This document shows, one piece after another, positions 1 to 57,047 of a stretch of 57,047 nt of DNA. Under the pieces are notes generated by a model. That model saw only the letters and a list, made by a program, of their open reading frames with translations, was not told where the DNA came from and ran no database searches. Origin of the DNA: a virus; IMG/VR virus record IMGVR_UViG_3300018080_000022, positions 1-57,047 of that record. The stretch is one strand, 5' to 3'. How positions within the stretch are numbered: the stretch's first letter is position 1; every line of letters begins with the position of its first letter. Position numbers and translations under genes: made by a program.

Positions 1-79
1 AAACCCCCTTCAAGCGCTTCGTCCGCCCGCAATACACGCAGCGTTTATGAGTCGGCTCCGGCAGGTTTTTGTTAATCAT
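1..79 (-). CDS. Start of the junction-spanning CxxC protein (partial copy)
   Basis: This is the first 26 codons of the gene fully present at 56695-57003, duplicated here because of the terminal overlap. It reads MINKNLPEPTHKRCVYCGRT from the ATG at 79 and runs off the window end. It lies two bases after the stop-to-start junction with the 323-aa gene upstream, in the same leftward operon. See the full entry at the right end for description. Confidence 0.8.
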   Translation of the reverse strand, partial: MINKNLPEPTHKRCVYCGRTKRLKGV

Positions 80-123
80 GGTTATTCCCCGAGCAGCTTA
101 GTCAATCCGCTTCGAATTTTCTT
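1..123. repeat. Terminal direct repeat, left copy (circular overlap)
   Basis: Bases 1-123 are identical to bases 56925-57047. The start codon of a gene that ends at 56695 lies inside the repeat, and the same start is present at 77-79, so reading from one copy into the other gives uninterrupted gene order. The simplest reading is a circular molecule of 56924 bp whose contig was closed with an overlap. A real short terminal redundancy cannot be excluded from sequence alone. Confidence 0.9.
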
Positions 124-1053
124 GGCTTTCGGTGAAACCTTCTTCTTTCCGAGGCTCTTCATCACCGCCGCCGCGCAGTCGCTTAAAAAATCATAGGTGC
201 TTATCTTCTCATCCTTGCGCCGTCTGTCCCTCTTGTTTTCGTCCTTTATTTTCTTGCGGAGATTTTCAATCATCTCCTCGTCGAAGCCGCCCCATCGGCT
301 AACTACGAACTTGCCCGCTTCGTTGCGTTCGAGGAGAGAAACATGGGCGAGCACGGCAAAAGTTTCGAAAAGCCCCGTTATCTTTTCCTGGAAGTGCTGA
401 AGATATTCGATTACCTGCTCTCTGTCGTGCTGGACTTCCTTGTCGAACGTCGCCTCGACAAGCATTTTGAATACTTCTTCTTCGCTCTCATTGCCATAAT
501 AATAGCCGTCGCGGTCATTTATAAAGCGTTTCACGGCATTTTTGCAGGCGAGGGCATTCTGATGTTCGCGCGAGTTTTTAAGCACTTCGGCTTTGGCGGT
601 TCTAAAATATGTCTGCTTGTCATCCTGAAAGCTGCGGGCCAGCGAGGCTACGAGGGAATCGTCTATGGTGGGGTTTTCGAGCCGCCTCGCCGCCTTGACT
701 ATCTTGAGCGTTTTGCCATGCGGGGCCATCCAGCCGCATCCCTCGGGGAGCTCGTCGGGAGTGTTTATAACGCCTTTCGGCGCTACATACCAGAATTCAT
801 GAAAACATTCCCGCGCCCAGGCGTTCTTGCGTGGGTTTTGGATTTCCCGCAGGTAGTCATTGCGGCTTACTTTTATTTCAAAGGCCGAACGCATCAAGCC
901 TTTTGAGGGCCACAAGCCTATCACTACTGCATCAATCCATGACTGATAAGCCGCGCCGGTACAATCGGCAACCTGCTCAAAAACCACATAAGCCTCGTGA
1001 CCATAGCGGTTGCGAAGCTTCTCGATTAAGTCTTCAGCTTTATATTCTTTCAT
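82..1053 (-). CDS. Phage MmcB-like / PD-(D/E)xK nuclease-like protein
   Basis: A 323-aa protein. Its first 110 residues contain WPSKGL (about residue 47), FEIKVSRNDYLREI and FWYVAPKGV, a pattern I recognise from a widespread phage protein family with a restriction-endonuclease-like core (D...ExK, here D41-E58-K60 region), related to MmcB-type DNA repair proteins. The remaining two thirds is helical and charged with no domain I recognise. It ends KIRSGLTKLLGE, a tail resembling the GLDxLLG tails of the proteins at 11157 and 11979. Its start ATGA-overlaps the stop of the zinc-ribbon gene upstream, so the two are translationally coupled. Nuclease activity is inferred from the motif only. Confidence 0.6.
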   Translation of the reverse strand: MKEYKAEDLIEKLRNRYGHEAYVVFEQVADCTGAAYQSWIDAVVIGLWPSKGLMRSAFEIKVSRNDYLREIQNPRKNAWARECFHEFWYVAPKGVINTPDELPEGCGWMAPHGKTLKIVKAARRLENPTIDDSLVASLARSFQDDKQTYFRTAKAEVLKNSREHQNALACKNAVKRFINDRDGYYYGNESEEEVFKMLVEATFDKEVQHDREQVIEYLQHFQEKITGLFETFAVLAHVSLLERNEAGKFVVSRWGGFDEEMIENLRKKIKDENKRDRRRKDEKISTYDFLSDCAAAVMKSLGKKKVSPKAKKIRSGLTKLLGE

Positions 1054-1427
1054 TTTTCCACTTCCGCTTCGACGTTATCGGCTATCCGCTCCAATTGCTG
1101 CCAACAGGCCCCGTTTTTGGGACAACCCAGGCAGGCAAGCGTACATATCTTATAACTCTTGATATCCTCTTTCTTATTGTTGCAGTACTTCCTTATCGCG
1201 GTTCGCATCACCCATATGATGTTGTCGAGCTCTTCGACGCGCTTTTTCATGTCTTTACCGTCCTGAATCTTTTTTATCTCCGCCTCGACTTTTGCTTCCG
1301 CGCTTTCAAGCTGCGCCTTGTCTACCTGGTGGCCGCATTCGCACGGCGGTCTGTCGGTAAGCTTGCCAGTCCAGCTAACCCGTTCGCCGCACTTCGGGCA
1401 CGTCGCGTCATTGAACCCGTTTATCAT
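1050..1427 (-). CDS. Zinc-ribbon coiled-coil protein
   Basis: 125 aa. The N-terminus has paired cysteines (CPKCGE and CECGH, residues about 10-32), typical of a zinc ribbon; a helical segment follows, then CTLACLGCPKNGACW near residue 95, a second cysteine cluster. The start ATG follows a GGAGGAG Shine-Dalgarno site inside the end of the broken small ORF upstream. The stop overlaps the next gene by four bases (ATGA). No family name can be given; a nucleic-acid-binding or adaptor role is only a guess. Confidence 0.7.
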   Translation of the reverse strand: MINGFNDATCPKCGERVSWTGKLTDRPPCECGHQVDKAQLESAEAKVEAEIKKIQDGKDMKKRVEELDNIIWVMRTAIRKYCNNKKEDIKSYKICTLACLGCPKNGACWQQLERIADNVEAEVEK

Positions 1428-1584
1428 CTTTTTTCTCCTCCTCCAACATCTTTTCCCAATGCGCTATCGACTCTTCCAGGGTCGTTATCTTCTCGCCTCA
1501 GTTCACACAACTGCCATGCCGAAGGCTCGCAAGCATAAGCCGCGTGACAACGGACTTGTCCCTCGTTTTTGGAGTATGTCTCAT
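1408..1584 (-). pseudogene. Small TLEESIAHWEKM-type phage ORF with in-frame TGA
   Basis: The ATG at 1584 overlaps the TGA stop of the upstream gene (ATGA), as is usual in this operon. It opens 28 codons (MRHTPKTRDK...), then a TGA (1498-1500), and the same frame continues as GEKITTLEESIAHWEKMLEE to a stop at 1408 that overlaps the start of the next gene. The TLEESIAHWEKM stretch recalls a short phage peptide family I have seen in many tailed and tailless phages. Other genes here end on TGA, so the codon is a true stop. I read this as a nonsense- or frameshift-broken gene; stop readthrough is the alternative. Confidence 0.5.
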
Positions 1585-1922
1585 TGTTCTTTCCCGCTCA
1601 CTACCTTTTCCATCCAGGCGACGTAATCGGGGCCGGTTTCAGAAATGCCTTCCGGTACATCCTCGTAGAGAATGTACTTGCCCGGCACGTCGTCCGCGCC
1701 GTCAAGCTTGTCCTCGCGCGCGAACAAGACCTTGCGCCCGAGCTCCTTTTCAATATAGTCGATTACCCGCTGTCGCAGGCCGGGGTTTTCGCAGAAGTTC
1801 CTCTTGCTCCACCCTACGACATAAGCGATGTCTTTGTTCGGCGGCCTTTCAAGGTCTTCGAGCAGTTCAACGAGCTTCACCCGGCCGTCGAACAACAGGT
1901 TCGACCGCAGTTCTTCGTTCAT
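1581..1922 (-). CDS. Hypothetical protein, 113 aa
   Basis: I do not recognise this protein. It is soluble and acidic, starting MNEELRSNLLFDGRV, with no cysteine pair and no membrane segment. It sits between the 178-aa gene upstream (three-base gap) and the broken small ORF downstream (ATGA overlap), so it is part of the same translation-coupled run. The tight packing and even codon use support a real gene. Confidence 0.65.
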   Translation of the reverse strand: MNEELRSNLLFDGRVKLVELLEDLERPPNKDIAYVVGWSKRNFCENPGLRQRVIDYIEKELGRKVLFAREDKLDGADDVPGKYILYEDVPEGISETGPDYVAWMEKVVSGKEQ

Positions 1923-1925
1923 GAT

Positions 1926-2462
1926 TTACCCCTTCAACAGGTTTTCCGCCTCTACATTTGTTTCGCTGAGCATTATCAACTTGTCTTTTGGATGCCCGTG
2001 AACCAAGCCTATCAGGAATATCGCTATCCCCACCTGGCCCCATTTCTTCGGCGAATAGCGTTTCCGCTTGTCCCAAACCACTTCCATCCTCATCTTCGTG
2101 AAGTCGTTTATAACCATAGTCACCTGCGGAATAGGCTTGCCGTTCTCGGGATTGGGCTCGCTGTTTTTCCCGTCGCCTTCGAGCGGCATCACCGCCATCG
2201 GAACATTGCACTCCGGGTGACCGTCGTTTTCATATCTTATAAAAGCGTCTTGAAGGAACGGCCTGGCATCGTCTTCGCTCATAATCAACCCGTAACCCAT
2301 GTCATCTTTGCGGTAGTAGCAGCGCACCGCTATCCTGCCCCATATAAATGGGGCTTCCTGCACCGGAGCGGGGAAGAAGGTTAGCTTCTTCGCGCCGTAA
2401 GGGCTTAACAGCCGCGTCACGCCGATTACCTGCCATGATTCCTGTAGTTTACGAGTTCTCAT
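1926..2462 (-). CDS. Hypothetical protein, 178 aa
   Basis: A mixed alpha/beta soluble protein beginning MRTRKLQESWQVIGV, with a hydrophobic stretch (VGIAIFLIGLVHG) near residue 145 that is too short and interrupted to call a membrane helix. It overlaps the DUF1643 gene by 14 bases. No family is recognised. Confidence 0.65.
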   Translation of the reverse strand: MRTRKLQESWQVIGVTRLLSPYGAKKLTFFPAPVQEAPFIWGRIAVRCYYRKDDMGYGLIMSEDDARPFLQDAFIRYENDGHPECNVPMAVMPLEGDGKNSEPNPENGKPIPQVTMVINDFTKMRMEVVWDKRKRYSPKKWGQVGIAIFLIGLVHGHPKDKLIMLSETNVEAENLLKG

Positions 2463-2964
2463 ATAATTCCAGTTTCGCCGAATAAGGAACGTAAAGCGGA
2501 TGTTTCGGGGAGCCGTTCTTGGTCTTCCCGAGGCAGTAGAGCTTGTCGCGGTGTTTCCTCAGCAACTTCAAGACCTTTTCGGCCCGCTCGCACGCCGCCT
2601 TGTGAGCGCCCCAGGCCACGACGACTTCTCCGTTCGGGTATTCGCGGGCAAGGCGGCTTATGTACCTGCCGTTCAAGGGGCCTACCGGGTCGGGATGGTC
2701 GAGCAGGGCCTTCGGGTCGGTCGAGATAAGCGCGAAGAGATTGACGACATGAAATCCGCCATTGCCATTGCGGATAGCAAATTTCATACACCTGGTCACG
2801 GTCGGGTCGAGCTTGTTTTCGTCTGCGGTGCTCGGATTGAGCATTATGAAAACAATCATGGGCCGGTCGTCCCACTTCCGAAACAAATCATAGCGATACT
2901 CGCCGTCGAAGTCGGCCCCCGCCTCGGTAAACAAGTCCGCCTTTTTCCTTCGCTTATGTACCAT
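2449..2964 (-). CDS. DUF1643 family protein
   Basis: 171 aa from the ATG at 2964, chosen because it forms a TAATG overlap with the stop of the upstream gene; an in-frame ATG at 3054 would overlap the neighbour by 90 bases. The core has FIMLNPSTADENKLDPTVTR, then HVVNLFALISTDP and VVVAWG, the hallmark order of DUF1643. That family is common in phages and mobile elements and has no settled biochemical function. Length matches the family. Confidence 0.85.
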   Translation of the reverse strand: MVHKRRKKADLFTEAGADFDGEYRYDLFRKWDDRPMIVFIMLNPSTADENKLDPTVTRCMKFAIRNGNGGFHVVNLFALISTDPKALLDHPDPVGPLNGRYISRLAREYPNGEVVVAWGAHKAACERAEKVLKLLRKHRDKLYCLGKTKNGSPKHPLYVPYSAKLELYENS

Positions 2965-3371
2965 TACGCCCTCTTCTTGTATCCGACGCAGACAATGCTC
3001 GCGCGGTCGCGCTTCTTGTCGTACCTTATTTGCACGCGGCCACGGCGAACGCACTTGCCGTCCATGCCGAGCGCGCCGCCATGTTTAATCGCGTGAACGC
3101 AGTCGATACAGTTGCTTATCTCCCTGCCGACGTGGCCGATGGCGACTCCCTTGCCCGAAAGCCTGAACCACGCGACGAAGCCGATTATTGCGAGCACGTT
3201 GTAGGCTGCAAACAACGCCGCCTGGCTGTAGATGTTCATGTTGATGTCGATGATTATCCAGACGGTATTGGCTATAAACCACAAGACGAAGCCGAGCCAA
3301 TGCTTCTTGATAACAAACCAGTTCCCGCCAAGCGATAGCGCGGTTGTAAACCATCCTATTATATTATACAT
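2964..3371 (-). CDS. PnuC-like small membrane protein with Cys-rich tail
   Basis: 135 aa from ATG 3371, preceded by GGAGAG and overlapping the phosphatase gene by eight bases. Three predicted transmembrane helices (GWFTTALSLGGNWFVI, FVLWFIANTVWIII, ALFAAYNVLAIIGFVAWF) give the pattern of short PnuC-like (nicotinamide riboside transporter-related) phage proteins. The last 45 residues add a cytoplasmic tail with CIDC, KCV and VCV cysteines, which could bind a metal. Transport is not demonstrated: full-length PnuC has seven helices, so this may be a half-size or regulatory relative. Confidence 0.55.
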   Translation of the reverse strand: MYNIIGWFTTALSLGGNWFVIKKHWLGFVLWFIANTVWIIIDINMNIYSQAALFAAYNVLAIIGFVAWFRLSGKGVAIGHVGREISNCIDCVHAIKHGGALGMDGKCVRRGRVQIRYDKKRDRASIVCVGYKKRA

Positions 3372-3804
3372 TGCCTCTCCTCTCTCCTCTTGCCACGTTA
3401 AGCATTGTACTGTAAACCAAACTATTAGGTAAAAATGTCTTGAAATACTCGCTGTCATCGCCGTGAAGAACCTTTGCAATCGCCGCGGCGACGGCGGGGC
3501 TCCGGGAAAGCCCGGCTTCGCAATGGCATATAATCGCCTCGACTTTATCCTTGTACTCGTTTACAAAACTCCATATGCGCCCGGCTATCTCCTCGTTGAA
3601 GATAGGCTTTAGCTTTGGATGCGGCTCGCCGAGGTCATAGAACTGGACGTAAAGGATGTCAAACCGGCCGGGAGAAGCTTTCACAAGGGGATAACTGCTT
3701 TTGGGGTCGGTGATAGAGATGAGCACATGATGAATCTCGAAAGGCGTCGTTTCAACCATAATGCGATTGCTTACCAAGACAAGCGGTTTCGGCCTGTTAG
3801 CCAT
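3364..3804 (-). CDS. Dual-specificity-type protein phosphatase
   Basis: 146 aa. The signature HCEAGLSRS (C95, R101) matches the CX5R active loop of the cysteine phosphatase superfamily, and D58 in FYDLGEP is a candidate general acid. The length fits the compact phage and bacterial DSP-like group. Substrate is unknown; phosphoprotein or nucleotide substrates are both possible. It overlaps its neighbours on both sides by eight bases. Confidence 0.8.
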   Translation of the reverse strand: MANRPKPLVLVSNRIMVETTPFEIHHVLISITDPKSSYPLVKASPGRFDILYVQFYDLGEPHPKLKPIFNEEIAGRIWSFVNEYKDKVEAIICHCEAGLSRSPAVAAAIAKVLHGDDSEYFKTFLPNSLVYSTMLNVARGERRGNV

Positions 3805-4279
3805 CTTCCTTCTCCTTTCCCGGCGTTTGCCAGGCGTAGTCGCTCATATCCTCGTGGACGAAGATGGGGTGTTCGAGCTTCTGCAAGAGGCAGAACGGCA
3901 CGAGCCATCGCAGGTTGGTGATAGTGTCTATTGGAAGAATGTAGGCGTTCTTCCAGTCGATTTCTTCGCCAGTATCGTTTGCCCGCGGAAAGTTGCCGCA
4001 GAATATGTGCGTTTTGGCGACGGCCCTGAAGAAGAAGACGGTGCCTCCGGGGCAGACCAGCGTTACCATATGTTTCCATTCCTTCGGGGAGACGCTTATT
4101 CCGGTTTCTTCCTTGAATTCGCGCGACATCGCCTGCTCGGGCGATTCGCCGCTCTCCACCTTGCCGCCTATGCCGTTCCAATACCCGGCCTGCCATTCGG
4201 GCTTAAGCTTGTTGACGAGCAAGACGTGCGGCGCGTCCTTTATGTTGGAATATAAAAATCCGACTACGTAACACTTCAT
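3797..4279 (-). CDS. Nudix hydrolase
   Basis: 160 aa. A complete Nudix box is visible at residues about 39-61: G-x5-E-x7-REFKEETGI, with the metal-binding EE pair intact. Nudix enzymes cleave nucleoside diphosphates linked to another moiety (dNTPs, NAD, ADP-ribose). In a phage arm next to ThyX and repair genes, clean-up of damaged nucleotides is plausible, but the substrate cannot be read from sequence. SD GGAGAAAAAGC precedes ATG 4279. Confidence 0.9.
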   Translation of the reverse strand: MKCYVVGFLYSNIKDAPHVLLVNKLKPEWQAGYWNGIGGKVESGESPEQAMSREFKEETGISVSPKEWKHMVTLVCPGGTVFFFRAVAKTHIFCGNFPRANDTGEEIDWKNAYILPIDTITNLRWLVPFCLLQKLEHPIFVHEDMSDYAWQTPGKEKEDG

Positions 4280-4290
4280 GCTTTTTCTCC

Positions 4291-4869
4291 TTACTTGTAT
4301 TTCATCATTTCCATCAGCGTGACGACGATATCCTCGCCGTTGAGCCCCTTGCCCATCGCTTCTATTCGAAGCCCTAATCGCCTGTCTTCCCCTTCCTTCC
4401 TGGCCACGAAAAGCTCTACCGCGCTGTCCTTCTTGGTCATTTTTACAAGCGCGTCGATGCAGGTCTTGAGAAGTTCGAGGTTCACATATGCGCTCGCGCA
4501 GTTTTCTCGCTTCTTGGGGTTGTTGGCTTCATCCGTGGAGGCTGCCACGTCCGGGAAGTCGCCTTTATCCTCTTTCAGCGTGATGGTAGTTTTGCCATCA
4601 TAGAGAATAAAGGTGTCGTTTCCGCAATCAGAGACGGTGAAATGTTTACCTTCTATCATCTCCGCAAAACCCAACGCCACATCCTTGTCTATAAGGGCGG
4701 TTTCTTTCCTTAGCTTTTCCTGCAAATTGAGGCCGCTTACCACGACGGCATATTTGCCCGTCGTGGCTATCGCTTTACCGTCCCTGGTTAATTGGAGTTT
4801 GCGGAATTTGTACCTCGTGTTTTCATCGGCGGCGAACTGCGCCGCGAGTAAATGTGTTCTTGAGAACAT
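4291..4869 (-). CDS. Sliding-clamp-like (DnaN-related) protein
   Basis: 192 aa. The pattern DGKAIATTGKYAVVVSG, a GDFPDV element, YVNLELLKTCIDAL and a C-terminal VVTLMEMM resemble the strand-helix order and the FPD and terminal 'MPM' landmarks of bacterial beta clamps, but the protein is about half to two thirds of the usual length, so one clamp repeat may be missing. No DNA polymerase is encoded here, so it may dock host polymerase or another factor. I prefer ATG 4869 over GTG 4875 because AAGGAG lies five bases upstream of the ATG. Confidence 0.55.
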   Translation of the reverse strand: MFSRTHLLAAQFAADENTRYKFRKLQLTRDGKAIATTGKYAVVVSGLNLQEKLRKETALIDKDVALGFAEMIEGKHFTVSDCGNDTFILYDGKTTITLKEDKGDFPDVAASTDEANNPKKRENCASAYVNLELLKTCIDALVKMTKKDSAVELFVARKEGEDRRLGLRIEAMGKGLNGEDIVVTLMEMMKYK

Positions 4870-4871
4870 AG

Positions 4872-5078
4872 TCACTCCTTTTCCAGTATAAGCACATATC
4901 CGTATGTTTTACGTTCGAGCGTTGCTTTCAGCTTTACATGGGCAAATGGGAATATTCCGAGTTGCTTCAGCGCGTGGTCATCCTCCGGCGGGATATCTAT
5001 TGCGAGCCTGCCCTGCTCGTCGAGCTCCACTTCCGGTATTCTCGCAAAAGCGCCGCAATGTGGACATTCCTTCCTCAT
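4872..5078 (-). CDS. Small CxxC protein, 68 aa
   Basis: MRKECPHCGAFARIPEVE... with one CPHC knuckle at the N-terminus and a beta-rich remainder. Two further cysteines needed for a classical zinc ribbon are absent, so it may be a half-site or dimerise around zinc. It lies one base downstream of the radical-SAM gene. Not otherwise recognised. Confidence 0.6.
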   Translation of the reverse strand: MRKECPHCGAFARIPEVELDEQGRLAIDIPPEDDHALKQLGIFPFAHVKLKATLERKTYGYVLILEKE

Positions 5079-5079
5079 C

Positions 5080-6015
5080 TCACTCCTCGAACAATGAACA
5101 GTTGCAAACGGGCTGCTCGGGATTTAACCCGAAGTGCTCGTAAACTTTTACCACTTCCTTGCAAAACCCTATCGGGCCGCCGTATCCGAAAGTGCGAAGG
5201 CCCGCGCTAACATCTTCGTAAAGCCTTATCCGCTCCTGGAAAGGCAGGCGCATCTTGAACGCCTTGCCGTACCTGCCGCAGTTGTCGCTTTCGGTTGTCG
5301 CCGCGCGAAGCTTCCTGTCATACCGCCATCCGAAGGCGAAGCGAAGAGAGCCGAGCGTTATCCTTTCGGCCCCGACGCCCGCGCAAGCTTCCATGAAGTT
5401 CATGGGCGACGGCGTACCGCCGAGGTCTTCCGGAATTATAGGGTCTAAGCGAAGCCTTATCCGCCATCCCATGTCTCTAATCTTCTTCGCCGCAATGAGA
5501 CGCTTGGCGACATGCGGCGCGCCGTTTTCGTAATTCGCCGCATTCGGCGACGCGCTGAAGGACACTATAACGTTGTCCTGGGGCTCGTAATTGCGAAGCA
5601 CTTCCACGACGTTTGCGGCCCCTTTAGTGACGAGTAGCATCGTATGACTTTCGAAATGTTTATCCTGCACGATGCCCTTAAGCATCATATCAAGATATCG
5701 CGGGTCGAGGAAGCTGTCCGAAAGCTCGCCAGCATTTAGCATGGCCTTCGGGGTCTTCGCCGCCCACTTCCTAACCTGCTCTTTCATCTCGCTTATGTTG
5801 GTAAAGACGGTCGGGATGGGCTTGTTGTTTTCGAGGGTGTTTCGCATGGTATGCTTCAAGTAGCAGTACGAGCAGTTATATAAACACCCGTTCGCATGCG
5901 AAAGCACGTGGAAGTGCGGACACACGACGCCCTCCGGCGTGGAATCGAACTTCTTCACGAACGGACTAACCCGCCGTCTAAATATCACCCTCGCCTGTGC
6001 TGTGGGTTTCGTCAT
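5080..6015 (-). CDS. Radical SAM protein, spore-photoproduct-lyase-like (COG1533-type)
   Basis: 311 aa. C44-x3-C48-x2-C51 (NGCLYNCSYCYL) is the radical-SAM [4Fe-4S] motif, preceded by CPHFHVLSHAN as in spore photoproduct lyase and the 'DNA repair photolyase' group. GELSDS and RLDPIIP are further landmarks of that group. A C-terminal NCSLF cysteine is present. Such enzymes reverse UV thymine lesions or act in unknown repair steps. ATG 6015 is chosen over ATG 6027 because GAGG lies six bases upstream; either start overlaps the upstream gene. Confidence 0.75.
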   Translation of the reverse strand: MTKPTAQARVIFRRRVSPFVKKFDSTPEGVVCPHFHVLSHANGCLYNCSYCYLKHTMRNTLENNKPIPTVFTNISEMKEQVRKWAAKTPKAMLNAGELSDSFLDPRYLDMMLKGIVQDKHFESHTMLLVTKGAANVVEVLRNYEPQDNVIVSFSASPNAANYENGAPHVAKRLIAAKKIRDMGWRIRLRLDPIIPEDLGGTPSPMNFMEACAGVGAERITLGSLRFAFGWRYDRKLRAATTESDNCGRYGKAFKMRLPFQERIRLYEDVSAGLRTFGYGGPIGFCKEVVKVYEHFGLNPEQPVCNCSLFEE

Positions 6016-6376
6016 TTTCAACCTCATCTACAAGTTTAAGTGGTCTTAGGGCTTCTTCCCTGGCTTTCGCTTCTTCCCTGGCTTTTTCTGCCGCCCTGGC
6101 TTTTTCTGCCTCGGCTTCTGCCGACGTTTTGTGATGTTTGTACCAGTCCTCTATGTCAAAAATATGACAGATTTCTCCGCCTTCACGAATGCAGATAAAT
6201 ACCTGGTTTGGGTCGAGAAGCGTTCCCTGCGGGCTGCCGGGCCTCACTCTCAAGAAGCCCTTGGTGCATATCACAAGGTCTTTGTTGCCGCACTTCGGGC
6301 ACTCGACGAGCACGGAGCCGATTTCGTGAATACCCTCAGCCCCTTTAATATCTTCGCTGGCCCTGGGGTTTCCCAT
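5978..6376 (-). CDS. Zinc-ribbon protein with repetitive acidic helix
   Basis: 132 aa. A CPKCGN...C...C arrangement spans residues about 26-66. The C-terminal third is a repeated KAREEAKAREEA-type helix encoded by near-identical 15-base DNA repeats around 6057-6115, which look like recent slippage. The 3' end overlaps the radical-SAM start. Function unknown; the helix is probably a coiled coil. Confidence 0.6.
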   Translation of the reverse strand: MGNPRASEDIKGAEGIHEIGSVLVECPKCGNKDLVICTKGFLRVRPGSPQGTLLDPNQVFICIREGGEICHIFDIEDWYKHHKTSAEAEAEKARAAEKAREEAKAREEALRPLKLVDEVENDETHSTGEGDI

Positions 6377-6608
6377 GATTACCTCCCTTTCTAAAGAAGC
6401 TTATCGCCGCATATACAAGCGCTTCGAGGCGGCATTCGCTCCTCTTCTTGTTCCAAAAATGACACGTTTCGTTCTGCACGCACTTTTCCGTGCCCTGCAA
6501 CGCCGCTATCATACAATGTTTTTCTTTGTCAACGGACACATCCACATCCCTTCGTTTGAAAGGTTCCTTGCTAATCGCCCTGCCGCGTCGCCTGTCATTG
6601 CCTGGCAT
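6345..6608 (-). CDS. Small cysteine-containing protein, 87 aa
   Basis: It reads MPGNDRRRGR... with C32, C43, C49 and C59 (KHCMIAAL, KCVQNETCHFW, SECRLEAL), a spacing that could hold a metal. It overlaps both neighbours (14 and 32 bases), which fits the packing of this arm but leaves the start uncertain. Not recognised. Confidence 0.5.
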   Translation of the reverse strand: MPGNDRRRGRAISKEPFKRRDVDVSVDKEKHCMIAALQGTEKCVQNETCHFWNKKRSECRLEALVYAAISFFRKGGNHGKPQGQRRY

Positions 6609-6906
6609 TTTTCTTCACCATGTCTTCGAGGATGTTTAGTATCCCGAATTTTTTCACTTTTTCATACAAGTCCGTCAGCTTACCGAGGACTCCGGGGGCC
6701 AGAAAAGTCTTTGTCCGGTTGTATCCCTCCGCTACATTATTTCTTGCATGGGATATCGCATCGACGAGTTCATTCGCTGCATCAAGGGCCTTCCTGCCCT
6801 TGTCAAGAATGTTGTAGCCGGACGAAATCAAGACCTTCGCCTTCCTTATCATCTCCTCGCCGTCAGGCCCTAAAAACTGTTCGACAACCTTCTCCGCATC
6901 CGCCAT
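6595..6906 (-). CDS. Hypothetical helical protein, 103 aa
   Basis: Starts MADAEKVVEQFLG at 6906, chosen because AAAGGAG lies five bases upstream; a longer reading to 6987 is AT-rich and lacks a ribosome site. The protein is alpha-helical, amphipathic and without cysteines or membrane spans. The 80 bases between it and the primase-helicase stop hold only its leader. Confidence 0.6.
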   Translation of the reverse strand: MADAEKVVEQFLGPDGEEMIRKAKVLISSGYNILDKGRKALDAANELVDAISHARNNVAEGYNRTKTFLAPGVLGKLTDLYEKVKKFGILNILEDMVKKNARQ

Positions 6907-6986
6907 CTCATCTCCTTTCGATATTCTCCCAAATAGAATTATCAGTTTTAACTTCGTTTTAATCCATAATATCTTCAATCGTGCCA

Positions 6987-9965
6987 TTATGGCTCGCTAT
7001 CCACATCTTTGTCACTTTCCACCCCATCCGCGTCAGAATCTTGCGGGGTTGCGGGGTTAGATGCCGGGTCTGTAAGGATAATTGGAATTTTTCCGTTTTT
7101 GTCCTTCGAGGGTGGTTTTTGCGGGGTTGCGGGGTTAGATGCCGGGTCTGCAAGCCTTTTTTCAGATTTCTCAGGCTCGATTTCTTGCGGGGTTGCGGGG
7201 TTAGATGCCGGGTCTGCAAGCCTTTTTTCAGATTTCGAGCTCGTTTTTCCGGGGGTTTGTGTGGGATTTTCGGCCGATTCTGCGGGGTTGCGGTATTGCG
7301 GTATTAAGTTTGCTATTGCAGCCCCGTCTCGCAAGTTCTTATCATCGTCATCAGGATAAGAACTTGTCCCCATGCGTTGCATACACACATCATAACCCCG
7401 CAACCCCGCAGAGCCATGAAAATCTACTATATCTTGTGGTTTAGAGCCCTCGGTTACACCATCCGTTGGCGGGGTTATGCCGTTTTCCATAACCCCGCAA
7501 GATTTTTCATAACCCCGCAACCCCGCAGAATCCTCTTTTACCTCTGAAAGCACCCAAAGCTTTGTTTTCGCTCGCAGGTCTTGAGCGAAGTCGAGCTTGC
7601 GGGAATTAAAAATCTTACCCGTTAATCTTGAGAGCCGCCTGCCGAGGGAGCGTTTTAAGGAAGCCTCGCCGCGCTCTTTCGCAGACAGAAGGACATCGGG
7701 GACAACCTCGGAAAGCTCGGTTCCTTCCGTGAATATCTGAGAGACAACATCCGCCGTGCTCACGCTGCTTTCGCCGAGGTCGAGATTCCAGGCGTTGAAG
7801 AAAGCGCGCCATTGAAGCCATTCGTCATCCTGATAATTCGAAAGCTTCTTCTGGTTGCTGAGAAAACCCTCTATCCCGGCATTCTGCAAAACCCCTCCGA
7901 CTACCTCGCTCCACTCGACGAAGCTTCCTATAACCGGGATATCCTTCGCCGCCGGTTTGCCAGCGGCATACCACGCCCTGATTATCACGAAAGCCGCCCG
8001 GAGAAGTTCGTATCTGTTTTCACGGACATACCTTTCGAGGTTCGGATGGAGGAAGCTGTTGGGGTCTCGCTCCCACGGTTTTTCGAGATTGCTGTCCAGG
8101 CGCACGGAATAGCAGCGGCGAGGCATATCGCCGGTGACCTTGACGTTGTTGCCCGTGGCAACCCACGTGAGGTTGACCTTGAATTCGAGATTTTTCGACT
8201 GGCCTAAAACGCGGCCCGTGTATCTGTCTGTAGTGAGTATGCTTGCAAGCGGCGCGCTGTCGAGAACTTCGCGCTCGGAGATGTTGTCGAAGAGAACGGC
8301 GGGGCTGCCTTGGTCGAGGATGGCTATAAGCAGCTTTCGCCATTCCTCTTCGGCATACCTGCCGTGCGGAGCGGACTGGCTTGCGAGCTCGTCCCCGAGG
8401 GCGATGATGCTAAGGCTCTTGACGAGCTTACCCTTGCCCGTGCCTTGTGAAGGCGCGTCTACGATACAAAGAGGAACATAGCCATCGATAACACTTCGCA
8501 TCAACATAGTAAAAAGCAGGGAGAGCGAATTCGCCGGGCCGCTTTTATCCGCAAACGGGAAGTCTCGTATCACGTCGAGCAATAATTCGCGGGCGACGGC
8601 GACATCTTCCTCGGATGGCTCGCTTGGAATGGCCTCCATCTTAAAGTCGTCGGGCGGGACGTAGTACATCGCGGTCGCTTCGTCGTAACCGGGCTCAAGG
8701 CAAATAGAGCCGTCGTCGCGCAGAATGGGAGCGCCGGTTATAGCCCTCAAGGGAGGGAATGGCCATGAGCCGCAAACAAGGACGGACTCCACCACGGCAT
8801 CGGGAGGGGATTTGAAATGTTCGCCTTCCTCGCTTATATAAACGAAGCGCGCGCACTCGGCCAGCCGCAGTCTCATAGATGCCTTCGAGTATATATCTAC
8901 GGAAATATGACCGTCTTCGTCGCGGAGCACGCGCGTGAGCCTTCCCATTCGAACGAAAATACATGGCGGGTCGTTCTTCTCGTCGAGGGCGTTAATCGCC
9001 TGGCGGGTCAGCGAATCGAGCAGGTAGTCGTTCATGACTATCTTCGGGAGCTTGAAATCTGTTTCGGGGTCAACGGGAACAAAATCGACGGCCTTGTCGA
9101 GCAGTTCTTTCAGCTTCTTACGCAAATCTTTTTCATGGCGGAGCTTTTCATCGAGGTCTTTCTTGTCCGCGGGGACATATTTTACCTTACATTGCACGTT
9201 GAGAAGCAATTCCCCGAGCGTGTTAAGCCACTTTCGGCCCGAGGCCCGCGGGTCGGGGAAGAGGATAGCCTCGCGGTTGGCGAGCAGTTTTTGCAGGGCC
9301 GCGTCGCCAATTGGCCCGGCGCTGCTGCCCGCCGTACCGATTACGCTGTTGGCCCCGGCGGAAATCGCCGCAAGCGTGTCGGCCTCGCCTTCGAGGACGA
9401 GCACGGGGCCTTCAGCGGGGAGCTCCTTCGGGTAGAAGAGGCCGTGCTTGTTGCCGCGCGGCGTATAGCTTTTCACGGATTTGTTATACCATTGGAACAT
9501 GGTATTGTTGCCCTTGCGCTTCTTAATTCCGACGACGTTCCCGTCGCCGTCGCGCATCGGGAAGATAACGCAGTCCTTATCCGAACGGCAGTCGATGAGC
9601 TCGAAAGCGTGAATGCTCCAATTACGCAGGCTTGCGAGCATGTTAATCGGGTCAACAGGCTTATAAGCCTTGTCGGTCGGGCCGGGAATTCCAAACTCCG
9701 TCCTGAGCCAGTTGGCTGCATCGCGGGCTTCGAGGCCGAGCACCTGCATGGTTAGCCCGAGGTTGTCCTTGGCTATTCCGCACTTGAAGCATCTAACGAG
9801 ATTCTTGTTGCCGCCGACTTCGCAGGCCGGGCTCTCGTCGTCATGCTCGTGATGGGTAAACGGGCACTTTATCCAAACCTTGTCGCCGTGCTCACGGGTA
9901 GGGATGTTGAGCGCCTGGACAACCTTTAACACGGGGATATCAAGTATGTTCGTTTCGAGAGTCAA
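6987..9965 (-). CDS. Primase-helicase (CHC2 zinc finger + TOPRIM + AAA+ helicase)
   Basis: 992 aa and the only P-loop ATPase I find. Residues about 33-64 form a CHC2-type zinc finger (CPFTHHEHDD...CFKCG). A TOPRIM domain follows near residue 190 (VLVLEGEADTLAA). A helicase module has Walker A-like APSQGTGKGKL, an acidic ILDQGSPAVLFDN segment and an arginine-finger-like MPRRC. It would prime and unwind the viral DNA. The last ~200 residues are low complexity, with AGLRGY and three SEKRLADPASNPATPQ-type repeats. The start is TTG (9963-9965), with AGAGG five bases upstream and no ATG in a better position. It heads the replication block behind the small HTH regulator. Confidence 0.85.
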   Translation of the reverse strand: MTLETNILDIPVLKVVQALNIPTREHGDKVWIKCPFTHHEHDDESPACEVGGNKNLVRCFKCGIAKDNLGLTMQVLGLEARDAANWLRTEFGIPGPTDKAYKPVDPINMLASLRNWSIHAFELIDCRSDKDCVIFPMRDGDGNVVGIKKRKGNNTMFQWYNKSVKSYTPRGNKHGLFYPKELPAEGPVLVLEGEADTLAAISAGANSVIGTAGSSAGPIGDAALQKLLANREAILFPDPRASGRKWLNTLGELLLNVQCKVKYVPADKKDLDEKLRHEKDLRKKLKELLDKAVDFVPVDPETDFKLPKIVMNDYLLDSLTRQAINALDEKNDPPCIFVRMGRLTRVLRDEDGHISVDIYSKASMRLRLAECARFVYISEEGEHFKSPPDAVVESVLVCGSWPFPPLRAITGAPILRDDGSICLEPGYDEATAMYYVPPDDFKMEAIPSEPSEEDVAVARELLLDVIRDFPFADKSGPANSLSLLFTMLMRSVIDGYVPLCIVDAPSQGTGKGKLVKSLSIIALGDELASQSAPHGRYAEEEWRKLLIAILDQGSPAVLFDNISEREVLDSAPLASILTTDRYTGRVLGQSKNLEFKVNLTWVATGNNVKVTGDMPRRCYSVRLDSNLEKPWERDPNSFLHPNLERYVRENRYELLRAAFVIIRAWYAAGKPAAKDIPVIGSFVEWSEVVGGVLQNAGIEGFLSNQKKLSNYQDDEWLQWRAFFNAWNLDLGESSVSTADVVSQIFTEGTELSEVVPDVLLSAKERGEASLKRSLGRRLSRLTGKIFNSRKLDFAQDLRAKTKLWVLSEVKEDSAGLRGYEKSCGVMENGITPPTDGVTEGSKPQDIVDFHGSAGLRGYDVCMQRMGTSSYPDDDDKNLRDGAAIANLIPQYRNPAESAENPTQTPGKTSSKSEKRLADPASNPATPQEIEPEKSEKRLADPASNPATPQKPPSKDKNGKIPIILTDPASNPATPQDSDADGVESDKDVDSEP
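7043..7527. repeat. 18-bp TAACCCCGCAACCCCGCA repeats in both orientations inside the primase gene
   Basis: Near-exact copies lie at 7393-7410 and 7510-7527 (plus sense) and at 7043-7059, 7121-7137 and 7187-7203 (inverted, the last base variable). Truncated copies lie near 7282-7293, 7466-7478 and 7490-7500. In one orientation the unit codes for AGLRGY, in the other for NPATPQ, so it is conserved as DNA rather than as peptide. A further full copy stands outside the gene at 39679-39696. Such iterated boxes in a replication gene may be an origin or initiator-binding array. Confidence 0.75.
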
Positions 9966-9973
9966 CGCCGCCT

Positions 9974-10174
9974 CTATTTGCTTACGAGCTCATCTGTCTT
10001 AAGGTTAAGCAGGGCCGCTATGCGCAGGAGACGATGAAGCGCGGGGTTCTTGGTGCCCTCGACGTAGCAGTAGAGGGTGCGGCGGCTTATTCCAACCGCT
10101 TTTGCGAAGGCTTTCATGGTGTAACCGGCCTTCTTGATATGTTCCCGAAGCGCTTTACCGTCTATAAGGTTCAT
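9974..10174 (-). CDS. Cro/CI-type HTH regulator, 66 aa
   Basis: MNLIDGKALREHIKKAG... with a helix-turn-helix (TMKAFAKAVGISRRTLYCYV) and a trailing HRLLRIAALLNLKTDELV that fits the XRE family. The whole protein is one DNA-binding domain with no effector domain, like Cro. The start at 10174 is taken because upstream sequence is the proline/arginine shadow of the neighbour. It sits between the 132-aa gene and the primase-helicase and is a candidate binder of the repeats at 10611-10652 or the palindrome at 14483-14505. Confidence 0.8.
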   Translation of the reverse strand: MNLIDGKALREHIKKAGYTMKAFAKAVGISRRTLYCYVEGTKNPALHRLLRIAALLNLKTDELVSK

Positions 10175-10187
10175 ACGGCCCCCGGAG

Positions 10188-10586
10188 TTATTTTTTCGAC
10201 TCCGGCGTCTTCTCGGGCTCGGCTTTCGGTGATTCCGCCTTCCGGGACGGCTGAGCCGCATCGCTCGACGGCATTGCCGCATCGCTCGACGGCATTGCCG
10301 CAGTTTTGCTTTTTCTTATAAACTGCTCTTCCGAGCGTAGAAGCTTGCGGTATTTCATGGAGAAATTAACGGCAAGCTGGTTGACCTCTATGATATTTTG
10401 AAGAATTTCCTTCGATTCCTCGTCGGCGTCTTCGACGAGGCCCTTCGTGAGCTCTATCTGCTGCATGTAAAAGTCCGGCGGGATGGTCGAGATAATCGCG
10501 GCCCCCGTTTTGAACTGCGAGCCGAAGCCTATGCCGCGTCCCATCTCCTCCAGCATAGCTACCATTTCCTCATTAACCTGCGTCAT
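10188..10586 (-). CDS. Hypothetical protein with SSDAAMP repeats
   Basis: 132 aa, SD GGAGG, first gene behind the promoter at 10707-10735. The N-terminal 95 residues are helical and soluble (MTQVNEEMVAMLEEMG...). The C-terminus is disordered and contains two AMPSSDA repeats encoded by an exact tandem DNA duplication near 10259-10300. No family recognised; its position directly upstream of the HTH regulator and primase suggests a replication accessory or regulatory role. Confidence 0.65.
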   Translation of the reverse strand: MTQVNEEMVAMLEEMGRGIGFGSQFKTGAAIISTIPPDFYMQQIELTKGLVEDADEESKEILQNIIEVNQLAVNFSMKYRKLLRSEEQFIRKSKTAAMPSSDAAMPSSDAAQPSRKAESPKAEPEKTPESKK

Positions 10587-10610
10587 TACAACCTCCCAAT
10601 CAGTTCCGTT

Positions 10611-10652
10611 ACACTTGGGGCTACCGCCCTCACACCTGGGGCTACCGCCCTC
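10611..10652 (-). repeat. Two tandem 21-bp hairpin repeats in the leader of the regulator-primase operon
   Basis: Two adjacent 21-bp units differ at one base, and a third start follows at 10653. Each holds the self-complementary core GGGCGGTAGCCC (minus sense), flanked by GTGTGA. They lie between the promoter at 10707-10735 and the first gene, in the transcribed leader. They could be tandem operators for the nearby 66-aa HTH protein or RNA hairpins controlling translation. Confidence 0.7.
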
Positions 10653-10706
10653 ACATTTAGACGTGTCGTTTTTAAGGTAAACGCGCCGTCTTTTCCTCGC
10701 ATCTGC

Positions 10707-10735
10707 AATTTACACCCGGTTTTCCGCTTTGTCAA
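10707..10735 (-). promoter_or_regulatory. Sigma70-like promoter for the regulator-primase block
   Basis: On the minus strand TTGACA (10730-10735) is followed after 17 bases by TAAATT (10707-10712): a perfect -35 and a 4/6 -10. It faces the 132-aa gene, HTH regulator and primase-helicase. Strength and use are inferred. Confidence 0.7.
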
Positions 10736-10765
10736 ACTCTACATCTGTACATAAGAAAAAATTTT

Positions 10766-11077
10766 TCAGTTTTCCCTCCATTCGTCTATCAGTTCCGATA
10801 TTGCCATGCCGTCGCCGTCGATGCGCTCAAGCGTTTCGTTGTCCTTGACGATTATCAATGTAGGCACCGATTTGACGTTGTGAAACGCCGCCTCGGCAAG
10901 CCCGTCAACCGTCGCGGTGTCTAAAATCTCGAAGTCCTCGGCGATAAGTTGAGGCCGCAGGGAAAGCATATCAACCTGGTCTTCGGAGATAAGGCCCTTG
11001 CCGACCATATCCTCGACAAGCTTCGTACATGTGGGGCACTCATCGCCAACAAACAACAATAGTCTCGCTTCACCCAT
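10766..11077 (-). CDS. Thioredoxin/glutaredoxin-like protein
   Basis: 103 aa. C14-P-T-C17 follows a first beta strand (LLLFVGDECPTC), and a cis-proline element appears as NVKSVPTLIIV. This is a compact thioredoxin fold. Phage thioredoxins and glutaredoxins usually reduce ribonucleotide reductase or act as polymerase factors; no ribonucleotide reductase is encoded here, so the partner would be a host protein. The promoter at 10707-10735 lies just downstream of its stop. Confidence 0.75.
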   Translation of the reverse strand: MGEARLLLFVGDECPTCTKLVEDMVGKGLISEDQVDMLSLRPQLIAEDFEILDTATVDGLAEAAFHNVKSVPTLIIVKDNETLERIDGDGMAISELIDEWREN

Positions 11078-11126
11078 ACATGTTCCCTTCTGCGCCCGGA
11101 TAACGGGCTACATCAAGATATTTTTA

Positions 11127-11151
11127 GCCCGGCGAGGAGTCCCCGCCGGGC
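11127..11151 (-). terminator. GC hairpin between two genes
   Basis: GCCCGGCG and CGCCGGGC form an 8-bp stem with a 9-base loop. On the minus strand it is followed by TAAAAATA rather than a T-run, while the plus-strand side reads AATTTTT. It may slow transcription or shield mRNA ends rather than act as a full terminator. Confidence 0.45.
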
Positions 11152-11156
11152 AATTT

Positions 11157-11798
11157 TTAACCTAACAGCGCGTCGAGGCCGGTAGAAGAGCCCTTCGGCT
11201 TCTTCGGCGTCGTGAAGCGCTCCTCGTCGGGAACGCTCATGACATCGATGCCTTTTTCTTCGAGCTCCTTCACCTTCTCGTCGGTAATGTCCTTTTCCTT
11301 CATTACTTTGACGAGCTTTGTCGGCCTGCATGCCATTATTACACCCGGAACATTCCTTGTCTTCCCGTCTTCGATGCGCTTCAGCGCCTTTTTATGCGCA
11401 AGAAACAGCCACGTCTTACCGACCTCGAAGAACTCGGGAAGCTTGCTTATTCGCTTGGACACGCCCATCTCGGCGGCCTCGCCGACGAACTCTCCCGGCG
11501 AGTAGAAGGAGTCGCCGACCCACATCAGGCCCGCGGGGTCATCCCCCGGCTGGCATGCCGGGCAGGGCCGCAGGGCTTTGGGGTCTGTGCAACCCTCGTG
11601 CTCGCCGAAGAGCTTTTTGGCGTTGATTTGCTGCATGCTTCGCGTGAAGCGAATGGTCTCGCCGCAAACGGGGCACACGGGAATCTCGTAAGGCATCCTG
11701 TCGCACGGAGCCCCGACCGGGCTCGTGAGCAGGTACATACCGCCTTCCTGGGGATACCCGCAGCCCCTTTCTTTTCCGTTAAACTTAATTACCGCCAT
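11157..11798 (-). CDS. Conserved phage zinc-binding protein, 213 aa
   Basis: Starts MAVIKFNGKERG at 11798, with AAAGGAG six bases upstream. Contains YLLTSPVGAPCDR, then CPVCGE and CPACQPGDD cysteine pairs and a WLFLAHKKAL segment. I recall this layout from a phage family of about 200 residues with unknown role. It ends KGSSTGLDALLG, a tail nearly shared with the next-but-one gene (SGLDFLLGG). Its start overlaps the small gene upstream by 14 bases. Confidence 0.65.
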   Translation of the reverse strand: MAVIKFNGKERGCGYPQEGGMYLLTSPVGAPCDRMPYEIPVCPVCGETIRFTRSMQQINAKKLFGEHEGCTDPKALRPCPACQPGDDPAGLMWVGDSFYSPGEFVGEAAEMGVSKRISKLPEFFEVGKTWLFLAHKKALKRIEDGKTRNVPGVIMACRPTKLVKVMKEKDITDEKVKELEEKGIDVMSVPDEERFTTPKKPKGSSTGLDALLG

Positions 11799-11979
11799 GA
11801 TTTTCTCCTTTCCGGCATATCCCGGCATGGCTGCAACCGGGGCAAAAGTTCTTCTTCACATACTCTTCGCCGTAGGTCTTGAAGCAGTACTCTCGAAGCC
11901 TTCCCTCTCTGACCGCTTTTTCGGTATGATGCTTGGCAATCTTCGAGGGAGATATTTTCGCTGCTATTTGCTTTTTCAT
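11785..11979 (-). CDS. Small CxxC protein, 64 aa
   Basis: MKKQIAAKISPSKIAKH..., basic, with CFKTY then NFCPGCSHAGIC near the C-terminus, giving a possible metal site. It is translation-coupled on both sides: a TAATG overlap with the gene upstream and a 14-base overlap downstream. Not recognised. Confidence 0.6.
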   Translation of the reverse strand: MKKQIAAKISPSKIAKHHTEKAVREGRLREYCFKTYGEEYVKKNFCPGCSHAGICRKGENHGGN

Positions 11980-12416
11980 TATCCCCCCAACAGAAAATCG
12001 AGACCGCTGACGCTCTTGCCGTTTCGCCTCTTCGGCGGCGGGGGCGGCGGTTTGTCCTCGTCGAGGGCTTTTTTGACCGCTTCCCGGTGCGCTTCGAGCG
12101 CTTCGGTCTCTCGTTTCTCGCGCCTGGCCCGCTCTCTCGCCTCGGCCTTGGCCTTGTATTTCTTGACGGCTCTTCGGCGTTCGGCTTCGCTTGTGGCTAT
12201 CTGCGCATCGATTGGGTTGATAAATGAACGCTCCTTCAGCTTCAACTTAGCTTCTTCGAGCTCCTTGCCGCAGCGCCTTATCTCGGACTTCGCGGCCCCG
12301 ATTTCTTCGCCAGTCATGGACTTGCGGAAGTGTTTCAAAAACCATTTCAGTTCCCCGATAAAGCGCCTAAAGGCACCTATCGACCGAATGTACAATCTTC
12401 GCGCTTCTTCGCTCAT
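11979..12416 (-). CDS. Coiled-coil protein with GLDFLLGG tail
   Basis: 145 aa from ATG 12416, preceded by AAAGGAG and five bases. Almost entirely helical, charged coiled coil (KKYKAKAEARERARREKRE), then a proline run and the C-terminal SVSGLDFLLGG. An in-frame ATG at 12464 lies inside the family B hairpin and would add 16 residues; the SD favours the shorter start. The shared tail with the 213-aa protein suggests both bind the same partner. Confidence 0.65.
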   Translation of the reverse strand: MSEEARRLYIRSIGAFRRFIGELKWFLKHFRKSMTGEEIGAAKSEIRRCGKELEEAKLKLKERSFINPIDAQIATSEAERRRAVKKYKAKAEARERARREKRETEALEAHREAVKKALDEDKPPPPPPKRRNGKSVSGLDFLLGG

Positions 12417-12432
12417 ACATTCTCCTTTCAAA

Positions 12433-12526
12433 TTGTCAAAGAACGGGAGGATTAAGGCCCTCATCCCGCCGCCCCTGGGCCGGACGATTAAGAAACCATC
12501 CAGCTTAGGCGGCGAGTGAAGGTCTT
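12433..12526 (-). promoter_or_regulatory. Family B structured spacer, copy 1
   Basis: Minus sense: TAAGACCTTCA (its TAA is the stop of the gene at 12525) pairs with TGAGGGCC, a CT internal loop follows, then CGCCGCC pairs with GGCGGCG around a long apical loop. After the stem come CTTAATCC, GTTCTTTGACAA and the SD of the 145-aa gene. The outer stem covaries with copies 2 and 4, which supports an RNA structure. Confidence 0.75.
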
Positions 12527-12896
12527 AGTTTTTGGAAACCTTATTAATTGCTTTAGAGGCAGCTTCTTGAGCCTTCAAAACCCCGTGACATGCGAGGCAG
12601 TAAATTAAACCCCTACAATCAACAACCTCATCATCTCTAAATAATCTTTCACATCGACAACAAACATGATTACTTGTTAGTTCCCGGAAAAGAACTTTGA
12701 AGTCTTCCATGAGCTCAAGGATGTTACCGTCGATATCTTTTTCCAAGACGGTAGTACCATCAGACCATCGGATAAACTTGAGGGAACTGCCGCATTTCTC
12801 CACTTCCCATCCAAGTTTCCTTGCGTATTTCGCGGCCTGGTCAACATTCTCGTTTTTCTCGAATACGATAGTCTTATTCTCGCTATCGAACTTCAT
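12525..12896 (-). CDS. Zinc-binding hypothetical protein, 123 aa
   Basis: Starts MKFDSENKTIVFEKN at 12896 (GGGAGG five bases upstream). The first 85 residues look like a small alpha/beta domain (AAKYARKLGWEVEKCG, VLEKDIDGNILELM). The C-terminus has CCRCERLF and YCLACHG, a zinc-ribbon pair. It lies between family B copies 1 and 2, one gene of a small cassette-like array. Confidence 0.65.
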   Translation of the reverse strand: MKFDSENKTIVFEKNENVDQAAKYARKLGWEVEKCGSSLKFIRWSDGTTVLEKDIDGNILELMEDFKVLFRELTSNHVCCRCERLFRDDEVVDCRGLIYCLACHGVLKAQEAASKAINKVSKN

Positions 12897-12910
12897 GATT
12901 ACCTCCCAAA

Positions 12911-13050
12911 TTTTCAAAGAACGGAAAGGAACAAGGCCCTTATCTCTTCGCCCTGGGGATTAGTCGCTTAAGGCGGGTAGTGGTTTTTTCTGTATGTGGT
13001 TGTGGAGAAAAAGCCCGCTTAGCGCCGCAGGACGAAGAGTAAAGGTCTTA
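12911..13050 (-). promoter_or_regulatory. Family B structured spacer, copy 2
   Basis: Minus sense TAAGACCTTTA pairs with TAAGGGCC and CTCTTCG with CGAAGAG, around a ~75-base interior that itself can fold. It ends with GTTCTTTGAAAA and GGGAGG before the 123-aa gene. The A-U change in the outer stem relative to copy 1 is compensated on the other strand. Its leading TAA is the stop of the AUG-AGA-UAA minigene at 13048-13056. Confidence 0.75.
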
Positions 13051-13056
13051 TCTCAT
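13048..13056 (-). other. Two-codon minigene ATG-AGA-TAA with Shine-Dalgarno site
   Basis: After the TAG stop of the 60-aa gene, GGGAGG is followed by six bases and ATG AGA TAA, whose TAA opens family B copy 2. In the other three copies the TAA belongs to a full gene. A minigene ending exactly there keeps a terminating ribosome at the same place. Lambda bar-type minigenes are a known precedent for such two-codon frames. Confidence 0.5.
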
Positions 13057-13078
13057 AGGCATCCTCCCTTCGAATCGC

Positions 13079-13261
13079 CTATTTTTTCGGAAGCTTTACG
13101 GTCATTCCGAAAAACTTTGCATCCTTGTCGAGGTTCGCCTTGCCGTGGGTGCGCGGAAGAAAGCACATTTCCTCCGCTTCCTTCAGGCCCCCGTGCTCGA
13201 ATATTCCGTTCACATCATGCCCTATCTGAGAGAGGGTTTCCGTGAACTTCAAGCCCCTCAT
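13079..13261 (-). CDS. Hypothetical protein, 60 aa
   Basis: MRGLKFTETLSQIGHDVN... from ATG 13261, which lies within the 3' arm of family B copy 3 (GGGATGAGGGG). There is no separate SD beyond the G-rich stem, so opening of that hairpin would decide its translation. The protein is soluble and not recognised. Confidence 0.5.
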   Translation of the reverse strand: MRGLKFTETLSQIGHDVNGIFEHGGLKEAEEMCFLPRTHGKANLDKDAKFFGMTVKLPKK

Positions 13262-13319
13262 CCCGCCGCCCCGTTCGGACGTAGCATAGAAATGCTCAAG
13301 GCGGCGAGTGAAGGTCTTA
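13251..13319 (-). promoter_or_regulatory. Family B structured spacer, copy 3 (start codon inside the stem)
   Basis: Begins with TAAGACCTTCA, where TAA stops the 85-aa gene, and CGCCGCC pairs with GGCGGCG across a 29-base loop. The 3' arm reads GGGATGAGGGGCTT and carries the start codon of the next gene. The GTTCTTTGACA box is missing here, so this copy is a variant or a recombinant. Confidence 0.65.
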
Positions 13320-13574
13320 AATGAAGAAACGGTACTTGGCGCGGCCAATCAGGACGGCCTCTCCGTTGCGCCTGAGCGTCATGAGCGCGCTTCTAATCCG
13401 GATGCGGTGTTTTTCCTCGTTTCGCCACATCTCATACTCGTCAGGGCGAAGCGCCCCGGCTTCCTTCCGGTGCTTCATGGTGATGTCCACTATCTCATCA
13501 AGAACAAGAACGTCCTTGGACTGCGCCTTGACGGCTTCGCGGATGCTGTCCGCATAGCTCTCCGTCTTTTCCAT
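13317..13574 (-). CDS. Hypothetical protein, 85 aa, winged-helix-like
   Basis: Starts MEKTESYADSIREAV at 13574 with AAAGGGG upstream. The order helix - DEIVDITMKHRKEA - RIRSALMTLRRNGEAVLI - strand suggests a small winged-helix fold, but this is a structural impression. It is flanked by family B copies 3 and 4. Confidence 0.55.
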   Translation of the reverse strand: MEKTESYADSIREAVKAQSKDVLVLDEIVDITMKHRKEAGALRPDEYEMWRNEEKHRIRIRSALMTLRRNGEAVLIGRAKYRFFI

Positions 13575-13591
13575 ATAAACCCCTTTCCGTT

Positions 13592-13660
13592 TTGTCAAAG
13601 AACAAGGCACAAGGCCACTATCGCATCCCCCGTTCCACCGGGGGATGAGTAGTGGTCTTA
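13592..13660 (-). promoter_or_regulatory. Family B structured spacer, copy 4 (most regular hairpin)
   Basis: Minus sense: the TAA stop of the 67-aa gene, then GACCACTA pairing with TAGTGGCC, a small internal loop, and CATCCCCCG pairing with CGGGGGATG around a six-base loop. CTTGTGCCTT and GTTCTTTGACAA follow before the next SD. Relative to copies 1 and 2 several stem bases changed on both strands together. Confidence 0.8.
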
Positions 13661-13861
13661 TTTTTCGGGCTTCGGCTCGCAAGCTTCCAGAAATTTTCCG
13701 ACCTTGAAAAGCTTGTTATCTTCCGTGAACATGAAAGAGAACTCGTTCCGGATATAGTTTACAACCCTTAATTCTTCCGGGGTTTTGAACTCTTCCTTGG
13801 CTTCGCGGATGATTCTCGCCGCATCCTCGTAGTGGCGCTTTGCGTACCTCGGTTTGGACAT
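13658..13861 (-). CDS. Hypothetical protein, 67 aa
   Basis: Starts MSKPRYAKRHYEDAARII at 13861, with AAGGAGG six bases upstream. A basic helical N-terminus, then EELRVVNYIRNEFSFMF. Its stop TAA forms the first bases of family B copy 4. Not recognised. Confidence 0.6.
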   Translation of the reverse strand: MSKPRYAKRHYEDAARIIREAKEEFKTPEELRVVNYIRNEFSFMFTEDNKLFKVGKFLEACEPKPEK

Positions 13862-13873
13862 GTTCGCCTCCTT

Positions 13874-13935
13874 AAAAAGCAAAAGGGACAGGCCATCACC
13901 CCGTCCCCTTTTGCCTCGTAGAACTCGCGTTCTAC
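13874..13935 (-). terminator. Two hairpins with T-run between small genes
   Basis: Minus sense: a hairpin GTAGAACGCGAGTTCTAC that includes the TAG stop of the 146-aa gene (13918-13935), then GCAAAAGGGGAC...GTCCCTTTTGC (13879-13914) followed by TTTTT. The second looks like an intrinsic terminator placed just before the next SD, so it may attenuate transcription of the cassette-like genes downstream. The loop holds GATGGCC, echoing the 3' arm of family B. Confidence 0.6.
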
Positions 13936-14372
13936 TTCTTGGTTTTGGACTTTGCCTTGGAGCTCTTCTTCGCCGCTTTCTTCGCGGGCTTCTTGGCCTT
14001 TGACGGCTTCGCAGCCTTTGACTTCTTCGCGGGTTTGCTCCCGGCATTCTTCGGCTTGGCCTCATTCTTGGCCTTCGCCGCCTTTGGAGGCTTGAACCAG
14101 CTTAACACCTTCTCCCACGTCACTTCGCCCTCTTGGAGGCCGTGCATCAGGCAAATCAGCGCGTGCGCGACCGCCCAATTCTTGCCGACGTACTTCGGCG
14201 CGCCCTTGTCGTCTTCGCCGACCGGCAGCTTGCCGATGTATTCCCGGCTCTCGTGGCACATCTTCATGTATTCCACCTTCACCGGGCTGGGATTTTTGTC
14301 AAGCTTTACCTGGTTTGTACTAACCGGGTTCACTTGCGCCCCTGGATTGCCATGCGCTTTTTCTGCGTCCAT
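13932..14372 (-). CDS. Histone-H1-like lysine/alanine-tail protein
   Basis: 146 aa from ATG 14372 (AAAGGAG five bases upstream). A middle domain (KVEYMKMCHESREYIGKL, WAVAHALICLMHGLQ) is followed by a ~45-residue K/A/S/P tail (KPAKKSKAAKPSKAKKPAKK), typical of histone-H1-like DNA-binding tails. The N-terminus has three NP dipeptides. As the first gene of the leftward arm it could be an early nucleoid protein. A leader of ~110 bases with GTTCTTTGACAA separates it from its promoter. Confidence 0.7.
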   Translation of the reverse strand: MDAEKAHGNPGAQVNPVSTNQVKLDKNPSPVKVEYMKMCHESREYIGKLPVGEDDKGAPKYVGKNWAVAHALICLMHGLQEGEVTWEKVLSWFKPPKAAKAKNEAKPKNAGSKPAKKSKAAKPSKAKKPAKKAAKKSSKAKSKTKK

Positions 14373-14482
14373 AGCATTCTCCTTTCGGGTAAAAAAGAAA
14401 TTAGAGTGTATAGAAACGCAGACGGTGATGGCGTCTGCATGGCATCCTGCCTTATTGTCAAAGAACATGATTACTACTCCGA

Positions 14483-14512
14483 TAGTGTACCACAGGGTCA
14501 CACTAAAGTCCA
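14483..14512 (-). promoter_or_regulatory. Leftward early promoter with overlapping operator palindrome
   Basis: Minus strand: TGGACT (14507-14512), 17 bases, TACACT (14484-14489). The spacer and -10 are covered by an inverted repeat with arms TAGTGT(g)ACC and GGTACACTA (14483-14505), so a repressor bound there would block RNA polymerase. The GTGTGA half resembles the flanks of the tandem repeats at 10611-10652. Confidence 0.6.
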
Positions 14513-14543
14513 GAATTATTTTTGAAATATTTTGCGAATCGTC

Positions 14544-14573
14544 ATAAGTCCTTACGACATAAGTACTTACGAC
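14544..14573. repeat. Two adjacent 15-bp repeats ATAAGTnCTTACGAC
   Basis: ATAAGTCCTTACGAC and ATAAGTACTTACGAC stand head to tail, one mismatch apart, upstream of the early promoter. A related AAGTTCTTACGACAT occurs at 52232-52246 in front of another gene. They are candidate binding sites of a regulator or initiator. Confidence 0.65.
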
Positions 14574-14758
14574 GATAAAAATATTTCCCGAGACGCCTGA
14601 AAAATCTTTCATGGGCTTGATGTAATCTCTTCCGGCACAAGGGTTTACATCTCGCATGCTTTTTTGGGGCAGTTCCCGTCATTGTTCCATGACGCTTCCG
14701 CCGATATCGGCGACGGATATCGGGGCCAATAAATTTTTAGCTTTCGGCGGATTTTCGC

Positions 14759-14787
14759 TTGACGAAACGAGATGCGGGATGCACTAT
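14759..14787 (+). promoter_or_regulatory. Candidate rightward (late) promoter
   Basis: TTGACG (14759-14764), 17 bases, CACTAT (14782-14787). The -35 is good and the -10 poor, which would fit a promoter that needs an activator. The 17-bp direct repeats lie just downstream. Confidence 0.35.
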
Positions 14788-14836
14788 GTGATGCGAAGAA
14801 AAGACCGTAGCCAAGAGAGAAAAGCCTTGTTGGTTT

Positions 14837-14886
14837 CCAAGTTACCGCCAAGTTATTCCCAAGCCAGAGCCAAGTTACCGCCAAGT
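14837..14886. repeat. 17-bp direct repeats CCAAGTTACCGCCAAGT
   Basis: Exact copies at 14837-14853 and 14870-14886 (33-bp period), with a partial CCCAAG between them. They sit just upstream of the first late gene and may bind a late regulator, or act in the leader RNA. Confidence 0.7.
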
Positions 14887-14926
14887 GAAAAGATGTTGGA
14901 TTAACCCCATTGTTTGTGGAAGGGAG

Positions 14927-16987
14927 ATGGATGTGCCTAAGAAAACGCAGAAGCGAAAGAAGATAGTCACGACGGAAGAAATTGAGGGCGACGAGGCCGA
15001 GACAAAAATAGAAGAGGAAGAAGAGGAGCCCAAACGGAAAACAGAACTCCCATATGAAGTAGTCGAAATTCTAAACGGCGACAGACAGGAAGTGCCCCCC
15101 GACCTGGAAAACTGGTCGATGTGCATAATGCGTTTCAGCCCCAAATTTACACCCGACAATAAATTCGAGTTAATTACGGGCAAGATACGCGAAGTCGAAA
15201 CTTTAACCTCGTATAAAAATGTCGAGGATATAATTAGAAGGGAGCATCGCGGCGGTATTTACCACGTCAATGTTTTGAATGGCCTAAAGCAGGCCGCTAC
15301 CAGGGCGAAGATAGTCATCGAGGGCTTCCCAAAAGTGACAATGGCGGATATGCAGCATACCGCCGAAAAATACCCCGCCGTCAATGAGCAAGGCAAAAAA
15401 GAAGAAGGAGCCGAGTACTGGCGAAACAAGCGAGCCGAGTATGAAGCGAAGGCCGAGGCCGAAAAGGCCAAGGCGGATTACGAAAAAACCACGAAAAAGC
15501 TTCAGGATGACGACGAAGACGAAGAGGATATCGACATGAACTACCGCTCCCCTTTCGCGGTTCCCGGATTCCCGCAGCCCGGCTTCGAGCCTATAGACAG
15601 GAAGGCCCTCGAAGCCGAGCTTGAAAAGAAAATCCTCGACAGGTTCACTCGCGAAGAAGAGCTCAAGGAAAACCGCCGCGAGCTCAAGGAGATGCGAGAA
15701 GAGCTCCGCCGCCTGCGCGAAGAAGGGCTGAAAAAACCCGACGACAACGGGCTCAATATGAAAGACGTTCTTAAAATGATGAGCGACATGACAACGAAGC
15801 TCGTCGAAGCGAAAACCGCTCCGCCAGCGCCGCAATCCGAGGACAAGAAAATCGAAGCCTTCGCGACAATGCTCACCGGCGCTATGTCGAGCGTCAACTC
15901 GATGATGATGAACACCTTGCAGCAGACGGCCTCGGCGCAACAGCAAATTCTCATGGAAACCATCAAAAATGCAATGTCCCCGCCAGGCGACAAGGACTGG
16001 AAGCTCGAACTCATTGAAAAGGGCGCGGACACGGTGAAGGAGTTCGTCGGAAGCATAGTCGATGCCAACAAGAGCAAGCACGAAGTCCAGAAAAAACAAC
16101 TCGAAGTCATGGGAAGCGGCAAAATAAAGCCGATGATGTTGCCGAAGGGAATGATAAAGACCGGCAAGCCAGCCGCGCCAGCCCCGAGACCGCAACCGCC
16201 AAGACCCGCGACTGCCCCTGCATCAGCCGCCGCCGCGCCAGCCGCCCCCGCGCAGGCATCAGCCGCCCCACAGCCCGATGCGAATGCCCAGGAAATCTTC
16301 AAGCGCGCCGAGAAATTACAGCAGGAAGCGATAGCGGCATATCTGACGGGCACGAGCCCGGCGTTCTTCGCCCGCAAGACACTTGACATAGCGGGCCAGG
16401 AAGTTACGATGTTCTTGCGCGAAAGCCCGACCCTCGAAAGCCTTCGCAGCCTCGCTTTCGAGCAAAAAGGCGACGAAGGCGTCGCCGAGTTCGACAAGTA
16501 CATTACCAACAATGCACCGGCGCGGCAATGGGTAGAAACGTGGTTGCACGAAATCACGCTCAACTTCCGGCCCGTCGCCCCGGACGGCACGCCCATAGAA
16601 GAGCCCCAGGCCCCTGCGCCGCCGACACCTCCGGGAGCGGCCCAAGCCGCGCCGCAGTATCAACCGCCGATGCCGCCCGGCACGGAAATCGACGACGCCG
16701 ATTATGAAATAGAAGAGGAAGAGTTTGTCGATGTGGACGACTATGAAGCGCCGCTCGACTACGAAGCGCCGATGCTTACGCCGCCCCCGGTGACCTTCGC
16801 CGAGGATGCGCAGGTCACATTTTCTCCGCCCGATATCGAAAAAAATAAAAAAAATATCGACGGCCCGGAAAGCCCCGAGTCGTCAATGAGCGGCGAGCCG
16901 CAAACCCTTGTCTCGTCTGCACTTAAGACCGGCGACGGCAATGAAGCGGACGGCGGCGGCGCTGCGAAAAATACGCCCCCGAAGTAA
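14927..16987 (+). CDS. Large coiled-coil / Pro-Ala-rich protein, first late gene
   Basis: About 685 aa. An acidic-basic N-terminus (PKKTQKRKK, EIEGDEAETK) is followed by a small globular part (about residues 30-110), long charged coiled coils (AEAEKAKADYEKTTKK; RREELRRL type), a methionine-rich amphipathic stretch (MLTGAMSSVNSMMMNT), a P/A linker, a second small domain (EIFKRAEKLQQEAIAAYL) and an acidic tail. No Walker motif, so it is not a packaging ATPase. Start: GTG 14933 has GGGAG at ideal spacing, ATG 14927 directly follows it; the difference is two residues. Scaffold, assembly or minor virion roles are all possible. Confidence 0.7.
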   Translation: MDVPKKTQKRKKIVTTEEIEGDEAETKIEEEEEEPKRKTELPYEVVEILNGDRQEVPPDLENWSMCIMRFSPKFTPDNKFELITGKIREVETLTSYKNVEDIIRREHRGGIYHVNVLNGLKQAATRAKIVIEGFPKVTMADMQHTAEKYPAVNEQGKKEEGAEYWRNKRAEYEAKAEAEKAKADYEKTTKKLQDDDEDEEDIDMNYRSPFAVPGFPQPGFEPIDRKALEAELEKKILDRFTREEELKENRRELKEMREELRRLREEGLKKPDDNGLNMKDVLKMMSDMTTKLVEAKTAPPAPQSEDKKIEAFATMLTGAMSSVNSMMMNTLQQTASAQQQILMETIKNAMSPPGDKDWKLELIEKGADTVKEFVGSIVDANKSKHEVQKKQLEVMGSGKIKPMMLPKGMIKTGKPAAPAPRPQPPRPATAPASAAAAPAAPAQASAAPQPDANAQEIFKRAEKLQQEAIAAYLTGTSPAFFARKTLDIAGQEVTMFLRESPTLESLRSLAFEQKGDEGVAEFDKYITNNAPARQWVETWLHEITLNFRPVAPDGTPIEEPQAPAPPTPPGAAQAAPQYQPPMPPGTEIDDADYEIEEEEFVDVDDYEAPLDYEAPMLTPPPVTFAEDAQVTFSPPDIEKNKKNIDGPESPESSMSGEPQTLVSSALKTGDGNEADGGGAAKNTPPK

Positions 16988-17033
16988 CGATGGTCGAAAT
17001 TTTATTTGACTTCGCTTCGTGGGAGTGTATTCT

Positions 17034-17258
17034 ATGTCGCGTGACGATAAGCCCAAGCTCGACGACGTAGTTGACAAGGGGCTTGAGGCAATTGAAAATG
17101 AAGAAAGTATCCGAGACCTTAAGGCAAGGAAGGAGTTCCTTGGCGAAATAAAGCGTCATGGGTTGGCTATTTGGCGTGCTCTCGTCTTGTATGTTTTGAG
17201 GGAACACCCGAAGGAACAAGACACACATACGAAGACGACCCCGCGCCGGAAAAAGTAA
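17034..17258 (+). CDS. Small hypothetical protein, 74 aa
   Basis: MSRDDKPKLDDVVDKGLEAI..., a charged helical N-terminus, a hydrophobic AIWRALVLYVL segment and a basic end TTPRRKK. Possibly a single membrane-associated helix. GGGAG lies eight bases before the ATG. Not recognised. Confidence 0.55.
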   Translation: MSRDDKPKLDDVVDKGLEAIENEESIRDLKARKEFLGEIKRHGLAIWRALVLYVLREHPKEQDTHTKTTPRRKK

Positions 17259-17286
17259 GTCGCCTCCCTGGAGTCCCAGGCCCGCG

Positions 17287-17910
17287 ATGAACCAACAGCG
17301 TTCATGGCGGGCTTTCTCTTTAGGGATGGCGATGCCGATAAACGAACTTTGCACTACGATGGGAGATGGAACGCCGGTCAGAGTCCGGCGCATCCTTATC
17401 CCCAACGGCAATGCCGGAATAATGGTAAGCGCTGGCAAGATAGTCGAGCTTATCCGCGAGTATTCCGGCAACGAAGACCCCGCCTCGCAGACGCGCATCC
17501 GCTTCCTCGCCGAAGACATCACCCGCCCATGCCGTTCGAAGGACTACCTCTGCAACGTCCGTAAAATTTACGACTGGATGCTCAGGAACATCAAATGGGA
17601 CAGAGACCCGGACGGCAAAGAAATGCTCCGCTCGCCCATCGTCACGCTCGACCGCCGCGTCGGCGACTGCGACGACCATACCATTCTTATGGGCTCTCTG
17701 ATAAAGAGCATGGGAATTCCGGTGCGAATCGTATTAGTGGCGTCATATAAGCCCGAGGTCTTCAACCACGTCCTAATAGAAGCGCTTGTCCCGGTCGAAG
17801 GAAAAATGAAATGGATTGCGGTCGATACAACGCCGTTAAATGTAAACGGCAAGCTATTCCCGTTCGGCGTGAGGCCGCGAGCATACAAGTACAAGGTTCT
17901 GGAGGTATAA
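17287..17910 (+). CDS. Transglutaminase-like cysteine protease
   Basis: 207 aa. The catalytic triad of the transglutaminase/papain fold is intact: C128 in GDCDDHTIL, H161 in FNHVLIEA and D180 in WIAVDTTP, preceded by a helical YDWMLRNIKWDRD. Bacterial and phage members with this arrangement usually act as peptidases rather than crosslinkers. It is the only cysteine protease in the late operon, second to third gene, directly before the NP-motif proteins, so it is the natural candidate for the protease that would process them; that link is an inference. It ends in TAA immediately before the next ATG. Confidence 0.8.
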   Translation: MNQQRSWRAFSLGMAMPINELCTTMGDGTPVRVRRILIPNGNAGIMVSAGKIVELIREYSGNEDPASQTRIRFLAEDITRPCRSKDYLCNVRKIYDWMLRNIKWDRDPDGKEMLRSPIVTLDRRVGDCDDHTILMGSLIKSMGIPVRIVLVASYKPEVFNHVLIEALVPVEGKMKWIAVDTTPLNVNGKLFPFGVRPRAYKYKVLEV

Positions 17911-18708
17911 ATGCAATACAGGGAAAACCCGCTGGCATTGATACTTATCCCGATAGCGCTGCTTGCCGCGGGTGGAACGGCGGCGGCAATCGCGCTCAAA
18001 CGCCGGAAGAAAACGATGGCACCTTCCGGCCCGAGCGAACCGTCATATCCCTATGCCTCGCAGCCGACTATGGTTCCGTCGTCTTCGGAGCCCCCGGCCA
18101 ACGACCCCATGAAACAGATTCAGCAATTCCAGGACAAGTACGGGAAAACCGCACCGGCAGCGGCGTCGGCGGCAAAAAAGGCATGGGAAATACTCGTAAG
18201 TCCGCCGACCTCGGCCGAGAAAATAAAGGAAGCCGCCAAGGAGACCTCCGAACAAAAGGCCGCCATCGATAAGCTCGCGCTCGAAGTCAAACAGAGCGGC
18301 GGGAAACTGCCCGAAGGCGAGAAGATTCCCGGCATAGACGACCCGAGTCTTGAAACCGACAATGAAAAGACAGCCGCGTCGCCAGCCTCGGCGGCAGCGG
18401 GGGCCAAGCAGGCGGCCACGGGCGCATCCGCCGCCGCTACCGGCGCGAAGGTCTTAGGGGTTGGCCTCGGAACGGTGGCCCTTGTCGGGGCCGCGGTCGC
18501 GGTCGCGGTCGCCGGTTTCGAGGCATACCGCAGCCAGCAAAAACAGTTGAAGAAGCTTCACGCCGACTACAAGCTCTGGCGCGCGATGGCCGTGCAGTAT
18601 GTCACGCAGACGACTGACACAAACAAACACATCAAGGCAGTCCAGGGAGAAGTGGACTTCATGAAACAGGCTATACCGAAAATGCAGGCCGCTTTACAGG
18701 GAGCTTAA
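17911..18708 (+). CDS. Two-helix membrane protein with N-terminal ENP motif
   Basis: 265 aa. MQYRENP is followed at once by a membrane helix (LALILIPIALLAAGGTAAAIAL) and a basic KRRKK. The middle is P/S- then A/K-rich and helical. A glycine/alanine-rich second membrane segment lies at about 178-205 (VLGVGLGTVALVGAAVAVAV), then a coiled-coil end (QQKQLKKLHADYKLW). It looks like a virion membrane or DNA-delivery protein. GGAGG lies seven bases before the ATG, and the upstream stop abuts it. Confidence 0.65.
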   Translation: MQYRENPLALILIPIALLAAGGTAAAIALKRRKKTMAPSGPSEPSYPYASQPTMVPSSSEPPANDPMKQIQQFQDKYGKTAPAAASAAKKAWEILVSPPTSAEKIKEAAKETSEQKAAIDKLALEVKQSGGKLPEGEKIPGIDDPSLETDNEKTAASPASAAAGAKQAATGASAAATGAKVLGVGLGTVALVGAAVAVAVAGFEAYRSQQKQLKKLHADYKLWRAMAVQYVTQTTDTNKHIKAVQGEVDFMKQAIPKMQAALQGA

Positions 18709-18710
18709 AG

Positions 18711-19019
18711 ATGCCGATGCAATATGTTAGGGTTGGGAAGCCAGCCGTCGATGGCCTCGGGAGCAACCGCAGCAAGCTCCGCAAGCACAGACGGCAAGCG
18801 TGGGCCTTGATGAACCTGCGACTCGACGAGTTCAACAAGGCAAAGGCAAAGCTCGAAGAACTGATGGCCGAGCACGAATTGCTCACCAAGCAGTTCAGCC
18901 TTTTGGCAAACCAGCTAAAGGCGAAGGGGCTCGACTTCGACCAGATTCGCGTTATAACCGGCGCTCCGAAGAGCGTCGTCGAGGCCAACATGAAAAAACA
19001 GGTCAAGCTAATCGCGTAA
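18711..19019 (+). CDS. Coiled-coil protein, 102 aa
   Basis: MPMQYVRVGKPAVDGLG... then RLDEFNKAKAKLEELMAEHE and LLANQLKAKGLDFDQI, a heptad-like helix. No membrane span. It starts two bases after the preceding gene. Not recognised. Confidence 0.6.
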   Translation: MPMQYVRVGKPAVDGLGSNRSKLRKHRRQAWALMNLRLDEFNKAKAKLEELMAEHELLTKQFSLLANQLKAKGLDFDQIRVITGAPKSVVEANMKKQVKLIA

Positions 19020-19030
19020 GGAGGCGACGG

Positions 19031-19261
19031 ATGAGAAGAGGAAGGTCGAAACTTCCGAGGGGGTATTACCTCGTGAAGACCGCCAAGCACGGCGGACTTG
19101 AGCTTGAGGATTCCATGCCCGCGCTAACCGGCATGGGCCAGGTGAGCGAAGAGGCGGTCGAAAAAGTCGAGGCCGGGCTAACCGCGGCGAAGGTCATCGG
19201 TTACGGCCTGCTCGGCGTCGTGGGATACTTCATCGTCAAGGCAATAGCCCGGAGTCAGTAA
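19031..19261 (+). CDS. Single-span membrane protein, 76 aa
   Basis: MRRGRSKLPRGYYLVKTAK..., basic N-terminus, then a C-terminal membrane helix (VIGYGLLGVVGYFIVKAIA). GGAGG lies six bases upstream, and its TAA overlaps the next ATG (TAATG). A small virion membrane protein is a plausible reading. Confidence 0.7.
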   Translation: MRRGRSKLPRGYYLVKTAKHGGLELEDSMPALTGMGQVSEEAVEKVEAGLTAAKVIGYGLLGVVGYFIVKAIARSQ

Positions 19262-20241
19262 TGCCCTTTCACAGAAACGAAAGCGATTTGGCCTCGGATA
19301 TAAGAATGCACCGGCTCAACAGCGCGTATAAAAATGGCACGCGCCGCGAGCACGCGAGGCCATCTCAGTTCAATAGAGGCCCGCGGGCCACGATGACGCC
19401 GAAGGTCATCGCTAACAAAAACAGGGTCAAAAATGCGTTTAACTTCGAGCATCCGGCCAGGGATACGGAGCTCGGGGCATACAAGGAGGTAGGTATGATA
19501 AGGGGAAGAGTCAAAAGCTCATACAACCTGATGACCGGCAAGGGCGTCAAGTCGGTCAAGCAGATGGTTCTCACCGCCCAGGACAGCGGCCAGCCCGCGG
19601 GGGTAAGCGACTACGTGACGTTGCCCCGCCAGTTGGGCAGCTATGTCACCGTGCCCGAGGGCATGATGGGCGAGGTCACGGCGGAAGAACTGTGGAAGCG
19701 AGACCTCGAAGACCTCAGCAAGGATATTCGCGGCATGCACATGTTCACGACGAATAGCCAGGAAATCCGATACTACAACAAGGCGAAGACCCTCGTGGAT
19801 AACGGCAAGAAAATCTTCGCCAACAACCCGCAGATGTTAGCGGCCATAGCCCCGCTCAACGGCGAGCTCGTCAGGTGGCGAAACGACCGGGCGTGGGCCT
19901 TGACGCAGCAGCAAGGCACGGCCAACGACAAGAGCATCGGAAAAATCCAAGAGAGAATGGTCAACGCAATCAACTATGCCCGCACGGCGATGGGGATTGC
20001 GGCCATCCCAAGCGGCAGCATCCTGCCCGAGATGAACATTCCCAAGGGGCAGTTGCCGAACCTGCCGGGCGCGACGGGCACTCCGGAGCCGACACCGCCT
20101 GCGGTTCCGATTGCGCCGACCCCGGCTGAGAAGGCGCTTGCGCCGCAGTCATGGTTTCAGAAAAACAAAACGCTCGTTGCAGGGGCGGCGCTGCTCGCGA
20201 CGCTCTTAGGCGGATATGTCTGGTATCGCCAGAGGAGCTAA
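19261..20241 (+). CDS. Virion-type protein with C-terminal membrane anchor, 326 aa
   Basis: A long soluble helical part (SKDIRGMHMFTTNSQEIRYY; NDRAWALTQQQGTANDKS), a P/T-rich linker (GTPEPTPPAVPIAPTPAEKA) and a C-terminal membrane helix (TLVAGAALLATLLGGYVWY) ending in RQRS. FANNPQM carries an NP. The tail-anchored form suggests a protein held at an internal virion membrane or in the host envelope during assembly. Confidence 0.6.
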   Translation: MPFHRNESDLASDIRMHRLNSAYKNGTRREHARPSQFNRGPRATMTPKVIANKNRVKNAFNFEHPARDTELGAYKEVGMIRGRVKSSYNLMTGKGVKSVKQMVLTAQDSGQPAGVSDYVTLPRQLGSYVTVPEGMMGEVTAEELWKRDLEDLSKDIRGMHMFTTNSQEIRYYNKAKTLVDNGKKIFANNPQMLAAIAPLNGELVRWRNDRAWALTQQQGTANDKSIGKIQERMVNAINYARTAMGIAAIPSGSILPEMNIPKGQLPNLPGATGTPEPTPPAVPIAPTPAEKALAPQSWFQKNKTLVAGAALLATLLGGYVWYRQRS

Positions 20242-20595
20242 ATGGGAACTCCCGCATACATAAAGATAAACGGGAAGACGGTCGAGGGCGAGTGGATTTC
20301 GCCCGAGGAAGTTCCGTTCATAGCCAATCCGCGCGTGGCGAACACGGCGATGTTTCTTGCCGGTGCTGGCCTTGCGGCTCTCAAGGCGGTGCGCAATATT
20401 GCAAATGCTTCACTCAATCCGCCGCTGAAATCCAAGGTAGTGAGGGCGCTCCCGTGGGCATTCGCGGCGGGGTTGACCGCGGCGATAGCCCCGGCGCTCG
20501 GAAAGGCCAAGAACCCGGTTCGCATCGGTGCCGCGCTGTTGGGGCTCAAGGCGGTAAACGAGATTGTGAGAAAGCCCGAAGAGGAGAGGGCATAA
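20242..20595 (+). CDS. Small three-span membrane protein with NP before each span
   Basis: 117 aa. After a short beta hairpin, FIANP precedes TAMFLAGAGLAALKAV, SLNPP precedes VVRALPWAFAAGLTAAIAP, and KAKNP precedes VRIGAALLGLKAV. The repeated NP-then-hydrophobic pattern is striking. It begins directly after the previous stop. Confidence 0.65.
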   Translation: MGTPAYIKINGKTVEGEWISPEEVPFIANPRVANTAMFLAGAGLAALKAVRNIANASLNPPLKSKVVRALPWAFAAGLTAAIAPALGKAKNPVRIGAALLGLKAVNEIVRKPEEERA

Positions 20596-21333
20596 ATGAC
20601 ATACAGACATAACAGAGCTTACCTGATAGGAAGTAACGAGAGGGCCGTAACCGTTACTTATGATGGGCTCGCAAAGATGTCTCAGGAAAACGCGCTCAAA
20701 GACCCGACATTTTCCGCGGCTTACACCTTGAGAAACCAGATGTCGGCCAGGCGCGACATAGTAGAAACGCTTGCCGCCGAGCTCGAAAAGCAGTACAGGG
20801 AAAAGACGATTGCGCCCGCCGATTATGTCGAAAGACTCAACAAGGCGGAGGCGCTTATCGATGCGTACAACTCCGACATAGCCGAAATGAACGTGGCGCT
20901 TGCGGCGGCGTTAAGCGATGTTCGCACGGAGACATTGAAGGCCCTTATTGACCAGGGCTATGAGCTTCCGCAGGAATGGCTTAAGCAAGCGGGATTGTCG
21001 GGAGTAGTAGTTCTCACTATCGCCGCCGTCGCGCTTATCGCGGCGATGACCGCGGGGATTGCGGTCGCCGCGCCGAAGATATCCGAAATTTTTGCGGCCA
21101 AGGAAAAAATTGAGCTCGAAAGAGAAAAGGTCGCCGCCGAGCTTGCAAAGACTGTTCTCGAAAAAGCTCCCGAAGGCGAAAAGGTGAAGTTCCTCGAAGC
21201 TATTGGCAAAGGACGGCCCCCGAGGATACGGGCGTGGTATGAATATCTTTTCTGGACGGCGCTGGCGGGAGCAACCGCCCTCACGGCGGTGAAGCTTGCT
21301 CCGATGGCGATTAAACCGAGAAGGAAAAAATAA
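20596..21333 (+). CDS. Membrane protein, 245 aa, two spans
   Basis: The N-terminal 120 residues are a helical soluble domain (YTLRNQMSARRDIVETLAAE). Spans lie at about 134-156 (GVVVLTIAAVALIAAMTAGIA) and 218-238 (FWTALAGATALTAVKLAPM), separated by a charged coiled coil, and the C-terminus is RRKK. Directly follows the previous stop. Likely a virion or assembly membrane protein. Confidence 0.65.
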   Translation: MTYRHNRAYLIGSNERAVTVTYDGLAKMSQENALKDPTFSAAYTLRNQMSARRDIVETLAAELEKQYREKTIAPADYVERLNKAEALIDAYNSDIAEMNVALAAALSDVRTETLKALIDQGYELPQEWLKQAGLSGVVVLTIAAVALIAAMTAGIAVAAPKISEIFAAKEKIELEREKVAAELAKTVLEKAPEGEKVKFLEAIGKGRPPRIRAWYEYLFWTALAGATALTAVKLAPMAIKPRRKK

Positions 21334-21334
21334 G

Positions 21335-22180
21335 ATGGCCAATTATCTTTTTAAGGAAAACCCGAGAAGAAAAGGCCGGAGATTGCCGCCAAAGGAACGG
21401 TTCTACTACATGGTCGAGCGGGTGAAGAAGAACCTACATAAGCGCGGATTCCGCCCGAGACCCGACAGCCCGCATCGCACCATCCCGCAGGTCGCCAAGG
21501 CGATAACAGGTGGCATGTGGTGGGGGACTTTCGACGGCATTTCTCCCACAATGAAACGAAAAATTCTCAAGGAAGTTATCAGCAACCGCGCGAAGGGCAA
21601 GGTCGCCGTCGTAACCGGGCGCAAGGGTTCCATATCAAAGGCCGCCGTCAAACGGGCGATAGGCGAAACGGCTGCAAAGCGGCTCTACAACAAGCTCGAA
21701 CTCACCAAGACGGAAATCGACGAAGCCAGGCAACTTCTTAAACGCGGTATGCCCGCAATCGAACGTGCGCGAAGGCGCGTCGCCGCAAACCCCGAGCTTC
21801 TTATCATCACCGGCAATCCGGGCGTTGACCTCATGGACAAGAAAAAGCCGCCGACGCTCGCGGACTTCAAGAAAGCCTACCCCGAGCTCTGGAAAAAAGC
21901 GCTTAAGATGCACAGGCGTTTCCACGGCGTTGACCCCGAAACCGTCCAGCTTCAATGGGTGGAGTCGGATGTGCCGCCGATAATGGTTAAGATGGGCGAT
22001 GCGCCCGACGTAACCTACCACGTCAAGGGGAATTCGAGAAAGCAGAAAAAGATACCATTTAAGCACGACTACAAAGGCAAGGTGCATGTTTGCACCGACA
22101 TAAACGGCAAGGCGATTTTTCATATCCCTGATGCAAAGAAGGGAAGGAATGTTCGCGTAAGTGATTGGGTGCGAGGTTAG
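21335..22180 (+). CDS. Basic late protein with N-terminal KENP, 281 aa
   Basis: Starts MANYLFKENPRRKGRRLP at 21335 (AAGGA upstream; an in-frame ATG at 21296 lies inside the previous gene). Very basic N-terminal half with helices, then VAANPELLIITGNPGVD, a linker with two NPs, and a C-terminal domain (LADFKKAYPELWKKALKM; VQLQWVESDVPPIMVKMG) resembling a small phage domain with a PELWKKALKMHRRFHG motif. Two domains joined at NP suit a processed precursor. Confidence 0.6.
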   Translation: MANYLFKENPRRKGRRLPPKERFYYMVERVKKNLHKRGFRPRPDSPHRTIPQVAKAITGGMWWGTFDGISPTMKRKILKEVISNRAKGKVAVVTGRKGSISKAAVKRAIGETAAKRLYNKLELTKTEIDEARQLLKRGMPAIERARRRVAANPELLIITGNPGVDLMDKKKPPTLADFKKAYPELWKKALKMHRRFHGVDPETVQLQWVESDVPPIMVKMGDAPDVTYHVKGNSRKQKKIPFKHDYKGKVHVCTDINGKAIFHIPDAKKGRNVRVSDWVRG

Positions 22181-22188
22181 GAGGGGAC

Positions 22189-23376
22189 ATGTGGACTTTT
22201 CTCGTCAATCCGCCCGAGAAGGGAGGCAAGAAGGTGAAGATGTCGAAGGCAGGCAGAAAATACAAGAGCCTGGTAAAGAAACTTGGCGTCACGAAGGGGG
22301 CCAAAGCATATAGAAAGTGGAAAAGGGAAGAGAAGGCGAAGGGAAAACCTTCCAAGGCCAAAGCGAAAGGAGGAAATCGTATGGCCAAGAAAACCAAGAA
22401 GAGGGCAACGGGCTACAAGGCGCTCGTCAAGAAACATGGCGTGACGAAAGCCGCAAAGATGTGGCGCGCAAAGGGCCACAAGCCTGCCAAGAAAAAGGCG
22501 GGGAAAAAGAAGTATGCCGCCAACCCGAAGAAGAGGGCGAGCGGCTACAGGGCTCTCGTCAAGAAGCACGGCGTCACGAAAGCCGCAAAGATGTGGCGCG
22601 CTCGCGGCCACAAGCCCGCGAAGAAATACGCGGCCAACGCATGGAAGAAAGACAGGAAGGGGCATGCAATTGCCTCGGCCGCCGGATGGGCGCGGCGTAA
22701 GGGCATTCCCGTCCCCATCTACCTCGCTCAGCGCGGATACAGCAAGAGCGCAATCGACCGCTACATCAAGAAGCATGGCGCGGTCGGTTCGAGCAAGAGG
22801 TCATACACCAAGAGCTACCCGGTGAGAAGCGCCAGGTACGCCATGAATCCGCTCGAAGGCGCGGTCGAAACCGTCAAGAGCGTGTTCGCGGTCGAGACCG
22901 TGAAGACGGTCATGGGCGTCGGCGTAGGCTTCATGGGAATGGCGCTCGGCAACGCGGTAGTAAGACGCCTCAAGCCGGACGCCGGAACCCCGGTCGTCAT
23001 CGCCGGAGAGTTCGGCGGTTCGCTCGTTGCGGGCGCGGTTTACGCCGTCGCCACGAAGGATGTCGCCAAGGGCGTCTTGACGGCAACATCCGGCATCGCG
23101 CTTTCCGTCTTCAAGATGGCCTGGACGAAGTACGTCGCCGGAAGAACCATTCTCGGCCTGGCTATGCCGGGACTGTCCGATTACGTCGAGCTCCCGTACA
23201 CCGCCGGGATGGGCGATTACGTCGAGCTCCCGTACACGGCGGGAATGGGTCAGTCGCTTGACACGGGCATGGGCCAGTTCCTTCCGCCCGAGGCGGCAGA
23301 GATAGGCCAGTTCATTCCCGAGCAGTTCGGGGAGTACAGCGTCGGCATCGGCGAGGAAGCCGAAGTCGAATACTAA
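22189..23376 (+). CDS. Triple-repeat basic protein fused to membrane domain
   Basis: 395 aa, MWTFLVNPPEKGG, SD GGAGG. Three copies of a ~30-residue basic unit follow (GYKALVKKHGVTKAAKMWR and variants); copies 2 and 3 are nearly identical, while copy 1 has diverged. They are separated by KKYAANP and ended by KYAAN-A. After a small domain (IPVPIYLAQRGYSKSAIDRY), RYAMNP introduces a glycine/alanine-rich membrane part (VGVGFMGMALGNAVV, GGSLVAGAVYAVA) and a tandem DYVELPYTAGMG repeat. It could be a string of DNA-condensing peptides and a membrane protein, liberated at NP sites. Confidence 0.6.
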   Translation: MWTFLVNPPEKGGKKVKMSKAGRKYKSLVKKLGVTKGAKAYRKWKREEKAKGKPSKAKAKGGNRMAKKTKKRATGYKALVKKHGVTKAAKMWRAKGHKPAKKKAGKKKYAANPKKRASGYRALVKKHGVTKAAKMWRARGHKPAKKYAANAWKKDRKGHAIASAAGWARRKGIPVPIYLAQRGYSKSAIDRYIKKHGAVGSSKRSYTKSYPVRSARYAMNPLEGAVETVKSVFAVETVKTVMGVGVGFMGMALGNAVVRRLKPDAGTPVVIAGEFGGSLVAGAVYAVATKDVAKGVLTATSGIALSVFKMAWTKYVAGRTILGLAMPGLSDYVELPYTAGMGDYVELPYTAGMGQSLDTGMGQFLPPEAAEIGQFIPEQFGEYSVGIGEEAEVEY

Positions 23377-23386
23377 CAAATGTAAC

Positions 23387-23424
23387 GGAATAGGGCGCAT
23401 TCCAAGCGGCCCTTGCTTGCGCCC
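23387..23424 (+). promoter_or_regulatory. Leader hairpin of the first capsid-type gene
   Basis: GGAAT-agggcgc-ATTCC and, alternatively, GGGCGC pairing with GCGCCC. The same arrangement stands before the paralog at 24089-24130, so leader and gene were duplicated together or the structure is functional. GGAGGAG follows before the ATG. Confidence 0.55.
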
Positions 23425-23459
23425 GATAGCAGGGGCAGAAAGTTGACAGGAGGAGTAGT

Positions 23460-24080
23460 ATGACCAGGAGAATCGCACCCGCGCCAGCGGGCGTACCGGC
23501 GCTTGAGCCCGTTCGTCAAGACCTGTACGACACCAAGCTTCAGGACGGCACGGTGTCAACGCTCGAATTCTTCCGGAATCCGGGCATCGCGGGCCTCGCG
23601 GAGCTTGCAACCAACATGCAGGCGAACGGACAGCTTCCGTATCCGCAGCAGTTCCACGTCTTCGGTCTCAATCTGGAGCTCGTCCCGTATTTCCCCGAGG
23701 AAGCTCAGACCGGCGTGGATGAGGCGCATTGGCAGAACAAGAAGAAGGTTCTCGAAACCGCCTTCTTCCGCTTCCACATCGGGAGCAAGACCTATCTCAT
23801 CGACCCGGCGAAGAGAATTCCGGCTTCGCTCGGCCCGGTCGGCTTCGGAACGGGCGCGCAGGCGGGCATAAACGCCTTCCCGACGAACGGGTTGCAGGAC
23901 ATCCAGCATTACTACGATGTCACAATCCGCCAGGGCGGGAAGATTAAGCCCATCCACATTCCCGCGCAGCAGTCGTTCTACGTCCAGGTCGTGTGGCCGT
24001 TCGGCAACCCGGCCGTCGAGGGCGGCGGATGGGAAGTCAGGGCATACCTCGTCGGTATTCTCTGGAGAGAAGTTCAATAG
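23460..24080 (+). CDS. Jelly-roll-type capsid protein, paralog 1
   Basis: 206 aa: MTRRIAPAPAGVPALEPV, YDTKLQDGTVSTLEFF, TNMQANGQLPYPQQF, KPIHIPAQQSFYVQV and a final VRAYLVGILWREVQ. I recall this YDT...LTFF...GQLP...LxGxLxR layout from small, beta-only proteins of uncultured tailless phages that are thought to be major capsid proteins. The 206-aa size fits a single jelly roll. About half of its positions match the neighbouring paralog by eye. It is the best candidate for a major capsid subunit; structure prediction would decide. Confidence 0.65.
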   Translation: MTRRIAPAPAGVPALEPVRQDLYDTKLQDGTVSTLEFFRNPGIAGLAELATNMQANGQLPYPQQFHVFGLNLELVPYFPEEAQTGVDEAHWQNKKKVLETAFFRFHIGSKTYLIDPAKRIPASLGPVGFGTGAQAGINAFPTNGLQDIQHYYDVTIRQGGKIKPIHIPAQQSFYVQVVWPFGNPAVEGGGWEVRAYLVGILWREVQ

Positions 24081-24088
24081 CATTTTGA

Positions 24089-24130
24089 CGGGATAGGGCG
24101 TATCCTGTTTTCCTTTTCCGCTTGCGCCCG
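24089..24130 (+). promoter_or_regulatory. Leader hairpin of the second capsid-type gene
   Basis: GGATAGGGCGTATCC and GGGCG/CGCCC repeat the design at 23387-23424 with matching changes in the outer pairs (GGAAT/ATTCC becomes GGAT/ATCC). Confidence 0.5.
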
Positions 24131-24169
24131 AGTGCGGAGAGGAACAACCGTTTGAAAACGGAGGTCATT

Positions 24170-24793
24170 ATGACCAGGAGAGTTGCACCCGCGGCGGCGG
24201 GCGTACCGGCCCTTGAGCCGATAGCTCAGGAGCTTTACGACACGAAGGATTATCCCATCGCGGGAACCGGGACGCTGACGTTTTTCCAGAACCCGTCCGC
24301 GGTAGGGGAAATCGAGACCAACATGGTGGCTTCGGGACAGCTTCCGTATCCGCAGCAGTTTCATGCCTTCGGCATCTGCTTTGAGATATTCCCGAACTAC
24401 GACGAGGCCGCAGCAATCGGCACGGACGTCACCTGGGCCGTCGAGAAAGTCAAGCTTCGCGAGAAGTGTTTCGCGCGCCTGACAATCGGCTCCAAAGACT
24501 ACCTGACCCTTCCGGGAATCCACATTCCCGAGGGCGTCGGCCTGACCGGGGTAGCGGTCGGCGACAACGCCGGAAGCAACCAGGTCGTAGTCAATCACGG
24601 CTTCCAGGACATCAAGCACGGCTTCGAGCTGACCGTTCCCCAGCAGGGGAAAATCAAGCCCATCCACATCCCCGCGCAGCAGTCGTTCCGCGTGGAACTG
24701 AGATGGCCGATTCCGCTCGCGCTCACAAGCGTCCAGGAAGCCGTCAAAATCAGGATGTACCTGATTGGCGTGCTCTGGAGAGAAGTGCAGTAG
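24170..24793 (+). CDS. Jelly-roll-type capsid protein, paralog 2
   Basis: 207 aa: MTRRVAPAAAGVPALEPI, TLTFFQNPSAVGEIE, TNMVASGQLPYPQQF, HIPAQQSFRVELRWP and VKIRMYLIGVLWREVQ. The paralog differs from the first mainly in the middle loops. Two different single-jelly-roll subunits are known from phages such as P23-77, where they form the capsomers together; that comparison is by analogy only. GGAGG five bases before ATG 24170 sets the start. The next 160 bases hold a GC hairpin, suggesting this gene ends a highly expressed transcript segment. Confidence 0.65.
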   Translation: MTRRVAPAAAGVPALEPIAQELYDTKDYPIAGTGTLTFFQNPSAVGEIETNMVASGQLPYPQQFHAFGICFEIFPNYDEAAAIGTDVTWAVEKVKLREKCFARLTIGSKDYLTLPGIHIPEGVGLTGVAVGDNAGSNQVVVNHGFQDIKHGFELTVPQQGKIKPIHIPAQQSFRVELRWPIPLALTSVQEAVKIRMYLIGVLWREVQ

Positions 24794-24847
24794 CAATAGC
24801 CGCGCAACTTCGGCTGTCTCACCGAAAAAGCGTGTCTTTTCTTCGCG

Positions 24848-24877
24848 GGGGCCGCTCCGTTGGAGCGGGGCGGCCCT
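24848..24877 (+). terminator. Hairpin after the capsid-type pair
   Basis: CCGCTCC and GGAGCGG form a 7-bp stem with loop GTT (24852-24868), extended by GGGG/CGGCCC outside, and followed by TTTGAAAAAAC. With only three T it is a weak terminator or an mRNA-stabilising hairpin that would leave more capsid mRNA than downstream mRNA. Confidence 0.45.
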
Positions 24878-24956
24878 TTGAAAAAACAACGAGACAAGCG
24901 ACGCTCCGGGTAGCAGGGGAGCGAATTATGTCAACCCTTTGTTAGGAGAAAGAGAC

Positions 24957-25724
24957 ATGGCAACAAGACTCGTGAAAACCCGAGACGGCAGAGTTATTAT
25001 GTATGGTTCGGTTCCGCATCCATTGCAGGGAATCGGCCAGCTTCCCGGCGAGCAGTATGCTTCGCCGTCGTCACCATCTCCGATATCCCCGGAGCTTTCC
25101 GCGCGCCTGCCTCAGAGCGTGCTTCAGCCCGTCCCGAGAAGCGCCGTTGACCCCAACAGGCGCGTCGAGTATCCGGTTCGCACCCGCGAAACGGAAGTCT
25201 ACCAGAGAAGTATGACGCCCGCGGAATACCTTCGCAAGAAGACCTTCGAGCGTCCGGGCTGGTATGCAATCCAAAGGCCGGTTCAGGAAACCGCGCCCTG
25301 GCAGAACTCCGTCCTCGTGGCCGGGCCTTCGGGCACGGCGGTCACCGGGACGTTCGAGATTACGAGTGAAGCCGATTTCGAAGCCGTGAAAATAATGCTT
25401 ACGGGAAGAAAGCTCGTAGACCAGGAATGGCTCGCGACCCGCAACTTCGCCGTGAACTTCAAAGACCTCGCAAGTGGCCGCGACCTCAACAACGTCCCCA
25501 TTTTCGGCGAGCACTTCGGGGGCGATGCCAACGAGCCGCTGATTTTCCCCGTGACCCTGTTTATAAACCGCAACTCGTCTGTGCAAGTCCAGTTCATCAA
25601 CCTTGAGCCGGTTGACACGGACATATACATCTACTTCTCGCTCCTGGGTATCAAGTACTACTACCGGGATGCGCTCAACCTGACCACGGGCATACCCGAG
25701 CAGGGCGAATACAAGAGCGTATAA
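24957..25724 (+). CDS. Jelly-roll-like virion protein, 255 aa
   Basis: Starts MATRLVKTRDGRVIMYG at 24957 (AGGAG eight bases upstream). A P/S-rich N-terminal arm to about residue 85 is followed by a beta domain: TAVTGTFEITSEADFEAV, IFGEHFGGDANEPLIFP, VTLFINRNSSVQVQFI and DIYIYFSLLGIKYYY. The beta order resembles penton- or spike-base jelly rolls in uncultured tailless phages. Directly behind the capsid pair. Confidence 0.55.
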   Translation: MATRLVKTRDGRVIMYGSVPHPLQGIGQLPGEQYASPSSPSPISPELSARLPQSVLQPVPRSAVDPNRRVEYPVRTRETEVYQRSMTPAEYLRKKTFERPGWYAIQRPVQETAPWQNSVLVAGPSGTAVTGTFEITSEADFEAVKIMLTGRKLVDQEWLATRNFAVNFKDLASGRDLNNVPIFGEHFGGDANEPLIFPVTLFINRNSSVQVQFINLEPVDTDIYIYFSLLGIKYYYRDALNLTTGIPEQGEYKSV

Positions 25725-25748
25725 CAGTAGAGACAAAGGGGTGAGAAC

Positions 25749-26381
25749 ATGAACGAGCGAGAACTATACCACAAGCTCGCGGGCCTCGGCGACGTTCCCG
25801 AGGACAGGAATTGGTTTTGGCGCGAGGGTTTTCCCGAGCTTATGCGACTCAGCCTCGGTAGAGGCCACAAAAAAGACTGGCTCGGGAATGAAAAAGACAA
25901 CCTCGGGGCCATGATGCTCCGGCTTGCCGAAAACTACATCATGGCGCCGCAGAATGTCGTGCCCGCGTTTGCAGAGCCCCTGAAAATTACCACGCCTCCG
26001 GGCGACGGGCTCGAAATTCCGCCGAGTGGCGCTGCGCCTGGGCAGACATTTTATACCGGCGTAACATTTACGGTTCCCGAGAGCTCGGCGGCGATAATTA
26101 CCAACATTCACCAGGAGCTTGAAAGTCCGGGAGCTTACAACGATGTAAACATACGGCTATGGTACAGGGGCGGCCACAAGCAGTTCTGGAATCCGCGCAA
26201 GCCCGAGATAGACCCCGTGACTATCGTGGTTTTCGAAAAGGAAACCTTCGAGATTCAATGGGAGAACAACGGGCTCATAAGCCATTGGCTCAAGGCGGAG
26301 ATATTAGGTTATTGGTTCGGCGTTCCTAAGCCCGACAAGAGCCAGCGCGGGTTGACGGTGCCCACGCAATCACAAGGATAG
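25749..26381 (+). CDS. Jelly-roll-like virion protein, 210 aa
   Basis: N-terminal helices (YHKLAGLGDVPEDRNWFW) and then a beta domain (GQTFYTGVTFTVPESSAA; DVNIRLWYRGGHKQFW; TFEIQWENNGLISHWLKA; EILGYWFGV). Strand pattern and size again fit one jelly roll. SD AAAGGGG. Confidence 0.5.
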   Translation: MNERELYHKLAGLGDVPEDRNWFWREGFPELMRLSLGRGHKKDWLGNEKDNLGAMMLRLAENYIMAPQNVVPAFAEPLKITTPPGDGLEIPPSGAAPGQTFYTGVTFTVPESSAAIITNIHQELESPGAYNDVNIRLWYRGGHKQFWNPRKPEIDPVTIVVFEKETFEIQWENNGLISHWLKAEILGYWFGVPKPDKSQRGLTVPTQSQG

Positions 26382-26389
26382 GAGGGAGC

Positions 26390-27337
26390 ATGGGAACTGA
26401 GATAGTCAGAATACTGCCCGTGCAGGGAGTTTTCGTACCCCGAATTAGCCATGACTCCCAGGGAAACAGGGTGATTCCTCTTCTCGCGGGAGGGCAGAGC
26501 TACGACAGCGGGGTTTTTCAGGTTCGAGGCTATAACAAGCTCGACATCATCACGCGCTCCAACGTCAACGCAGATATCTTCGTATACATGGGGCCAGACC
26601 CCGTTGCGCTTGCGGCGATGGTTCCCGACGACAAGCGGGAGAAGGCGCGGTTTCCGTATGCCGAGCTCGCCATACCCAACGGCGACTTTCCGCCCGAGCA
26701 GTACAGCGTGCAGGTGAGCGGCGAATTCGCGCGTGTGGTGTATCGCAACAATACCATCGAGGCTCAGACGGTTTGGGATTACCAAATCAACCTCAAGCCC
26801 ATCGGCGAAGGACAATGTTTCCGGCAGTTCAATGAAGAGGATACCAACCCGCTTCAATTCCCGATATACCGATATCTTACCATGACGCCGGACTACCGGC
26901 TTCGCGTGGAAGTGGCGAGCGGCGGCAGTTCAGACCCGGTGAGCGTCCGCGGCGAGCAGGAAGTAGCCGTATGGGCGGCGAACAACGCGAGCCCTCTCGT
27001 GGGCAATTCGATTCCGGCCAACCCGGACGACGGCAGGTTCGCGATAGCATCCGCCGCGCTCCCGAGTATGGCTGGCTCGATTAAAGAATTTACCATATAC
27101 GCCGAAATACTACCCGGCCCTTCGGGCGCGGGCGCGGGTCATATAATAATCGAGGCCGAGTCCGCCGAAGGCGTCGCCCCGTGGGTCGAGTTCGACAGGC
27201 TTCCGGTCGCTTCCGGGCAAAGGATACTGAGGACATACAAGCTTCAGGCGCAATCCTATCGCGTTTATTTCCTCAACACGGGAGCCGCCCAGGTAACGGG
27301 GTTTTATGGTAATGTTTACATAAAACCGCAGACGTAA
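26390..27337 (+). CDS. Beta-rich virion/spike protein, 315 aa
   Basis: Two beta-rich halves: residues about 1-155 (VFQVRGYNKLDIITRSNVNA, IFVYMGPDPV) and 185-315 (IKEFTIYAEILPGPSGAGAG, YRVYFLNTGAAQVTGFYGNV). They resemble repeated jelly-roll or Ig-like spike domains. PANPDDGRF links the second half. No tail-fibre chaperone or collagen repeats. SD GGAGG. Confidence 0.5.
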   Translation: MGTEIVRILPVQGVFVPRISHDSQGNRVIPLLAGGQSYDSGVFQVRGYNKLDIITRSNVNADIFVYMGPDPVALAAMVPDDKREKARFPYAELAIPNGDFPPEQYSVQVSGEFARVVYRNNTIEAQTVWDYQINLKPIGEGQCFRQFNEEDTNPLQFPIYRYLTMTPDYRLRVEVASGGSSDPVSVRGEQEVAVWAANNASPLVGNSIPANPDDGRFAIASAALPSMAGSIKEFTIYAEILPGPSGAGAGHIIIEAESAEGVAPWVEFDRLPVASGQRILRTYKLQAQSYRVYFLNTGAAQVTGFYGNVYIKPQT

Positions 27338-27347
27338 GGAGATTCAT

Positions 27348-27689
27348 ATGGGTGAGGAAATTATCGGCAGCGACAGCCTGAACATTATAGCCAACAATCA
27401 AGCCCTCGCAGGCGGCGGCAACATAGCTGGCGCGGTCGAAAACCTGCGAAACCACGCCTTTTACGGCGTATCGGTTTTCAGCACGCAGGCGGGCACGCTG
27501 AGCATCCAGTATCGCATGGCAGGCGGCGTCTTAAGGCACATAAACGGCTCGCCATTCGTGATAGCGGCGAATTCCGCCTTCGACAGGGTGTTTCGCAAGA
27601 CGCGCGAAGAATACCAGGTAACATATACCGATACGTCGCTCGTGGCGAGCAATGTCGATATCGAGACGCTTAGAACAAACGTGAACTAA
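27348..27689 (+). CDS. Beta-rich small virion protein, 113 aa
   Basis: MGEEIIGSDSLNIIANNQAL, then YGVSVFSTQAGTLSIQYR and DRVFRKTREEYQVTYTDTS. All-beta character, no membrane span. Fits a spike-associated subunit; not recognised. Confidence 0.5.
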   Translation: MGEEIIGSDSLNIIANNQALAGGGNIAGAVENLRNHAFYGVSVFSTQAGTLSIQYRMAGGVLRHINGSPFVIAANSAFDRVFRKTREEYQVTYTDTSLVASNVDIETLRTNVN

Positions 27690-27699
27690 GGAGAACATA

Positions 27700-28041
27700 A
27701 TGGCCAAAACCGCTTTAGAATGGGTCGAGCGGGTTTTCAAGCCCGTCATACGAGATGGCAGGATAATCATCGCCGAGGGCAAAAGAAAAATCAAGGTCGG
27801 CGGCAGGGTAGAGGAGCGCCCGACCGGGGCCGGTATTTTTGTGGAGGTTGACACGTTCGCATATATCTTCAAGGAAGAAATTCTTGCTGGCGGCGAGGAT
27901 GCCGAGATAGCCGCACGGATAGCGACCAAGAAGGTCAAGCGGGCCGTCGTCAACCCCGAGACGGGCGAGCAGGAAGACAAAGAGTTCGATGTCGGCTACG
28001 GCGATTTTATTGAAAAGATGACGGAGAAAGGGCTGTTTTAA
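27700..28041 (+). CDS. Hypothetical late protein, 113 aa
   Basis: MAKTALEWVERVFKPVIRDG..., basic beta N-terminus, RAVVNPETGEQEDKE linker with an NP, and a short helical end. TAATG overlap couples it to the next gene. Not recognised. Confidence 0.5.
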   Translation: MAKTALEWVERVFKPVIRDGRIIIAEGKRKIKVGGRVEERPTGAGIFVEVDTFAYIFKEEILAGGEDAEIAARIATKKVKRAVVNPETGEQEDKEFDVGYGDFIEKMTEKGLF

Positions 28042-28661
28042 TGGGGCCTCGCGTCTACCCGAACAACATAGAAGTCGAGGTAAACGCCGTACCGATAGCG
28101 ATTAGGCCAGCGTTCAACCTCATCGCCGGTGCCGGGATTGCGCTCGCGGGCGTTGACAACCCCGGCGCGGACAGGGTAGACGTTACGGTGAGCACCATCG
28201 CGGGCTCCGTCCGAGACATCTTCATAGCGGCGACCGACTACAATTCGAGCAACCCATCGCCTTACCGCAGCCGCAACGTCGGCGGCACGGGAGCTCATGA
28301 CTTCACTTTCTACGTGCCGACCGACTTCCAGATAGCCAACCTCGTTGCCCTTGAACTTATCTATTTTAATGCGGGGGCCAATGTCGGCGTGACGGTTCAG
28401 ATAGACTTTGCGAGCGAATATTGCCTTAACGGGCAGGCGAAGAACTTCAACTTCGTCAACAATCCCGACCCCGCGGGCGCGGTGGGTTCGTACCTTGTAG
28501 GTGCGGTAAATGTGAGGAGCTTCTTCGACCTAACCAATCTCGCGGGTACGAACATGTATCCTAACCTCGCGGCGGGGCACCTATGCGGCTTGAATATAAA
28601 TCACAGGGGAATAGGCGGCGCTATCAATTACGAAGGCATTCGCCTCGCTTACACGGTGTGA
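28041..28661 (+). CDS. Spike/fibre-like protein, 206 aa
   Basis: FNLIAGAGIALAGVDNPGAD followed by RVDVTVS is a motif I know from many phage fibre and spike proteins ('NFI.GsGI....D...RVDVTI'). The rest is beta-rich with HDFTFYVPTDFQIANLVAL and a final GAINYEGIRLAYTV. A role in host binding is likely, the receptor unknown. Confidence 0.6.
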   Translation: MGPRVYPNNIEVEVNAVPIAIRPAFNLIAGAGIALAGVDNPGADRVDVTVSTIAGSVRDIFIAATDYNSSNPSPYRSRNVGGTGAHDFTFYVPTDFQIANLVALELIYFNAGANVGVTVQIDFASEYCLNGQAKNFNFVNNPDPAGAVGSYLVGAVNVRSFFDLTNLAGTNMYPNLAAGHLCGLNINHRGIGGAINYEGIRLAYTV

Positions 28662-28662
28662 C

Positions 28663-28908
28663 ATGGAATACCAATATGAAAGAGAGCTAATCGACGGGGT
28701 TTACAACCTCCCCAATCCGTATCGTGATATCGACCCGGCGACGGGTAACCCTATTCTACCGTGCAAGGATATCTATGACGCGATTGGCATAATTGTAATG
28801 ATAGAAGGTTGCTCAAGTGATTTCTGCGTGACGACGCCCGTCGAGCTCGACGCGGGCCAGAAGGCGGCGATGGACACGGCGATAGCGAATCATAAAAACA
28901 ACTTATAG
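28663..28908 (+). CDS. Small hypothetical protein, 81 aa
   Basis: MEYQYERELIDGVYNLPNPY..., with CKDIYD and CSSDFCVTT cysteines and a helical end. It sits within the spike block, one base after the previous stop. Not recognised. Confidence 0.5.
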   Translation: MEYQYERELIDGVYNLPNPYRDIDPATGNPILPCKDIYDAIGIIVMIEGCSSDFCVTTPVELDAGQKAAMDTAIANHKNNL

Positions 28909-28915
28909 GTGAGAC

Positions 28916-29305
28916 ATGGCAGCACAAGTATACCCGCCCGGCTTCGAAGAAATGCAGTATATATTCACCATTCCAGGCGATTTGGTCGTCGGCGACGACC
29001 TGACGTTGTGGCTCCCCGTGGGCCAGGAAGTCCAGGCGTTTGAAGCGCTCGCAGTTATAAAGACCGTTCCGACCGGGGCGGCGGTAACGATTGAGATAGA
29101 GAAGTCGAGCAACTTCGGCGGCGCGTGGACTACTGTAGTTTCATCGGCAGACCTGCAAATCGCAGCCGCGGCGCAGTCGGGGGTTAAAACCGGCCTCGCC
29201 GTAAAGCTTCTTAAGAATGACGTGCTTCGAATAAACATAGACCAGATAGGCAGCGGCGTAGCAGGCGCGGATTTAACGGTTGGGTTGAGAGTAAACAATG
29301 GCTAA
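28916..29305 (+). CDS. Beta-rich spike-block protein, 129 aa
   Basis: MAAQVYPPGFEEMQYIFTIP, VTIEIEKSSNFGGAWTTV, DVLRINIDQIGSGVAGADLT. The pattern is that of a small fibre-head or jelly-roll domain. It overlaps the next gene by eight bases. Confidence 0.5.
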   Translation: MAAQVYPPGFEEMQYIFTIPGDLVVGDDLTLWLPVGQEVQAFEALAVIKTVPTGAAVTIEIEKSSNFGGAWTTVVSSADLQIAAAAQSGVKTGLAVKLLKNDVLRINIDQIGSGVAGADLTVGLRVNNG

Positions 29306-29711
29306 GTACATTTTTATAGCGATGGTCAAGGACAACGGCAATTACAAGGCCGGTGATGTCGTTTCCATCCGCGAGCCGGGTTCGAAGGTGACCGCCCTTG
29401 AAAGGAAGCTTTTTATATGTACGGAAGTGGAGTTGACAAAAACGGAAGCCCAAACCTTTATAGCCAAACTTCGACCGCAGGCAAATTATTCTCACAAAAC
29501 AGAGCCGATTCCCCCCGTTACCGCCGACTTGGCAGTAGCTCAAAAATGGTGCGACGATGTTGAAGCGGGGCGGGCGAAGCTTCCCGTGAATGGCGTTCAA
29601 ACCAATTTAAGCAACATTGAGATAGTTGCGAGACTGTCCGACTTGCAGGATGAGAAGAAGGAAGTCCCGGTTTTTACCGTAGACAAAACGACTATAAGCT
29701 TGAAGGTGTAG
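29298..29711 (+). CDS. Hypothetical spike-block protein, 137 aa
   Basis: MAKYIFIAMVKDNGNYKAGD, mixed beta and helix, no cysteine pair beyond C37 and C78. Located between two spike proteins, it may be a chaperone or connector. Not recognised. Confidence 0.45.
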   Translation: MAKYIFIAMVKDNGNYKAGDVVSIREPGSKVTALERKLFICTEVELTKTEAQTFIAKLRPQANYSHKTEPIPPVTADLAVAQKWCDDVEAGRAKLPVNGVQTNLSNIEIVARLSDLQDEKKEVPVFTVDKTTISLKV

Positions 29712-29713
29712 CG

Positions 29714-30694
29714 ATGGCGACGTATTATATGCCCGACGATTTTGCCGATATAGCGACATTTATTGCCGCAGCGGTGTCGGGCGCAGACAAGCTTATTGTT
29801 CGCGACGGCACGTGGACGGGGGCCAATAACCGTGGGCTTTCTCCCGGCAAAAATGTTGTTATCGAGAGCGAGAATGGATGGGTTAATTGCATACTCGACG
29901 CTGAAAATCTCGACCGCCACTTCGTTTTTTCGGCTGGCGAATCCACGGCGTTTGTAGTAGATGGATTCCAGATTATAAACGGCAATCCGGGCGGAACTAG
30001 CTTCGGAGGCTCGATTGTCGTTACAAACGGCGCACCCAAATTCCAGAATATAGTCTTTTTCGACAACTCGACGAACGGAAATCATGGCGGTTGTATCTTT
30101 TGTTCGGGCGGCAGCGCAGACCCGTCATTCTGGAATTGCCTGTTTTTTAACAATGTTGCAGGCGGCGGTGGAAAAGGCGGTTGCTGCTATGCGTATAATG
30201 CCGGGTGCAATCCCGGCTTTGCAAGTTGCACGATAACCGCAAATTCGGCTCCGGGCGGAAATGGCGGAGGACTTGCCGGTGATTCGTGGGGCGGTGCTTA
30301 TATCTACAACACCATTCTTTGGGGGAATACGGCAGGCACATCAGCCCCGAACTTCTATCTCGGCTCAAGTCCCGTTGGCCGCGCCTACAACTCCTGTTAT
30401 GACCTGGTTGGAATGATAGGTAACTTTATAAGCAATACCGCGTGCGTTTTTACAGACCCGCTCTTGGTCGCCGGGGGCTTGGGCAATTATTATCTAAGCC
30501 ATATCGCGGCGGGCCAGGGCGCGGACAGCCCTTGCATCGACGCGGGCAACCCCGCTTACGCATTGGCGGATTGGAACACCTTAACGACGAGGACGGATGA
30601 CGCTTTGGATGTCGCCCCGGTTGACATAGGCTTTCATTGGCCGCTGAGCGGCTCCGGAGTCGCCAATACTATGATGATGCAGATGGTGCCTTAG
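29714..30694 (+). CDS. Right-handed beta-helix tailspike-type protein
   Basis: 326 aa. Successive short repeats (KNVVIESENGWVNCILDAEN; FVVDGFQIINGNPGGTSFGG; PKFQNIVFFDNSTNGNHGG; PSFWNCLFFNNVAGGGGKGG; FASCTITANSAPGGNGGG) each read strand-turn-strand with stacked N, F and G positions, the hallmark of a parallel beta helix of the pectate-lyase type with DSPCIDAGNP near the end, as in right-handed beta-helix repeat proteins. Cysteines stack in several coils. As the last spike gene it is the best candidate for receptor binding or surface-glycan cleavage; no catalytic set can be named. Confidence 0.75.
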   Translation: MATYYMPDDFADIATFIAAAVSGADKLIVRDGTWTGANNRGLSPGKNVVIESENGWVNCILDAENLDRHFVFSAGESTAFVVDGFQIINGNPGGTSFGGSIVVTNGAPKFQNIVFFDNSTNGNHGGCIFCSGGSADPSFWNCLFFNNVAGGGGKGGCCYAYNAGCNPGFASCTITANSAPGGNGGGLAGDSWGGAYIYNTILWGNTAGTSAPNFYLGSSPVGRAYNSCYDLVGMIGNFISNTACVFTDPLLVAGGLGNYYLSHIAAGQGADSPCIDAGNPAYALADWNTLTTRTDDALDVAPVDIGFHWPLSGSGVANTMMMQMVP

Positions 30695-30710
30695 CAACAA
30701 GGAGAGTAGA

Positions 30711-30992
30711 GTGGAAGAGGTACAGAAAAACGGAAAAGTGGTGAGCCTGTCATTGTCGGTGGTGGTTATACTGATAACGGCCTTCGCGACATTGCTAACC
30801 TCCTCGCTCCTGGCCTACAGCGACGCTTGCGCCGACATCCGGGCCAACAGCGAGAACATAAAGTCGATAAAAGAGCAGATGACCGCGCAGTTACGCAACA
30901 TCGACGGCAAGATAGACCTCGTGCGCGAGGATGTGAAGTCATTAAATGACAAGCTCGATAGAATCTGGCCGTGGTCTCTCAAGGAGAAATAA
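30711..30992 (+). CDS. Holin-like single-span protein, 93 aa
   Basis: Starts at GTG 30711 with GGAG upstream. One N-terminal membrane helix (VVSLSLSVVVILITAFATLL), then a C-terminal coiled coil (DIRANSENIKSIKEQM; LVREDVKSLNDKLDRI). This layout occurs in phage holin-adjacent proteins (XhlA-like). Position before other membrane proteins and a lipoprotein suggests a lysis cassette. Confidence 0.5.
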   Translation: MEEVQKNGKVVSLSLSVVVILITAFATLLTSSLLAYSDACADIRANSENIKSIKEQMTAQLRNIDGKIDLVREDVKSLNDKLDRIWPWSLKEK

Positions 30993-31217
30993 ATGCCAGA
31001 GCAGGAAGGCTACAAAGCGGTATTAAAGGCCAACAACCTGAAAGGTGCGCTGGTCTCTGTCCGCGAAGCCTCTGAGCATCTGGAAAGGGCGGTCGCTCCC
31101 GCCCTTCATAAAAAATGTAAGGAGCTCATCGCAGATATAAAGCAACATGCCTTCGACGAGCTCCACCGCGAATACCCGGAACTATGGAAAGGATTTAGTG
31201 ATGAAGTGGTTGACTGA
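30993..31217 (+). CDS. Small soluble protein in the lysis block, 74 aa
   Basis: MPEQEGYKAVLKANNLKGAL..., helical, no membrane span. It starts directly after the previous stop and overlaps the next gene by 17 bases. Not recognised. Confidence 0.5.
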   Translation: MPEQEGYKAVLKANNLKGALVSVREASEHLERAVAPALHKKCKELIADIKQHAFDELHREYPELWKGFSDEVVD

Positions 31218-31536
31218 AAATTACATGGTAGTCGTGTTTCTCGTGACAACGCTTATCTCCGTCATTACCGCGCTTCTCAAGCACATGGGCAAGAAGAACG
31301 CCGCTGAGGCGCTTGAGAAGGTCAAGGACATGCTGCATCAAACCTTCGGCAATGTCGAGGCTTTGAAGGTGCAATGGAAGAAGAGCGGCATGGAGGACAA
31401 ATACGGGCACATAGGCGAAATCTTCGCGTCGATAAACAGCGAAGCGCAGCTTGAAGATATTCTTAAAGTCGCGTATACTGAGTGGCAGAAGGAGCGCGAG
31501 AAGAACTGGAGGCCGGTTAAAATCGAGGAAAAATGA
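31201..31536 (+). CDS. Holin-like membrane protein, 111 aa
   Basis: MKWLTENYMVVVFLVTTLIS..., an N-terminal membrane helix of about 20 residues, then a charged soluble part (AEALEKVKDMLHQTFGNVEA). GGAAAGG lies upstream; GTG 31198 is an alternative start one codon earlier. With the GTG-started protein it forms a pair of single-span lysis-type proteins. No endolysin was recognised nearby. Confidence 0.5.
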   Translation: MKWLTENYMVVVFLVTTLISVITALLKHMGKKNAAEALEKVKDMLHQTFGNVEALKVQWKKSGMEDKYGHIGEIFASINSEAQLEDILKVAYTEWQKEREKNWRPVKIEEK

Positions 31537-31578
31537 AAATATACTTTGACAGCGAAACAGGTTTCAAGGAGGTTAAGT

Positions 31579-31875
31579 ATGAAGAGGCTTTGCTTGATAG
31601 CGATATTGGCGGTTATCTGCACGGGCTGCATCCCGCTGATGCACAAGACGGTGGCGGAGCAAACGGTGAGGATGGACAAGAACCTTCACGAGCTCCTTCC
31701 CGATTATCGCCTCGTGCTGAATGACGAGCTCGCGGCGGTGAAAGGCATGGATGACGGCGAGGAGAAGACGAAGCTTCTCGAAGATATCAGCCATGACCTT
31801 CTCCTTCTCGATGCCACGCTGATGCTCAGCGAGGACATGCGAAAGACCGCGGACGTGACGCTGGAAGGAAAATGA
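31579..31875 (+). CDS. Small lipoprotein (possible outer spanin)
   Basis: 98 aa from ATG 31579, AAGGAGG six bases upstream. MKRLCLIAILAVICTGCIP is a short signal peptide ending in a CTGC lipobox-like site (imperfect: cysteine at -3), followed by a helical mature part (DEKNLHELLP-type, EEKTKLLEDISHDLLLLD). A small lipoprotein behind holin-like genes recalls outer spanins and would imply a Gram-negative host. A 63-codon frame starting at 31533 (ATGA overlap) runs into this gene in another frame; I do not call it. Confidence 0.55.
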   Translation: MKRLCLIAILAVICTGCIPLMHKTVAEQTVRMDKNLHELLPDYRLVLNDELAAVKGMDDGEEKTKLLEDISHDLLLLDATLMLSEDMRKTADVTLEGK

Positions 31876-33803
31876 AAAAAGCTCCGAAAGTAAGGATAGA
31901 ATACTACAACGAGTATACCCGCAAAATGAAGTACTCGATAGGGGACTATCGCTATGAGGCGACCGGCATACCAGTCGAATTTTTCAAGCACGTTCGTTAC
32001 CAGATAGATAAGAAGCGATTTGGCCGCGCCATCAAGCTCCTCGACGGCATACCCGGGGAGATGAAGAAACGCATTAACGCGGAGGAAAACATGAAAAACT
32101 TAGTCCAGCGGGCGACGGCCCATGCGATAAACGAATACGGCGAGAGATGCAAGCCCAAGAAGGCATCGAGGAAAAAGAATCCCGCAGGAAACCTCACCAA
32201 AGAACAAGAAAAATTTCTCAACATGAATTGGCAGGCAATCAGAAAGCACATCGACGGCCTGCAATACAGCGTACATATTACCCGCAAGCCAGAATGGACA
32301 TCCGACCATAGCGGCAAGGTTGAGGTAAAAATAATCGACAAGGAAACGGGCGAGGAGTACCCGAGAGAAGCCGATATAATGGTTACCGGGGGCGGCTTCA
32401 GGGTGCATGTCACGTTTATGGGCAAGCTCTACGAAATACATGAAATAGCGGCCCTGATAAACCCTTTTCACAAAGTGCCCAAACACGAAAGACACGTAAG
32501 AAACCCCCTCAACCGGCGCGAATGGAACTCGCGGATAAACAAGGTTCAAGCCTACATTGAAAAAGCGCGCGGATATCTCGCCAGCGACCCTCACAAGGCC
32601 GAGGAGGAAGCTTATCAAGCGCTCGGACTCCTCGAAGGCATCGAACAAGAGGGCAAGTCAATTATAGGCGCTTCGCGTGAGAAACGCGAAATCGTCATAA
32701 AGCTCCGCGCCATGCTCAATCAGATAATCGGGTACGCCGACAAAAGCCAGGGCAGGGGAGTCCCGAATCCGCTTACCCAAAGCGAATATGATGCTCTTCT
32801 TGCCAAGATTTACCATTCCGTTGACTTGGCCGAAAAGGAAGTGGGATGGGGTAATATCAGAGATGCAGTCGAGCGCATTAACCGTGCTGATGGATTGATG
32901 GATGCCGCCTTCGGGGCACCATTGGTTAAGGGCGTCAAGCTGAAAAAGAAATATAGCGGCTTAAATGCCAGGTTGAGAGATTTACAGCAGAAGGTGCGAA
33001 GGTACATCCCTAAAACCGCCCCAAATCCGGGAGAGGAATCATTCGAAGAAAAAATGGAAAGACTTGCGCAACATATAGGCATAGATAAGTTGCGTAAAAT
33101 CATTCCCGTCAAAAAAGAAAGAATAGCTGCGGCCCTTGCGGCTGGAGATGAACATCTGAACTCCATACCGCTTTATTTGTGGGACATAGCGGCGGGCAGA
33201 TTGGTAACGAGCAGATATGCAACGGGCAAACCAAGGTTCGGAAGCAAAGTCAAAGTAGGTTTTGAGGAGCCCTGGGGCAAGAAAGCAAGAGGGCTGTCGC
33301 TCTCCGAAAGAGTTTGTATTCTGAAGCATGTGGCCAAATATCATTTAGGAAAACAAGCCCCGAATCCGGGAGGGACGGAATCGAAGCCATTAAAGGTGAA
33401 GGGTGCTCCCAATTTAAGAATTAGCTATGAATTCCTCGGGTACGACAGCCCGCAATGGCAAACGAGACAAGGCTGGATGCATCCTCATTACCGTATAATC
33501 GTCCATCACAAGCGCAAGAAAGAAGCCTTCGATTATTGGGGCAGCTACCGCGACTACCAGGAAGGCAAGACGACGCTCGACCGTATCGAGCTCATCGAAG
33601 CGTTTATCATGGTTATCGAAACCGTCGTATACGGCAGGATGACCTTGCGCGACTTCACGCTTGAGTTCGGGTACGCCTCCGCCGACGCCGCGAAAATGCC
33701 GTGGCACGCCTCCAAGTTATACGGAAAGAAATGGAGTAAATTGGGGTATCGCAAGAACCTCTACAATCTTATTAACAATGTCAGGGAAGCTTACGACCTT
33801 TAG
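31872..33803 (+). CDS. NP-punctuated multidomain late protein, 643 aa
   Basis: A string of five to six ~90-110-residue segments separated by KKNPAGN (about residue 102), LINPFHK and VRNPLNR (195, 211), GVPNPLTQ (298), TAPNPGEE (384) and QAPNPGGT (497). The last segment (RIIVHHKRKKEAFDYWGSYR to RMTLRDFTLEFGY) matches a domain I recall as a free-standing small phage protein. Others: a MNWQAIRKHIDGLQYSV domain, a helical ALLEGIEQEG-type bundle and a KKERIAAALAAGDEHLN domain. No membrane span. The architecture fits a processed polyprotein or a 'polyvalent' injected protein. ATGA overlap with the lipoprotein. Confidence 0.65.
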   Translation: MKKAPKVRIEYYNEYTRKMKYSIGDYRYEATGIPVEFFKHVRYQIDKKRFGRAIKLLDGIPGEMKKRINAEENMKNLVQRATAHAINEYGERCKPKKASRKKNPAGNLTKEQEKFLNMNWQAIRKHIDGLQYSVHITRKPEWTSDHSGKVEVKIIDKETGEEYPREADIMVTGGGFRVHVTFMGKLYEIHEIAALINPFHKVPKHERHVRNPLNRREWNSRINKVQAYIEKARGYLASDPHKAEEEAYQALGLLEGIEQEGKSIIGASREKREIVIKLRAMLNQIIGYADKSQGRGVPNPLTQSEYDALLAKIYHSVDLAEKEVGWGNIRDAVERINRADGLMDAAFGAPLVKGVKLKKKYSGLNARLRDLQQKVRRYIPKTAPNPGEESFEEKMERLAQHIGIDKLRKIIPVKKERIAAALAAGDEHLNSIPLYLWDIAAGRLVTSRYATGKPRFGSKVKVGFEEPWGKKARGLSLSERVCILKHVAKYHLGKQAPNPGGTESKPLKVKGAPNLRISYEFLGYDSPQWQTRQGWMHPHYRIIVHHKRKKEAFDYWGSYRDYQEGKTTLDRIELIEAFIMVIETVVYGRMTLRDFTLEFGYASADAAKMPWHASKLYGKKWSKLGYRKNLYNLINNVREAYDL

Positions 33804-33816
33804 AAAGGAGTCGGTT

Positions 33817-34206
33817 ATGCCTATAATGATGGGTAGCCAGGGCGGAGGGCTCACGAATTCGCTCGCGACCGGGAACCCGCAGGCGGCGGAGAGAAGCCAG
33901 GTCGAGAAAGTTGCGCGCGTCGTCGCGCTCGCGCAACAGGGCCAGGGCCAGCTTACCAAAAAGCAGGTAAACATTCTCAAGAAGATTCAGGTTGCGCGAA
34001 ACAGGCACCTGAAAGACCAGGCGGCGTGGCAAAGGAAATGCGCGGCCCACAGGGCAAACATGGACAAGCTCATAGCGGAACTCGACGGCCAGAAACCCGT
34101 GCCGACAGGCAGGTTCGCGACCGCCGCGACCGCCCCGAGGGTGACCGGAGAGACCAGGCGAAGGGAAGTATCGAGGCGAAAGGCGCTTCGAGCGATTAAG
34201 AGGTAA
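33817..34206 (+). CDS. Basic late protein, 129 aa
   Basis: Starts MPIMMGSQGGGLTNSLAT at 33817 (AAAGGAG six bases upstream). A flexible N-terminus with TGNPQAAE, a helical basic middle (KKQVNILKKIQVARNRHLK) and an arginine-rich end (RRREVSRRKALRAIKR). DNA-binding or packaged internal protein is a guess. A family A element follows its stop. Confidence 0.55.
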   Translation: MPIMMGSQGGGLTNSLATGNPQAAERSQVEKVARVVALAQQGQGQLTKKQVNILKKIQVARNRHLKDQAAWQRKCAAHRANMDKLIAELDGQKPVPTGRFATAATAPRVTGETRRREVSRRKALRAIKR

Positions 34207-34209
34207 TTT

Positions 34210-34272
34210 ATGTCTCTCGCCGTGCCTCGTAGGCGAGGCAAGGCTGGCGACGCAGTTGTTCTGCGAACAACT
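34210..34272 (+). repeat. Family A two-hairpin spacer, copy 1
   Basis: ATGTCTCTCG box (34210-34219) right after a stop codon, hairpin TGCCTCG-TAGG-CGAGGCA (34223-34240), linker GCTGGCGACGC (34243-34253), hairpin AGTTGTTC-TGC-GAACAACT (34254-34272), then TAGGAGG and the ATG at 34285. All parts recur, with different hairpin sequences, on the other strand at 38.6 and 46.1 kb. Confidence 0.8.
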
Positions 34273-34284
34273 TAGGAGGTTATC

Positions 34285-34659
34285 ATGTCGGTAAAAAACG
34301 AGCTCGACCGGCTTAAGAAAGCCTACGAAGAAATCAAGAACGACGACGAGGCGAAGGCAATCTTCGAAGAGGCGAAGCAAATCATCGACGGCTTTCTCGC
34401 CAAGGGCGACGACGATATCGAGAGCAAGCTGACCGGCTACGCCGACGTGGACGAAACGCTCGTCCTCACGAGCAAGGGCGCGAAGGTGCGAAAAGCCTAC
34501 GTCGCCCGAGTCAAGGCGATACATTTTCTCACAAGCGCGTTGCAGCTAATCTCGAAGTACACGCCGGTCTTGAATGAGGCCGTGGATGCGGCGAAGGAAC
34601 TCACCAAGAGCGCGAAATCGGCGGCGAAGAAGAGTCTGTCCCGGAGGAAGAAGAAATAA
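34285..34659 (+). CDS. Helical late protein with basic tail, 124 aa
   Basis: MSVKNELDRLKKAYEEIKND..., all-helical, ending KSAAKKSLSRRKKK. Preceded by the family A element with its SD at the hairpin base, so its translation may be set by that structure. Abuts the 1187-aa gene (next ATG follows the TAA). Not recognised. Confidence 0.6.
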   Translation: MSVKNELDRLKKAYEEIKNDDEAKAIFEEAKQIIDGFLAKGDDDIESKLTGYADVDETLVLTSKGAKVRKAYVARVKAIHFLTSALQLISKYTPVLNEAVDAAKELTKSAKSAAKKSLSRRKKK

Positions 34660-37600
34660 ATGGAAAGCCCGACGAAATTGCATGGCATACACGTTACCAG
34701 CGACCCGTCGCCGGTATACGACGTGCTACGCAAGGGCTCCGATATTTCCAAGGGCCGGGCGGCTGGCAAGGTCGGCGACCTCGGCAGTTCCGGCCTCTAC
34801 TTCAGCCAGGTTCCTCAGTTATGGACTGGCCGGGCCTATGACAAGTGGAACTTTCTCGTAAGCTTGTCGAAAAAGAAACGCGCCGAGCTCGCCGATAAAC
34901 TGATGAAGGAACTGCGCGAGGAACGCGATGCCAGGTACATCAGCAAGTTCGAGCTCGAAGCCGCACTTAACTACATAGATAGTTATGTTGAACATGACAG
35001 TCCACATGCAATAGTGATGCTTGCGGGCCAGCCGTATAACATAGCGTTCTGGAAGCAGGAATGGTTAAAGCCCCTCGGGATAAAGCAGACGAAGCCACCG
35101 ATGGAAATCCCGGTCGAGGCGGAAGGCTTGTTCGCAGACCTCACGAACAAGAGTGTTTCGCCTGAACTGATAGCGGAATTGAAGGCGCAGGGGTATGACG
35201 GCGCTTACCATCGCGGCGACATGATTAACTTGCCGCAGAGCGTCGTATGGAACACGAAGGCAATTAAGCGGTTTGGAGACCTGGTGATGAAGGCTAATCC
35301 GAAAAAAGGCAAGCGCTCCAAAAAATACCTCGAAGAGCTTATCGACTATGGCGGCGAGCTTCGCACCAGGGGCAGTATCATCAAGGAGCTTCAGAAGCAA
35401 GGCGTTCCACAGAAATACATAGACGCATACATGATGGGCGCGAAGACGGTCGATAATCCGGGGTATCTCCCTATATTCGCGGCGGGGATAGCTTCAGGCA
35501 TCGCCAGCGGTGCGGCGTTCGCAGTCACGGCAAATTATCTCAAGGAGCGGAAGATGAAAAATCCCGAAAAATCTTTCAAAAAAATGGCGATAAGGCTGCT
35601 TCCCCAGGAGGGATACCTCTTGTACGCGGCATACATGTCGCATTACACGGGGCGGGAAGGATACTGGCCGGACTATTACATGGCCGAAGGGGAGTTTTCC
35701 GAGGAGCCGATGACAGAGATTTGGGAAGTTCCGATAGACCTCGCCGTCAAGCTTCAGGCCCAGGGAACGTCTCAGCAGTTCTTCGGCGACGGCTACGAAG
35801 CCTACAGCGCGCTCCTGAAAGCAGGCAAAAAAGCTAATCCGGGATATGCCGACAACCCGATACAGATAACGCTCCATCGCGGCAGCTACCCGACGATGAT
35901 AAGCTCCGAGGTTGCGAGCATTCTTCGCGCTGGCAGGCGCGGAACCATGAAGCCATCCGACTACAAGGCAATTCTGCGGGCCGAGTACAAGAACATTGGC
36001 CGCGGCGGCGGGTATTCCTCGGGCGATATCTACAAACGCAGAGACGGCATGATGACGCTCGAAGAAATCTTTAACAGCGAGATAGGAGCCTTCATCCTGC
36101 GCGTGAAACGCGAAACCGCCAGCAATCCGCAGTATGCCCCTCTCACCGATGAGCAGATAGCCATCCTAAAAGAAGCCCATGCGAGAGGAAAAGCGGAAGC
36201 CCGCAACTCCGCAACACGTATATTTATCAACGGACAGAACTACAACGCATCTACGGGAGAAGTCCTGCCAAAAGGCATCAATGTAATGTACCAAATGGTG
36301 TATTGGGATTTCACTCGCGATACCGCGAAAATGCTCAAAAAGTTTGTGCAAGACAACAATCCCGGCCAGAAAGTGACCATGAATTACCAGGCCGGTACGG
36401 CCAGCAATGCGGGACATGTTAAAAACTCTCAAGACCCTACAAAACAGGAAATGGTGCGTTTTCTGAAAAAGCAATACAAGGGCCTCATGGACGCATCAGA
36501 TATCAAGACCGAAGGCGAGATAGCTATTTACTGGTTTGCTAACCATTATCATGGCGGTCAATGGACTAACCTGTATTCGGTGTTAAGCACGAGCCCATAT
36601 AGTCCGGGGCCTATTACCACGCTCGAAAGCGAAGGCGACGCCGTTAAGATGATGTATGAAGACCTGGTAGAAGAGTTCGGGGGCACCGCCAGCAATCCCG
36701 AGAAGCCCGGCGTAGTCTGGCCCGTGGGTGCGAAGTTATATGATGGCCGGGGAAAGCCGGTGGGCGTATGTCTCGATACGCCGAACGCAATCGCCAAAGC
36801 CATGATGGAACACCCGGAGGTGCAAGTCGCACATACCCTTCTCGGGGTCAAATCGCGGGCGGAATACGCGAGTCGGATGCAGCCCTGGAATAAAGCTAAA
36901 AGCCATTTCCGCGCGATGGAAAGCAACCCCGAAGGCTATTATGGCTGGAAGAACTACGAGACGTGGAACGTGTCTCTTTGGATGCAGAATGACGAGTTCT
37001 GGCATGATGTAGCCATTTACTCCCCCAATTACAAGCGCTTCAAGGATGCTATGATAGGCCGTCACGGGATAACAGAGACTCCGGACGGCGTAAAGCTGCG
37101 AAGCACGAAGCTCGACCGTAAGGCGCTTGACAAGCTCATTCTCGACCTCGGGGGCGGCAAGGAAGCAATACGAAAGCGCCGAGATGAGGCCGCAAGAAAA
37201 CGTATCAGAAAACACAAGGAAGCCGGGAAGTTTGCGCTTATAAGGGATAACAAGGTTCTCTTCGAGGGCACGGAGAATGAATGCCTTGTTTTTCTACAAA
37301 GACACCAAGGCCAGTCATGGGACTACGCCTTCAGGTACGGCGGATACAAGCTCATTCCCATAAAAGACCTTCCGTCAGGTGTTATCCGAATACCGAAGGG
37401 AATGACCGAGACCGGCTTCGCATACAACCCGCAGAACACTCCCTGGGGCAGGGCTCAGAGCCAGCGCAAGCTCGCAAAGGGCGTTACATGGGTGTCTACG
37501 GCGAGCCACGGTGGGATGATGGTCTCCGAAGGCTTCGCCAAAAGACATTTAAGCAAAGAGGCCCGGAAACGCGCCGAGAAATACGGCAAATACTACTGCT

Positions 37601-38223
37601 ACGAGGAAGATGTCGCTTGGATGATACCGGCCTGGGAGCTTCCGGAGATATGGGACGGACTTTTCGAGCACATGGAGCAATCCACCCGCCAGGAAAGACA
37701 AACATATCTGCTCGAAGGGCTTTCGATGTGGAACGCGGACTACCTGCTCGACACGCATCACACTCCCATCGAGCCCCAATACGGCATGTGGAGGAAACGG
37801 CAGGCCGAAAGAAAATTAAGGGGGATGAAACACCCGAACCTGATTGTGGCTGCTCAGAGAACCGACGACCCAAACATAACACAGGTCTGGACGGCGGACG
37901 ACGAGATTCACTTCGTTACATCCGAAAGCTACGGCCGCAGAGACCCGCGATACCCGTCATACCTGACCGATATGGTTCTGTCTCACCCGCCGACGCCGAA
38001 AGGCGTGGGGCCTGCGGGCTTCGTATACAACCCCGGCGAGATGACGCTGGCAGAGCACGCGGAAGCCTGGTGGCGTGAGCAGGGCAGGAAGGTTCCGAAG
38101 CGCAACACGAAGAAATGGCGCGAAATGTATGAGAAGTGGATAAGGTTCGCCTTCAAGGGTTTTGCCAAGAATCATGATAACCGGCTTGACGCCGGGGGCC
38201 GAGGCTGTATAGGCCCGAAGTAA
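34660..38223 (+). CDS. Giant NP-punctuated polyvalent-type protein, 1187 aa
   Basis: Segments in order: residues 1-210, an ADP-ribosyltransferase-like domain (KLHGIHVTSDPSPVYDVL; DLGSSGLYFSQVPQLW; AQGYDGAYHRGDMINLP), ended by VMKANPKKG; a basic helix; VDNPGYL and a membrane-like AGIASGIASGAAFAV; MKNPEKS; KKANPGY (391); TASNPQY (487); NNPGQK (566) and ASNAGHV, then a YWFANHYHGGQWTNLYSVL domain; TASNPEK (677); MESNPEG (754), then GWKNYETWNVSLWMQNDE (DUF7249-type); FAYNPQN (922), then TPWGRAQ...SHGGMMVSE...CYEEDVAWMIPAWELP (DUF7007-type); VYNPGEM (1123) and a final short helical domain. Recognised domains start at NP sites. The layout resembles polyvalent proteins injected with phage or plasmid DNA. 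Domain names are by motif recall. Confidence 0.7.
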   Translation: MESPTKLHGIHVTSDPSPVYDVLRKGSDISKGRAAGKVGDLGSSGLYFSQVPQLWTGRAYDKWNFLVSLSKKKRAELADKLMKELREERDARYISKFELEAALNYIDSYVEHDSPHAIVMLAGQPYNIAFWKQEWLKPLGIKQTKPPMEIPVEAEGLFADLTNKSVSPELIAELKAQGYDGAYHRGDMINLPQSVVWNTKAIKRFGDLVMKANPKKGKRSKKYLEELIDYGGELRTRGSIIKELQKQGVPQKYIDAYMMGAKTVDNPGYLPIFAAGIASGIASGAAFAVTANYLKERKMKNPEKSFKKMAIRLLPQEGYLLYAAYMSHYTGREGYWPDYYMAEGEFSEEPMTEIWEVPIDLAVKLQAQGTSQQFFGDGYEAYSALLKAGKKANPGYADNPIQITLHRGSYPTMISSEVASILRAGRRGTMKPSDYKAILRAEYKNIGRGGGYSSGDIYKRRDGMMTLEEIFNSEIGAFILRVKRETASNPQYAPLTDEQIAILKEAHARGKAEARNSATRIFINGQNYNASTGEVLPKGINVMYQMVYWDFTRDTAKMLKKFVQDNNPGQKVTMNYQAGTASNAGHVKNSQDPTKQEMVRFLKKQYKGLMDASDIKTEGEIAIYWFANHYHGGQWTNLYSVLSTSPYSPGPITTLESEGDAVKMMYEDLVEEFGGTASNPEKPGVVWPVGAKLYDGRGKPVGVCLDTPNAIAKAMMEHPEVQVAHTLLGVKSRAEYASRMQPWNKAKSHFRAMESNPEGYYGWKNYETWNVSLWMQNDEFWHDVAIYSPNYKRFKDAMIGRHGITETPDGVKLRSTKLDRKALDKLILDLGGGKEAIRKRRDEAARKRIRKHKEAGKFALIRDNKVLFEGTENECLVFLQRHQGQSWDYAFRYGGYKLIPIKDLPSGVIRIPKGMTETGFAYNPQNTPWGRAQSQRKLAKGVTWVSTASHGGMMVSEGFAKRHLSKEARKRAEKYGKYYCYEEDVAWMIPAWELPEIWDGLFEHMEQSTRQERQTYLLEGLSMWNADYLLDTHHTPIEPQYGMWRKRQAERKLRGMKHPNLIVAAQRTDDPNITQVWTADDEIHFVTSESYGRRDPRYPSYLTDMVLSHPPTPKGVGPAGFVYNPGEMTLAEHAEAWWREQGRKVPKRNTKKWREMYEKWIRFAFKGFAKNHDNRLDAGGRGCIGPK

Positions 38224-38229
38224 TTCTCC

Positions 38230-38257
38230 TTGACAAGCTCCTCATCCGAGCTATACT
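38230..38257 (+). promoter_or_regulatory. Strong sigma70-like promoter of a small RNA
   Basis: TTGACA (38230-38235), 16 bases, TATACT (38252-38257): 6/6 and 5/6 matches. It lies just after the last late gene and faces the terminator 85-110 bases away. Confidence 0.75.
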
Positions 38258-38263
38258 TATAGT

Positions 38264-38368
38264 GTTGAGTTCGAGATTTCTACCGAGGAGAATGCCATGT
38301 GAGCTTCACAAACATCGACCAGGTAGGCCGAATCAAACCGAAAGACCGGGAAAACCCGGTCTTTTTTT
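38264..38368 (+). ncRNA. Predicted ~105-nt small RNA with start-stop ribosome site
   Basis: Bounded by the promoter at 38230-38257 and a perfect intrinsic terminator (38341-38368). Inside, GAGGAG (38285-38290) is followed after six bases by ATG TGA (38297-38302): a ribosome would initiate and terminate at once. An overlapping frame from ATG 38292 would have to read through the terminator and has its SD only one base away. A ribosome- or tRNA-sequestering or base-pairing regulatory RNA are the readings I consider. Confidence 0.65.
38341..38368 (+). terminator. Intrinsic terminator of the late arm
   Basis: AAAGACCGGG, loop AAAA, CCCGGTCTTT, then a run of seven T in total. A textbook Rho-independent terminator between the convergent arms; it would end both the late operon and the small RNA. 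Confidence 0.9.
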
Positions 38369-38620
38369 GGTGAATGGAATTCACCGCGTCGCCAGCAAGG
38401 CGGCTCTGCCGCCTTGCCCCCGCCAGCCTTTCCGCGATACGGCTTTGCCGTGTTGGACGGGGCTTGTCCCCGCACGGAACGACGAGAGACATTTCAACAG
38501 GTTCTTGCCTGGTTAATTGCGGTAAAACGACGAGAGACATGCTAACGGGTTAAAATCGACTGTAAGTTGCTCACAGAGCAACTGCGTCGCCAGTCACTTG
38601 CTTCAAGTGACGAGAGACAT
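38369..38620 (-). repeat. Family A spacer cluster (three ATGTCTCTCG boxes)
   Basis: Read in the minus sense behind the methylase stop: box (38611-38620), hairpin TCACTTG/CAAGTGA (38594-38610), CTGGCGACGC (38584-38593), hairpin AGTTGCTC/GAGCAACT (38565-38583); a second box (38527-38540) preceded by CAGG-ttcttg-CCTG; a third box (38480-38492) followed by several short hairpins, CTGGCGGGGG, CAAGGCGG/CCGCCTTG (38396-38416), CTGGCGACGC (38386-38395) and GGTGAAT/ATTCACC (38369-38385). No gene lies downstream in this direction, so the cluster marks the 3' end of the leftward transcript. Confidence 0.75.
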
Positions 38621-38622
38621 GA

Positions 38623-39516
38623 CTATTCCTCTTCCTCTTCTTCCGGCAGGAAAAGTTCGTTCTGAATAACGCCCTCGGGGATATCGTAGTTGCCTATGAC
38701 GAGCTCGGTCACCCGCTTGCCGTCCGTGAAGACGTTCTCACTCGTATACACGGTCGGGACTTCGATAATGTTAAAACCCTTGTAGAGCTCGCGGCTCTCT
38801 AAACAGTCGTCAATGGAAAGCATCCAGTAACCCTTGAATTTTTTTAGCGTGCTTGCCAGGTCTATGTGGTCGGCCATCGTGAAATCATTGGCATAGCAGG
38901 CGGTCGGATGCTTCGTCACGCAGAAATACGGCGGGTCGCAGTACGCGAAGACGCGGCGATTTTTGGTCTTCTTCGTGGCCTTCTTGTTGACGATTTTAAG
39001 GAACTCGCGGAAGTCGCGGTTCTCGATTATTACGTCCTTGAGCCGTTCGAAGACGCCCTTCCAGTCCACGCCATAGAATCCGACCATCTTGTCGGTGCCA
39101 AGCGTGCTACCCCAAACCTCCTCGCCGGTGAAGAGGCGCATGGCCCCGAAGGAGCTCTTGATGAGATAGTAGGCCATCGCCGCCCTGATATGAGGCAGGA
39201 TATCCTTGTAACTCTCGGGGTCGCTTAGTGCGGCCCGGTACTCGTAGAAAAGAGTCCGGGATTTCGGGTGGAAGGTGAGAAAGTCGATGAAGCGCTTATG
39301 TAGCTCCGGGTCTTTGATAACCTTCCAGAGGTTAATCAGCACGTCATTCACGTCGCATACCCATTCCTGTTTACTTGGGGATTTCCAGAACAACAGATGG
39401 CCCGCGCCGAAAAAAGGCTCGATATATATATCGTGAGCGGGAAACATGGAAACAAGCTTGCGTTTCAAGCGATTCTTGCCCCCAATCCAGGACAGCGGTG
39501 TTTCAAGTCTGGACAT
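38623..39516 (-). CDS. D12-class DNA adenine N6-methyltransferase (Dam-like)
   Basis: 297 aa from ATG 39516 (AAAGG seven bases upstream; the in-frame ATG at 39576 lies in a hairpin-rich leader). Motifs: LSWIGGKNRLKRKL and IEPFFGAGHLLFWK (SAM binding), VCDVNDVLINLWKVI and YCDPPYF (catalytic DPPY). Such enzymes methylate adenine, often in GATC, and in phages protect DNA from host restriction. The C-terminus is acidic (PEEEEEE). It is the last gene of the leftward arm. Confidence 0.85.
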   Translation of the reverse strand: MSRLETPLSWIGGKNRLKRKLVSMFPAHDIYIEPFFGAGHLLFWKSPSKQEWVCDVNDVLINLWKVIKDPELHKRFIDFLTFHPKSRTLFYEYRAALSDPESYKDILPHIRAAMAYYLIKSSFGAMRLFTGEEVWGSTLGTDKMVGFYGVDWKGVFERLKDVIIENRDFREFLKIVNKKATKKTKNRRVFAYCDPPYFCVTKHPTACYANDFTMADHIDLASTLKKFKGYWMLSIDDCLESRELYKGFNIIEVPTVYTSENVFTDGKRVTELVIGNYDIPEGVIQNELFLPEEEEEE

Positions 39517-39818
39517 AATAAAACCTTTCAGTATCCGTAAAGGCGCGGGCATGCGATGTGAAACGAAGCGTTTCACATCGCATCGTTGTGATGCGGAGCG
39601 AAGCGAGCATCACTCCTTACTCTTCTTCCCGCTTCTCGATTTTCTTTCTCTTTTTTTTTTAGCGTAAGCTTCGAGCGATAACCCCGCAACCCCGCAAGGC
39701 GGTCTTGCCGCCTGTCCCCGCCAGACTTGATTCGCTTGCGAAACACGTCGAGAGGGTCGTATTGCACCCAAAAACACCCTCGGCAGTACCGTCATTTAGG
39801 GCCATAAAGCCTACATTG
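39517..39818. repeat. 300-bp hairpin and repeat region upstream of the methylase
   Basis: A 13-bp stem GCGATGTGAAACG/CGTTTCACATCGC (39553-39581); GTGATGC/GCATCAC (39588-39613); a pyrimidine tract ending in nine T (39620-39660); one TAACCCCGCAACCCCGCA box (39679-39696), otherwise confined to the primase gene; and a degenerate family A unit with CAAGGCGG/CCGCCT and CCCCGCCAG (39695-39757). A possible short gene remnant (39659-39844) overlaps it. The two strong stems in the methylase leader probably separate its expression from the genes upstream. Confidence 0.6.
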
Positions 39819-39844
39819 TCAAGTTTTTCGACTATCCGTATCAT
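39659..39844 (-). pseudogene. Possible gene remnant running into a repeat
   Basis: A frame from ATG 39844 reads MIRIVEKLDNVGFMALNDGT... and looks protein-like for about 40 codons, then passes through the family A unit and the CCCCGCAA box (GGKTALRGCGVIARSLR). No clear SD. It may be a small gene whose 3' end was replaced by the repeat, or chance. Confidence 0.3.
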
Positions 39845-40376
39845 CGGCGGGTTTTTCCGTACATGTTCTGTCTTTTTTGCGCAAGCAAGGCGGAATCGGC
39901 GGCCCTGATATACTCCTTTCATTGGGGTTTTTGTCTCTATAACCCTCGGGTTCCGCGGTCACGTTTGCATTTAGATGTCTCCAGGGAAACACTTGTCGTT
40001 TTGCAAGATGCTCCTTTTCAGACAGGAAGCCCACGGCTTCATACGAGGGTCTGTATAAAGCGGGGAGCTCCGCGAGCCATCTATACACCCATGTTTTGAA
40101 ATGGGGATTGCGCAATAATCTTTTTATTGCGGTTATACTCGCGGCTTCCTTGAAACATTCAACAAGCCTCTTTTCATCCAACCTCACACATAAAAAATGA
40201 ACTATACCTCCGCCCGCTATGTGTGGCAGGTCTCTCGCAAACTTCATGGGATGGGTTTTATTTTCGTATGCGGTTTGCAGATAGTTGATAAAGTCTCTTT
40301 CTTTGAATGAATAATGAAAATATGGCTTCTCAGCGCGTGGAAATTCCGCTGGCCTACGGCCCATCAAACTTCCCAT
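39819..40376 (-). CDS. Hypothetical protein, 185 aa
   Basis: MGSLMGRRPAEFPRAEKPYF..., AAGGA five bases before ATG 40376. A helical, soluble protein (FINYLQTAYENKTHPMKFAR; KRLLRNPHFKTWVYRWLAEL); the last 50 residues look disordered and could be a run-on past an older end. Lower GC than its neighbours. Not recognised. Confidence 0.5.
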   Translation of the reverse strand: MGSLMGRRPAEFPRAEKPYFHYSFKERDFINYLQTAYENKTHPMKFARDLPHIAGGGIVHFLCVRLDEKRLVECFKEAASITAIKRLLRNPHFKTWVYRWLAELPALYRPSYEAVGFLSEKEHLAKRQVFPWRHLNANVTAEPEGYRDKNPNERSISGPPIPPCLRKKDRTCTEKPADDTDSRKT

Positions 40377-40394
40377 GTCTTTCCTTCGCTGTTG

Positions 40395-40604
40395 TTATAA
40401 CCCGTCTTCTTCGATAAGAAGTTTCTGGTTTTCCACCTTGCCTTCGAGCTCTTCAACCTTGGCAATCAAGGCCCTGACCGGGCACAAATCCCCGCGCTTG
40501 TCTCTGCGGACTCCGAGCTCACATTGCAAACACGGGTGCTTTTTCTTCATTTCCTCGGGCGTGTTATCGTACTTGCACGGGTATCTTTCGCTCATTTCAG
40601 TCAT
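40395..40604 (-). CDS. Small cysteine protein, 69 aa
   Basis: M(TEM)SERYPCKYDNTPEEMKKK with HPCLQCELG and LCPVRAL cysteines, then a coiled-coil end. The start overlaps the upstream stop; GGAG seven bases before ATG 40604 supports it. Possibly zinc-binding. Confidence 0.6.
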   Translation of the reverse strand: MTEMSERYPCKYDNTPEEMKKKHPCLQCELGVRRDKRGDLCPVRALIAKVEELEGKVENQKLLIEEDGL

Positions 40605-41238
40605 TTTCGGGCTCCAGGTCGATTACATTGCCGCTGTCGGCTTCCTTTTCCTCTTCTTCGCTCATCGGCTCGGCTACTATGCTCTCTTGCAAGTCCTCCG
40701 AGGAAGGCAGGCCGAGCCCGTATTCGTCTTCTTCCTCCGCATCCTCTTCCTCTTCTTCGGTAGCAAGCTCCTGAATCTCCGAAGGGTCGATGTCTTCGAC
40801 CTCTTCGCTGCCAATGGGCAATACGACGTATTCGATGTCGTCGTCATCATAATGAAGATTAACCTTGAATATCTGCGTAACCGCATAGTCGGCGTCGCCG
40901 TCTTCCTCGCGGTCGAGCGGGTTTTCCGTGCCTTCATAGTAAGGATACCTTTCACAGAAGAGATGCCCGAACTCATGAACGAATATACCCTGGCGCTGCT
41001 CAGCGGTAAGCTCCGCCATGTGCATGCTCGCGCAGACGGTGTTGGGATGGTGCAGGACATGCGCATACACCCGAGGCGGCTTCCCTTCATCTTTCCGCTC
41101 TTCCTCGCTTTGGCGGTATATCTCCTCGGCGTCGTCGCAGAAGTGCAGGATGATGTTGTTTAGCTCCGGATACATGTTTGTTATAAAACTTTTCACCGTT
41201 TCGAAGTCGTCTATGACGCCTTGCAGGTCTTCTGACAT
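40597..41238 (-). CDS. Zinc metallopeptidase-like protein with acidic tail
   Basis: 213 aa. H88-E89-F-G-H92 is a gluzincin-type zinc site, and EEDGDADYAV about 22 residues later supplies a plausible third ligand, as in ImmA/IrrE-like and M48-like small peptidases. The last 80 residues are highly acidic. In phages such domains can cleave repressors; the target here is unknown. Confidence 0.65.
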   Translation of the reverse strand: MSEDLQGVIDDFETVKSFITNMYPELNNIILHFCDDAEEIYRQSEEERKDEGKPPRVYAHVLHHPNTVCASMHMAELTAEQRQGIFVHEFGHLFCERYPYYEGTENPLDREEDGDADYAVTQIFKVNLHYDDDDIEYVVLPIGSEEVEDIDPSEIQELATEEEEEDAEEEDEYGLGLPSSEDLQESIVAEPMSEEEEKEADSGNVIDLEPEND

Positions 41239-41239
41239 A

Positions 41240-41611
41240 TTAGTCTCCTTCGCCCTTCCAGTCGTCGCCGCGACGATTTTCCTTGTAGAAATGCGCCATG
41301 AGCCGTATTTGGGTCACCGCGAAGCATTGCATGCTTTCTCGACACTTCGCGCAGCGCTTCACGTAGATATCGCGGTTGAACTTTTTCATAATATCGCAGT
41401 AGTTTCCGAAGCACCCGGTCTTCTCATCCATGCAGGCTTCCCGGAACTTCGCGTAGGCCGCCTCCTTCTCCCTGTATTCCTCGTCGGCCTTGCTGTAGGG
41501 GTTTTCTCCGGTCAAGCCCGGCGCGAGCCCTTCGACGTGCTCGCCGCCGAAGTCCTCGGGCAGTCCATCCGGTATTTCCAGAAAGTCATTTTCCTTTTTC
41601 TCGTCGTCCAT
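41240..41611 (-). CDS. Hypothetical protein with four-cysteine motif, 123 aa
   Basis: An acidic N-terminus (MDDEKKENDFLEIPDGLPED) and a C-terminal CFGNYC...RCAKC...QCFAV cysteine set that could bind zinc or an Fe-S cluster. First gene behind the promoter at 41643-41672. Ends one base before the metallopeptidase start. Confidence 0.6.
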   Translation of the reverse strand: MDDEKKENDFLEIPDGLPEDFGGEHVEGLAPGLTGENPYSKADEEYREKEAAYAKFREACMDEKTGCFGNYCDIMKKFNRDIYVKRCAKCRESMQCFAVTQIRLMAHFYKENRRGDDWKGEGD

Positions 41612-41642
41612 TATATTCCTTTCAAAACAAACAAGGTTACAG

Positions 41643-41672
41643 AGTATACCAGAAAAATCAAGTCCGCCACAA
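41643..41672 (-). promoter_or_regulatory. Sigma70-like promoter within the leftward arm
   Basis: TTGTGG (41667-41672), 18 bases, TATACT (41643-41648) with an upstream TGG, close to an extended -10. It lies in an 84-base gap, AT-rich relative to its surroundings, and faces the 123-aa and metallopeptidase genes. Confidence 0.6.
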
Positions 41673-41695
41673 GCATATTGACTGCTTACAACCTC

Positions 41696-42292
41696 TTACC
41701 AGTCGAATTCCTCGGCTTCTTTTTCCGGGTCTTTCCAGTCGTGGAACTTCGGCATTACGTTGCCCGCGCGGTCGCTGTACCCCTGCCAGTAGCCGTTCGA
41801 ATAGCCGAAGTCGCGCTTGTATTGCAGCGCATCCTTGAAGTCGTTCAGCAGCGGCCCGTGATGCGCCTCTGCGAGCGCTTTAACCCTCTCGCTGAACTTC
41901 ACGAGGAACGAGGCGGTCTTGTCCGTGCCGACGAGCTCAAGCCCCTCTTCGAGCCGTGGCTTGCCTTCATCCTTGTCGCGGTAACCTTGCCCATACCCGA
42001 GGCGATATGCTATGTCCTGCTCCTGGTTGAAGAGCTCGCTGGCTGTCACGCAGATTTCATGCGCGGGCTCGGGCAGGCACGGTATCTTCTGGTTAGCCTT
42101 CGTGGGCTTGCCGCCCTGGATTGCCGAGGGGATGAGAACTTGCACGACGCGCTCGACTTTCTCGTTTTTCACGCCGAGAATTGATGTCGCCGCGCGTTCG
42201 AACGCCTCTTCTACGCTTTCATACACGGGCTTTTTCACCGGGCCTTTCTTCGTGTGTATCTCCCGCTCGCCCGTCTGTCTCACTTCAAACAT
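41696..42292 (-). CDS. Hypothetical protein, 198 aa
   Basis: Starts MFEVRQTGEREIHTKKGP at 42292 (GAAAGGAG five bases upstream). GYGQGYRDKDEGK and GYSNGYWQGYSDRAG form a repeated glycine/tyrosine motif, reminiscent of short GxxxGY helices of phage proteins. No named family. Ends in an acidic EEFDW. Confidence 0.55.
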   Translation of the reverse strand: MFEVRQTGEREIHTKKGPVKKPVYESVEEAFERAATSILGVKNEKVERVVQVLIPSAIQGGKPTKANQKIPCLPEPAHEICVTASELFNQEQDIAYRLGYGQGYRDKDEGKPRLEEGLELVGTDKTASFLVKFSERVKALAEAHHGPLLNDFKDALQYKRDFGYSNGYWQGYSDRAGNVMPKFHDWKDPEKEAEEFDW

Positions 42293-43280
42293 CTTCACTC
42301 CTTTCAAATATAACCATTCCTTCTGCCATGTTCCCGAGCCAATTATATCTGCGCCCGGCGACGTTCTTTCCTTCCTTATTGATAAGGCCATACCTGCCGC
42401 GAGAGCCGACTACGGCTATATCCTCGCTGAACGGATAGGCATCGTAGAATTCCTCGTCTATAACCTGCTCGCCCAATGAATTTATGTAAATGTAATCGCT
42501 TTTGTGGCTCAGCCTCACCGCCGCGACCCCGCAGCCGAAGTCTTGCGCGATATAGTAGCTCGGCTCGATTGCCCATTGGCCTTCGGTGTTAAGATATCCC
42601 ATCTCATACTTCTGGTTTTTGCCCGTGCACTTAAACACTATCCGCGCGAGCCCGTCGCTGAAGTCGCTTAGAAACGCGCATTTATCGATGTCTTTGAAGA
42701 CATAATCGCCTTCGCGGTTGATGTAGCCCTTGTGTTTAATAGAGCGCACGAAGGCGAGCCCGCTTGAGAACCTATAAGCCTCCGGGAACTGCGCGGGGAT
42801 GACCTTCTCTCCTTTCATGTTTATGTAGCCCCAAAGTCCGGTGTCGTGGCTGTCGAGGAAGGCGGCGAGACCTTCGCTGAAAGGCCGCACGTCGCCGAAC
42901 TGCGGCTCGATGGCCCAATTGCCGTCGCGGTCGAGGAAGCCGCACGAGCCTATCTTGTCTTTGTGCTTGCCCGCGCAGAGCAGACCTTGCCGGTATCCGC
43001 CGCGGTCGAGCCAGTTGATGTCATTGTCGGTCGCGACTATCTTTCCATTTTTGGTTATTACGCACGTGATATTGGCCTTTTTAATGACCGCGAGGCCGTC
43101 CTTGAAAGGCCCTGCGGCGCTGAACTGCGGGGGGAGCACGAAATGGCCGCCCTTGTCGATAAAGCCGCTCTCGCGGTCAACCCGAGCTTCCGCGAGAAAA
43201 TCCGAGAAGTTCCAGGCGCGCGAAAACGACGGCGGGATAACCTCTCTTCCTACTATGTTTAAGTATCCATACTTGGGCAT
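42285..43280 (-). CDS. WG-repeat protein, 331 aa
   Basis: About ten repeats of the type YGYLNIVGREVIPPSFSRAW / GFIDKGGHFVLPPQF / GLWGYINMKGEKVIPAQF, each ~30 residues with GxIxxxGxxVIxPxF, the WG (KWG) beta repeat. These form beta-propeller- or solenoid-like surfaces for protein binding. WG proteins are common in bacteria, rare in small phages; it may have been acquired from a host. Confidence 0.85.
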   Translation of the reverse strand: MPKYGYLNIVGREVIPPSFSRAWNFSDFLAEARVDRESGFIDKGGHFVLPPQFSAAGPFKDGLAVIKKANITCVITKNGKIVATDNDINWLDRGGYRQGLLCAGKHKDKIGSCGFLDRDGNWAIEPQFGDVRPFSEGLAAFLDSHDTGLWGYINMKGEKVIPAQFPEAYRFSSGLAFVRSIKHKGYINREGDYVFKDIDKCAFLSDFSDGLARIVFKCTGKNQKYEMGYLNTEGQWAIEPSYYIAQDFGCGVAAVRLSHKSDYIYINSLGEQVIDEEFYDAYPFSEDIAVVGSRGRYGLINKEGKNVAGRRYNWLGNMAEGMVIFERSEDV

Positions 43281-43825
43281 ATTACCCCCGTTTGTATGTT
43301 AAGCCCGAAGATATCGAGAGTTTCGGTGAGCGTATGCGCAAGCTCGATTTCCCTCGGGGCGTCGATGTCGGAAATTACAAGCGTCTTCGCGTATTCAATC
43401 ATGTACCCGGTATAATCCATGTGCTCATATGGCCAGTAGGTTCCGGCCAGCAGCACGGCGTTGATAAGCTCTATTTCGCGCTTCTTGTCGAGGAAGACCC
43501 CCGCGTTCACGCTGGCGATGACGTACTTGTCGGCCTTGCCCATCGAAAACAGGGGCATGTGCTCTTCCCTGCGGGCCTTGAAGCCGAAGACGCGAGCGAG
43601 CCTCACTAAAGTTTTCATATGCTCGTATTGTTCCGGGAGCTTCTTGAGAATCTTGTTTTCCCTGATATCGAGCCGGTTCGTGGATGCGCCGCCCTCGATG
43701 TGGACGTACATGCTCATTGGCCCGGTCGGCATACCATTAGCCTTCTTGGCCATGTTGCTCCAATCGACCATGACCCTGAACTTCTGGACTTCGAGGTCTG
43801 TGTCGGCCCTAAGAATCAGTTTCAT
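43259..43825 (-). CDS. Hypothetical protein, 188 aa
   Basis: MKLILRADTDLEVQKFRVMV..., mixed alpha/beta, with repeated charged helices and no cysteine pair. Overlaps neighbours at both ends (22 and 17 bases). Not recognised. Confidence 0.6.
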   Translation of the reverse strand: MKLILRADTDLEVQKFRVMVDWSNMAKKANGMPTGPMSMYVHIEGGASTNRLDIRENKILKKLPEQYEHMKTLVRLARVFGFKARREEHMPLFSMGKADKYVIASVNAGVFLDKKREIELINAVLLAGTYWPYEHMDYTGYMIEYAKTLVISDIDAPREIELAHTLTETLDIFGLNIQTGVICPSMDT

Positions 43826-44138
43826 CTTCGACTCCCCATATCCCCGATATGTTTTCGTCCCTGTATTTAGGGTCTTTCTCGCTGCACCTGTCAGACCATT
43901 CGTTTGACGGGTGGCCCTCTATGATATCTTCGACGGCCTGCCCTTTATGGAGGCAGCCGTTACATAGCGCGCGGTAGAGCTCGCCCTTGTATTCGCTCTG
44001 CACGATACGTTTTATTTCTATCGTCACCGAGTGCTTGTCGCAGAACACGCCGCCGCAGATTGCGCAGGTCACGACCTGGTTACCGCTTTTACAGATATCG
44101 CAGTAGGCGACGTGAATCACTTCGTTTATTATGGGCAT
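43809..44138 (-). CDS. Double zinc-ribbon protein, 109 aa
   Basis: Starts MPIINEVIHVAYCDICKS at 44138 (AAAGG upstream). CDIC...CAIC...CDKH and LCNGC give enough ligands for two metals, in a layout like small HNH- or FYVE-type fingers. Function unknown. Confidence 0.6.
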   Translation of the reverse strand: MPIINEVIHVAYCDICKSGNQVVTCAICGGVFCDKHSVTIEIKRIVQSEYKGELYRALCNGCLHKGQAVEDIIEGHPSNEWSDRCSEKDPKYRDENISGIWGVEDETDS

Positions 44139-44139
44139 C

Positions 44140-44766
44140 TTATTTTCCTTTCCGCCGAGAGACCTTCTTCTTTTTCGAAACAACCAGGTTCACTTTGGCC
44201 CTTGTGAGTTCGGCGAGTTTTTCGCCGAGCTTCGGCGTTCTGGCTTTCTCGAACATTTTGAATAGGAGCTCGTTGAGTTCTTCCTTGAGCTCGCCGATTC
44301 GCTTGCATCCGAGCCACGCTTCGGGGCTGTAGGGAATGTAGATGGTGTCTTTTCTCGGATAATTGTAGCGCCGCCTGTTGCTTACATCGCCAATCTCTTC
44401 TTCGAGGTCTTCGGGGTCGGTGCTGCGGTCATTGCCTTTGAATTCCCTAAAAAGATAGGTGCCGTCAGGGAGTTTGCAGCGGAAATGACGCTCGAATGTG
44501 AAGCTGTACTTGTCGTTTTCGAAGTTGTATCTTCTTATCTCCGCGCCTATCACGCCTTCCCATTCGCGGTCTTTGCTGATTTCCTTGAGGCGTTCGAGCA
44601 CCTTCGCCTTGAGCTCGTCGAGGTTCTTGCCCGAGAAATCCTTTCCATGAATCATCGCCATAAACGTGCCGGTCGCTTTCTCAAGCTTGATAGGATACTT
44701 GCTCTTCTCGAACTCGATTTCATCGACCTTGACTACGCCGCGCTGTCTTCGCGTTCCGAAGTCCAT
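44140..44766 (-). CDS. Hypothetical protein, 208 aa
   Basis: Starts MDFGTRRQRGVVKVDEIE at 44766 (AAAGGAG five bases upstream). Beta-rich middle (KYSFTFERHFRCKLPDGTYL), helical C-terminus ending in KKKKVSRRKGK. Overlaps the membrane-protein gene by 34 bases. Not recognised. Confidence 0.6.
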   Translation of the reverse strand: MDFGTRRQRGVVKVDEIEFEKSKYPIKLEKATGTFMAMIHGKDFSGKNLDELKAKVLERLKEISKDREWEGVIGAEIRRYNFENDKYSFTFERHFRCKLPDGTYLFREFKGNDRSTDPEDLEEEIGDVSNRRRYNYPRKDTIYIPYSPEAWLGCKRIGELKEELNELLFKMFEKARTPKLGEKLAELTRAKVNLVVSKKKKVSRRKGK

Positions 44767-45125
44767 TTTTTCTCCTTTCCTAATCCCATTTTCATAAGCC
44801 TCGTTATCTGATGAACTATCTTTTTCTCCCTGCCACAACGCCAGGTGTTTACATGTACTATCTTCTTGGTGACCCAATTCAAACTATGTATGTCGGGCAG
44901 GTTAAGTATTGCATGGCCGAGTTCCGAGTCGGGCTCGATATCTTCTTCGAAGTAGCAGAGCATGTCGCCCGTTCCGCATGTTTCCCATTCGAAGCCATTC
45001 TTTTTGGTTTCTCGGTCGCGAGTGAGTTTTATCATCCGGCAAAGCGTGTATATCATAACCGCGCTGAGCGCGAGCAGGTGCGCAAACATAAATATAATTA
45101 CAATTGTAAGCTCGTTATTGCTCAT
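44733..45125 (-). CDS. Single-span membrane protein, 130 aa
   Basis: N-terminal membrane helix (TIVIIFMFAHLLALSAVMIYTL) and a soluble remainder with scattered cysteines and a basic end. Orientation inside is likely, because positive charge follows the helix. Not recognised. Confidence 0.6.
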   Translation of the reverse strand: MSNNELTIVIIFMFAHLLALSAVMIYTLCRMIKLTRDRETKKNGFEWETCGTGDMLCYFEEDIEPDSELGHAILNLPDIHSLNWVTKKIVHVNTWRCGREKKIVHQITRLMKMGLGKEKKWTSEREDSAA

Positions 45126-45417
45126 TCTTCCTCCGTACCGTGCTCAGCTTCATCTTCTTCCCGCAGGCGTTACACTCGACTATCCGGCAATCCCTGATAA
45201 CTGCATTAAAGTCGCTGTCCTTCCACTTTCCGTTCGGGTCGTAATGCTCCTCGTACAGGTGCAGCGAAGTCCCCGTATACCCGTCGAGCGCGCCGCAATG
45301 CGGACAACCGTCGGACTGCTCGCAACCGTGAATCCTTCTAATATGCCCCATCATCTTCTTCCGGTACTCGGGGTTTTTCCAGCGCTCCTTCATTCTCTCG
45401 CTGTGCCGCTTGCTCAT
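45115..45417 (-). CDS. Zinc-finger protein with RWKNPEYRKKM helix, 100 aa
   Basis: Starts MSKRHSERMKERWKNPEY at 45417. That N-terminal helix resembles the NUMOD-type DNA-binding helices of homing endonucleases; CPHCGA...H and ECNACGKK follow, a C2H2- and CxxC-type zinc site. No nuclease motif remains, so it could be a regulator or a degenerate relative. Confidence 0.6.
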   Translation of the reverse strand: MSKRHSERMKERWKNPEYRKKMMGHIRRIHGCEQSDGCPHCGALDGYTGTSLHLYEEHYDPNGKWKDSDFNAVIRDCRIVECNACGKKMKLSTVRRKNEQ

Positions 45418-45758
45418 TTCTTCTTTTTTGCCTTTTCTTCTCTTTTCTTCTTGCTGTCGAGGTCGAACCATCCCGTGCCATAACAGGATGGGCACGGCTC
45501 CGCGGAGTCGGGCCTGAAGCCGCTGCCCTTGCACGCCGGGCACTTCACGCGCGGACTGTCCGCTACCCCGCTCATCACGAGCTCGCTTGCCGCCATCAGG
45601 CGCGTATGCTTGTCCACGAGAACATGCCTGCGCCCGCAGTTAGTGCACTCAAGCACGGCCCTTTCGAGGCCCACTATAAAGTTGAACGAACTACTCGTGC
45701 AGCCCGGTTCCTCGCAATACTGTCTCGCAAGGCCGTCTTTTCCAATCACGCCTATCAT
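45414..45758 (-). CDS. DnaJ-type zinc-ribbon protein, 114 aa
   Basis: YCEEPGC and ECTNCGRRH form a first metal pair; CPACKGSGF and CPSCYGTGW form a second and match the CxxCxGxG repeats of DnaJ's central domain. A K-rich tail (KKKREEKAKKKK) follows. There is no J-domain, so co-chaperone activity is not implied. Confidence 0.7.
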   Translation of the reverse strand: MIGVIGKDGLARQYCEEPGCTSSSFNFIVGLERAVLECTNCGRRHVLVDKHTRLMAASELVMSGVADSPRVKCPACKGSGFRPDSAEPCPSCYGTGWFDLDSKKKREEKAKKKK

Positions 45759-46057
45759 TCCCCCTCCGTTTTCTCGGGCTCAACCATCTTGAAAAATCCC
45801 AACTCTACTGCGGCATCTACGATTTTCCGGACATTCTTCGGCCTCGTGTTGTTGGCCTGTCTCGCCACAGCCTCCTTGTAGCAGGCGTTGCAGATGTCGA
45901 ACTCGCCGTCCTCGTCCGGCGCAAGCTCAAGGCCGGTCTCGTCGAGGTTGTCGTCGCCGTCGTAGCGTTCGACGACAAAGCTTATCCCCCAATACGAATC
46001 GAGCTTGCCGTTCCGGCGAATCTTCTTGCCGCAGCAATCGCATTTAATCGTTATCAT
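45755..46057 (-). CDS. Zinc-ribbon protein, 100 aa
   Basis: Starts MITIKCDCCGKKIRRNGK at 46057; GGAGG lies six bases upstream, right at the base of the family A hairpin. CDCC and CNACYKE give a zinc ribbon, with an acidic middle. It ATGA-overlaps the DnaJ-type gene. Confidence 0.65.
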   Translation of the reverse strand: MITIKCDCCGKKIRRNGKLDSYWGISFVVERYDGDDNLDETGLELAPDEDGEFDICNACYKEAVARQANNTRPKNVRKIVDAAVELGFFKMVEPEKTEGE

Positions 46058-46070
46058 GTTACCCCTCCAC

Positions 46071-46175
46071 GTTGCCTTTGGCAACGGCGTCGCCAGCCGG
46101 GCGGTTTTTACCGCCTGCCCCCGCCAGTCTTTTCTGCGCAGCAGAAACGACGAGAGGGTTCACGGCGAGAGACAT
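46071..46175 (-). repeat. Family A two-hairpin spacer, copy at 46.1 kb
   Basis: Minus sense: the TAA stop of the 226-aa gene overlaps ATGTCTCTCG (46166-46175); a second ACCCTCTCGTCGT box (46146-46158), hairpin TTTCTGC/GCAGAAA (46131-46147), CTGGCGGGGG, hairpin GGCGGT/ACCGCC (about 46100-46116), CTGGCGACGC (46087-46096), hairpin GTTGCC-TTT-GGCAAC (46071-46085), then GGAGG and the next ATG. It has the same order as the plus-strand copy at 34.2 kb. Confidence 0.8.
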
Positions 46176-46855
46176 TAGTCTACCGGGTTAATCCCCGGCG
46201 CGAAATGGCAGTCGAGTTTGCGCTCGAATGTCTTCATAGCTATATCGAGCATCGCGGCGTCGCGGCCCCCGAGCTTATCTTCGTCGATATTATAGGCTAT
46301 GTATTCGAAGATGGTCTTGACTTCGTTTATGCACTTCCAGAATTCCTTGTACTTGTTGAGCACATTCGCAACTATAGTGGCGGGGTCATTGCTCAGGTTG
46401 TCGGTCGCGGTTTCGTTCAAGCCGAAGAACTTGCCGACCTTCTCGCGGGCGTTTTTGATGTCCTGGATGCGGAAGGTGGCGGCAAGTACGAAGAGCGAAC
46501 CGGCGCTGTATACGTCGTCGCCCTGGTATCCGAGGTAGTGCCTTGCGCCCCTGCGCACATCCTCGATTTCGGTTTTAAGATTTTTAATGACGATATTGGC
46601 GAGTTTGAGCGCGTCGGCGAGGTTCCTTTTCGTGGCTTTTTTGCCCGCCTCGATGGGCTCCGCCTTTGTCGCCATGAGAACCTTTAGGCTGAACTCTTCC
46701 TTGGAATTCTCGGGCACAACCCCGAGCTCCTTCCGAAGCGCCATCGCCACGGGCCGGATAAGCTGACTGTTGTCTTCCATCTCGGTTATCTTGGCCGCCA
46801 TGTTCTCGATAACCTTCATACACTCTTCTACGGTCGGTTTTTTCTCTTTGGTCAT
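46175..46855 (-). CDS. Hypothetical helical protein, 226 aa
   Basis: MTKEKKPTVEECMKVIENMA..., all-helical and acidic, single cysteines only. Its stop merges with the family A box. A paired arrangement with the 261-aa gene upstream (four-base gap) suggests they act together. Not recognised. Confidence 0.6.
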   Translation of the reverse strand: MTKEKKPTVEECMKVIENMAAKITEMEDNSQLIRPVAMALRKELGVVPENSKEEFSLKVLMATKAEPIEAGKKATKRNLADALKLANIVIKNLKTEIEDVRRGARHYLGYQGDDVYSAGSLFVLAATFRIQDIKNAREKVGKFFGLNETATDNLSNDPATIVANVLNKYKEFWKCINEVKTIFEYIAYNIDEDKLGGRDAAMLDIAMKTFERKLDCHFAPGINPVD

Positions 46856-46859
46856 GATT

Positions 46860-47645
46860 TTACCCTTTACTTCTTTGCCATTGAGTTCCGTTAGTAACCT
46901 CTCTCCATTCGGAGACTTCGCTTCTGAAATCTCTCACCAGGGCGAAGTACCTTCCCGGCAACAATTTCGGGGGAACCGGCTTGCCGATAGAGATGAAGTT
47001 TTCGGCCTCCCTGATTTCATTTCTGATTATCCTTGTCATCAGCGGGTCGTCGCTCTCAAGCTCTTCCCAATTACCGGCAGGGTTGAGAATGAATATAGGC
47101 TTGGGGACTTTGACCGCCATCCCGGTAACCTGGAATTGAAGGCTGAGGCTTTCGTCCTTTTCAAGCGTTCCGTCCATCTTGAATTGTACCGGCAATTGCA
47201 TGTTCTCCGGGCCGATGGGGCCGATGGCGCGGATATGATTCTTAATCGCCTCGCTGAGAGCTTCCATGGAGTCTTCGGGGCAGTCCCTTTCCTCCACCGG
47301 CATTTTCAAAGGTTCGAGATGGCCCCGTGCCCTGATTTCGTTCATCTCTTCGTATTTATCCGGGTCAACGAACTCGCAGGTGCCATCCACCCTCGGGGTC
47401 ACCGGCTGGAGATGAAGGAGCTCCCTGAACCTGTTGATGTCCTTAAACGAGAACTCGAACTTCGCCATGCTTAGCATGCGGAAGACGGCTTCAACGAAGT
47501 CTTCCGCACAAACAACGTAGTGTGCGTCTTTTTCGAGGCTATATGCCCTTAACTTTTCTCCCTTAAAAACCGACTCGAAGCTAAGTCCGTTTTCGCTTAC
47601 GCTGAACTTCCGCTTGCTTGCGGGGGTCATGAATCCTGGGGGCAT
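46860..47645 (-). CDS. Hypothetical protein, 261 aa
   Basis: Starts MPPGFMTPASKRKFSVSE at 47645 (AAAGGAG seven bases upstream). Beta-rich N-terminus, helical middle (DFVEAVFRMLSMAKFEFSFK), then a beta-rich C-terminal half. Not recognised. Confidence 0.6.
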   Translation of the reverse strand: MPPGFMTPASKRKFSVSENGLSFESVFKGEKLRAYSLEKDAHYVVCAEDFVEAVFRMLSMAKFEFSFKDINRFRELLHLQPVTPRVDGTCEFVDPDKYEEMNEIRARGHLEPLKMPVEERDCPEDSMEALSEAIKNHIRAIGPIGPENMQLPVQFKMDGTLEKDESLSLQFQVTGMAVKVPKPIFILNPAGNWEELESDDPLMTRIIRNEIREAENFISIGKPVPPKLLPGRYFALVRDFRSEVSEWREVTNGTQWQRSKG

Positions 47646-47658
47646 AGAACAACTCCTT

Positions 47659-47802
47659 TCATTTCTTTTTCTTGGTCTCCATAAGCATTCGAATAAGCTC
47701 GTCGAGCGTAATCCTTTCCTTGTACTTCGAGGCATAGGTAGCTTTCATTCTTACAAGCTTAACCCAGGTCTTTTCTTTTACCTTGATGCTCTTGTATTTC
47801 AT
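47659..47802 (-). CDS. Ribbon-helix-helix-like small regulator, 47 aa
   Basis: MKYKSIKVKEKTWVKLVRMK...ERITLDELIRMLMETKKKK: a basic beta strand followed by two helices in the order of CopG/Arc-type DNA-binding proteins, at the usual ~45-residue length. The ATG overlaps the stop of the DUF3850-type gene (ATGA). Target unknown. Confidence 0.65.
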   Translation of the reverse strand: MKYKSIKVKEKTWVKLVRMKATYASKYKERITLDELIRMLMETKKKK

Positions 47803-48068
47803 TGCCCTATAAACTCCAGTTGCATTATACAGTAGCCGTCCGGGAGCCCAAAGGCTGGCGGCGCGTTTTCGAGAATAAATATCACTTTAGCGATGAGAAC
47901 GTCGCCGGTGTACTTGCCGGTGTTTCGCTTCCCCGGTATGTACTCGTAGAGCTTCAACCTATCGCCGACTTGAAAGCCTCTGTCGTTCTTCCGGTACTCG
48001 AAGCTCTTCTTGCCTTCGACCATCGCCCTGAAGGCGCTTGGCCACGTTTTTAGTTCATGAACGGTCAT
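47799..48068 (-). CDS. DUF3850 / ASCH-like protein
   Basis: 89 aa. HELKTWPSAFRAMVEGKKSFEYRKNDRGFQVGD with YTGDVLIAKVIFIL matches the DUF3850 (ASCH superfamily, PUA-like) pattern at full length. Such small proteins bind RNA or modified nucleotides; exact function is unknown. Coupled to the RHH-like gene downstream. Confidence 0.85.
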   Translation of the reverse strand: MTVHELKTWPSAFRAMVEGKKSFEYRKNDRGFQVGDRLKLYEYIPGKRNTGKYTGDVLIAKVIFILENAPPAFGLPDGYCIMQLEFIGQ

Positions 48069-48434
48069 TTATTCTCCGTGCTTAATACGGTCGAGCTCGC
48101 CGCAATCCTTTAAGTACTTCTCGATGTGGTTCATGGTATTCGCGGGGCCGCGAAGCCATCCGACGCGCGCCTTGCCTTCTTTCTGAAAGTCTTCCGAAGC
48201 GCTACACCATATCAGCCCGTCGTAAGCTTCCATGAGCAGGTCGTAGAGCCTGCGGCAATCGCATTTGCTACAGACTTCGCGGTTAATCAGGCTCCGGCCC
48301 GGCAGGGCCATGAAAGCAATCCCGCACGCGGGACAGCGGGCATGGTCGCGGTTCCTACACTCGCGCCAAACGAGCGCGACGATGACGAAGAATAACGCCA
48401 CTACGATTGAGAGCGATATAATTACCTCGGTCAT
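48069..48434 (-). CDS. Membrane-anchored zinc-ribbon protein, 121 aa
   Basis: Starts MTEVIISLSIVVALFFVIVA at 48434. One N-terminal membrane helix, then CPACGIAF and VCSKCDCRR. The zinc domain would face the cytoplasm. Not recognised. Confidence 0.6.
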   Translation of the reverse strand: MTEVIISLSIVVALFFVIVALVWRECRNRDHARCPACGIAFMALPGRSLINREVCSKCDCRRLYDLLMEAYDGLIWCSASEDFQKEGKARVGWLRGPANTMNHIEKYLKDCGELDRIKHGE

Positions 48435-48436
48435 GA

Positions 48437-48667
48437 CTACTTCCCTTCGTACCATTCACCGATTATCTGAACATCTTTCAGCCCGGTCACCGACTCGATT
48501 GCTATGCCGTCTACGCCCTCGCTCGCTTGTAAACGACAGCAAGTCCCGCGAAAAGCTATTTTAGGCTCGTCGCAGATAAAATCTCTTATGTTATTTTTGT
48601 GGTCTACATATCTCACGAACACGGCGCGCTTGCCCGTTATAAATCTCTCGATATCCGCCTTGGTCAT
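48437..48667 (-). CDS. Hypothetical protein, 76 aa
   Basis: MTKADIERFITGKRAVFVRY..., a small alpha/beta protein. ATGA overlap with the HTH gene upstream and a two-base gap downstream. Not recognised. Confidence 0.55.
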   Translation of the reverse strand: MTKADIERFITGKRAVFVRYVDHKNNIRDFICDEPKIAFRGTCCRLQASEGVDGIAIESVTGLKDVQIIGEWYEGK

Positions 48668-48873
48668 TTCTTCCTCCCGTAATTTTTTGTGCTAATCGGG
48701 CCGCCTGCATCTCTGTAGGCTTCGCCGCGGACTATGTGGCTTATCGTCGTATACCAGACGCCGTAGCGTTTTGCGAGTTTGCCCATCTTCCACTTTCCGG
48801 TCGCGTAGAGCTCGCGGATACGCTTCGCCTTCTCGGGACTCAGCTTTCCTTGTACTCCGGTCTTATTGGACAT
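48664..48873 (-). CDS. HTH DNA-binding protein, 69 aa
   Basis: Starts MSNKTGVQGKLSPEKAKR at 48873 (GGAG upstream). RIRELYATGKWKMGKLAKRYGVWYTTISHIVRGE is a helix-turn-helix of the resolvase/HNH-linker kind. A GTTGCC-TCT-GGCAAC hairpin (48889-48903) sits just upstream of its ribosome site, matching the last hairpin of the family A spacer at 46.1 kb. Confidence 0.7.
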   Translation of the reverse strand: MSNKTGVQGKLSPEKAKRIRELYATGKWKMGKLAKRYGVWYTTISHIVRGEAYRDAGGPISTKNYGRKK

Positions 48874-49018
48874 TACGATTTTCTCCATGTTGCCTCTGGC
48901 AACGGCGCTGTATCACGCTCATCTCGCTCCACATCTTGTTGAACTCGGCGTCCTTGCGCCTGCGCTCGTCGATTCGCCGCTTATTCTCGGCTATCTTCTT
49001 TTCGAGCCGCCGCTTCAT
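48863..49018 (-). CDS. Short coiled-coil protein, 51 aa
   Basis: MKRRLEKKIAENKRRIDERR..., a highly charged helix; a longer reading from ATG 49042 is possible. The 3' end of the frame passes through the GTTGCC/GGCAAC hairpin, suggesting a repeat inserted into or after the gene's original end. Confidence 0.45.
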   Translation of the reverse strand: MKRRLEKKIAENKRRIDERRRKDAEFNKMWSEMSVIQRRCQRQHGENRNVQ

Positions 49019-49580
49019 CCCTCTTTTCTCTTTCGAGCTCATCGCATGCTCCACAAGCAAGGCATTCGCGCAATCTCTCCCGTCTCTCTACTTCTTCTCT
49101 TGCCAGCGCCGCATCATCGATAAATTCGACCACAAGCCCCTTCGGGGGCCGCTTTCTTCTCTTCGCCTGGCAACTCTGTATCTTCAAGTGCCTGAAATAT
49201 TTTCTCCAGAACTCGGCGCGGATACGCTTGAATGTCTTTTTGACGGCGGCTCCGGTTGAAGCTTCTTCCGGTGTTACATAAATAAGATACGGAAGTTTCA
49301 CGAGCGCCTTGGCAAGCGCGATGCGGCGGCCTTTTTCCTTGTCGAAGTTGTCCCTCGGGTTGCAAACCGCATCGCCGCCTACCGCCAGAGGAGTTTCGAA
49401 GTCCTGCGGTTCGACGCTCAGAATCGCGGTAACGGTTCTGCGCCTGTCTATCGCGTTGGAAGGTGGAACATCGGAAGCTATGAAAGAATACTTTACTTTT
49501 TTACACCCTTCCTTGACGGCCCAGGCATAACCGTACCTGAACTTAACCTTTATCTTCCGGCCTTTGACGAGCAGTATCAT
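48981..49580 (-). CDS. Hypothetical protein, 199 aa
   Basis: MILLVKGRKIKVKFRYGYAW..., beta N-terminus, an AVGGDAVCNPRDNFDKEKGR loop, basic helices (FKRIRAEFWRKYFRHLKIQS) and CLACGAC near the C-terminus. Not recognised. Confidence 0.6.
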   Translation of the reverse strand: MILLVKGRKIKVKFRYGYAWAVKEGCKKVKYSFIASDVPPSNAIDRRRTVTAILSVEPQDFETPLAVGGDAVCNPRDNFDKEKGRRIALAKALVKLPYLIYVTPEEASTGAAVKKTFKRIRAEFWRKYFRHLKIQSCQAKRRKRPPKGLVVEFIDDAALAREEVERRERLRECLACGACDELEREKRDEAAARKEDSRE

Positions 49581-49662
49581 TCTTCCTCCAAAAAGGATGG
49601 GGCTTGGCTATCCGCAATACAACCATGCTCACGCGCAGAAACACACAAAGCGAAGTCTCGGC

Positions 49663-49998
49663 TCATACCCCACCCTTACATTCACATCCTTTGGCCTTGA
49701 GTATCGCCATCTGCTCTGCTATTGTATTCACGAAGATATCCTGGACGGCGCTTCCCGTTGCGCGCCTGCGGTCGAGAGGGCTGTTATGGTTGTAGCCTCG
49801 GCGCTGCATCTCCTTCACGAGCTCTTCGTGTCGGTTGTAGAGCGCCTTGAGCTTGCCGCGCCAGCGCAAGGTCTCGGGATGAAGCGAATAGCCCGCCTTG
49901 CCGTTTACGAGGACGCTCCATATCGCGTGAAGCTCCCGGTGCTCTCCGAGGAGATGCTGTCGGCAAAGTATTTGCGGCTCTAAATCCCAAATTCTCAT
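49663..49998 (-). CDS. Pyrimidine-dimer DNA glycosylase family protein (T4 DenV-like, PF03013)
   Basis: 111 aa from ATG 49998. MRIWDLEPQILCRQHLLGEHRE, then NGKAGYSLHPETLRWRGKL and LVKEMQRRGYNHNSP are the conserved blocks of the DenV-type endonuclease V family; the catalytic threonine of T4 DenV is not obvious after the initiator methionine (MRIW), as in many members of this group. It would cut at cyclobutane dimers. Together with the photoproduct-lyase-like enzyme it gives two UV-repair activities. Confidence 0.8.
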   Translation of the reverse strand: MRIWDLEPQILCRQHLLGEHRELHAIWSVLVNGKAGYSLHPETLRWRGKLKALYNRHEELVKEMQRRGYNHNSPLDRRRATGSAVQDIFVNTIAEQMAILKAKGCECKGGV

Positions 49999-50240
49999 GT
50001 CCGCCTTCCTTTTGCAATCTTCAGCCCCGGGCACCCGTCCTTGCCGCCGCGGCGTTTGCCCGCACGGAACGGGCCTCTCCAGCCGCCCGGAGCCTTGCGG
50101 TGCTGTCTGCCGCAGGCGCAGGTTATTATCGGCGGGTTGTCGTCAACCGACTGCCCCAAGCCTATCACTCTTCCGCACGCGCATTTCGTTCGAACGGCGT
50201 TGCTCGGATGGCAAAAACCTATTGATTCGGAGAAATCCAT
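49995..50240 (-). CDS. Zinc-ribbon protein with glycine/arginine tail, 81 aa
   Basis: Starts MDFSESIGFCHPSNAVRT at 50240 (AAGGA four bases upstream). KCACGRVIGLGQ and TCACGRQH form a two-knuckle zinc site, followed by a basic glycine-rich tail. ATGA-type overlap with the DenV-like gene. Confidence 0.6.
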   Translation of the reverse strand: MDFSESIGFCHPSNAVRTKCACGRVIGLGQSVDDNPPIITCACGRQHRKAPGGWRGPFRAGKRRGGKDGCPGLKIAKGRRT

Positions 50241-50247
50241 CGTTTCC

Positions 50248-50553
50248 TTAGCTTTTTTCATTCACGACTACCTCGTAGAAGTCGGGGTTGAGCCGGATGC
50301 CGCGCGAGGCGTCCTTGTCCTTCTTGAGATATTTCTTGCCCACGAGCTTGTCGATTACCTGCGCGGCGTAGGTATGGTGCCACTTCAGCTTTGCGGCGAT
50401 TTCGCGGAGCGTCGGCGGGCGGTGTACCTTGCTAATATTCATTATGATGAGGTCTACCACCTTGCGTTCGGTCGGGTCGAGCACTTCGAGCGCCTTCCGC
50501 CGCTTCGCCTTGGTGTTCCGGATATGCTTACGCATCCCCTTGCTTTTCTTCAA
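50248..50553 (-). CDS. LexA-type winged-helix regulator, 101 aa
   Basis: RPPTLREIAAKLKWHHTYAA and QVIDKLVGKKYLKKDKDAS, then RGIRLN, match the LexA N-terminal DNA-binding domain (PPTxREIA...). No peptidase domain follows, so it cannot self-cleave. It could repress phage or SOS genes. Confidence 0.7.
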   Translation of the reverse strand: MKKSKGMRKHIRNTKAKRRKALEVLDPTERKVVDLIIMNISKVHRPPTLREIAAKLKWHHTYAAQVIDKLVGKKYLKKDKDASRGIRLNPDFYEVVVNEKS

Positions 50554-50848
50554 GTTCGTCTCCTTTGATTTTTTTATCTTCTATAATACCCAGGGCGAGT
50601 AATACTTTTATCAAGGCTTCAGGAGTGGGAACATTAGCCGACTTTGCAAACTGTATCCCGTGATTAGCCCTGTATACGCAGTCCTGGCATATGTCCAAGT
50701 GTGTATCGCGGGTATCCGGATATTTGTTTTCGTAATTGCAAGCCGTTCCTTTTAATTTAATTGACCAGAAACGGCTTTTTGGTGCTAACGGCTCTTCGCC
50801 GAGGTCGCTACCGCAGATGTCACAATAGCGTATTTGTTTTACAGTCAT
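50528..50848 (-). CDS. Zinc-finger protein, 106 aa
   Basis: MTVKQIRYCDICGSDLGEEP and ICQDCVYRANHG form a zinc ribbon with a ~45-residue insert; the C-terminus is helical and acidic. It overlaps the LexA-type gene by 26 bases. Not recognised. Confidence 0.6.
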   Translation of the reverse strand: MTVKQIRYCDICGSDLGEEPLAPKSRFWSIKLKGTACNYENKYPDTRDTHLDICQDCVYRANHGIQFAKSANVPTPEALIKVLLALGIIEDKKIKGDELEEKQGDA

Positions 50849-51348
50849 GTCTCGCCTCTTTTCTTCGCTATTAAGTTGCCTTGGATTGGAAGAATCGAAC
50901 TTCCGCAGCTACCCCGAGCTTCTTACGGGACTCGAACCCGCGCGCGTCCTGCACCCAAAGCAACTTTTTTGAAAAAGGAACGGGAGGCTCCGCTACCTGG
51001 CTACAATCCGCGAATGCCCTACGAGCAATATTAGACGCGGCGGTATCTGTTTTTCACCAGAAGGTTTTCGGCTCTCGCACGGTCGCTCTCTCAGTTCTAC
51101 AGGAAAATCCTGGCGGTGACCCGATTCCGCTACGGAGTAGTATGACGCCACTACTGGCGGCTTGCGCTTACGCGAGTTCACGCAAACTGCGGTGCGTATC
51201 CGCTTGCCTCGGCCTCAGCCTTTCTTCTCGGCCATTCCCTTTTCAAAGAACTTTATTATTGGGGGAGCTTCAAGGTCTCTCTTCTTCGCTTAAGTGTTTC
51301 CTTGCGAGCTCCCCCACGAAAGCTGCTATAACAAGTTACATCGTTACT
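50849..51348 (-). other. 500-bp gene-free, hairpin-dense stretch
   Basis: No convincing coding frame on either strand; a 62-codon minus frame at 50993-51181 looks like a shadow of structure. Many short perfect stems follow each other: GGGGGAGCT/AGCTCCCCC, CGCA-GTT-TGCG, CGCCA-GTAG-TGGCG, CTAC-TCC-GTAG, CAGGA-TTT-TCCTG, and the tRNA-like end at 50875-50964. GTTCTTTGA (51243-51251), the family B box, is also present. It probably encodes a structured RNA read leftward. Confidence 0.6.
50880..50958 (-). tRNA. tRNA-Ser(CGA)-like structure without a D-arm
   Basis: Acceptor TTGGGTG pairs with AATCCAA (one mismatch), and the helix extends outward as GTTGC/GGCAAC to 12 pairs (50875-50964). Anticodon arm GCGGG-TTCGAGT-CCCGT with anticodon CGA (50932-50934), variable arm AGCT-CGGGGT-AGCT, T-arm GGAAG-TTCGATT-CTTCC, discriminator G, CCA not encoded. 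The long variable arm, CGA anticodon and G73 all suit tRNA-Ser, but only ten bases lie where the D-arm should be. It may be a degenerate tRNA or a tRNA-like end of a larger RNA. Confidence 0.35.
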
Positions 51349-51579
51349 CTACACTTGTCCAGAACTTTTTTCAAAAATTCGCCGCATGCCTACTTTCTTG
51401 ACAATCTTCACATGGTGGCACTTGTCGCATTGCAATATATTCGCGTTGGCGCTCGCTGATATTATCCTGTACTTGTGCTTGCACATACCTTGAAGGCATT
51501 TCCCGCAGACGCGGGGCTTCCCTTTTTCCTTATAGAATTCCTTGCCGCAGAGACGGCACGTTGCGAACGCGAAGCTCAA
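51349..51579 (-). CDS. Zinc-ribbon protein, 76 aa
   Basis: MSFAFATCRLCGKEFYKEKG, VCGKCLQGMCKHK and QCDKCHH: three CxxC knuckles and further cysteines in a small basic protein. Last gene before the structured stretch. Not recognised. Confidence 0.6.
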   Translation of the reverse strand: MSFAFATCRLCGKEFYKEKGKPRVCGKCLQGMCKHKYRIISASANANILQCDKCHHVKIVKKVGMRRIFEKSSGQV

Positions 51580-51640
51580 ATATAACCTCCAAACAGGGCT
51601 AAAAACACCCGAATGCGGCCCGGCTTCCTGCCCGAAAACG

Positions 51641-51646
51641 CTACAT
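51641..51646 (-). other. Start-stop frame ATG-TAG behind a ribosome site
   Basis: In the 115-base gap between two genes, AAAAGGAG is followed by CTAC and ATG TAG; the ATGTAG lies in the palindrome CTACATGTAG. It resembles the ATG-TGA in the small RNA at 38.3 kb. A leader control element for the 76-aa zinc-ribbon gene is possible. Confidence 0.4.
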
Positions 51647-51694
51647 GTAGCTCCTTTTCGTGGAATCGGTCGAATCGGCAGTTTTCCAGCTACA

Positions 51695-52213
51695 TTACCC
51701 TTCGGGCTCTCCGGCGTTTTTCTCGATTTCGTCGAAGCGCTTGTCGATGAAGCTAAAGAATTCCTCGGACAGTTTTTGCAGGCCGATTTTCTGGATTTTC
51801 TGCACGCGCTCTTTTAGCCCGGCGAGCTTGCCGTCCGGTATGGTGTCCACGAGGTTGAGCAGGATGCGCTTGAAGTCCTGTTTTTCCTCGTCTTCGCCGC
51901 TCGGAAAAGACTGGCCGACAAACGGGTCGGTCTTCTTCTTGAACTTCCCCGTGAGAATCATAGCTCCGATAATGATTTCGTCGCCTTTGCGCTGAGCTTC
52001 CGGGGTATTTTTGATGCGCTCGATGCATTCCTCGCAGATAATCATCTCGCTGCCCGGCTCGACTAAAACGCCGTATCTCCGGTCGCCATGAAAGCTCGTG
52101 GTCGCGCTCGCACTCCAATAGGGTTTAGGCTCTTCCTCGGAGTCCCCGAGAAAGACATGCCCCTTTTGCCTGCTTACCACCTTGTCACAAAAATCACACT
52201 TGTACTCCAGCAT
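51695..52213 (-). CDS. ClpX-type C4 zinc-finger protein, 172 aa
   Basis: MLEYKCDFCDKVVSRQKGHV, IICEECIERIKNTP: a C4 zinc finger of the ClpX kind at residues about 6-75, then a helical C-terminal half (FKRILLNLVDTIPDGKLAGL). There is no AAA+ domain, so it may bind host ClpX partners or act as an adaptor. AAGTTCTTACGACAT (52232-52246), like the repeats at 14.55 kb, lies just upstream. Confidence 0.6.
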   Translation of the reverse strand: MLEYKCDFCDKVVSRQKGHVFLGDSEEEPKPYWSASATTSFHGDRRYGVLVEPGSEMIICEECIERIKNTPEAQRKGDEIIIGAMILTGKFKKKTDPFVGQSFPSGEDEEKQDFKRILLNLVDTIPDGKLAGLKERVQKIQKIGLQKLSEEFFSFIDKRFDEIEKNAGEPEG

Positions 52214-52235
52214 AGCTACCTCCCTAAAAAAGTTC

Positions 52236-52622
52236 TTACGACATCAACATTTTCAACATCTCGGTTCGGCTTTCCAGAAGCCCTTTAAGGTCTTCGGCGC
52301 ATTGTTCGCATATAGATATCGGGCTCAGCGAACCGGCATATACAAGCCAGCCCCGGTCTCCTCGCTTTCTCTCGGCATTGCAAAGATGGCAATTCTCCAG
52401 GCAAGTATTTTCCTGCGGCCTTCTCGTTATCTTTTTTTGGAGCTTTTCTATTATGTTGGTGTTGTTGAGCTTGATTTTTTTTGTGCAAGATTCGCATATA
52501 TCAAGCTTCGGCATCGCAAGCCCCCCGGCGTCGGGCGGATGCACGGTAAGCAATGAATACTTTTCTCCCCATTTGATTTCTTTCTCGCAGACATCGCATA
52601 TCACTCTTATTTCTTCAGCCAT
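52236..52622 (-). CDS. Two-domain zinc-ribbon protein, 128 aa
   Basis: MAEEIRVICDVCEKEIKWGE...ICESCTKK forms a first ribbon and CHLCNAERKR...ICEQCAED a second of the same type, an internal duplication. It shares its style with the ClpX-type zinc-finger protein next door. Function unknown. Confidence 0.65.
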   Translation of the reverse strand: MAEEIRVICDVCEKEIKWGEKYSLLTVHPPDAGGLAMPKLDICESCTKKIKLNNTNIIEKLQKKITRRPQENTCLENCHLCNAERKRGDRGWLVYAGSLSPISICEQCAEDLKGLLESRTEMLKMLMS

Positions 52623-52624
52623 GT

Positions 52625-52864
52625 TTACCTTCCCAAAAAAGCCTTAATTGCCTCGATTGTGCCGGGCTCCTTTTGCTCTTCCGCAATCTTCAGCACACAC
52701 TTTCTCACCTGGTGAAGCTCTTCCTTGAGCTTCTTTACCTCGTCATAGTTGTGAGCCGCGATGATACAAGCCATGAACGCCATGACAAACGCGCCAATCG
52801 CAGCAATCCACAAGACCACCCTCGTCATGAACTTCTCTACTATCTTTTTCTCCGTTTTGTTCAT
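52625..52864 (-). CDS. Single-span membrane protein with coiled coil, 79 aa
   Basis: A membrane helix (VVLWIAAIGAFVMAFMACII) at residues about 16-37, then NYDEVKKLKEELHQVRKCVL. It starts nine bases after the previous gene's stop. Not recognised. Confidence 0.6.
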   Translation of the reverse strand: MNKTEKKIVEKFMTRVVLWIAAIGAFVMAFMACIIAAHNYDEVKKLKEELHQVRKCVLKIAEEQKEPGTIEAIKAFLGR

Positions 52865-52873
52865 AGCATTCTC

Positions 52874-53275
52874 CTAAAACAGAGTGCCCGGCGTCGCCGG
52901 TTTCGGGTCTTTCCAGTCGCCTATTACTTTATAGGGTTGCTTCATTAAGCGCATGCCTTGGAAGCCGCGCATAGCTATCGGTTTAATCCACTTCCAGCTT
53001 GAAGCTTCCATAATCGCGTATATCCCCTTCGGCCATTCCCTGCCCGTAGTATCGCAGAGAAACTTGCCGGTTGCTATCCTGCTCACTTCGGCATATCCGC
53101 GGACAAACCCATCCTCGACGTAGAAAACTTTGGAGCCGGGGCCAAAGTCATGAGGAACGAAGGGGAGTTTTCTGAAATACTCTCCACCGCCATCGCGAAT
53201 GCAGTTTGCGGCTTCGCGGGCCGCGTTCTCCATTTCGCTTTTCGGCGTGGTTACAATGACATCTACCTGTGCCAT
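52874..53275 (-). CDS. PUA/ASCH-like hypothetical protein, 133 aa
   Basis: MAQVDVIVTTPKSEMENAAR, KVFYVEDGFVRGYAEVSRIA, YAIMEASSWKWIKPIAMRGF. The 'yfveDGxVRGYxxV' strand pair resembles ASCH/PUA-like domains of phage proteins. Role unknown. Overlaps the coiled-coil gene upstream by 13 bases. Confidence 0.55.
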   Translation of the reverse strand: MAQVDVIVTTPKSEMENAAREAANCIRDGGGEYFRKLPFVPHDFGPGSKVFYVEDGFVRGYAEVSRIATGKFLCDTTGREWPKGIYAIMEASSWKWIKPIAMRGFQGMRLMKQPYKVIGDWKDPKPATPGTLF

Positions 53276-53517
53276 TTTTTGTTCTCCGTTATTATATTCG
53301 CTACTTTGCGTTCGACTTCGAGGAGCCTGCTTTCTATGTCCACGACGCGGGAAAGTAGATGGTTGAAGTTCTCTACGAGCTTGTCAATCGTAGCGGCATT
53401 CGTCCACCTTTCTACCCGCAACCCCATCACGCTCCTGCGCGTCAGCCTGCTTATCTGCTCGGTCGCCGCGGCGGCGTCGTGCTTTCGCAGACTCTTCAAT
53501 CTCTCGTTTTCGCACAT
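53263..53517 (-). CDS. Coiled-coil protein, 84 aa
   Basis: MCENERLKSLRKHDAAAATE..., with LLSRVVDIESRLLEVERKVA forming a heptad coil. No other feature. Confidence 0.55.
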   Translation of the reverse strand: MCENERLKSLRKHDAAAATEQISRLTRRSVMGLRVERWTNAATIDKLVENFNHLLSRVVDIESRLLEVERKVANIITENKKWHR

Positions 53518-53528
53518 ACCAAACTCCT

Positions 53529-53711
53529 CTAATAATCGACTTCCACTTCGCCGTCCGGATTGATGTATTGCATGCCGAACTCGGTCAGTTCCGGCTCGGC
53601 AATGAGTTTATCGCGGAGCTCTTCGAGGCCCTCGATAAGCTTGTTTACCTTGCCGACGTGGCCGCAATATTCCGTTTTAAGAAAATCAATCGCATCCTGG
53701 ATTACCTTCAT
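53529..53711 (-). CDS. Small helical protein, 60 aa
   Basis: MKVIQDAIDFLKTEYCGHVG..., amphipathic helices and INPDGEVEVDY end. Overlaps the YopX-like gene by 26 bases. Not recognised. Confidence 0.5.
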   Translation of the reverse strand: MKVIQDAIDFLKTEYCGHVGKVNKLIEGLEELRDKLIAEPELTEFGMQYINPDGEVEVDY

Positions 53712-54189
53712 TTTTCCACCTCAGTAATTCCTTGTTCTCAAAGCGATTGCCGAGCACATCATATTCTTTACGGCAAGTATCCCCCCACGGCAATCCCATC
53801 TGTGATTCTGGATATGTATTTACATCTTTTTCAAGAAATTGCGCTTTTGTCTTACCTATCTCCCAAAGGAAAAACTCGTCATGTTCGATGACCACTTCAT
53901 ATTTATCGCCATAACCATCCCACACTATATCGTGTTCGAAGATTTCTTTATTATCCCTGTCCCTGCGATTAGATGAAAGCATCACTACGAAGTGCGAAGG
54001 GTCGAGCTTTGTTATCATGTCATAACCGCTAATTCCATGTTCGTTTCTTCTAACAAGAAGATGAAGCGCGCCATCGGTATGCATGGCGAAACAAGCACTT
54101 TCATCCGGGCCGCAAAGATAATCTGCGGACTCGCCCGGATAAGTCATTATCTTGCGCTCTTTATCCCAAATTCGCACTCTCGGTTTCAT
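53686..54189 (-). CDS. YopX family protein, 167 aa
   Basis: MKPRVRIWDKERKIMTYPGE at the start, and LSSNRRDRDNKEIFEHDIV in the middle, match the YopX pattern (RxWDKxxKxM ... DKNGKEIYEGDIV), a beta-rich phage family of unknown function. Length fits. Lower GC than the surrounding genes, which may indicate recent acquisition. Confidence 0.8.
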   Translation of the reverse strand: MKPRVRIWDKERKIMTYPGESADYLCGPDESACFAMHTDGALHLLVRRNEHGISGYDMITKLDPSHFVVMLSSNRRDRDNKEIFEHDIVWDGYGDKYEVVIEHDEFFLWEIGKTKAQFLEKDVNTYPESQMGLPWGDTCRKEYDVLGNRFENKELLRWKNEGNPGCD

Positions 54190-54191
54190 CG

Positions 54192-54488
54192 TTATTCTCC
54201 GTCATAAGCTATACTTAGAAACTTATACAGGCAGTATATAACGCCCCTGCTTGACTCCTCTTCCATTATCTCCGATGCGACAGCAGCAGCGCACCACGGA
54301 ATATTAGGGTTTGAAACTTTAATGGAAGCCTCTACGAGTTGCACAAGCAAGCCAAACTGAAAAGAATTAGGATGAGCGGTTCCCCGCTCCCACTTGCTTA
54401 CCGTCATCGGGTGCACTCCCACAAGAGAGGCGAGTTGTTTTTGTGATATCCCGAGGGTTTCGCGCAGTTTTTTATAGTATATCAGCAT
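54192..54488 (-). CDS. XRE-family HTH regulator, 98 aa
   Basis: Starts MLIYYKKLRETLGISQKQ at 54488 (GGGAGG four bases upstream). KLRETLGISQKQLASLVGVHPMTVSKWERGTAHPN is a textbook XRE helix-turn-helix. The C-terminal half has no known domain. Also rather AT-rich, like the YopX gene next to it. Confidence 0.85.
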   Translation of the reverse strand: MLIYYKKLRETLGISQKQLASLVGVHPMTVSKWERGTAHPNSFQFGLLVQLVEASIKVSNPNIPWCAAAVASEIMEEESSRGVIYCLYKFLSIAYDGE

Positions 54489-54979
54489 TTTCCCTCCCAA
54501 TACGGGCAAGTCCAGTCCTCGGTATGCGCGCGGTCGTATGCCTCGTAGAAGTCGAAGCCTTCGGGGATTTCCGGGCTCTCGCAATCGAAGCTGTCGGCCG
54601 GATAGCCATCGCCTTCCTCGTTGTAACCGGGGTTAAAAATCCCCGAGAACCACTTGCAGTTATCGCAAGTCTTGTAAGTCTTCTTCGGCGGCCTGTTGGT
54701 TTCCGTGAAAAGCGCGCAGACGAGCGCGCCGACTATAACACCCGTCATAAACCCGGCAAGCGATGCAATCCAGCCGTCTATCGCAAGCCCCAGGAGCCAT
54801 CCGCCTATCACCAACGATGTAAAATACACCCAGGGCGAAGCGTCTTCGCTGCAATCTTCGAGCGGATGACCGCAATGAGGGCACTTCATGTCCCTTATCG
54901 GCTCGCGGGTGCGTATCATGTACCCGAGCCCGCAGTACGCCTTGCAGAAGCTATTCCAGCAATGATACTTGTATTTCAT
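54482..54979 (-). CDS. Zinc-ribbon membrane protein, 165 aa
   Basis: Starts MKYKYHCWNSFCKAYCGL at 54979. CPHCGHPLEDC forms an N-terminal zinc site, two membrane helices follow (YFTSLVIGGWLLGLAIDGWI; ASLAGFMTGVIVGALVCALF), then CDNCKWFSG and CPYWEGKC. Both cysteine parts would lie in the cytoplasm. Not recognised. Confidence 0.6.
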   Translation of the reverse strand: MKYKYHCWNSFCKAYCGLGYMIRTREPIRDMKCPHCGHPLEDCSEDASPWVYFTSLVIGGWLLGLAIDGWIASLAGFMTGVIVGALVCALFTETNRPPKKTYKTCDNCKWFSGIFNPGYNEEGDGYPADSFDCESPEIPEGFDFYEAYDRAHTEDWTCPYWEGKC

Positions 54980-55209
54980 GGCTTTATCTCTTTTGCGGTA
55001 AAAATAGGCTCCATCTCGACCGTTACGGAGAACTTTTTGACATTTCCGTTTTTGTCGCGCACGGACACATCCGCTTCCGAGAAGTAGTCGTGATGGGGAT
55101 GAACCTTTTCGGCATATATTTCCGCAGCCATCACCATGTCCAAAGCGGATATCTCTTCCGCCGTTTCCTCGTCGTTCCAGTCGTCCATCCAGCAAAAGTA
55201 ATTAGGCAT
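54976..55209 (-). CDS. Hypothetical protein, 77 aa
   Basis: MPNYFCWMDDWNDEETAEEI..., acidic helix then a beta C-terminus (VSVRDKNGNVKKFSVTVEME). The pattern 'ysvtveme' after a KNGxV turn recalls small phage proteins of the DUF-type beta-grasp kind, but I cannot name it. ATGA overlaps on both sides. Confidence 0.55.
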   Translation of the reverse strand: MPNYFCWMDDWNDEETAEEISALDMVMAAEIYAEKVHPHHDYFSEADVSVRDKNGNVKKFSVTVEMEPIFTAKEIKP

Positions 55210-55430
55210 TATACTTCCTCCGTGCTGGCTCTCAGAAGCCTGCTATTGCCCTTCTCCTCTTCGTAGAGAATCGCTCTGCGGCAGAGCTCGTTTGTCGCTT
55301 CCGCCTGCGTTCCCTCGAAAACACCGGCCTTCTCGAAGTCTATCTTCTCGCCGTTCTCGTTGAGGCTGAAGACCTTGCTACTCAGGTCGGCATACCGAAA
55401 CTTCCAGGTTTTAATGGTCTTTCTCGCCAT
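55209..55430 (-). CDS. Hypothetical protein, 73 aa
   Basis: MARKTIKTWKFRYADLSSKV..., small alpha/beta protein. Coupled to the next gene by a one-base overlap. Not recognised. Confidence 0.55.
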   Translation of the reverse strand: MARKTIKTWKFRYADLSSKVFSLNENGEKIDFEKAGVFEGTQAEATNELCRRAILYEEEKGNSRLLRASTEEV

Positions 55431-55433
55431 CGG

Positions 55434-55646
55434 CTACATCCTTACTCCGGTAAGGTTCTTATGCGCGCGGGCGCGGAGTCGCTTCCACGTCTGCTCGTCG
55501 CTTTCCGTGTAGCCCGCGGCGCGAAGAGCCTCCGAAACCTTGCGGGTAACCTCCGGGCGCTTGGGGTAAATGGACACCCGTATAAACCCGTCGCGCATGT
55601 AGCTCCTGCCGATGAAATATTTAATCGAGCTTTTCATCTTGGCCAT
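55434..55646 (-). CDS. Hypothetical basic protein, 70 aa
   Basis: MAKMKSSIKYFIGRSYMRDG..., basic, with EVTRKVSEALRAAGYTESDE as a helix-turn pattern. Overlaps the RNase H-like gene by 26 bases. Not recognised. Confidence 0.55.
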   Translation of the reverse strand: MAKMKSSIKYFIGRSYMRDGFIRVSIYPKRPEVTRKVSEALRAAGYTESDEQTWKRLRARAHKNLTGVRM

Positions 55647-56046
55647 CGCCTTCTCCTTTCAGCTCATCTTTTACCATGCCTGCTATGTTCTTGCCGCTGA
55701 AAAACACGGTCAAGTCGCTGTAGCGGGCGATTTTCGCCACGGCACGCTGATGCAGCTTCAGAAGCCCCTTCTTCTTGACCGGCCACTTGCCCTTGAAGTG
55801 TTTCACCATCGACTTGCTGTTAAGGTAGAGCTCGACCGGCGTGTTCGCGAGGCCAAACAGGCTCAGCCCATTCTCAAGTGCCTGGATGACGGCAATGTAC
55901 TGCGCCTCCTGGGCACTTCTACACTCCTCGGTAATCTCGCCGCGGCCCGCGGCGAGAAGAGCTCCATCCGCGTCGTAGGAAATCATATACATAATTCCCT
56001 CGTCGCCAAGCGCGCCATCGCAATAAATCTTTACCGGCTGTCCCAT
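55621..56046 (-). CDS. RNase H-like protein with altered third catalytic residue
   Basis: 141 aa with the RNase HI order: D10 in IYCDGALG, E47 in AQEAQYIAVIQAL, and LYLNSKSMVKHFKGKW where the third aspartate of the usual 'DSxxV' is N76. A later MVKDEL offers a possible fourth carboxylate. RNase H removes RNA primers from DNA. With Asn at this site activity may be reduced or lost, so it may only bind hybrids; deamidation or compensation cannot be judged. Confidence 0.65.
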   Translation of the reverse strand: MGQPVKIYCDGALGDEGIMYMISYDADGALLAAGRGEITEECRSAQEAQYIAVIQALENGLSLFGLANTPVELYLNSKSMVKHFKGKWPVKKKGLLKLHQRAVAKIARYSDLTVFFSGKNIAGMVKDELKGEGDGQDEKLD

Positions 56047-56084
56047 AGTAGTTCCTTTCCGCGCAACCTCCGGTTACGGCATTT

Positions 56085-56780
56085 CTATTGCGCTCCCAGG
56101 TCGCCGAAGACGGCGGGCATGAGAACTTTGAATTTTTCGAGAACCGCTTGCATAATTTCTCTGATTTCCCATTGAGCGCGCGGGTTCAGCGCGCGGTGTT
56201 TGAAGACATGCCGCCATTGCCGCAGGTTGAAGGTGGTCACGACCTCGGTCTTCGTGGCATTCGGGAGCACGAAACGCGCGTTCTCGGGCCGCATTCCCTC
56301 TCTAAGCAGGTGGAGATAGGTGCTGTACGCCTGGTAAACCGTTTCGAGCCATTGCGCCTTGTTATTCATCTTGCACTTTATGTCCTTCTGGCGAGTCCAG
56401 TCGGCGAAGCCGTTGCGCTCATATTTGCCGCCGGGGAGCTCCAAGCCTCGCGGGGCTATCACCTGGAAGCCGAGCTTGCCGTAGTCGCAGTATCGCTGGC
56501 TTTCCTGGCTATACGCGGCGATGCGGTGCCTGACGAGTTGATGGCTACATGCGCGGCTGCAAAAGATTTTCACCGTGATGACGCAATGCTCGATTACGCT
56601 CTCGTGACCGCTCCTAATAAGCTTGCGCACGAAGTCTTCCGCGCTGCCCGCCTCGGCCCTGACCTCGCTTTTATAGCACGTCCGGCCCGCGAGCTCAAGA
56701 ATGTCCATCATCCCGTCGAACCACTTCACCGGCGTAAACAAAGAATACCCCGGTTCCACTACCGTTATCATTTCCGCCAT
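56085..56780 (-). CDS. thyX: Flavin-dependent thymidylate synthase
   Basis: 231 aa. The ThyX motif RHRX7S is present (R84-H-R86...S94, reading RHRIAAYSQESQR), with an earlier HESVIEH and a late FNLRQWRHVFKHR typical of the family. ThyX makes dTMP from dUMP with methylene-tetrahydrofolate, FAD and NADPH. It gives the virus its own thymidylate supply. GGAGG seven bases before ATG 56780; the upstream gene overlaps by 86 bases, so a start at the fourth residue (56771) is possible. Confidence 0.95.
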   Translation of the reverse strand: MAEMITVVEPGYSLFTPVKWFDGMMDILELAGRTCYKSEVRAEAGSAEDFVRKLIRSGHESVIEHCVITVKIFCSRACSHQLVRHRIAAYSQESQRYCDYGKLGFQVIAPRGLELPGGKYERNGFADWTRQKDIKCKMNNKAQWLETVYQAYSTYLHLLREGMRPENARFVLPNATKTEVVTTFNLRQWRHVFKHRALNPRAQWEIREIMQAVLEKFKVLMPAVFGDLGAQ

Positions 56781-57003
56781 CCCTATTCCTCCTTTTCCTT
56801 GTCTTTGCGGCCCGGCACCAGGCGCAGGTGTAGAGCCAGTACGAAAACGCCTCTATCTCCTTTTTGGAACAAAAATCTATCCTGACCATCTTCTTCGTGT
56901 AATTCTCGTGCGGAAAATGATGCAAAACCCCCTTCAAGCGCTTCGTCCGCCCGCAATACACGCAGCGTTTATGAGTCGGCTCCGGCAGGTTTTTGTTAAT
57001 CAT
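56695..57003 (-). CDS. CxxC protein spanning the circular junction, 102 aa
   Basis: MINKNLPEPTHKRCVYCGRT...HHFPHEN...FCSKKE...CAWCRAAKTRKRRNRD. The cysteine and histidine spacing suits an HNH-like or zinc-ribbon fold, but the catalytic histidines of HNH nucleases are not clear. Its start lies in the terminal repeat, so the same 5' end appears at 1-79. The C-terminal 28 codons overlap the thyX start. Confidence 0.65.
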   Translation of the reverse strand: MINKNLPEPTHKRCVYCGRTKRLKGVLHHFPHENYTKKMVRIDFCSKKEIEAFSYWLYTCAWCRAAKTRKRRNRDGGNDNGSGTGVFFVYAGEVVRRDDGHS

Positions 57004-57047
57004 GGTTATTCCCCGAGCAGCTTAGTCAATCCGCTTCGAATTTTCTT
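56925..57047. repeat. Terminal direct repeat, right copy (circular overlap)
   Basis: Exact copy of 1-123. See the left copy. Removing one of them gives a 56924-bp circle in which the leftward arm is continuous from 14.37 kb through the junction to 38.62 kb. Confidence 0.9.

Follow-up and report, generated by a model that had tools for sequence, protein, structure and literature searches.

Asn-Pro joints between exchangeable cassettes in two giant viral proteins: a candidate phage polyprotein system with a transglutaminase-fold protease

Introduction

Two late genes of a virus represented by an IMG/VR record of 57,047 nucleotides (the whole stretch analysed here, hereafter the window; the virus is denoted W) encode giant proteins of 643 and 1187 amino acids (aa) that are punctuated by Asn-Pro (NP) dipeptides, and the question arises whether these dipeptides separate domains, mark sites at which the chains are cut, or both. 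In most phages, small accessory proteins are encoded by separate genes, or a few of them are fused. The initial annotation of this DNA had counted 17 NP sites in the two proteins, a number that proved exact, in open reading frames (ORFs) that are both intact, and had suggested that one gene could yield many peptides through the action of a virus-encoded cysteine protease.

The virus, its relatives and its late genes

The late genes of W, so labelled, like the early ones, from gene order, lie on the plus strand from about position 14885 to 38223 and are flanked on both sides by minus-strand genes. Most of their products have no PHROG or Pfam match, and no terminase, portal, tail protein or packaging ATPase was recognised among the late proteins searched. 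The accessory genes of W include those for a radical SAM protein like spore photoproduct lyase (5080-6027), a D12-class (Dam-type) methylase (38623-39576) and ThyX (56085-56780), and a tRNA-Ser(cga) is found at 50880-50963. The product of 29714-30694 is an NG-rich, possibly beta-helical protein, and the matching late position of a relative (L004 8426-9307) is occupied by a repeat protein that appears Kelch-like by eye; the two are candidates for swapped receptor-binding proteins.

Our scans recovered a single syntenic relative, R (IMGVR_UViG_3300029258_003280, 55.5 kb), which is circularly permuted with respect to W. A third virus, M, is present in pieces, in several contigs of at least 3.7 kb (L113, L119, L120 and L142), within the MAG Candidatus Omnitrophota RBin_191. 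Capsid, giant-2 and protease queries against viral contigs yielded no further relatives. The hosts of W are probably bacteria. Capsid and giant queries detected M in one of 384 genomes of the phylum of this MAG, and no CRISPR-like array was seen near the six examined matches of the first 20 kb of W to the same genomes (a single short match came from the following 18 kb); thus, an Omnitrophota host is a lead only.

NP excess and the joint motif in the giants

Giant 1 (31872-33803, plus strand) contains six NP dipeptides where its composition predicts 1.2, and giant 2 (34660-38223, plus strand) contains 11 against an expected 2.4, which jointly amounts to about 4.5 times the expectation; in 20,000 composition-preserving shuffles of these sequences the maximum was 13, and the observed 17 was never reached. 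When the four giants of W and R are pooled, no other dipeptide with an expectation above 1 is as over-represented as NP (36 vs 7.8 expected, z 10.1), the runner-up being HP (z 4.0). Control dipeptides are at or modestly above expectation (SP, 14 vs 10.3; TP, 13 vs 8.8; DP, 9 vs 9.7; PN, 11 vs 7.8), so that composition and helix capping both fail to explain the excess, generic capping being disfavoured specifically by DP, SP and TP. The same controls bear on the view that NP linkers are uncleaved hinges, the giants being polyvalent proteins of the ordinary sort that function as a single chain and NP being a favoured flexible joint reused by recombination: NP would stand at cassette borders under this reading as under a cleavage model, yet a hinge requires neither the exact dipeptide nor an aromatic residue at -3, and SP, TP, DP and PN are not comparably enriched.

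With respect to the sequence around the joints, the pattern x-[A/S/P/x]-N-P given in the initial annotation rests on real NP sites but is too loose, as the giants favour [FYT]-[AV]-x-N-P, with G at -4, F, Y or T at -3 and A or V at -2. An aromatic residue occupies -3 at 13 of the 36 giant NPs vs 6 of 72 control dipeptides. The giants of W and R contain no NPGP, and 2A-like ribosome skipping was rejected on this ground. Self-cleavage, in which cyclisation of Asn would break the N-P bond without a protease, has a precedent in the Asn-Pro autocleavage known in FlhB-type proteins; however, the FlhB motif NPTH is missing from the giants of W and R, and autocleavage requires a folded context, which some 11 unrelated joints would hardly all provide, so that we regard this mechanism as the least probable of those weighed here. 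No peptidase family was matched in the giants, and a test for effector domains (ART, nuclease, methylase and the like) recognised families of unknown function only. Profile searches against the PDB yielded nothing. In an AF2 model of giant 2 the NP sites lie in coil, but the model (pLDDT 34) is too poor to count or to be used for fold search.

Exchange of cassettes from NP to NP

When the giants of W and R are divided at NP, 36 modules of at least 25 aa result. Either homology spans nearly the entire module, from one NP to the next (for example, over 167/167 residues, over 202 aligned columns for 201/202 residues, and over 75/77), or the module lacks a clear counterpart. Of 28 internal homology breakpoints, 20 fall within five residues of an NP, compared with a mean of 5.6 and a maximum of 14 for random positions in 5000 trials, breakpoints common to several virus pairs not being independent.

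The R orthologue of giant 1 (419 aa) is devoid of the W cassettes 103-196 and 385-497. The joints at residues 103 (32178-32183; all joints and cassettes are on the plus strand), where the cassette 103-196 begins, and 197 (32460-32465) are specific to W; those at residues 211 (32502-32507) and 299 (32766-32771) are kept in R, and that at residue 498 (33363-33368) is kept in M. Three alternatives are found at the joint at residue 385 (33024-33029), namely a 113-aa cassette in W, an unrelated stretch of 73 aa in M and none in R.

Giant 2 has an R orthologue of 1518 aa with 15 NP, in which a central block is replaced relative to W, and M fragments with eight and five NP, one of them shared, that were read from two contig pieces and not joined. 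The joint at residue 213 (35296-35301) is a homology breakpoint with both R and M, and a 35-aa hydrophobic, membrane-type cassette from NP 266 to NP 301 (35455-35562; hydropathy 1.71) is kept in both. The double joint NPGYADNP (residues 393-400; 35836-35859), which precedes the IQITLHRGS cassette, is found in M as NPCYADNP and is absent from R; further joints stand at residues 489 (36124-36129) and 567 (36358-36363). The NPEKPGVVWP cassette (residues 679-755; 36694-36924) aligns with R over 75 of its 77 residues at 84% identity, and is followed by a DUF7249 plus phrog_38200 cassette (residues 756-922; 36925-37425), a DUF7007 cassette (residues 923-1123; 37426-38028) and a WWRExGxxVP cassette with the tail (residues 1124-1187; 38029-38223). 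Recognisable segments had been placed right after MESNP and FAYNP, and it is directly there that DUF7249 and DUF7007, respectively, begin. The boundary between the DUF7249 and phrog_38200 modules carries no NP in W and R. The M protein is a mosaic, with cassettes of the R type as far as residue 486, followed by the NPCYAD-NPIQITLHRGS cassette of the W type, for which R has no equivalent, then the phrog_38200 module, which starts with NP because the DUF7249 part before it is missing, then the DUF7007 and WWRE cassettes and finally a new cassette.

By our reading of the alignments, NP is kept at comparable joints except three (R1 73, R2 1499 against W, and M 588). At paired sites the flanks are 33-67% identical, the 100% identity at N and P there following from the selection of pairs. 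At the DNA level, the AAT codon is used at 36 of 51 giant NPs vs 14 of 40 elsewhere (p 0.001), and five joints contain GCCAGCAATCC; microhomology could therefore play a part in cassette swaps. Conceivably, short shared DNA (AATCC, GCCAGCAATCC) could seed the exchange and NP could be a by-product of recombination that has no role in the protein. However, all eight Asn-Pro codon pairs occur and NP stays despite synonymous differences at orthologous joints, so that the protein motif is what is kept; moreover, small proteins that show no exchange also carry NP close to their N-terminus. We therefore hold a pure recombination by-product to be highly improbable.

Four of the cassette families are separate small proteins in unrelated phages. 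In cyanophage S-RIM4, DUF7249 makes up a protein of 73 aa, whose Met is aligned to the P of NP; Cellulophaga phage phi46:3 encodes the phrog_38200 module as gp046 (50 aa); a Bradyrhizobium phage has DUF7007 as a separate protein of 204 aa (tblastn E 0.05, with the motif residues aligning); and the WWRE module is found as small free ORFs in two IMG/VR contigs (L019 and L020). A DNA-pattern scan retrieved 77 other DUF7249 loci, several near-duplicates included, nearly all of which encode short proteins. At 28 of these 77 loci the nearest in-frame start codon falls exactly at the N or P position of W, and NP occurs within 12 residues upstream at one (MTNPDEL); a genome scan for NP-preceded DUF7249 found nothing. 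Given that these loci mostly have no NP just upstream and that the linker in L060, an unrelated fusion carrying DUF7249, differs from the NP joint, the dipeptide belongs to the joints of the W/R/M lineage and not to the domain. The different linker of L060 also speaks against the uncleaved hinge.

As read from the alignments, then, the giants are chains of cassettes that are gained, lost or swapped from NP to NP. The part of the original proposal in which NP is a domain boundary in a polyprotein-like chain is strongly supported by these swaps among three viruses, by the free-standing homologues and by the conservation at the protein level.

NP in other late and early proteins

The frequency of NP per 1000 residues is 9.6 in the giants, 4.3-4.7 in the other late proteins and 3.2-3.3 in the early proteins, with observed/expected ratios of 4.6, 1.7-2.0 and 1.6-1.9, respectively; the other late proteins thus resemble the early ones, and the count signal is confined to the giants. 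The C-terminus of the primase-helicase (minus strand, 6987-7260) repeats DPASNPATPQ, with NPANTAN-type repeats in the relative, and this repetitive tail inflates the early count. The notion of an NP signal across all late proteins, accordingly, holds only weakly: by count it fails outside the giants, but an aromatic residue at -3 is over-represented at the other late NPs (19/55 vs 5/62 early, Fisher 4e-4; 10/28 vs 3/31 in W alone), the effective sample being smaller because W and R orthologues are not independent. A score from all four residues before NP does not separate these late sites from early ones (p 0.39); the separation is by the aromatic at -3 (and -3 with -2) only.

The NPs reported in small late proteins are real, and most are kept in R and M where sequence is available, the exceptions being KKYAANP, missing from both, and LNPP, missing from one. 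A small membrane protein (17911-18708, plus strand, as are the following) begins with MQYRENP, which is MKYSDNP in R and M. Another membrane protein (20242-20595) contains FIANP and KAKNP, which are kept, and LNPP, which is lost in M. The protein encoded at 21335-22180 has the N-terminal sequence MANYLFKENP (MANYLFKNP in R). A basic repeat and membrane protein (22189-23376) contains MWTFLVNP (MWVFLANP in R and M) and RYAMNP, which is kept, and it is here that KKYAANP is kept in neither R nor M. Its 132-bp repeats at 22396-22633 (84% matches) encode KALVKKHGVTKAAKMWR and are possibly a DNA-binding part fused to the membrane region. Two tandem paralogous candidate capsid proteins (23460-24793) each carry FFxNP (residues 40/41), kept in R and M; an AF2 model of the candidate capsid protein (pLDDT 40) is too poor for use or fold search. 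NP as a rule before membrane helices was rejected, with 2/8, 3/8 and 1/10 cases in a crude hydropathy scan.

That candidate virion membrane proteins carry the motif close to their N-terminus, and that it is repeated along the giants, would suit a docking or sorting tag that is read by a carrier or by the membrane assembly machinery and loads proteins into particles without cutting. For such a role one tag per chain would be enough, yet every swap point has one, at the cassette borders, and we consider this explanation improbable.

The protease candidate and kinship with SSIP-1

Near the head of the late gene run lies a gene (17287-17910, plus strand) for a candidate transglutaminase-fold cysteine protease (Pfam Transglut_core, 1.9e-12). 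Its triad C128/H161/D180, described as intact in the initial annotation, is indeed so and is conserved in R, M and, as aligned, gp34 of Salisaeta icosahedral phage 1 (SSIP-1; NC_017983, L143). Peptide- and DNA-pattern scans for the protease retrieved only R, unrelated reading frames and remote transglutaminase-like proteins, and among 50,697 phage records gp34 is the only phage homologue (two entries of one phage; tblastn 1e-9, hhalign probability 97.8%).

The SSIP-1 record annotates gp34 and the 2319-aa gp43 as structural, and this phage has been grouped with tailless, membrane-containing viruses with two major capsid proteins (PMC4958249). Similarly to W, it possesses tandem paralogous structural proteins of about 210 aa, gp45/46 (about 206 aa in W; the match is weak, hhalign E 0.004, probability 8%), a giant structural protein, gp43, and an N-terminal MRENP in gp41. 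In gp39 (GFLDNP) and gp41 (VRENP; L143 24501-26612), NP stands shortly before a C-terminal hydrophobic stretch, as in some W membrane proteins. In contrast to the W giants, gp43 is not NP-punctuated (3 NP vs 2.5 expected); an ATPase, gp40, is present, whereas a crude scan for motifs in W and in the greater part of R found no convincing Walker A ATPase besides the primase-helicase; and most other SSIP-1 proteins have no detectable similarity to W. Given the weak capsid match and the failure to find a packaging ATPase, W is treated as a possible distant relative of SSIP-1 and not a member of its group; by sequence comparison, the W late genes (17287-17910 and 23460-24793; cf. L143 21296-22210) may represent a lineage distantly related to this phage. 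As gp43 is free of NP punctuation, either the NP joints arose within the W/R/M branch or the protease is not their reader; a giant listed as structural that has no such punctuation also favours uncleaved hinges.

Proposed mechanism

The motif and its enrichment, its position at joints, the exchange and conservation, the free-standing homologues and the intact protease are seen directly, whereas cleavage, the responsible enzyme, the exact bond, packaging and injection are inferred; on cleavage, as on the other late proteins, the initial annotation went too far. NP joints are probably protease cutting sites, and we propose, with a probability slightly below one half (about 0.47), that the giants are polyvalent-type polyproteins the NP joints of which are cut by the virus protease. 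Under this proposal, small phage proteins that elsewhere are separate genes would be strung together as cassettes by short linkers ending in [FYT]-[AV]-x-N-P. The transglutaminase-fold protease would recognise this motif and cut at or beside N-P during particle maturation, freeing separate small proteins that would travel with the virion and enter the host, and similar sites may serve to trim short N-terminal leaders of some virion proteins. In favour of the proposal, we count the specific excess of NP and of the aromatic at -3, the swapping of cassettes at NP and its conservation, the DUF7249 loci elsewhere, and the conserved protease triad, together with the annotation of the homologue gp34 as structural. 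Against cleavage, we count the general disfavour of most proteases for a proline after the scissile bond, the lack of NP excess in SSIP-1 gp43, the NP-less DUF7249/phrog_38200 boundary and the three unconserved joints.

If cleavage does occur, the virus would be able to make, and perhaps to load, many proteins together in a plug-in fashion, and new functions could be gained by dropping a cassette between two NP sites. Furthermore, cassette borders would be predictable from sequence in uncultured viruses. SSIP-1, which has been described and encodes a protease of the same family, offers a route to a direct test.

Comparison with known systems

The polyvalent proteins that phages and conjugative elements encode combine many unrelated fused domains, are mosaic among relatives and have been proposed to undergo proteolytic processing (Iyer et al., 2017; PMC5512222). 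The W giants likewise hold unrelated domains in one polypeptide and are mosaic between relatives; against the 2-15 domains of independent origin per chain that characterise polyvalent proteins, they display four families that are separate elsewhere and some ten or more cassettes in giant 2. They differ in that the candidate protease is a separate gene, that the swap points have one common motif, and that there is no in-chain peptidase, a frequent if not universal component of polyvalent proteins. The 2017 study, in the text of which the words "transglutaminase" and "linker" do not occur, attributes processing chiefly to zincin-like metallopeptidase domains located in the polypeptide itself and also records the transfer of uncut, full-length chains (PMC5512222), which makes the uncleaved linker the main rival, one that we nevertheless judge rather unlikely. 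If the joints are cut as proposed, the motif and the candidate protease would be a first specific handle on how polyvalent proteins may be taken apart.

The nearest experimental analogue of the proposed NP cutting is, by analogy of function, the prohead proteases of the T4/phiKZ/SPN3US type, which recognise a short motif and trim several internal and ejected head proteins (PMC10052503). In contrast to what is envisaged for W, these enzymes, which are different proteases, remove mainly N-terminal propeptides from separate proteins, and no chain of accessory proteins is cut apart. Features of processed polyproteins that are apparent in the W sequence are a conserved motif at the borders of independent modules and a virus-encoded candidate protease with an intact triad.

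In the polyproteins of RNA viruses and retroviruses, one ORF gives many products by way of a conserved junction motif and a virus protease. By comparison, the cassettes of W resemble accessory proteins that are optional and that close relatives exchange, and their cleavage is proposed. That a prokaryotic DNA virus employs a genuine polyprotein strategy, with a dedicated protease and one motif turning two ORFs into more than 12 exchangeable, particle-carried accessory proteins, is a tentative idea that falls somewhat short of even odds; there is nonetheless a fair chance that the giants of W form a true phage polyprotein system.

Follow-up and report, generated by a model that had tools for sequence, protein, structure and literature searches.

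At the end of a late viral operon lies a gene for a protein of 1187 residues that opens with a domain resembling ADP-ribosyltransferases (ARTs) and continues as a series of small modules starting at Asn-Pro (NP) dipeptides, which raises the question of what this protein is for and what the NP dipeptides do in it. The window, which denotes the whole stretch of DNA analysed here, is a virus record of 57,047 bases. The reading frame is open over 1187 codons from an ATG abutting the stop of the preceding gene, and it is not a chance frame because full-length relatives with the same start were found, which confirms the protein claimed in an earlier note on this DNA. The gene stands at the end of approximately 31 co-oriented genes with few gaps (14885–38223), and this position suggests that the protein is made late, alongside the capsid and membrane proteins of the operon. 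The features at this end are as follows:

34285–34659, + strand: 124-aa basic-tailed conserved protein adjoining the 1187-aa gene
34660–38223, + strand: 1187-aa NP-modular protein that closes the late operon, homologues found
38341–38364, no strand: palindromic stem resembling an intrinsic terminator, 3′ of the 1187-aa gene

A 1518-aa homologue is encoded by the near neighbour IMGVR_UViG_3300029258_003280 (55,522 bases; G001), and a third copy was found in an Omnitrophota MAG (G002), split into two fragments (618 and 533 aa) that lie on separate contigs with overlapping ends.

The first 210 residues had been said to follow the ART layout, and structure prediction had been proposed as a check. 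This region is module 1 of the chain:

34660–35295, + strand: module 1 (aa 1–212), ART-like domain with H11, Y47 and Q193 in strands 1, 2 and 5

Residues 1–212 gave no match in Pfam or NCBIfam, and only chance matches were returned by a PDB sequence search using the ART alignment. An AlphaFold2 model of these residues, built from six sequences with a pLDDT of 78, put H11 on strand 1 and Y47 on strand 2; Q193 opens a later strand (193–196), which is strand 5 as the model is read. This model was compared using VIA-align, for which all 50 matches listed were ARTs, including tankyrases, diphtheria toxin, PARPs and MbcT; the best was NatT, with a moderate Z score of 7.2 over 120 residues. Foldseek ranked tankyrases at the top against the PDB (E of about 0.1), and against viral models it gave several matches named PolyVal or ART-PolyVal, which is a fold-level resemblance only. 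An ART fold of the H-Y-[EDQ] type is hence supported by the model, and the assignment holds despite the moderate Z score because the matches come almost wholly from a single fold class, in which the conserved residues occupy the positions found here. The histidine in the “HGI” of the earlier layout (H8) was rejected as the catalytic one: it is not conserved in distant relatives, and the conserved residue is H11 (GI-H-VT). The domain resembles NatT/MbcT toxins and diphtheria toxin/PARP-type ARTs in predicted fold and in the positions of H and Y in strands 1 and 2, and it differs from them in its identity of about 10–13% and in having Q at the third catalytic position.

H11, Y47 and Q193 are invariant in the six aligned sequences, which cover relatives at 37–73% identity, while the Q193 column holds E in LC711081, a relative from an archaeal plasmid (33% identity), i.e., H-Y-E. 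The third catalytic position is accordingly Q in six relatives and E in one, and the aspartate by which the Tox-ART-HYD2 clade (polyvalent ARTs) is defined was not found there. From the sequence, Q in place of E or D may mean that transferase activity is weak or absent, and the domain could then be a pseudo-enzyme, or an NAD glycohydrolase without transferase activity; NatT, its best structural match, is a toxin reported to deplete NAD. This alternative is considered doubtful, as H, Y and Q would hardly stay invariant in such divergent contexts without a function, a relative with E exists, and the very name of the H-Y-[EDQ] clade admits Q.

Downstream of the head, the chain is divided into the following modules:

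35296–35454, + strand: module 2 (aa 213–265), begins at NP, absent from both homologues
35455–35559, + strand: module 3 (aa 266–300), 35-aa hydrophobic peptide between two NPs, probable membrane helix
35560–35835, + strand: module 4 (aa 301–392), window-only
35836–36123, + strand: modules 5–6 (aa 393–488), NP-GYAD-NP-IQITLH...
36124–36357, + strand: module 7 (aa 489–566), window-only
36358–36693, + strand: module 8 (aa 567–678), window-only
36694–36924, + strand: module 9 (aa 679–755), 84% identical in the 1518-aa homologue
36925–37425, + strand: module 10 (aa 756–922), DUF7249/phrog_871 and a phrog_38200 segment
37426–38028, + strand: module 11 (aa 923–1123), DUF7007
38029–38223, + strand: module 12 (aa 1124–1187), C-terminal module

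In the MAG copy, the hydrophobic peptide does not reach the membrane-helix cut-off. The earlier note regarded this part as small domains otherwise free-standing in phages or plasmids, which was borne out for DUF7249/phrog_871 (aa 754–830; DUF7249-like proteins stand alone in cyanophages), phrog_38200 (aa 858–898) and DUF7007 (aa 924–1011; a Vibrio plasmid encodes a related protein), but not for the remaining segments, which had no match in Pfam, PHROGs, NCBIfam or PADLOC.

At least two unlike predicted domains (the ART fold and the DUF7249, phrog_38200 and DUF7007 families) are thus joined in one chain, encoded by a virus record at the end of a late operon, i.e., near virion genes. It is similar to the known polyvalent proteins of phages and conjugative elements in being a long multi-domain chain with an ART, in its virion-gene neighbourhood, and in having domains that are also found alone (Iyer et al. 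2017, PMC5512222). A relative of the window ART also lies inside an ejection protein. This relative, found in L017, forms part of a 1489-aa protein encoded upstream of a terminase-like gene and matching phrog_342 (“internal virion protein with endolysin domain”, E 3e-89). Proteins of this T7 gp16 type are ejected into the host. The ART-like domain of L017 is 40% identical to that of the window protein, which shares only this domain with L017 and has no phrog_342 match. Other ART relatives (L018 and L022) are solo or C-terminal, the solo ones occurring in tailed phages, and L017, L018 and L022 are all devoid of the NP architecture. In contrast to polyvalent ARTs, which are described as H-Y-D (PMC5512222), the window ART is H-Y-Q, and its chain has NP-bounded modules. 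No recognised polyvalent domain (ART-PolyVal, LPDs, MPTase and others) was matched in the 1187-aa protein using Pfam or NCBIfam. The term polyvalent-type, as proposed earlier, was hence retained for the multi-domain layout, the virion-gene operon and the ART relative in an ejection protein, and not for named polyvalent Pfam domains.

The most interesting property of the protein is the rule by which its cassettes are joined. NP occurs 11 times in the 1187-aa protein, while 2.4 are expected (shuffle p < 1e-4), and the counts in the four proteins or fragments are 11, 15, 8 and 5 against 2.4, 3.3, 1.2 and 1.9 expected. In the two homologues, the middle of the chain is swapped, but they retain the ART head and the bulk of the C-terminal region, with 70–80% identity in the head and C-terminal modules. 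For example, modules 5–6 are 79% identical in the MAG virus and missing in the 1518-aa homologue, the edges of this block being NP393 and NP489. After repeats and MAG contig-end artefacts were taken out, 24 of the 30 distinct breakpoints were located within 5 residues of an NP, for which random placement predicts 3.6 (p < 1e-4); the runner-up among all dipeptides reached 6 of the 30. Homologous modules split at NP also align residue 1 to residue 1. An exception is the joint at 846 (1048 in the 1518-aa homologue), which has no NP in either protein but has one in the MAG protein; near 1171, the window has NH where both relatives have NP. The codons at NP vary among eight forms, which indicates that NP is conserved by selection on the protein level. 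Recombination at a DNA word shared by the NP sites was ruled out for the same reason.

The same architecture was found in a second gene of the operon:

31872–33803, + strand: second NP-modular protein of the late operon, 643 aa

Its 419-aa orthologue is devoid of entire NP-bounded blocks, and one of the modules in this orthologue has a detectable relative (E 0.002) in the 1518-aa protein, so that by sequence one module is probably common to the two genes. The NP sites are module boundaries in these alignments, and complete modules are gained, lost or replaced there. The protein is thus a polyvalent-type chain whose cassettes meet at a recognisable joint, in viruses without recognisable portal–terminase machinery.

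The NP sites exhibit a sequence context, [FY][AV]xNP. F or Y occupies position −3 in 15 of the 40 distinct sites (background 6.8%, p 2e-8), and A or V occupies position −2 in 20 of the 40 (background 17%, p 2e-6); these p-values are indicative, because the sites were de-duplicated by hand and drawn from NP-rich late proteins. NP was also found in other products of the operon, which are listed here together with a candidate protease:

17287–17910, + strand: transglutaminase-like protein, candidate protease (PF01841, 2e-12; triad C, H, D retained)
17911–18708, + strand: membrane protein opening with the stub MQYRE-NP (MKYSD-NP in a relative)
20242–20595, + strand: 117-aa hydrophobic protein with three conserved NPs
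21335–22180, + strand: 281-aa protein with stub MANYLFKE-NP and an internal NP pair ahead of the C-terminal domain
22189–23376, + strand: 395-aa protein with stub MWTFLV-NP

Conserved stubs of 5–8 residues hence precede NP at the N-termini of three late proteins besides the modular ones. A third copy of the protein with the MWTFLV-NP stub was also found. This 395-aa protein consists of a 217-aa basic repeat part (72 K/R, 5 D/E), then YAM-NP, and then a hydrophobic part, a layout that recalls adenovirus-type core precursors.

Asn-Pro commonly serves as a helix N-cap and hinge, so NP might be a mere spacer or cap between the domains of one intact multi-domain polyvalent protein, whose linkers tolerate recombination. 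Polyvalent proteins are indeed described as single chains (PMC5512222). We regard this as a serious possibility that nevertheless falls short of an even chance, since the short stubs leave NP with no domain to link, a position in which a processing or sorting signal would have an evident role, the upstream [FY][AV] context is non-random, and no dipeptide other than NP marks the joints. “Linker”, the term first applied to these sites, is thus probably too weak, and the NPs matter more than was claimed, as they are boundaries of module exchange, lie in a sequence context and follow N-terminal stubs.

A stronger role is conceivable by analogy, in which [FY][AV]xNP would be a signal recognised in virion precursors and processed during maturation, so that the chain would arrive as separate proteins; this proposal is tentative. 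The processing agent would be the viral transglutaminase-like cysteine protease (17287–17910) or self-cleavage at Asn-Pro. Autocleavage at this bond has been described for aquareovirus VP5 (PMC9148132) and FlhB (PMC3640470). VP5/reovirus mu1 and FlhB/YscU have the Asn-Pro bond in common with the window protein, in which it is a candidate cleavage point only; they differ from it in having a single site in a defined fold, where the window protein has many predicted sites. In the reovirus case, the cleavage is tied to capsid maturation and a membrane-active peptide. Furthermore, DarA and DdrB of phage P1 are processed on packaging (PMC5512222). If NP is a processing site, a bacterial virus would mature its injected cargo as a polyprotein, and because each cut is predicted to the residue, this could be tested in one proteomics run. 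It was further speculated, though we think it unlikely, that the motif is a family-wide maturation code, whereby one protease or self-cleavage cuts core, membrane and cargo precursors alike, and one gene yields up to a dozen injected proteins, a repertoire that evolves by swaps of NP cassettes. Such a code, if true, would mean that a bacterial virus handles its cargo by a polyprotein strategy.

Where the protein acts can be judged from the late-operon position and from the phrog_342 internal virion protein that contains the ART relative. From these, we infer that it is most likely a cargo protein packaged and delivered together with the genome, although the earlier note went further on delivery than the evidence allows. 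In the host, the ART would modify a host protein or consume NAD. T4 Alt offers a parallel in that this ART is thought to travel in the virion, but Alt belongs to the R-S-E clade and the window protein is H-Y-Q. The protein could instead be an unpackaged late effector acting within the cell in host shut-off, lysis or superinfection exclusion, for the place in the operon argues for late expression rather than packaging, and solo ART relatives occur in tailed phages. That an ART relative sits inside an ejection protein, and that membrane proteins and basic, core-like proteins encoded in the operon also contain the NP motif, makes this improbable. The best overall explanation, to which we give about an even chance, is late polyvalent-type cargo that is packaged and perhaps processed at NP, consisting of an H-Y-[EDQ]-kind ART-like head, a probable membrane-spanning peptide and small NP-started modules.

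The type of virion was considered from the remaining late genes, which include the capsid candidates:

23460–24793, + strand: pair of beta-rich paralogues, highly conserved, candidate jelly-roll capsid proteins

The AlphaFold2 model of the capsid candidate had a low pLDDT of 47, and many viral jelly-roll capsids were among the matches listed; it was used as a hint only. Twenty late proteins searched against PHROGs gave no structural match, including no terminase, portal or HK97 capsid, and neither the window nor G001 contains a canonical Walker A motif apart from the primase P-loop, i.e., no packaging ATPase was found. Several small membrane proteins are also encoded. This evidence fits a membrane-containing virion without a tail, although most tail-less jelly-roll viruses have a packaging ATPase of the FtsK/HerA type and its lack is itself unusual. 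The tail-less status presumed earlier is hence plausible, given no terminase or portal among the late proteins searched, no packaging ATPase in the two genomes and the jelly-roll hint, and is held no higher than this with a capsid model of low confidence. In Sphaerolipoviridae (P23-77, SH1), two major capsid proteins and an internal membrane form a tail-less virion (PMC5332951). The paralogous pair recalls their two capsid proteins by analogy, homology not being implied, while their genomes of 16–31 kb with a packaging ATPase differ from the 55–57 kb of the window and G001, where none was found.

A very divergent tailed phage, in which the 1187-aa protein would be an ordinary polyvalent protein of a portal–terminase phage, was also weighed. 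Most phage polyvalent proteins belong to such phages (PMC5512222), from which the window virus differs in having no recognisable portal and terminase, and the low confidence of the capsid model favours the same view. It appears rather unlikely in light of two near-complete colinear genomes without a packaging P-loop, late proteins that gave no terminase or portal match, two paralogous beta-rich proteins with models resembling jelly-roll capsids, and many small membrane proteins. The two genomes are colinear and circularly permuted (window 82–23376 = G001 33351–55503; window 23460–56780 = G001 208–32824), and the ends of each contig fall inside the other, so that both are near-complete.

A limited literature search gave nothing relevant on polyvalent proteins in tailless phages or on Omnitrophota viruses. 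No members beyond the window, G001 and the Omnitrophota MAG were found among viral contigs using capsid, C-terminal and membrane-module queries, or among 270–285 Omnitrophota genomes using capsid, ART and 21815–22177 queries. The NP architecture is known from three genomes only, whose viruses represent a newly recognised family of bacterial viruses that are probably tail-less. Other contigs of the Omnitrophota MAG hold more late genes, among them the capsid candidates, and on this binning evidence alone, Omnitrophota are a possible host.

The 1187-aa protein and its two homologues possess tails downstream of the last NP (Asn-Pro, the dipeptide at the module joints) or NH, which share a glycine-rich ending, ...x-P-[RK]-stop (GGRGCIGPK, GGKGGALPR, and DRGGSAIPR). 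The common ending may serve as a C-terminal tag. The tail and a conserved element located downstream of the gene are as follows:

38170-38223, C-terminal tail of the 1187-aa protein
38230-38364, + strand, promoter-to-terminator element (equivalents: 1606-1740 of L003, a contig of the Omnitrophota MAG, and 14561-14720 of L002, the locus of the 1518-aa homologue in the near relative G001)

In this element, a conserved sigma70-like promoter (TTGACA-16-TATACT) is followed by a short conserved stretch containing GGAG...CATGTGAG, which is closed by a terminator stem. The GGAG...CATGTGAG motif is a predicted start-stop mini-ORF, comprising a ribosome-binding-like site and an ATG with TGA immediately next to it. 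The element gave no match in Rfam, and a search of viral contigs for the promoter/start-stop pattern found a match only in G001.

The window (1-57047) and G001 are near-complete genomes of 55-57 kb, in both of which no packaging ATPase, terminase, or portal was recognisable. A basic protein was found in the window:

22189-23376, lysine-rich repeat protein with a hydrophobic tail

Its lysine-rich part contains KKHGVxKAAKMWR repeats (72 K/R versus 5 D/E in 217 aa) and is linked by YAM-NP to the tail, which contains DYVELPY repeats. This protein looks like a precursor of a DNA-condensing core.

The ART (ADP-ribosyltransferase)-like family of the 1187-aa protein's head has another member on the archaeal plasmid LC711081:

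7752-8693, ART-like family member

Its third position, the Q193 column of the H-Y-Q residues, is E. A large multidomain gene annotated as RelA/SpoT lies nearby.

Other genes of the window were assigned as follows:

5080-6027, - strand, spore photoproduct lyase-like radical SAM protein
42285-43280, - strand, WG-repeat protein (PF14903, E 4e-55)
50880-50963, - strand, tRNA-Ser(CGA)
56085-56780, - strand, flavin-dependent thymidylate synthase ThyX (E 1e-54)

An ORF similar to that of the WG-repeat protein, truncated by the contig end, was observed on L003.
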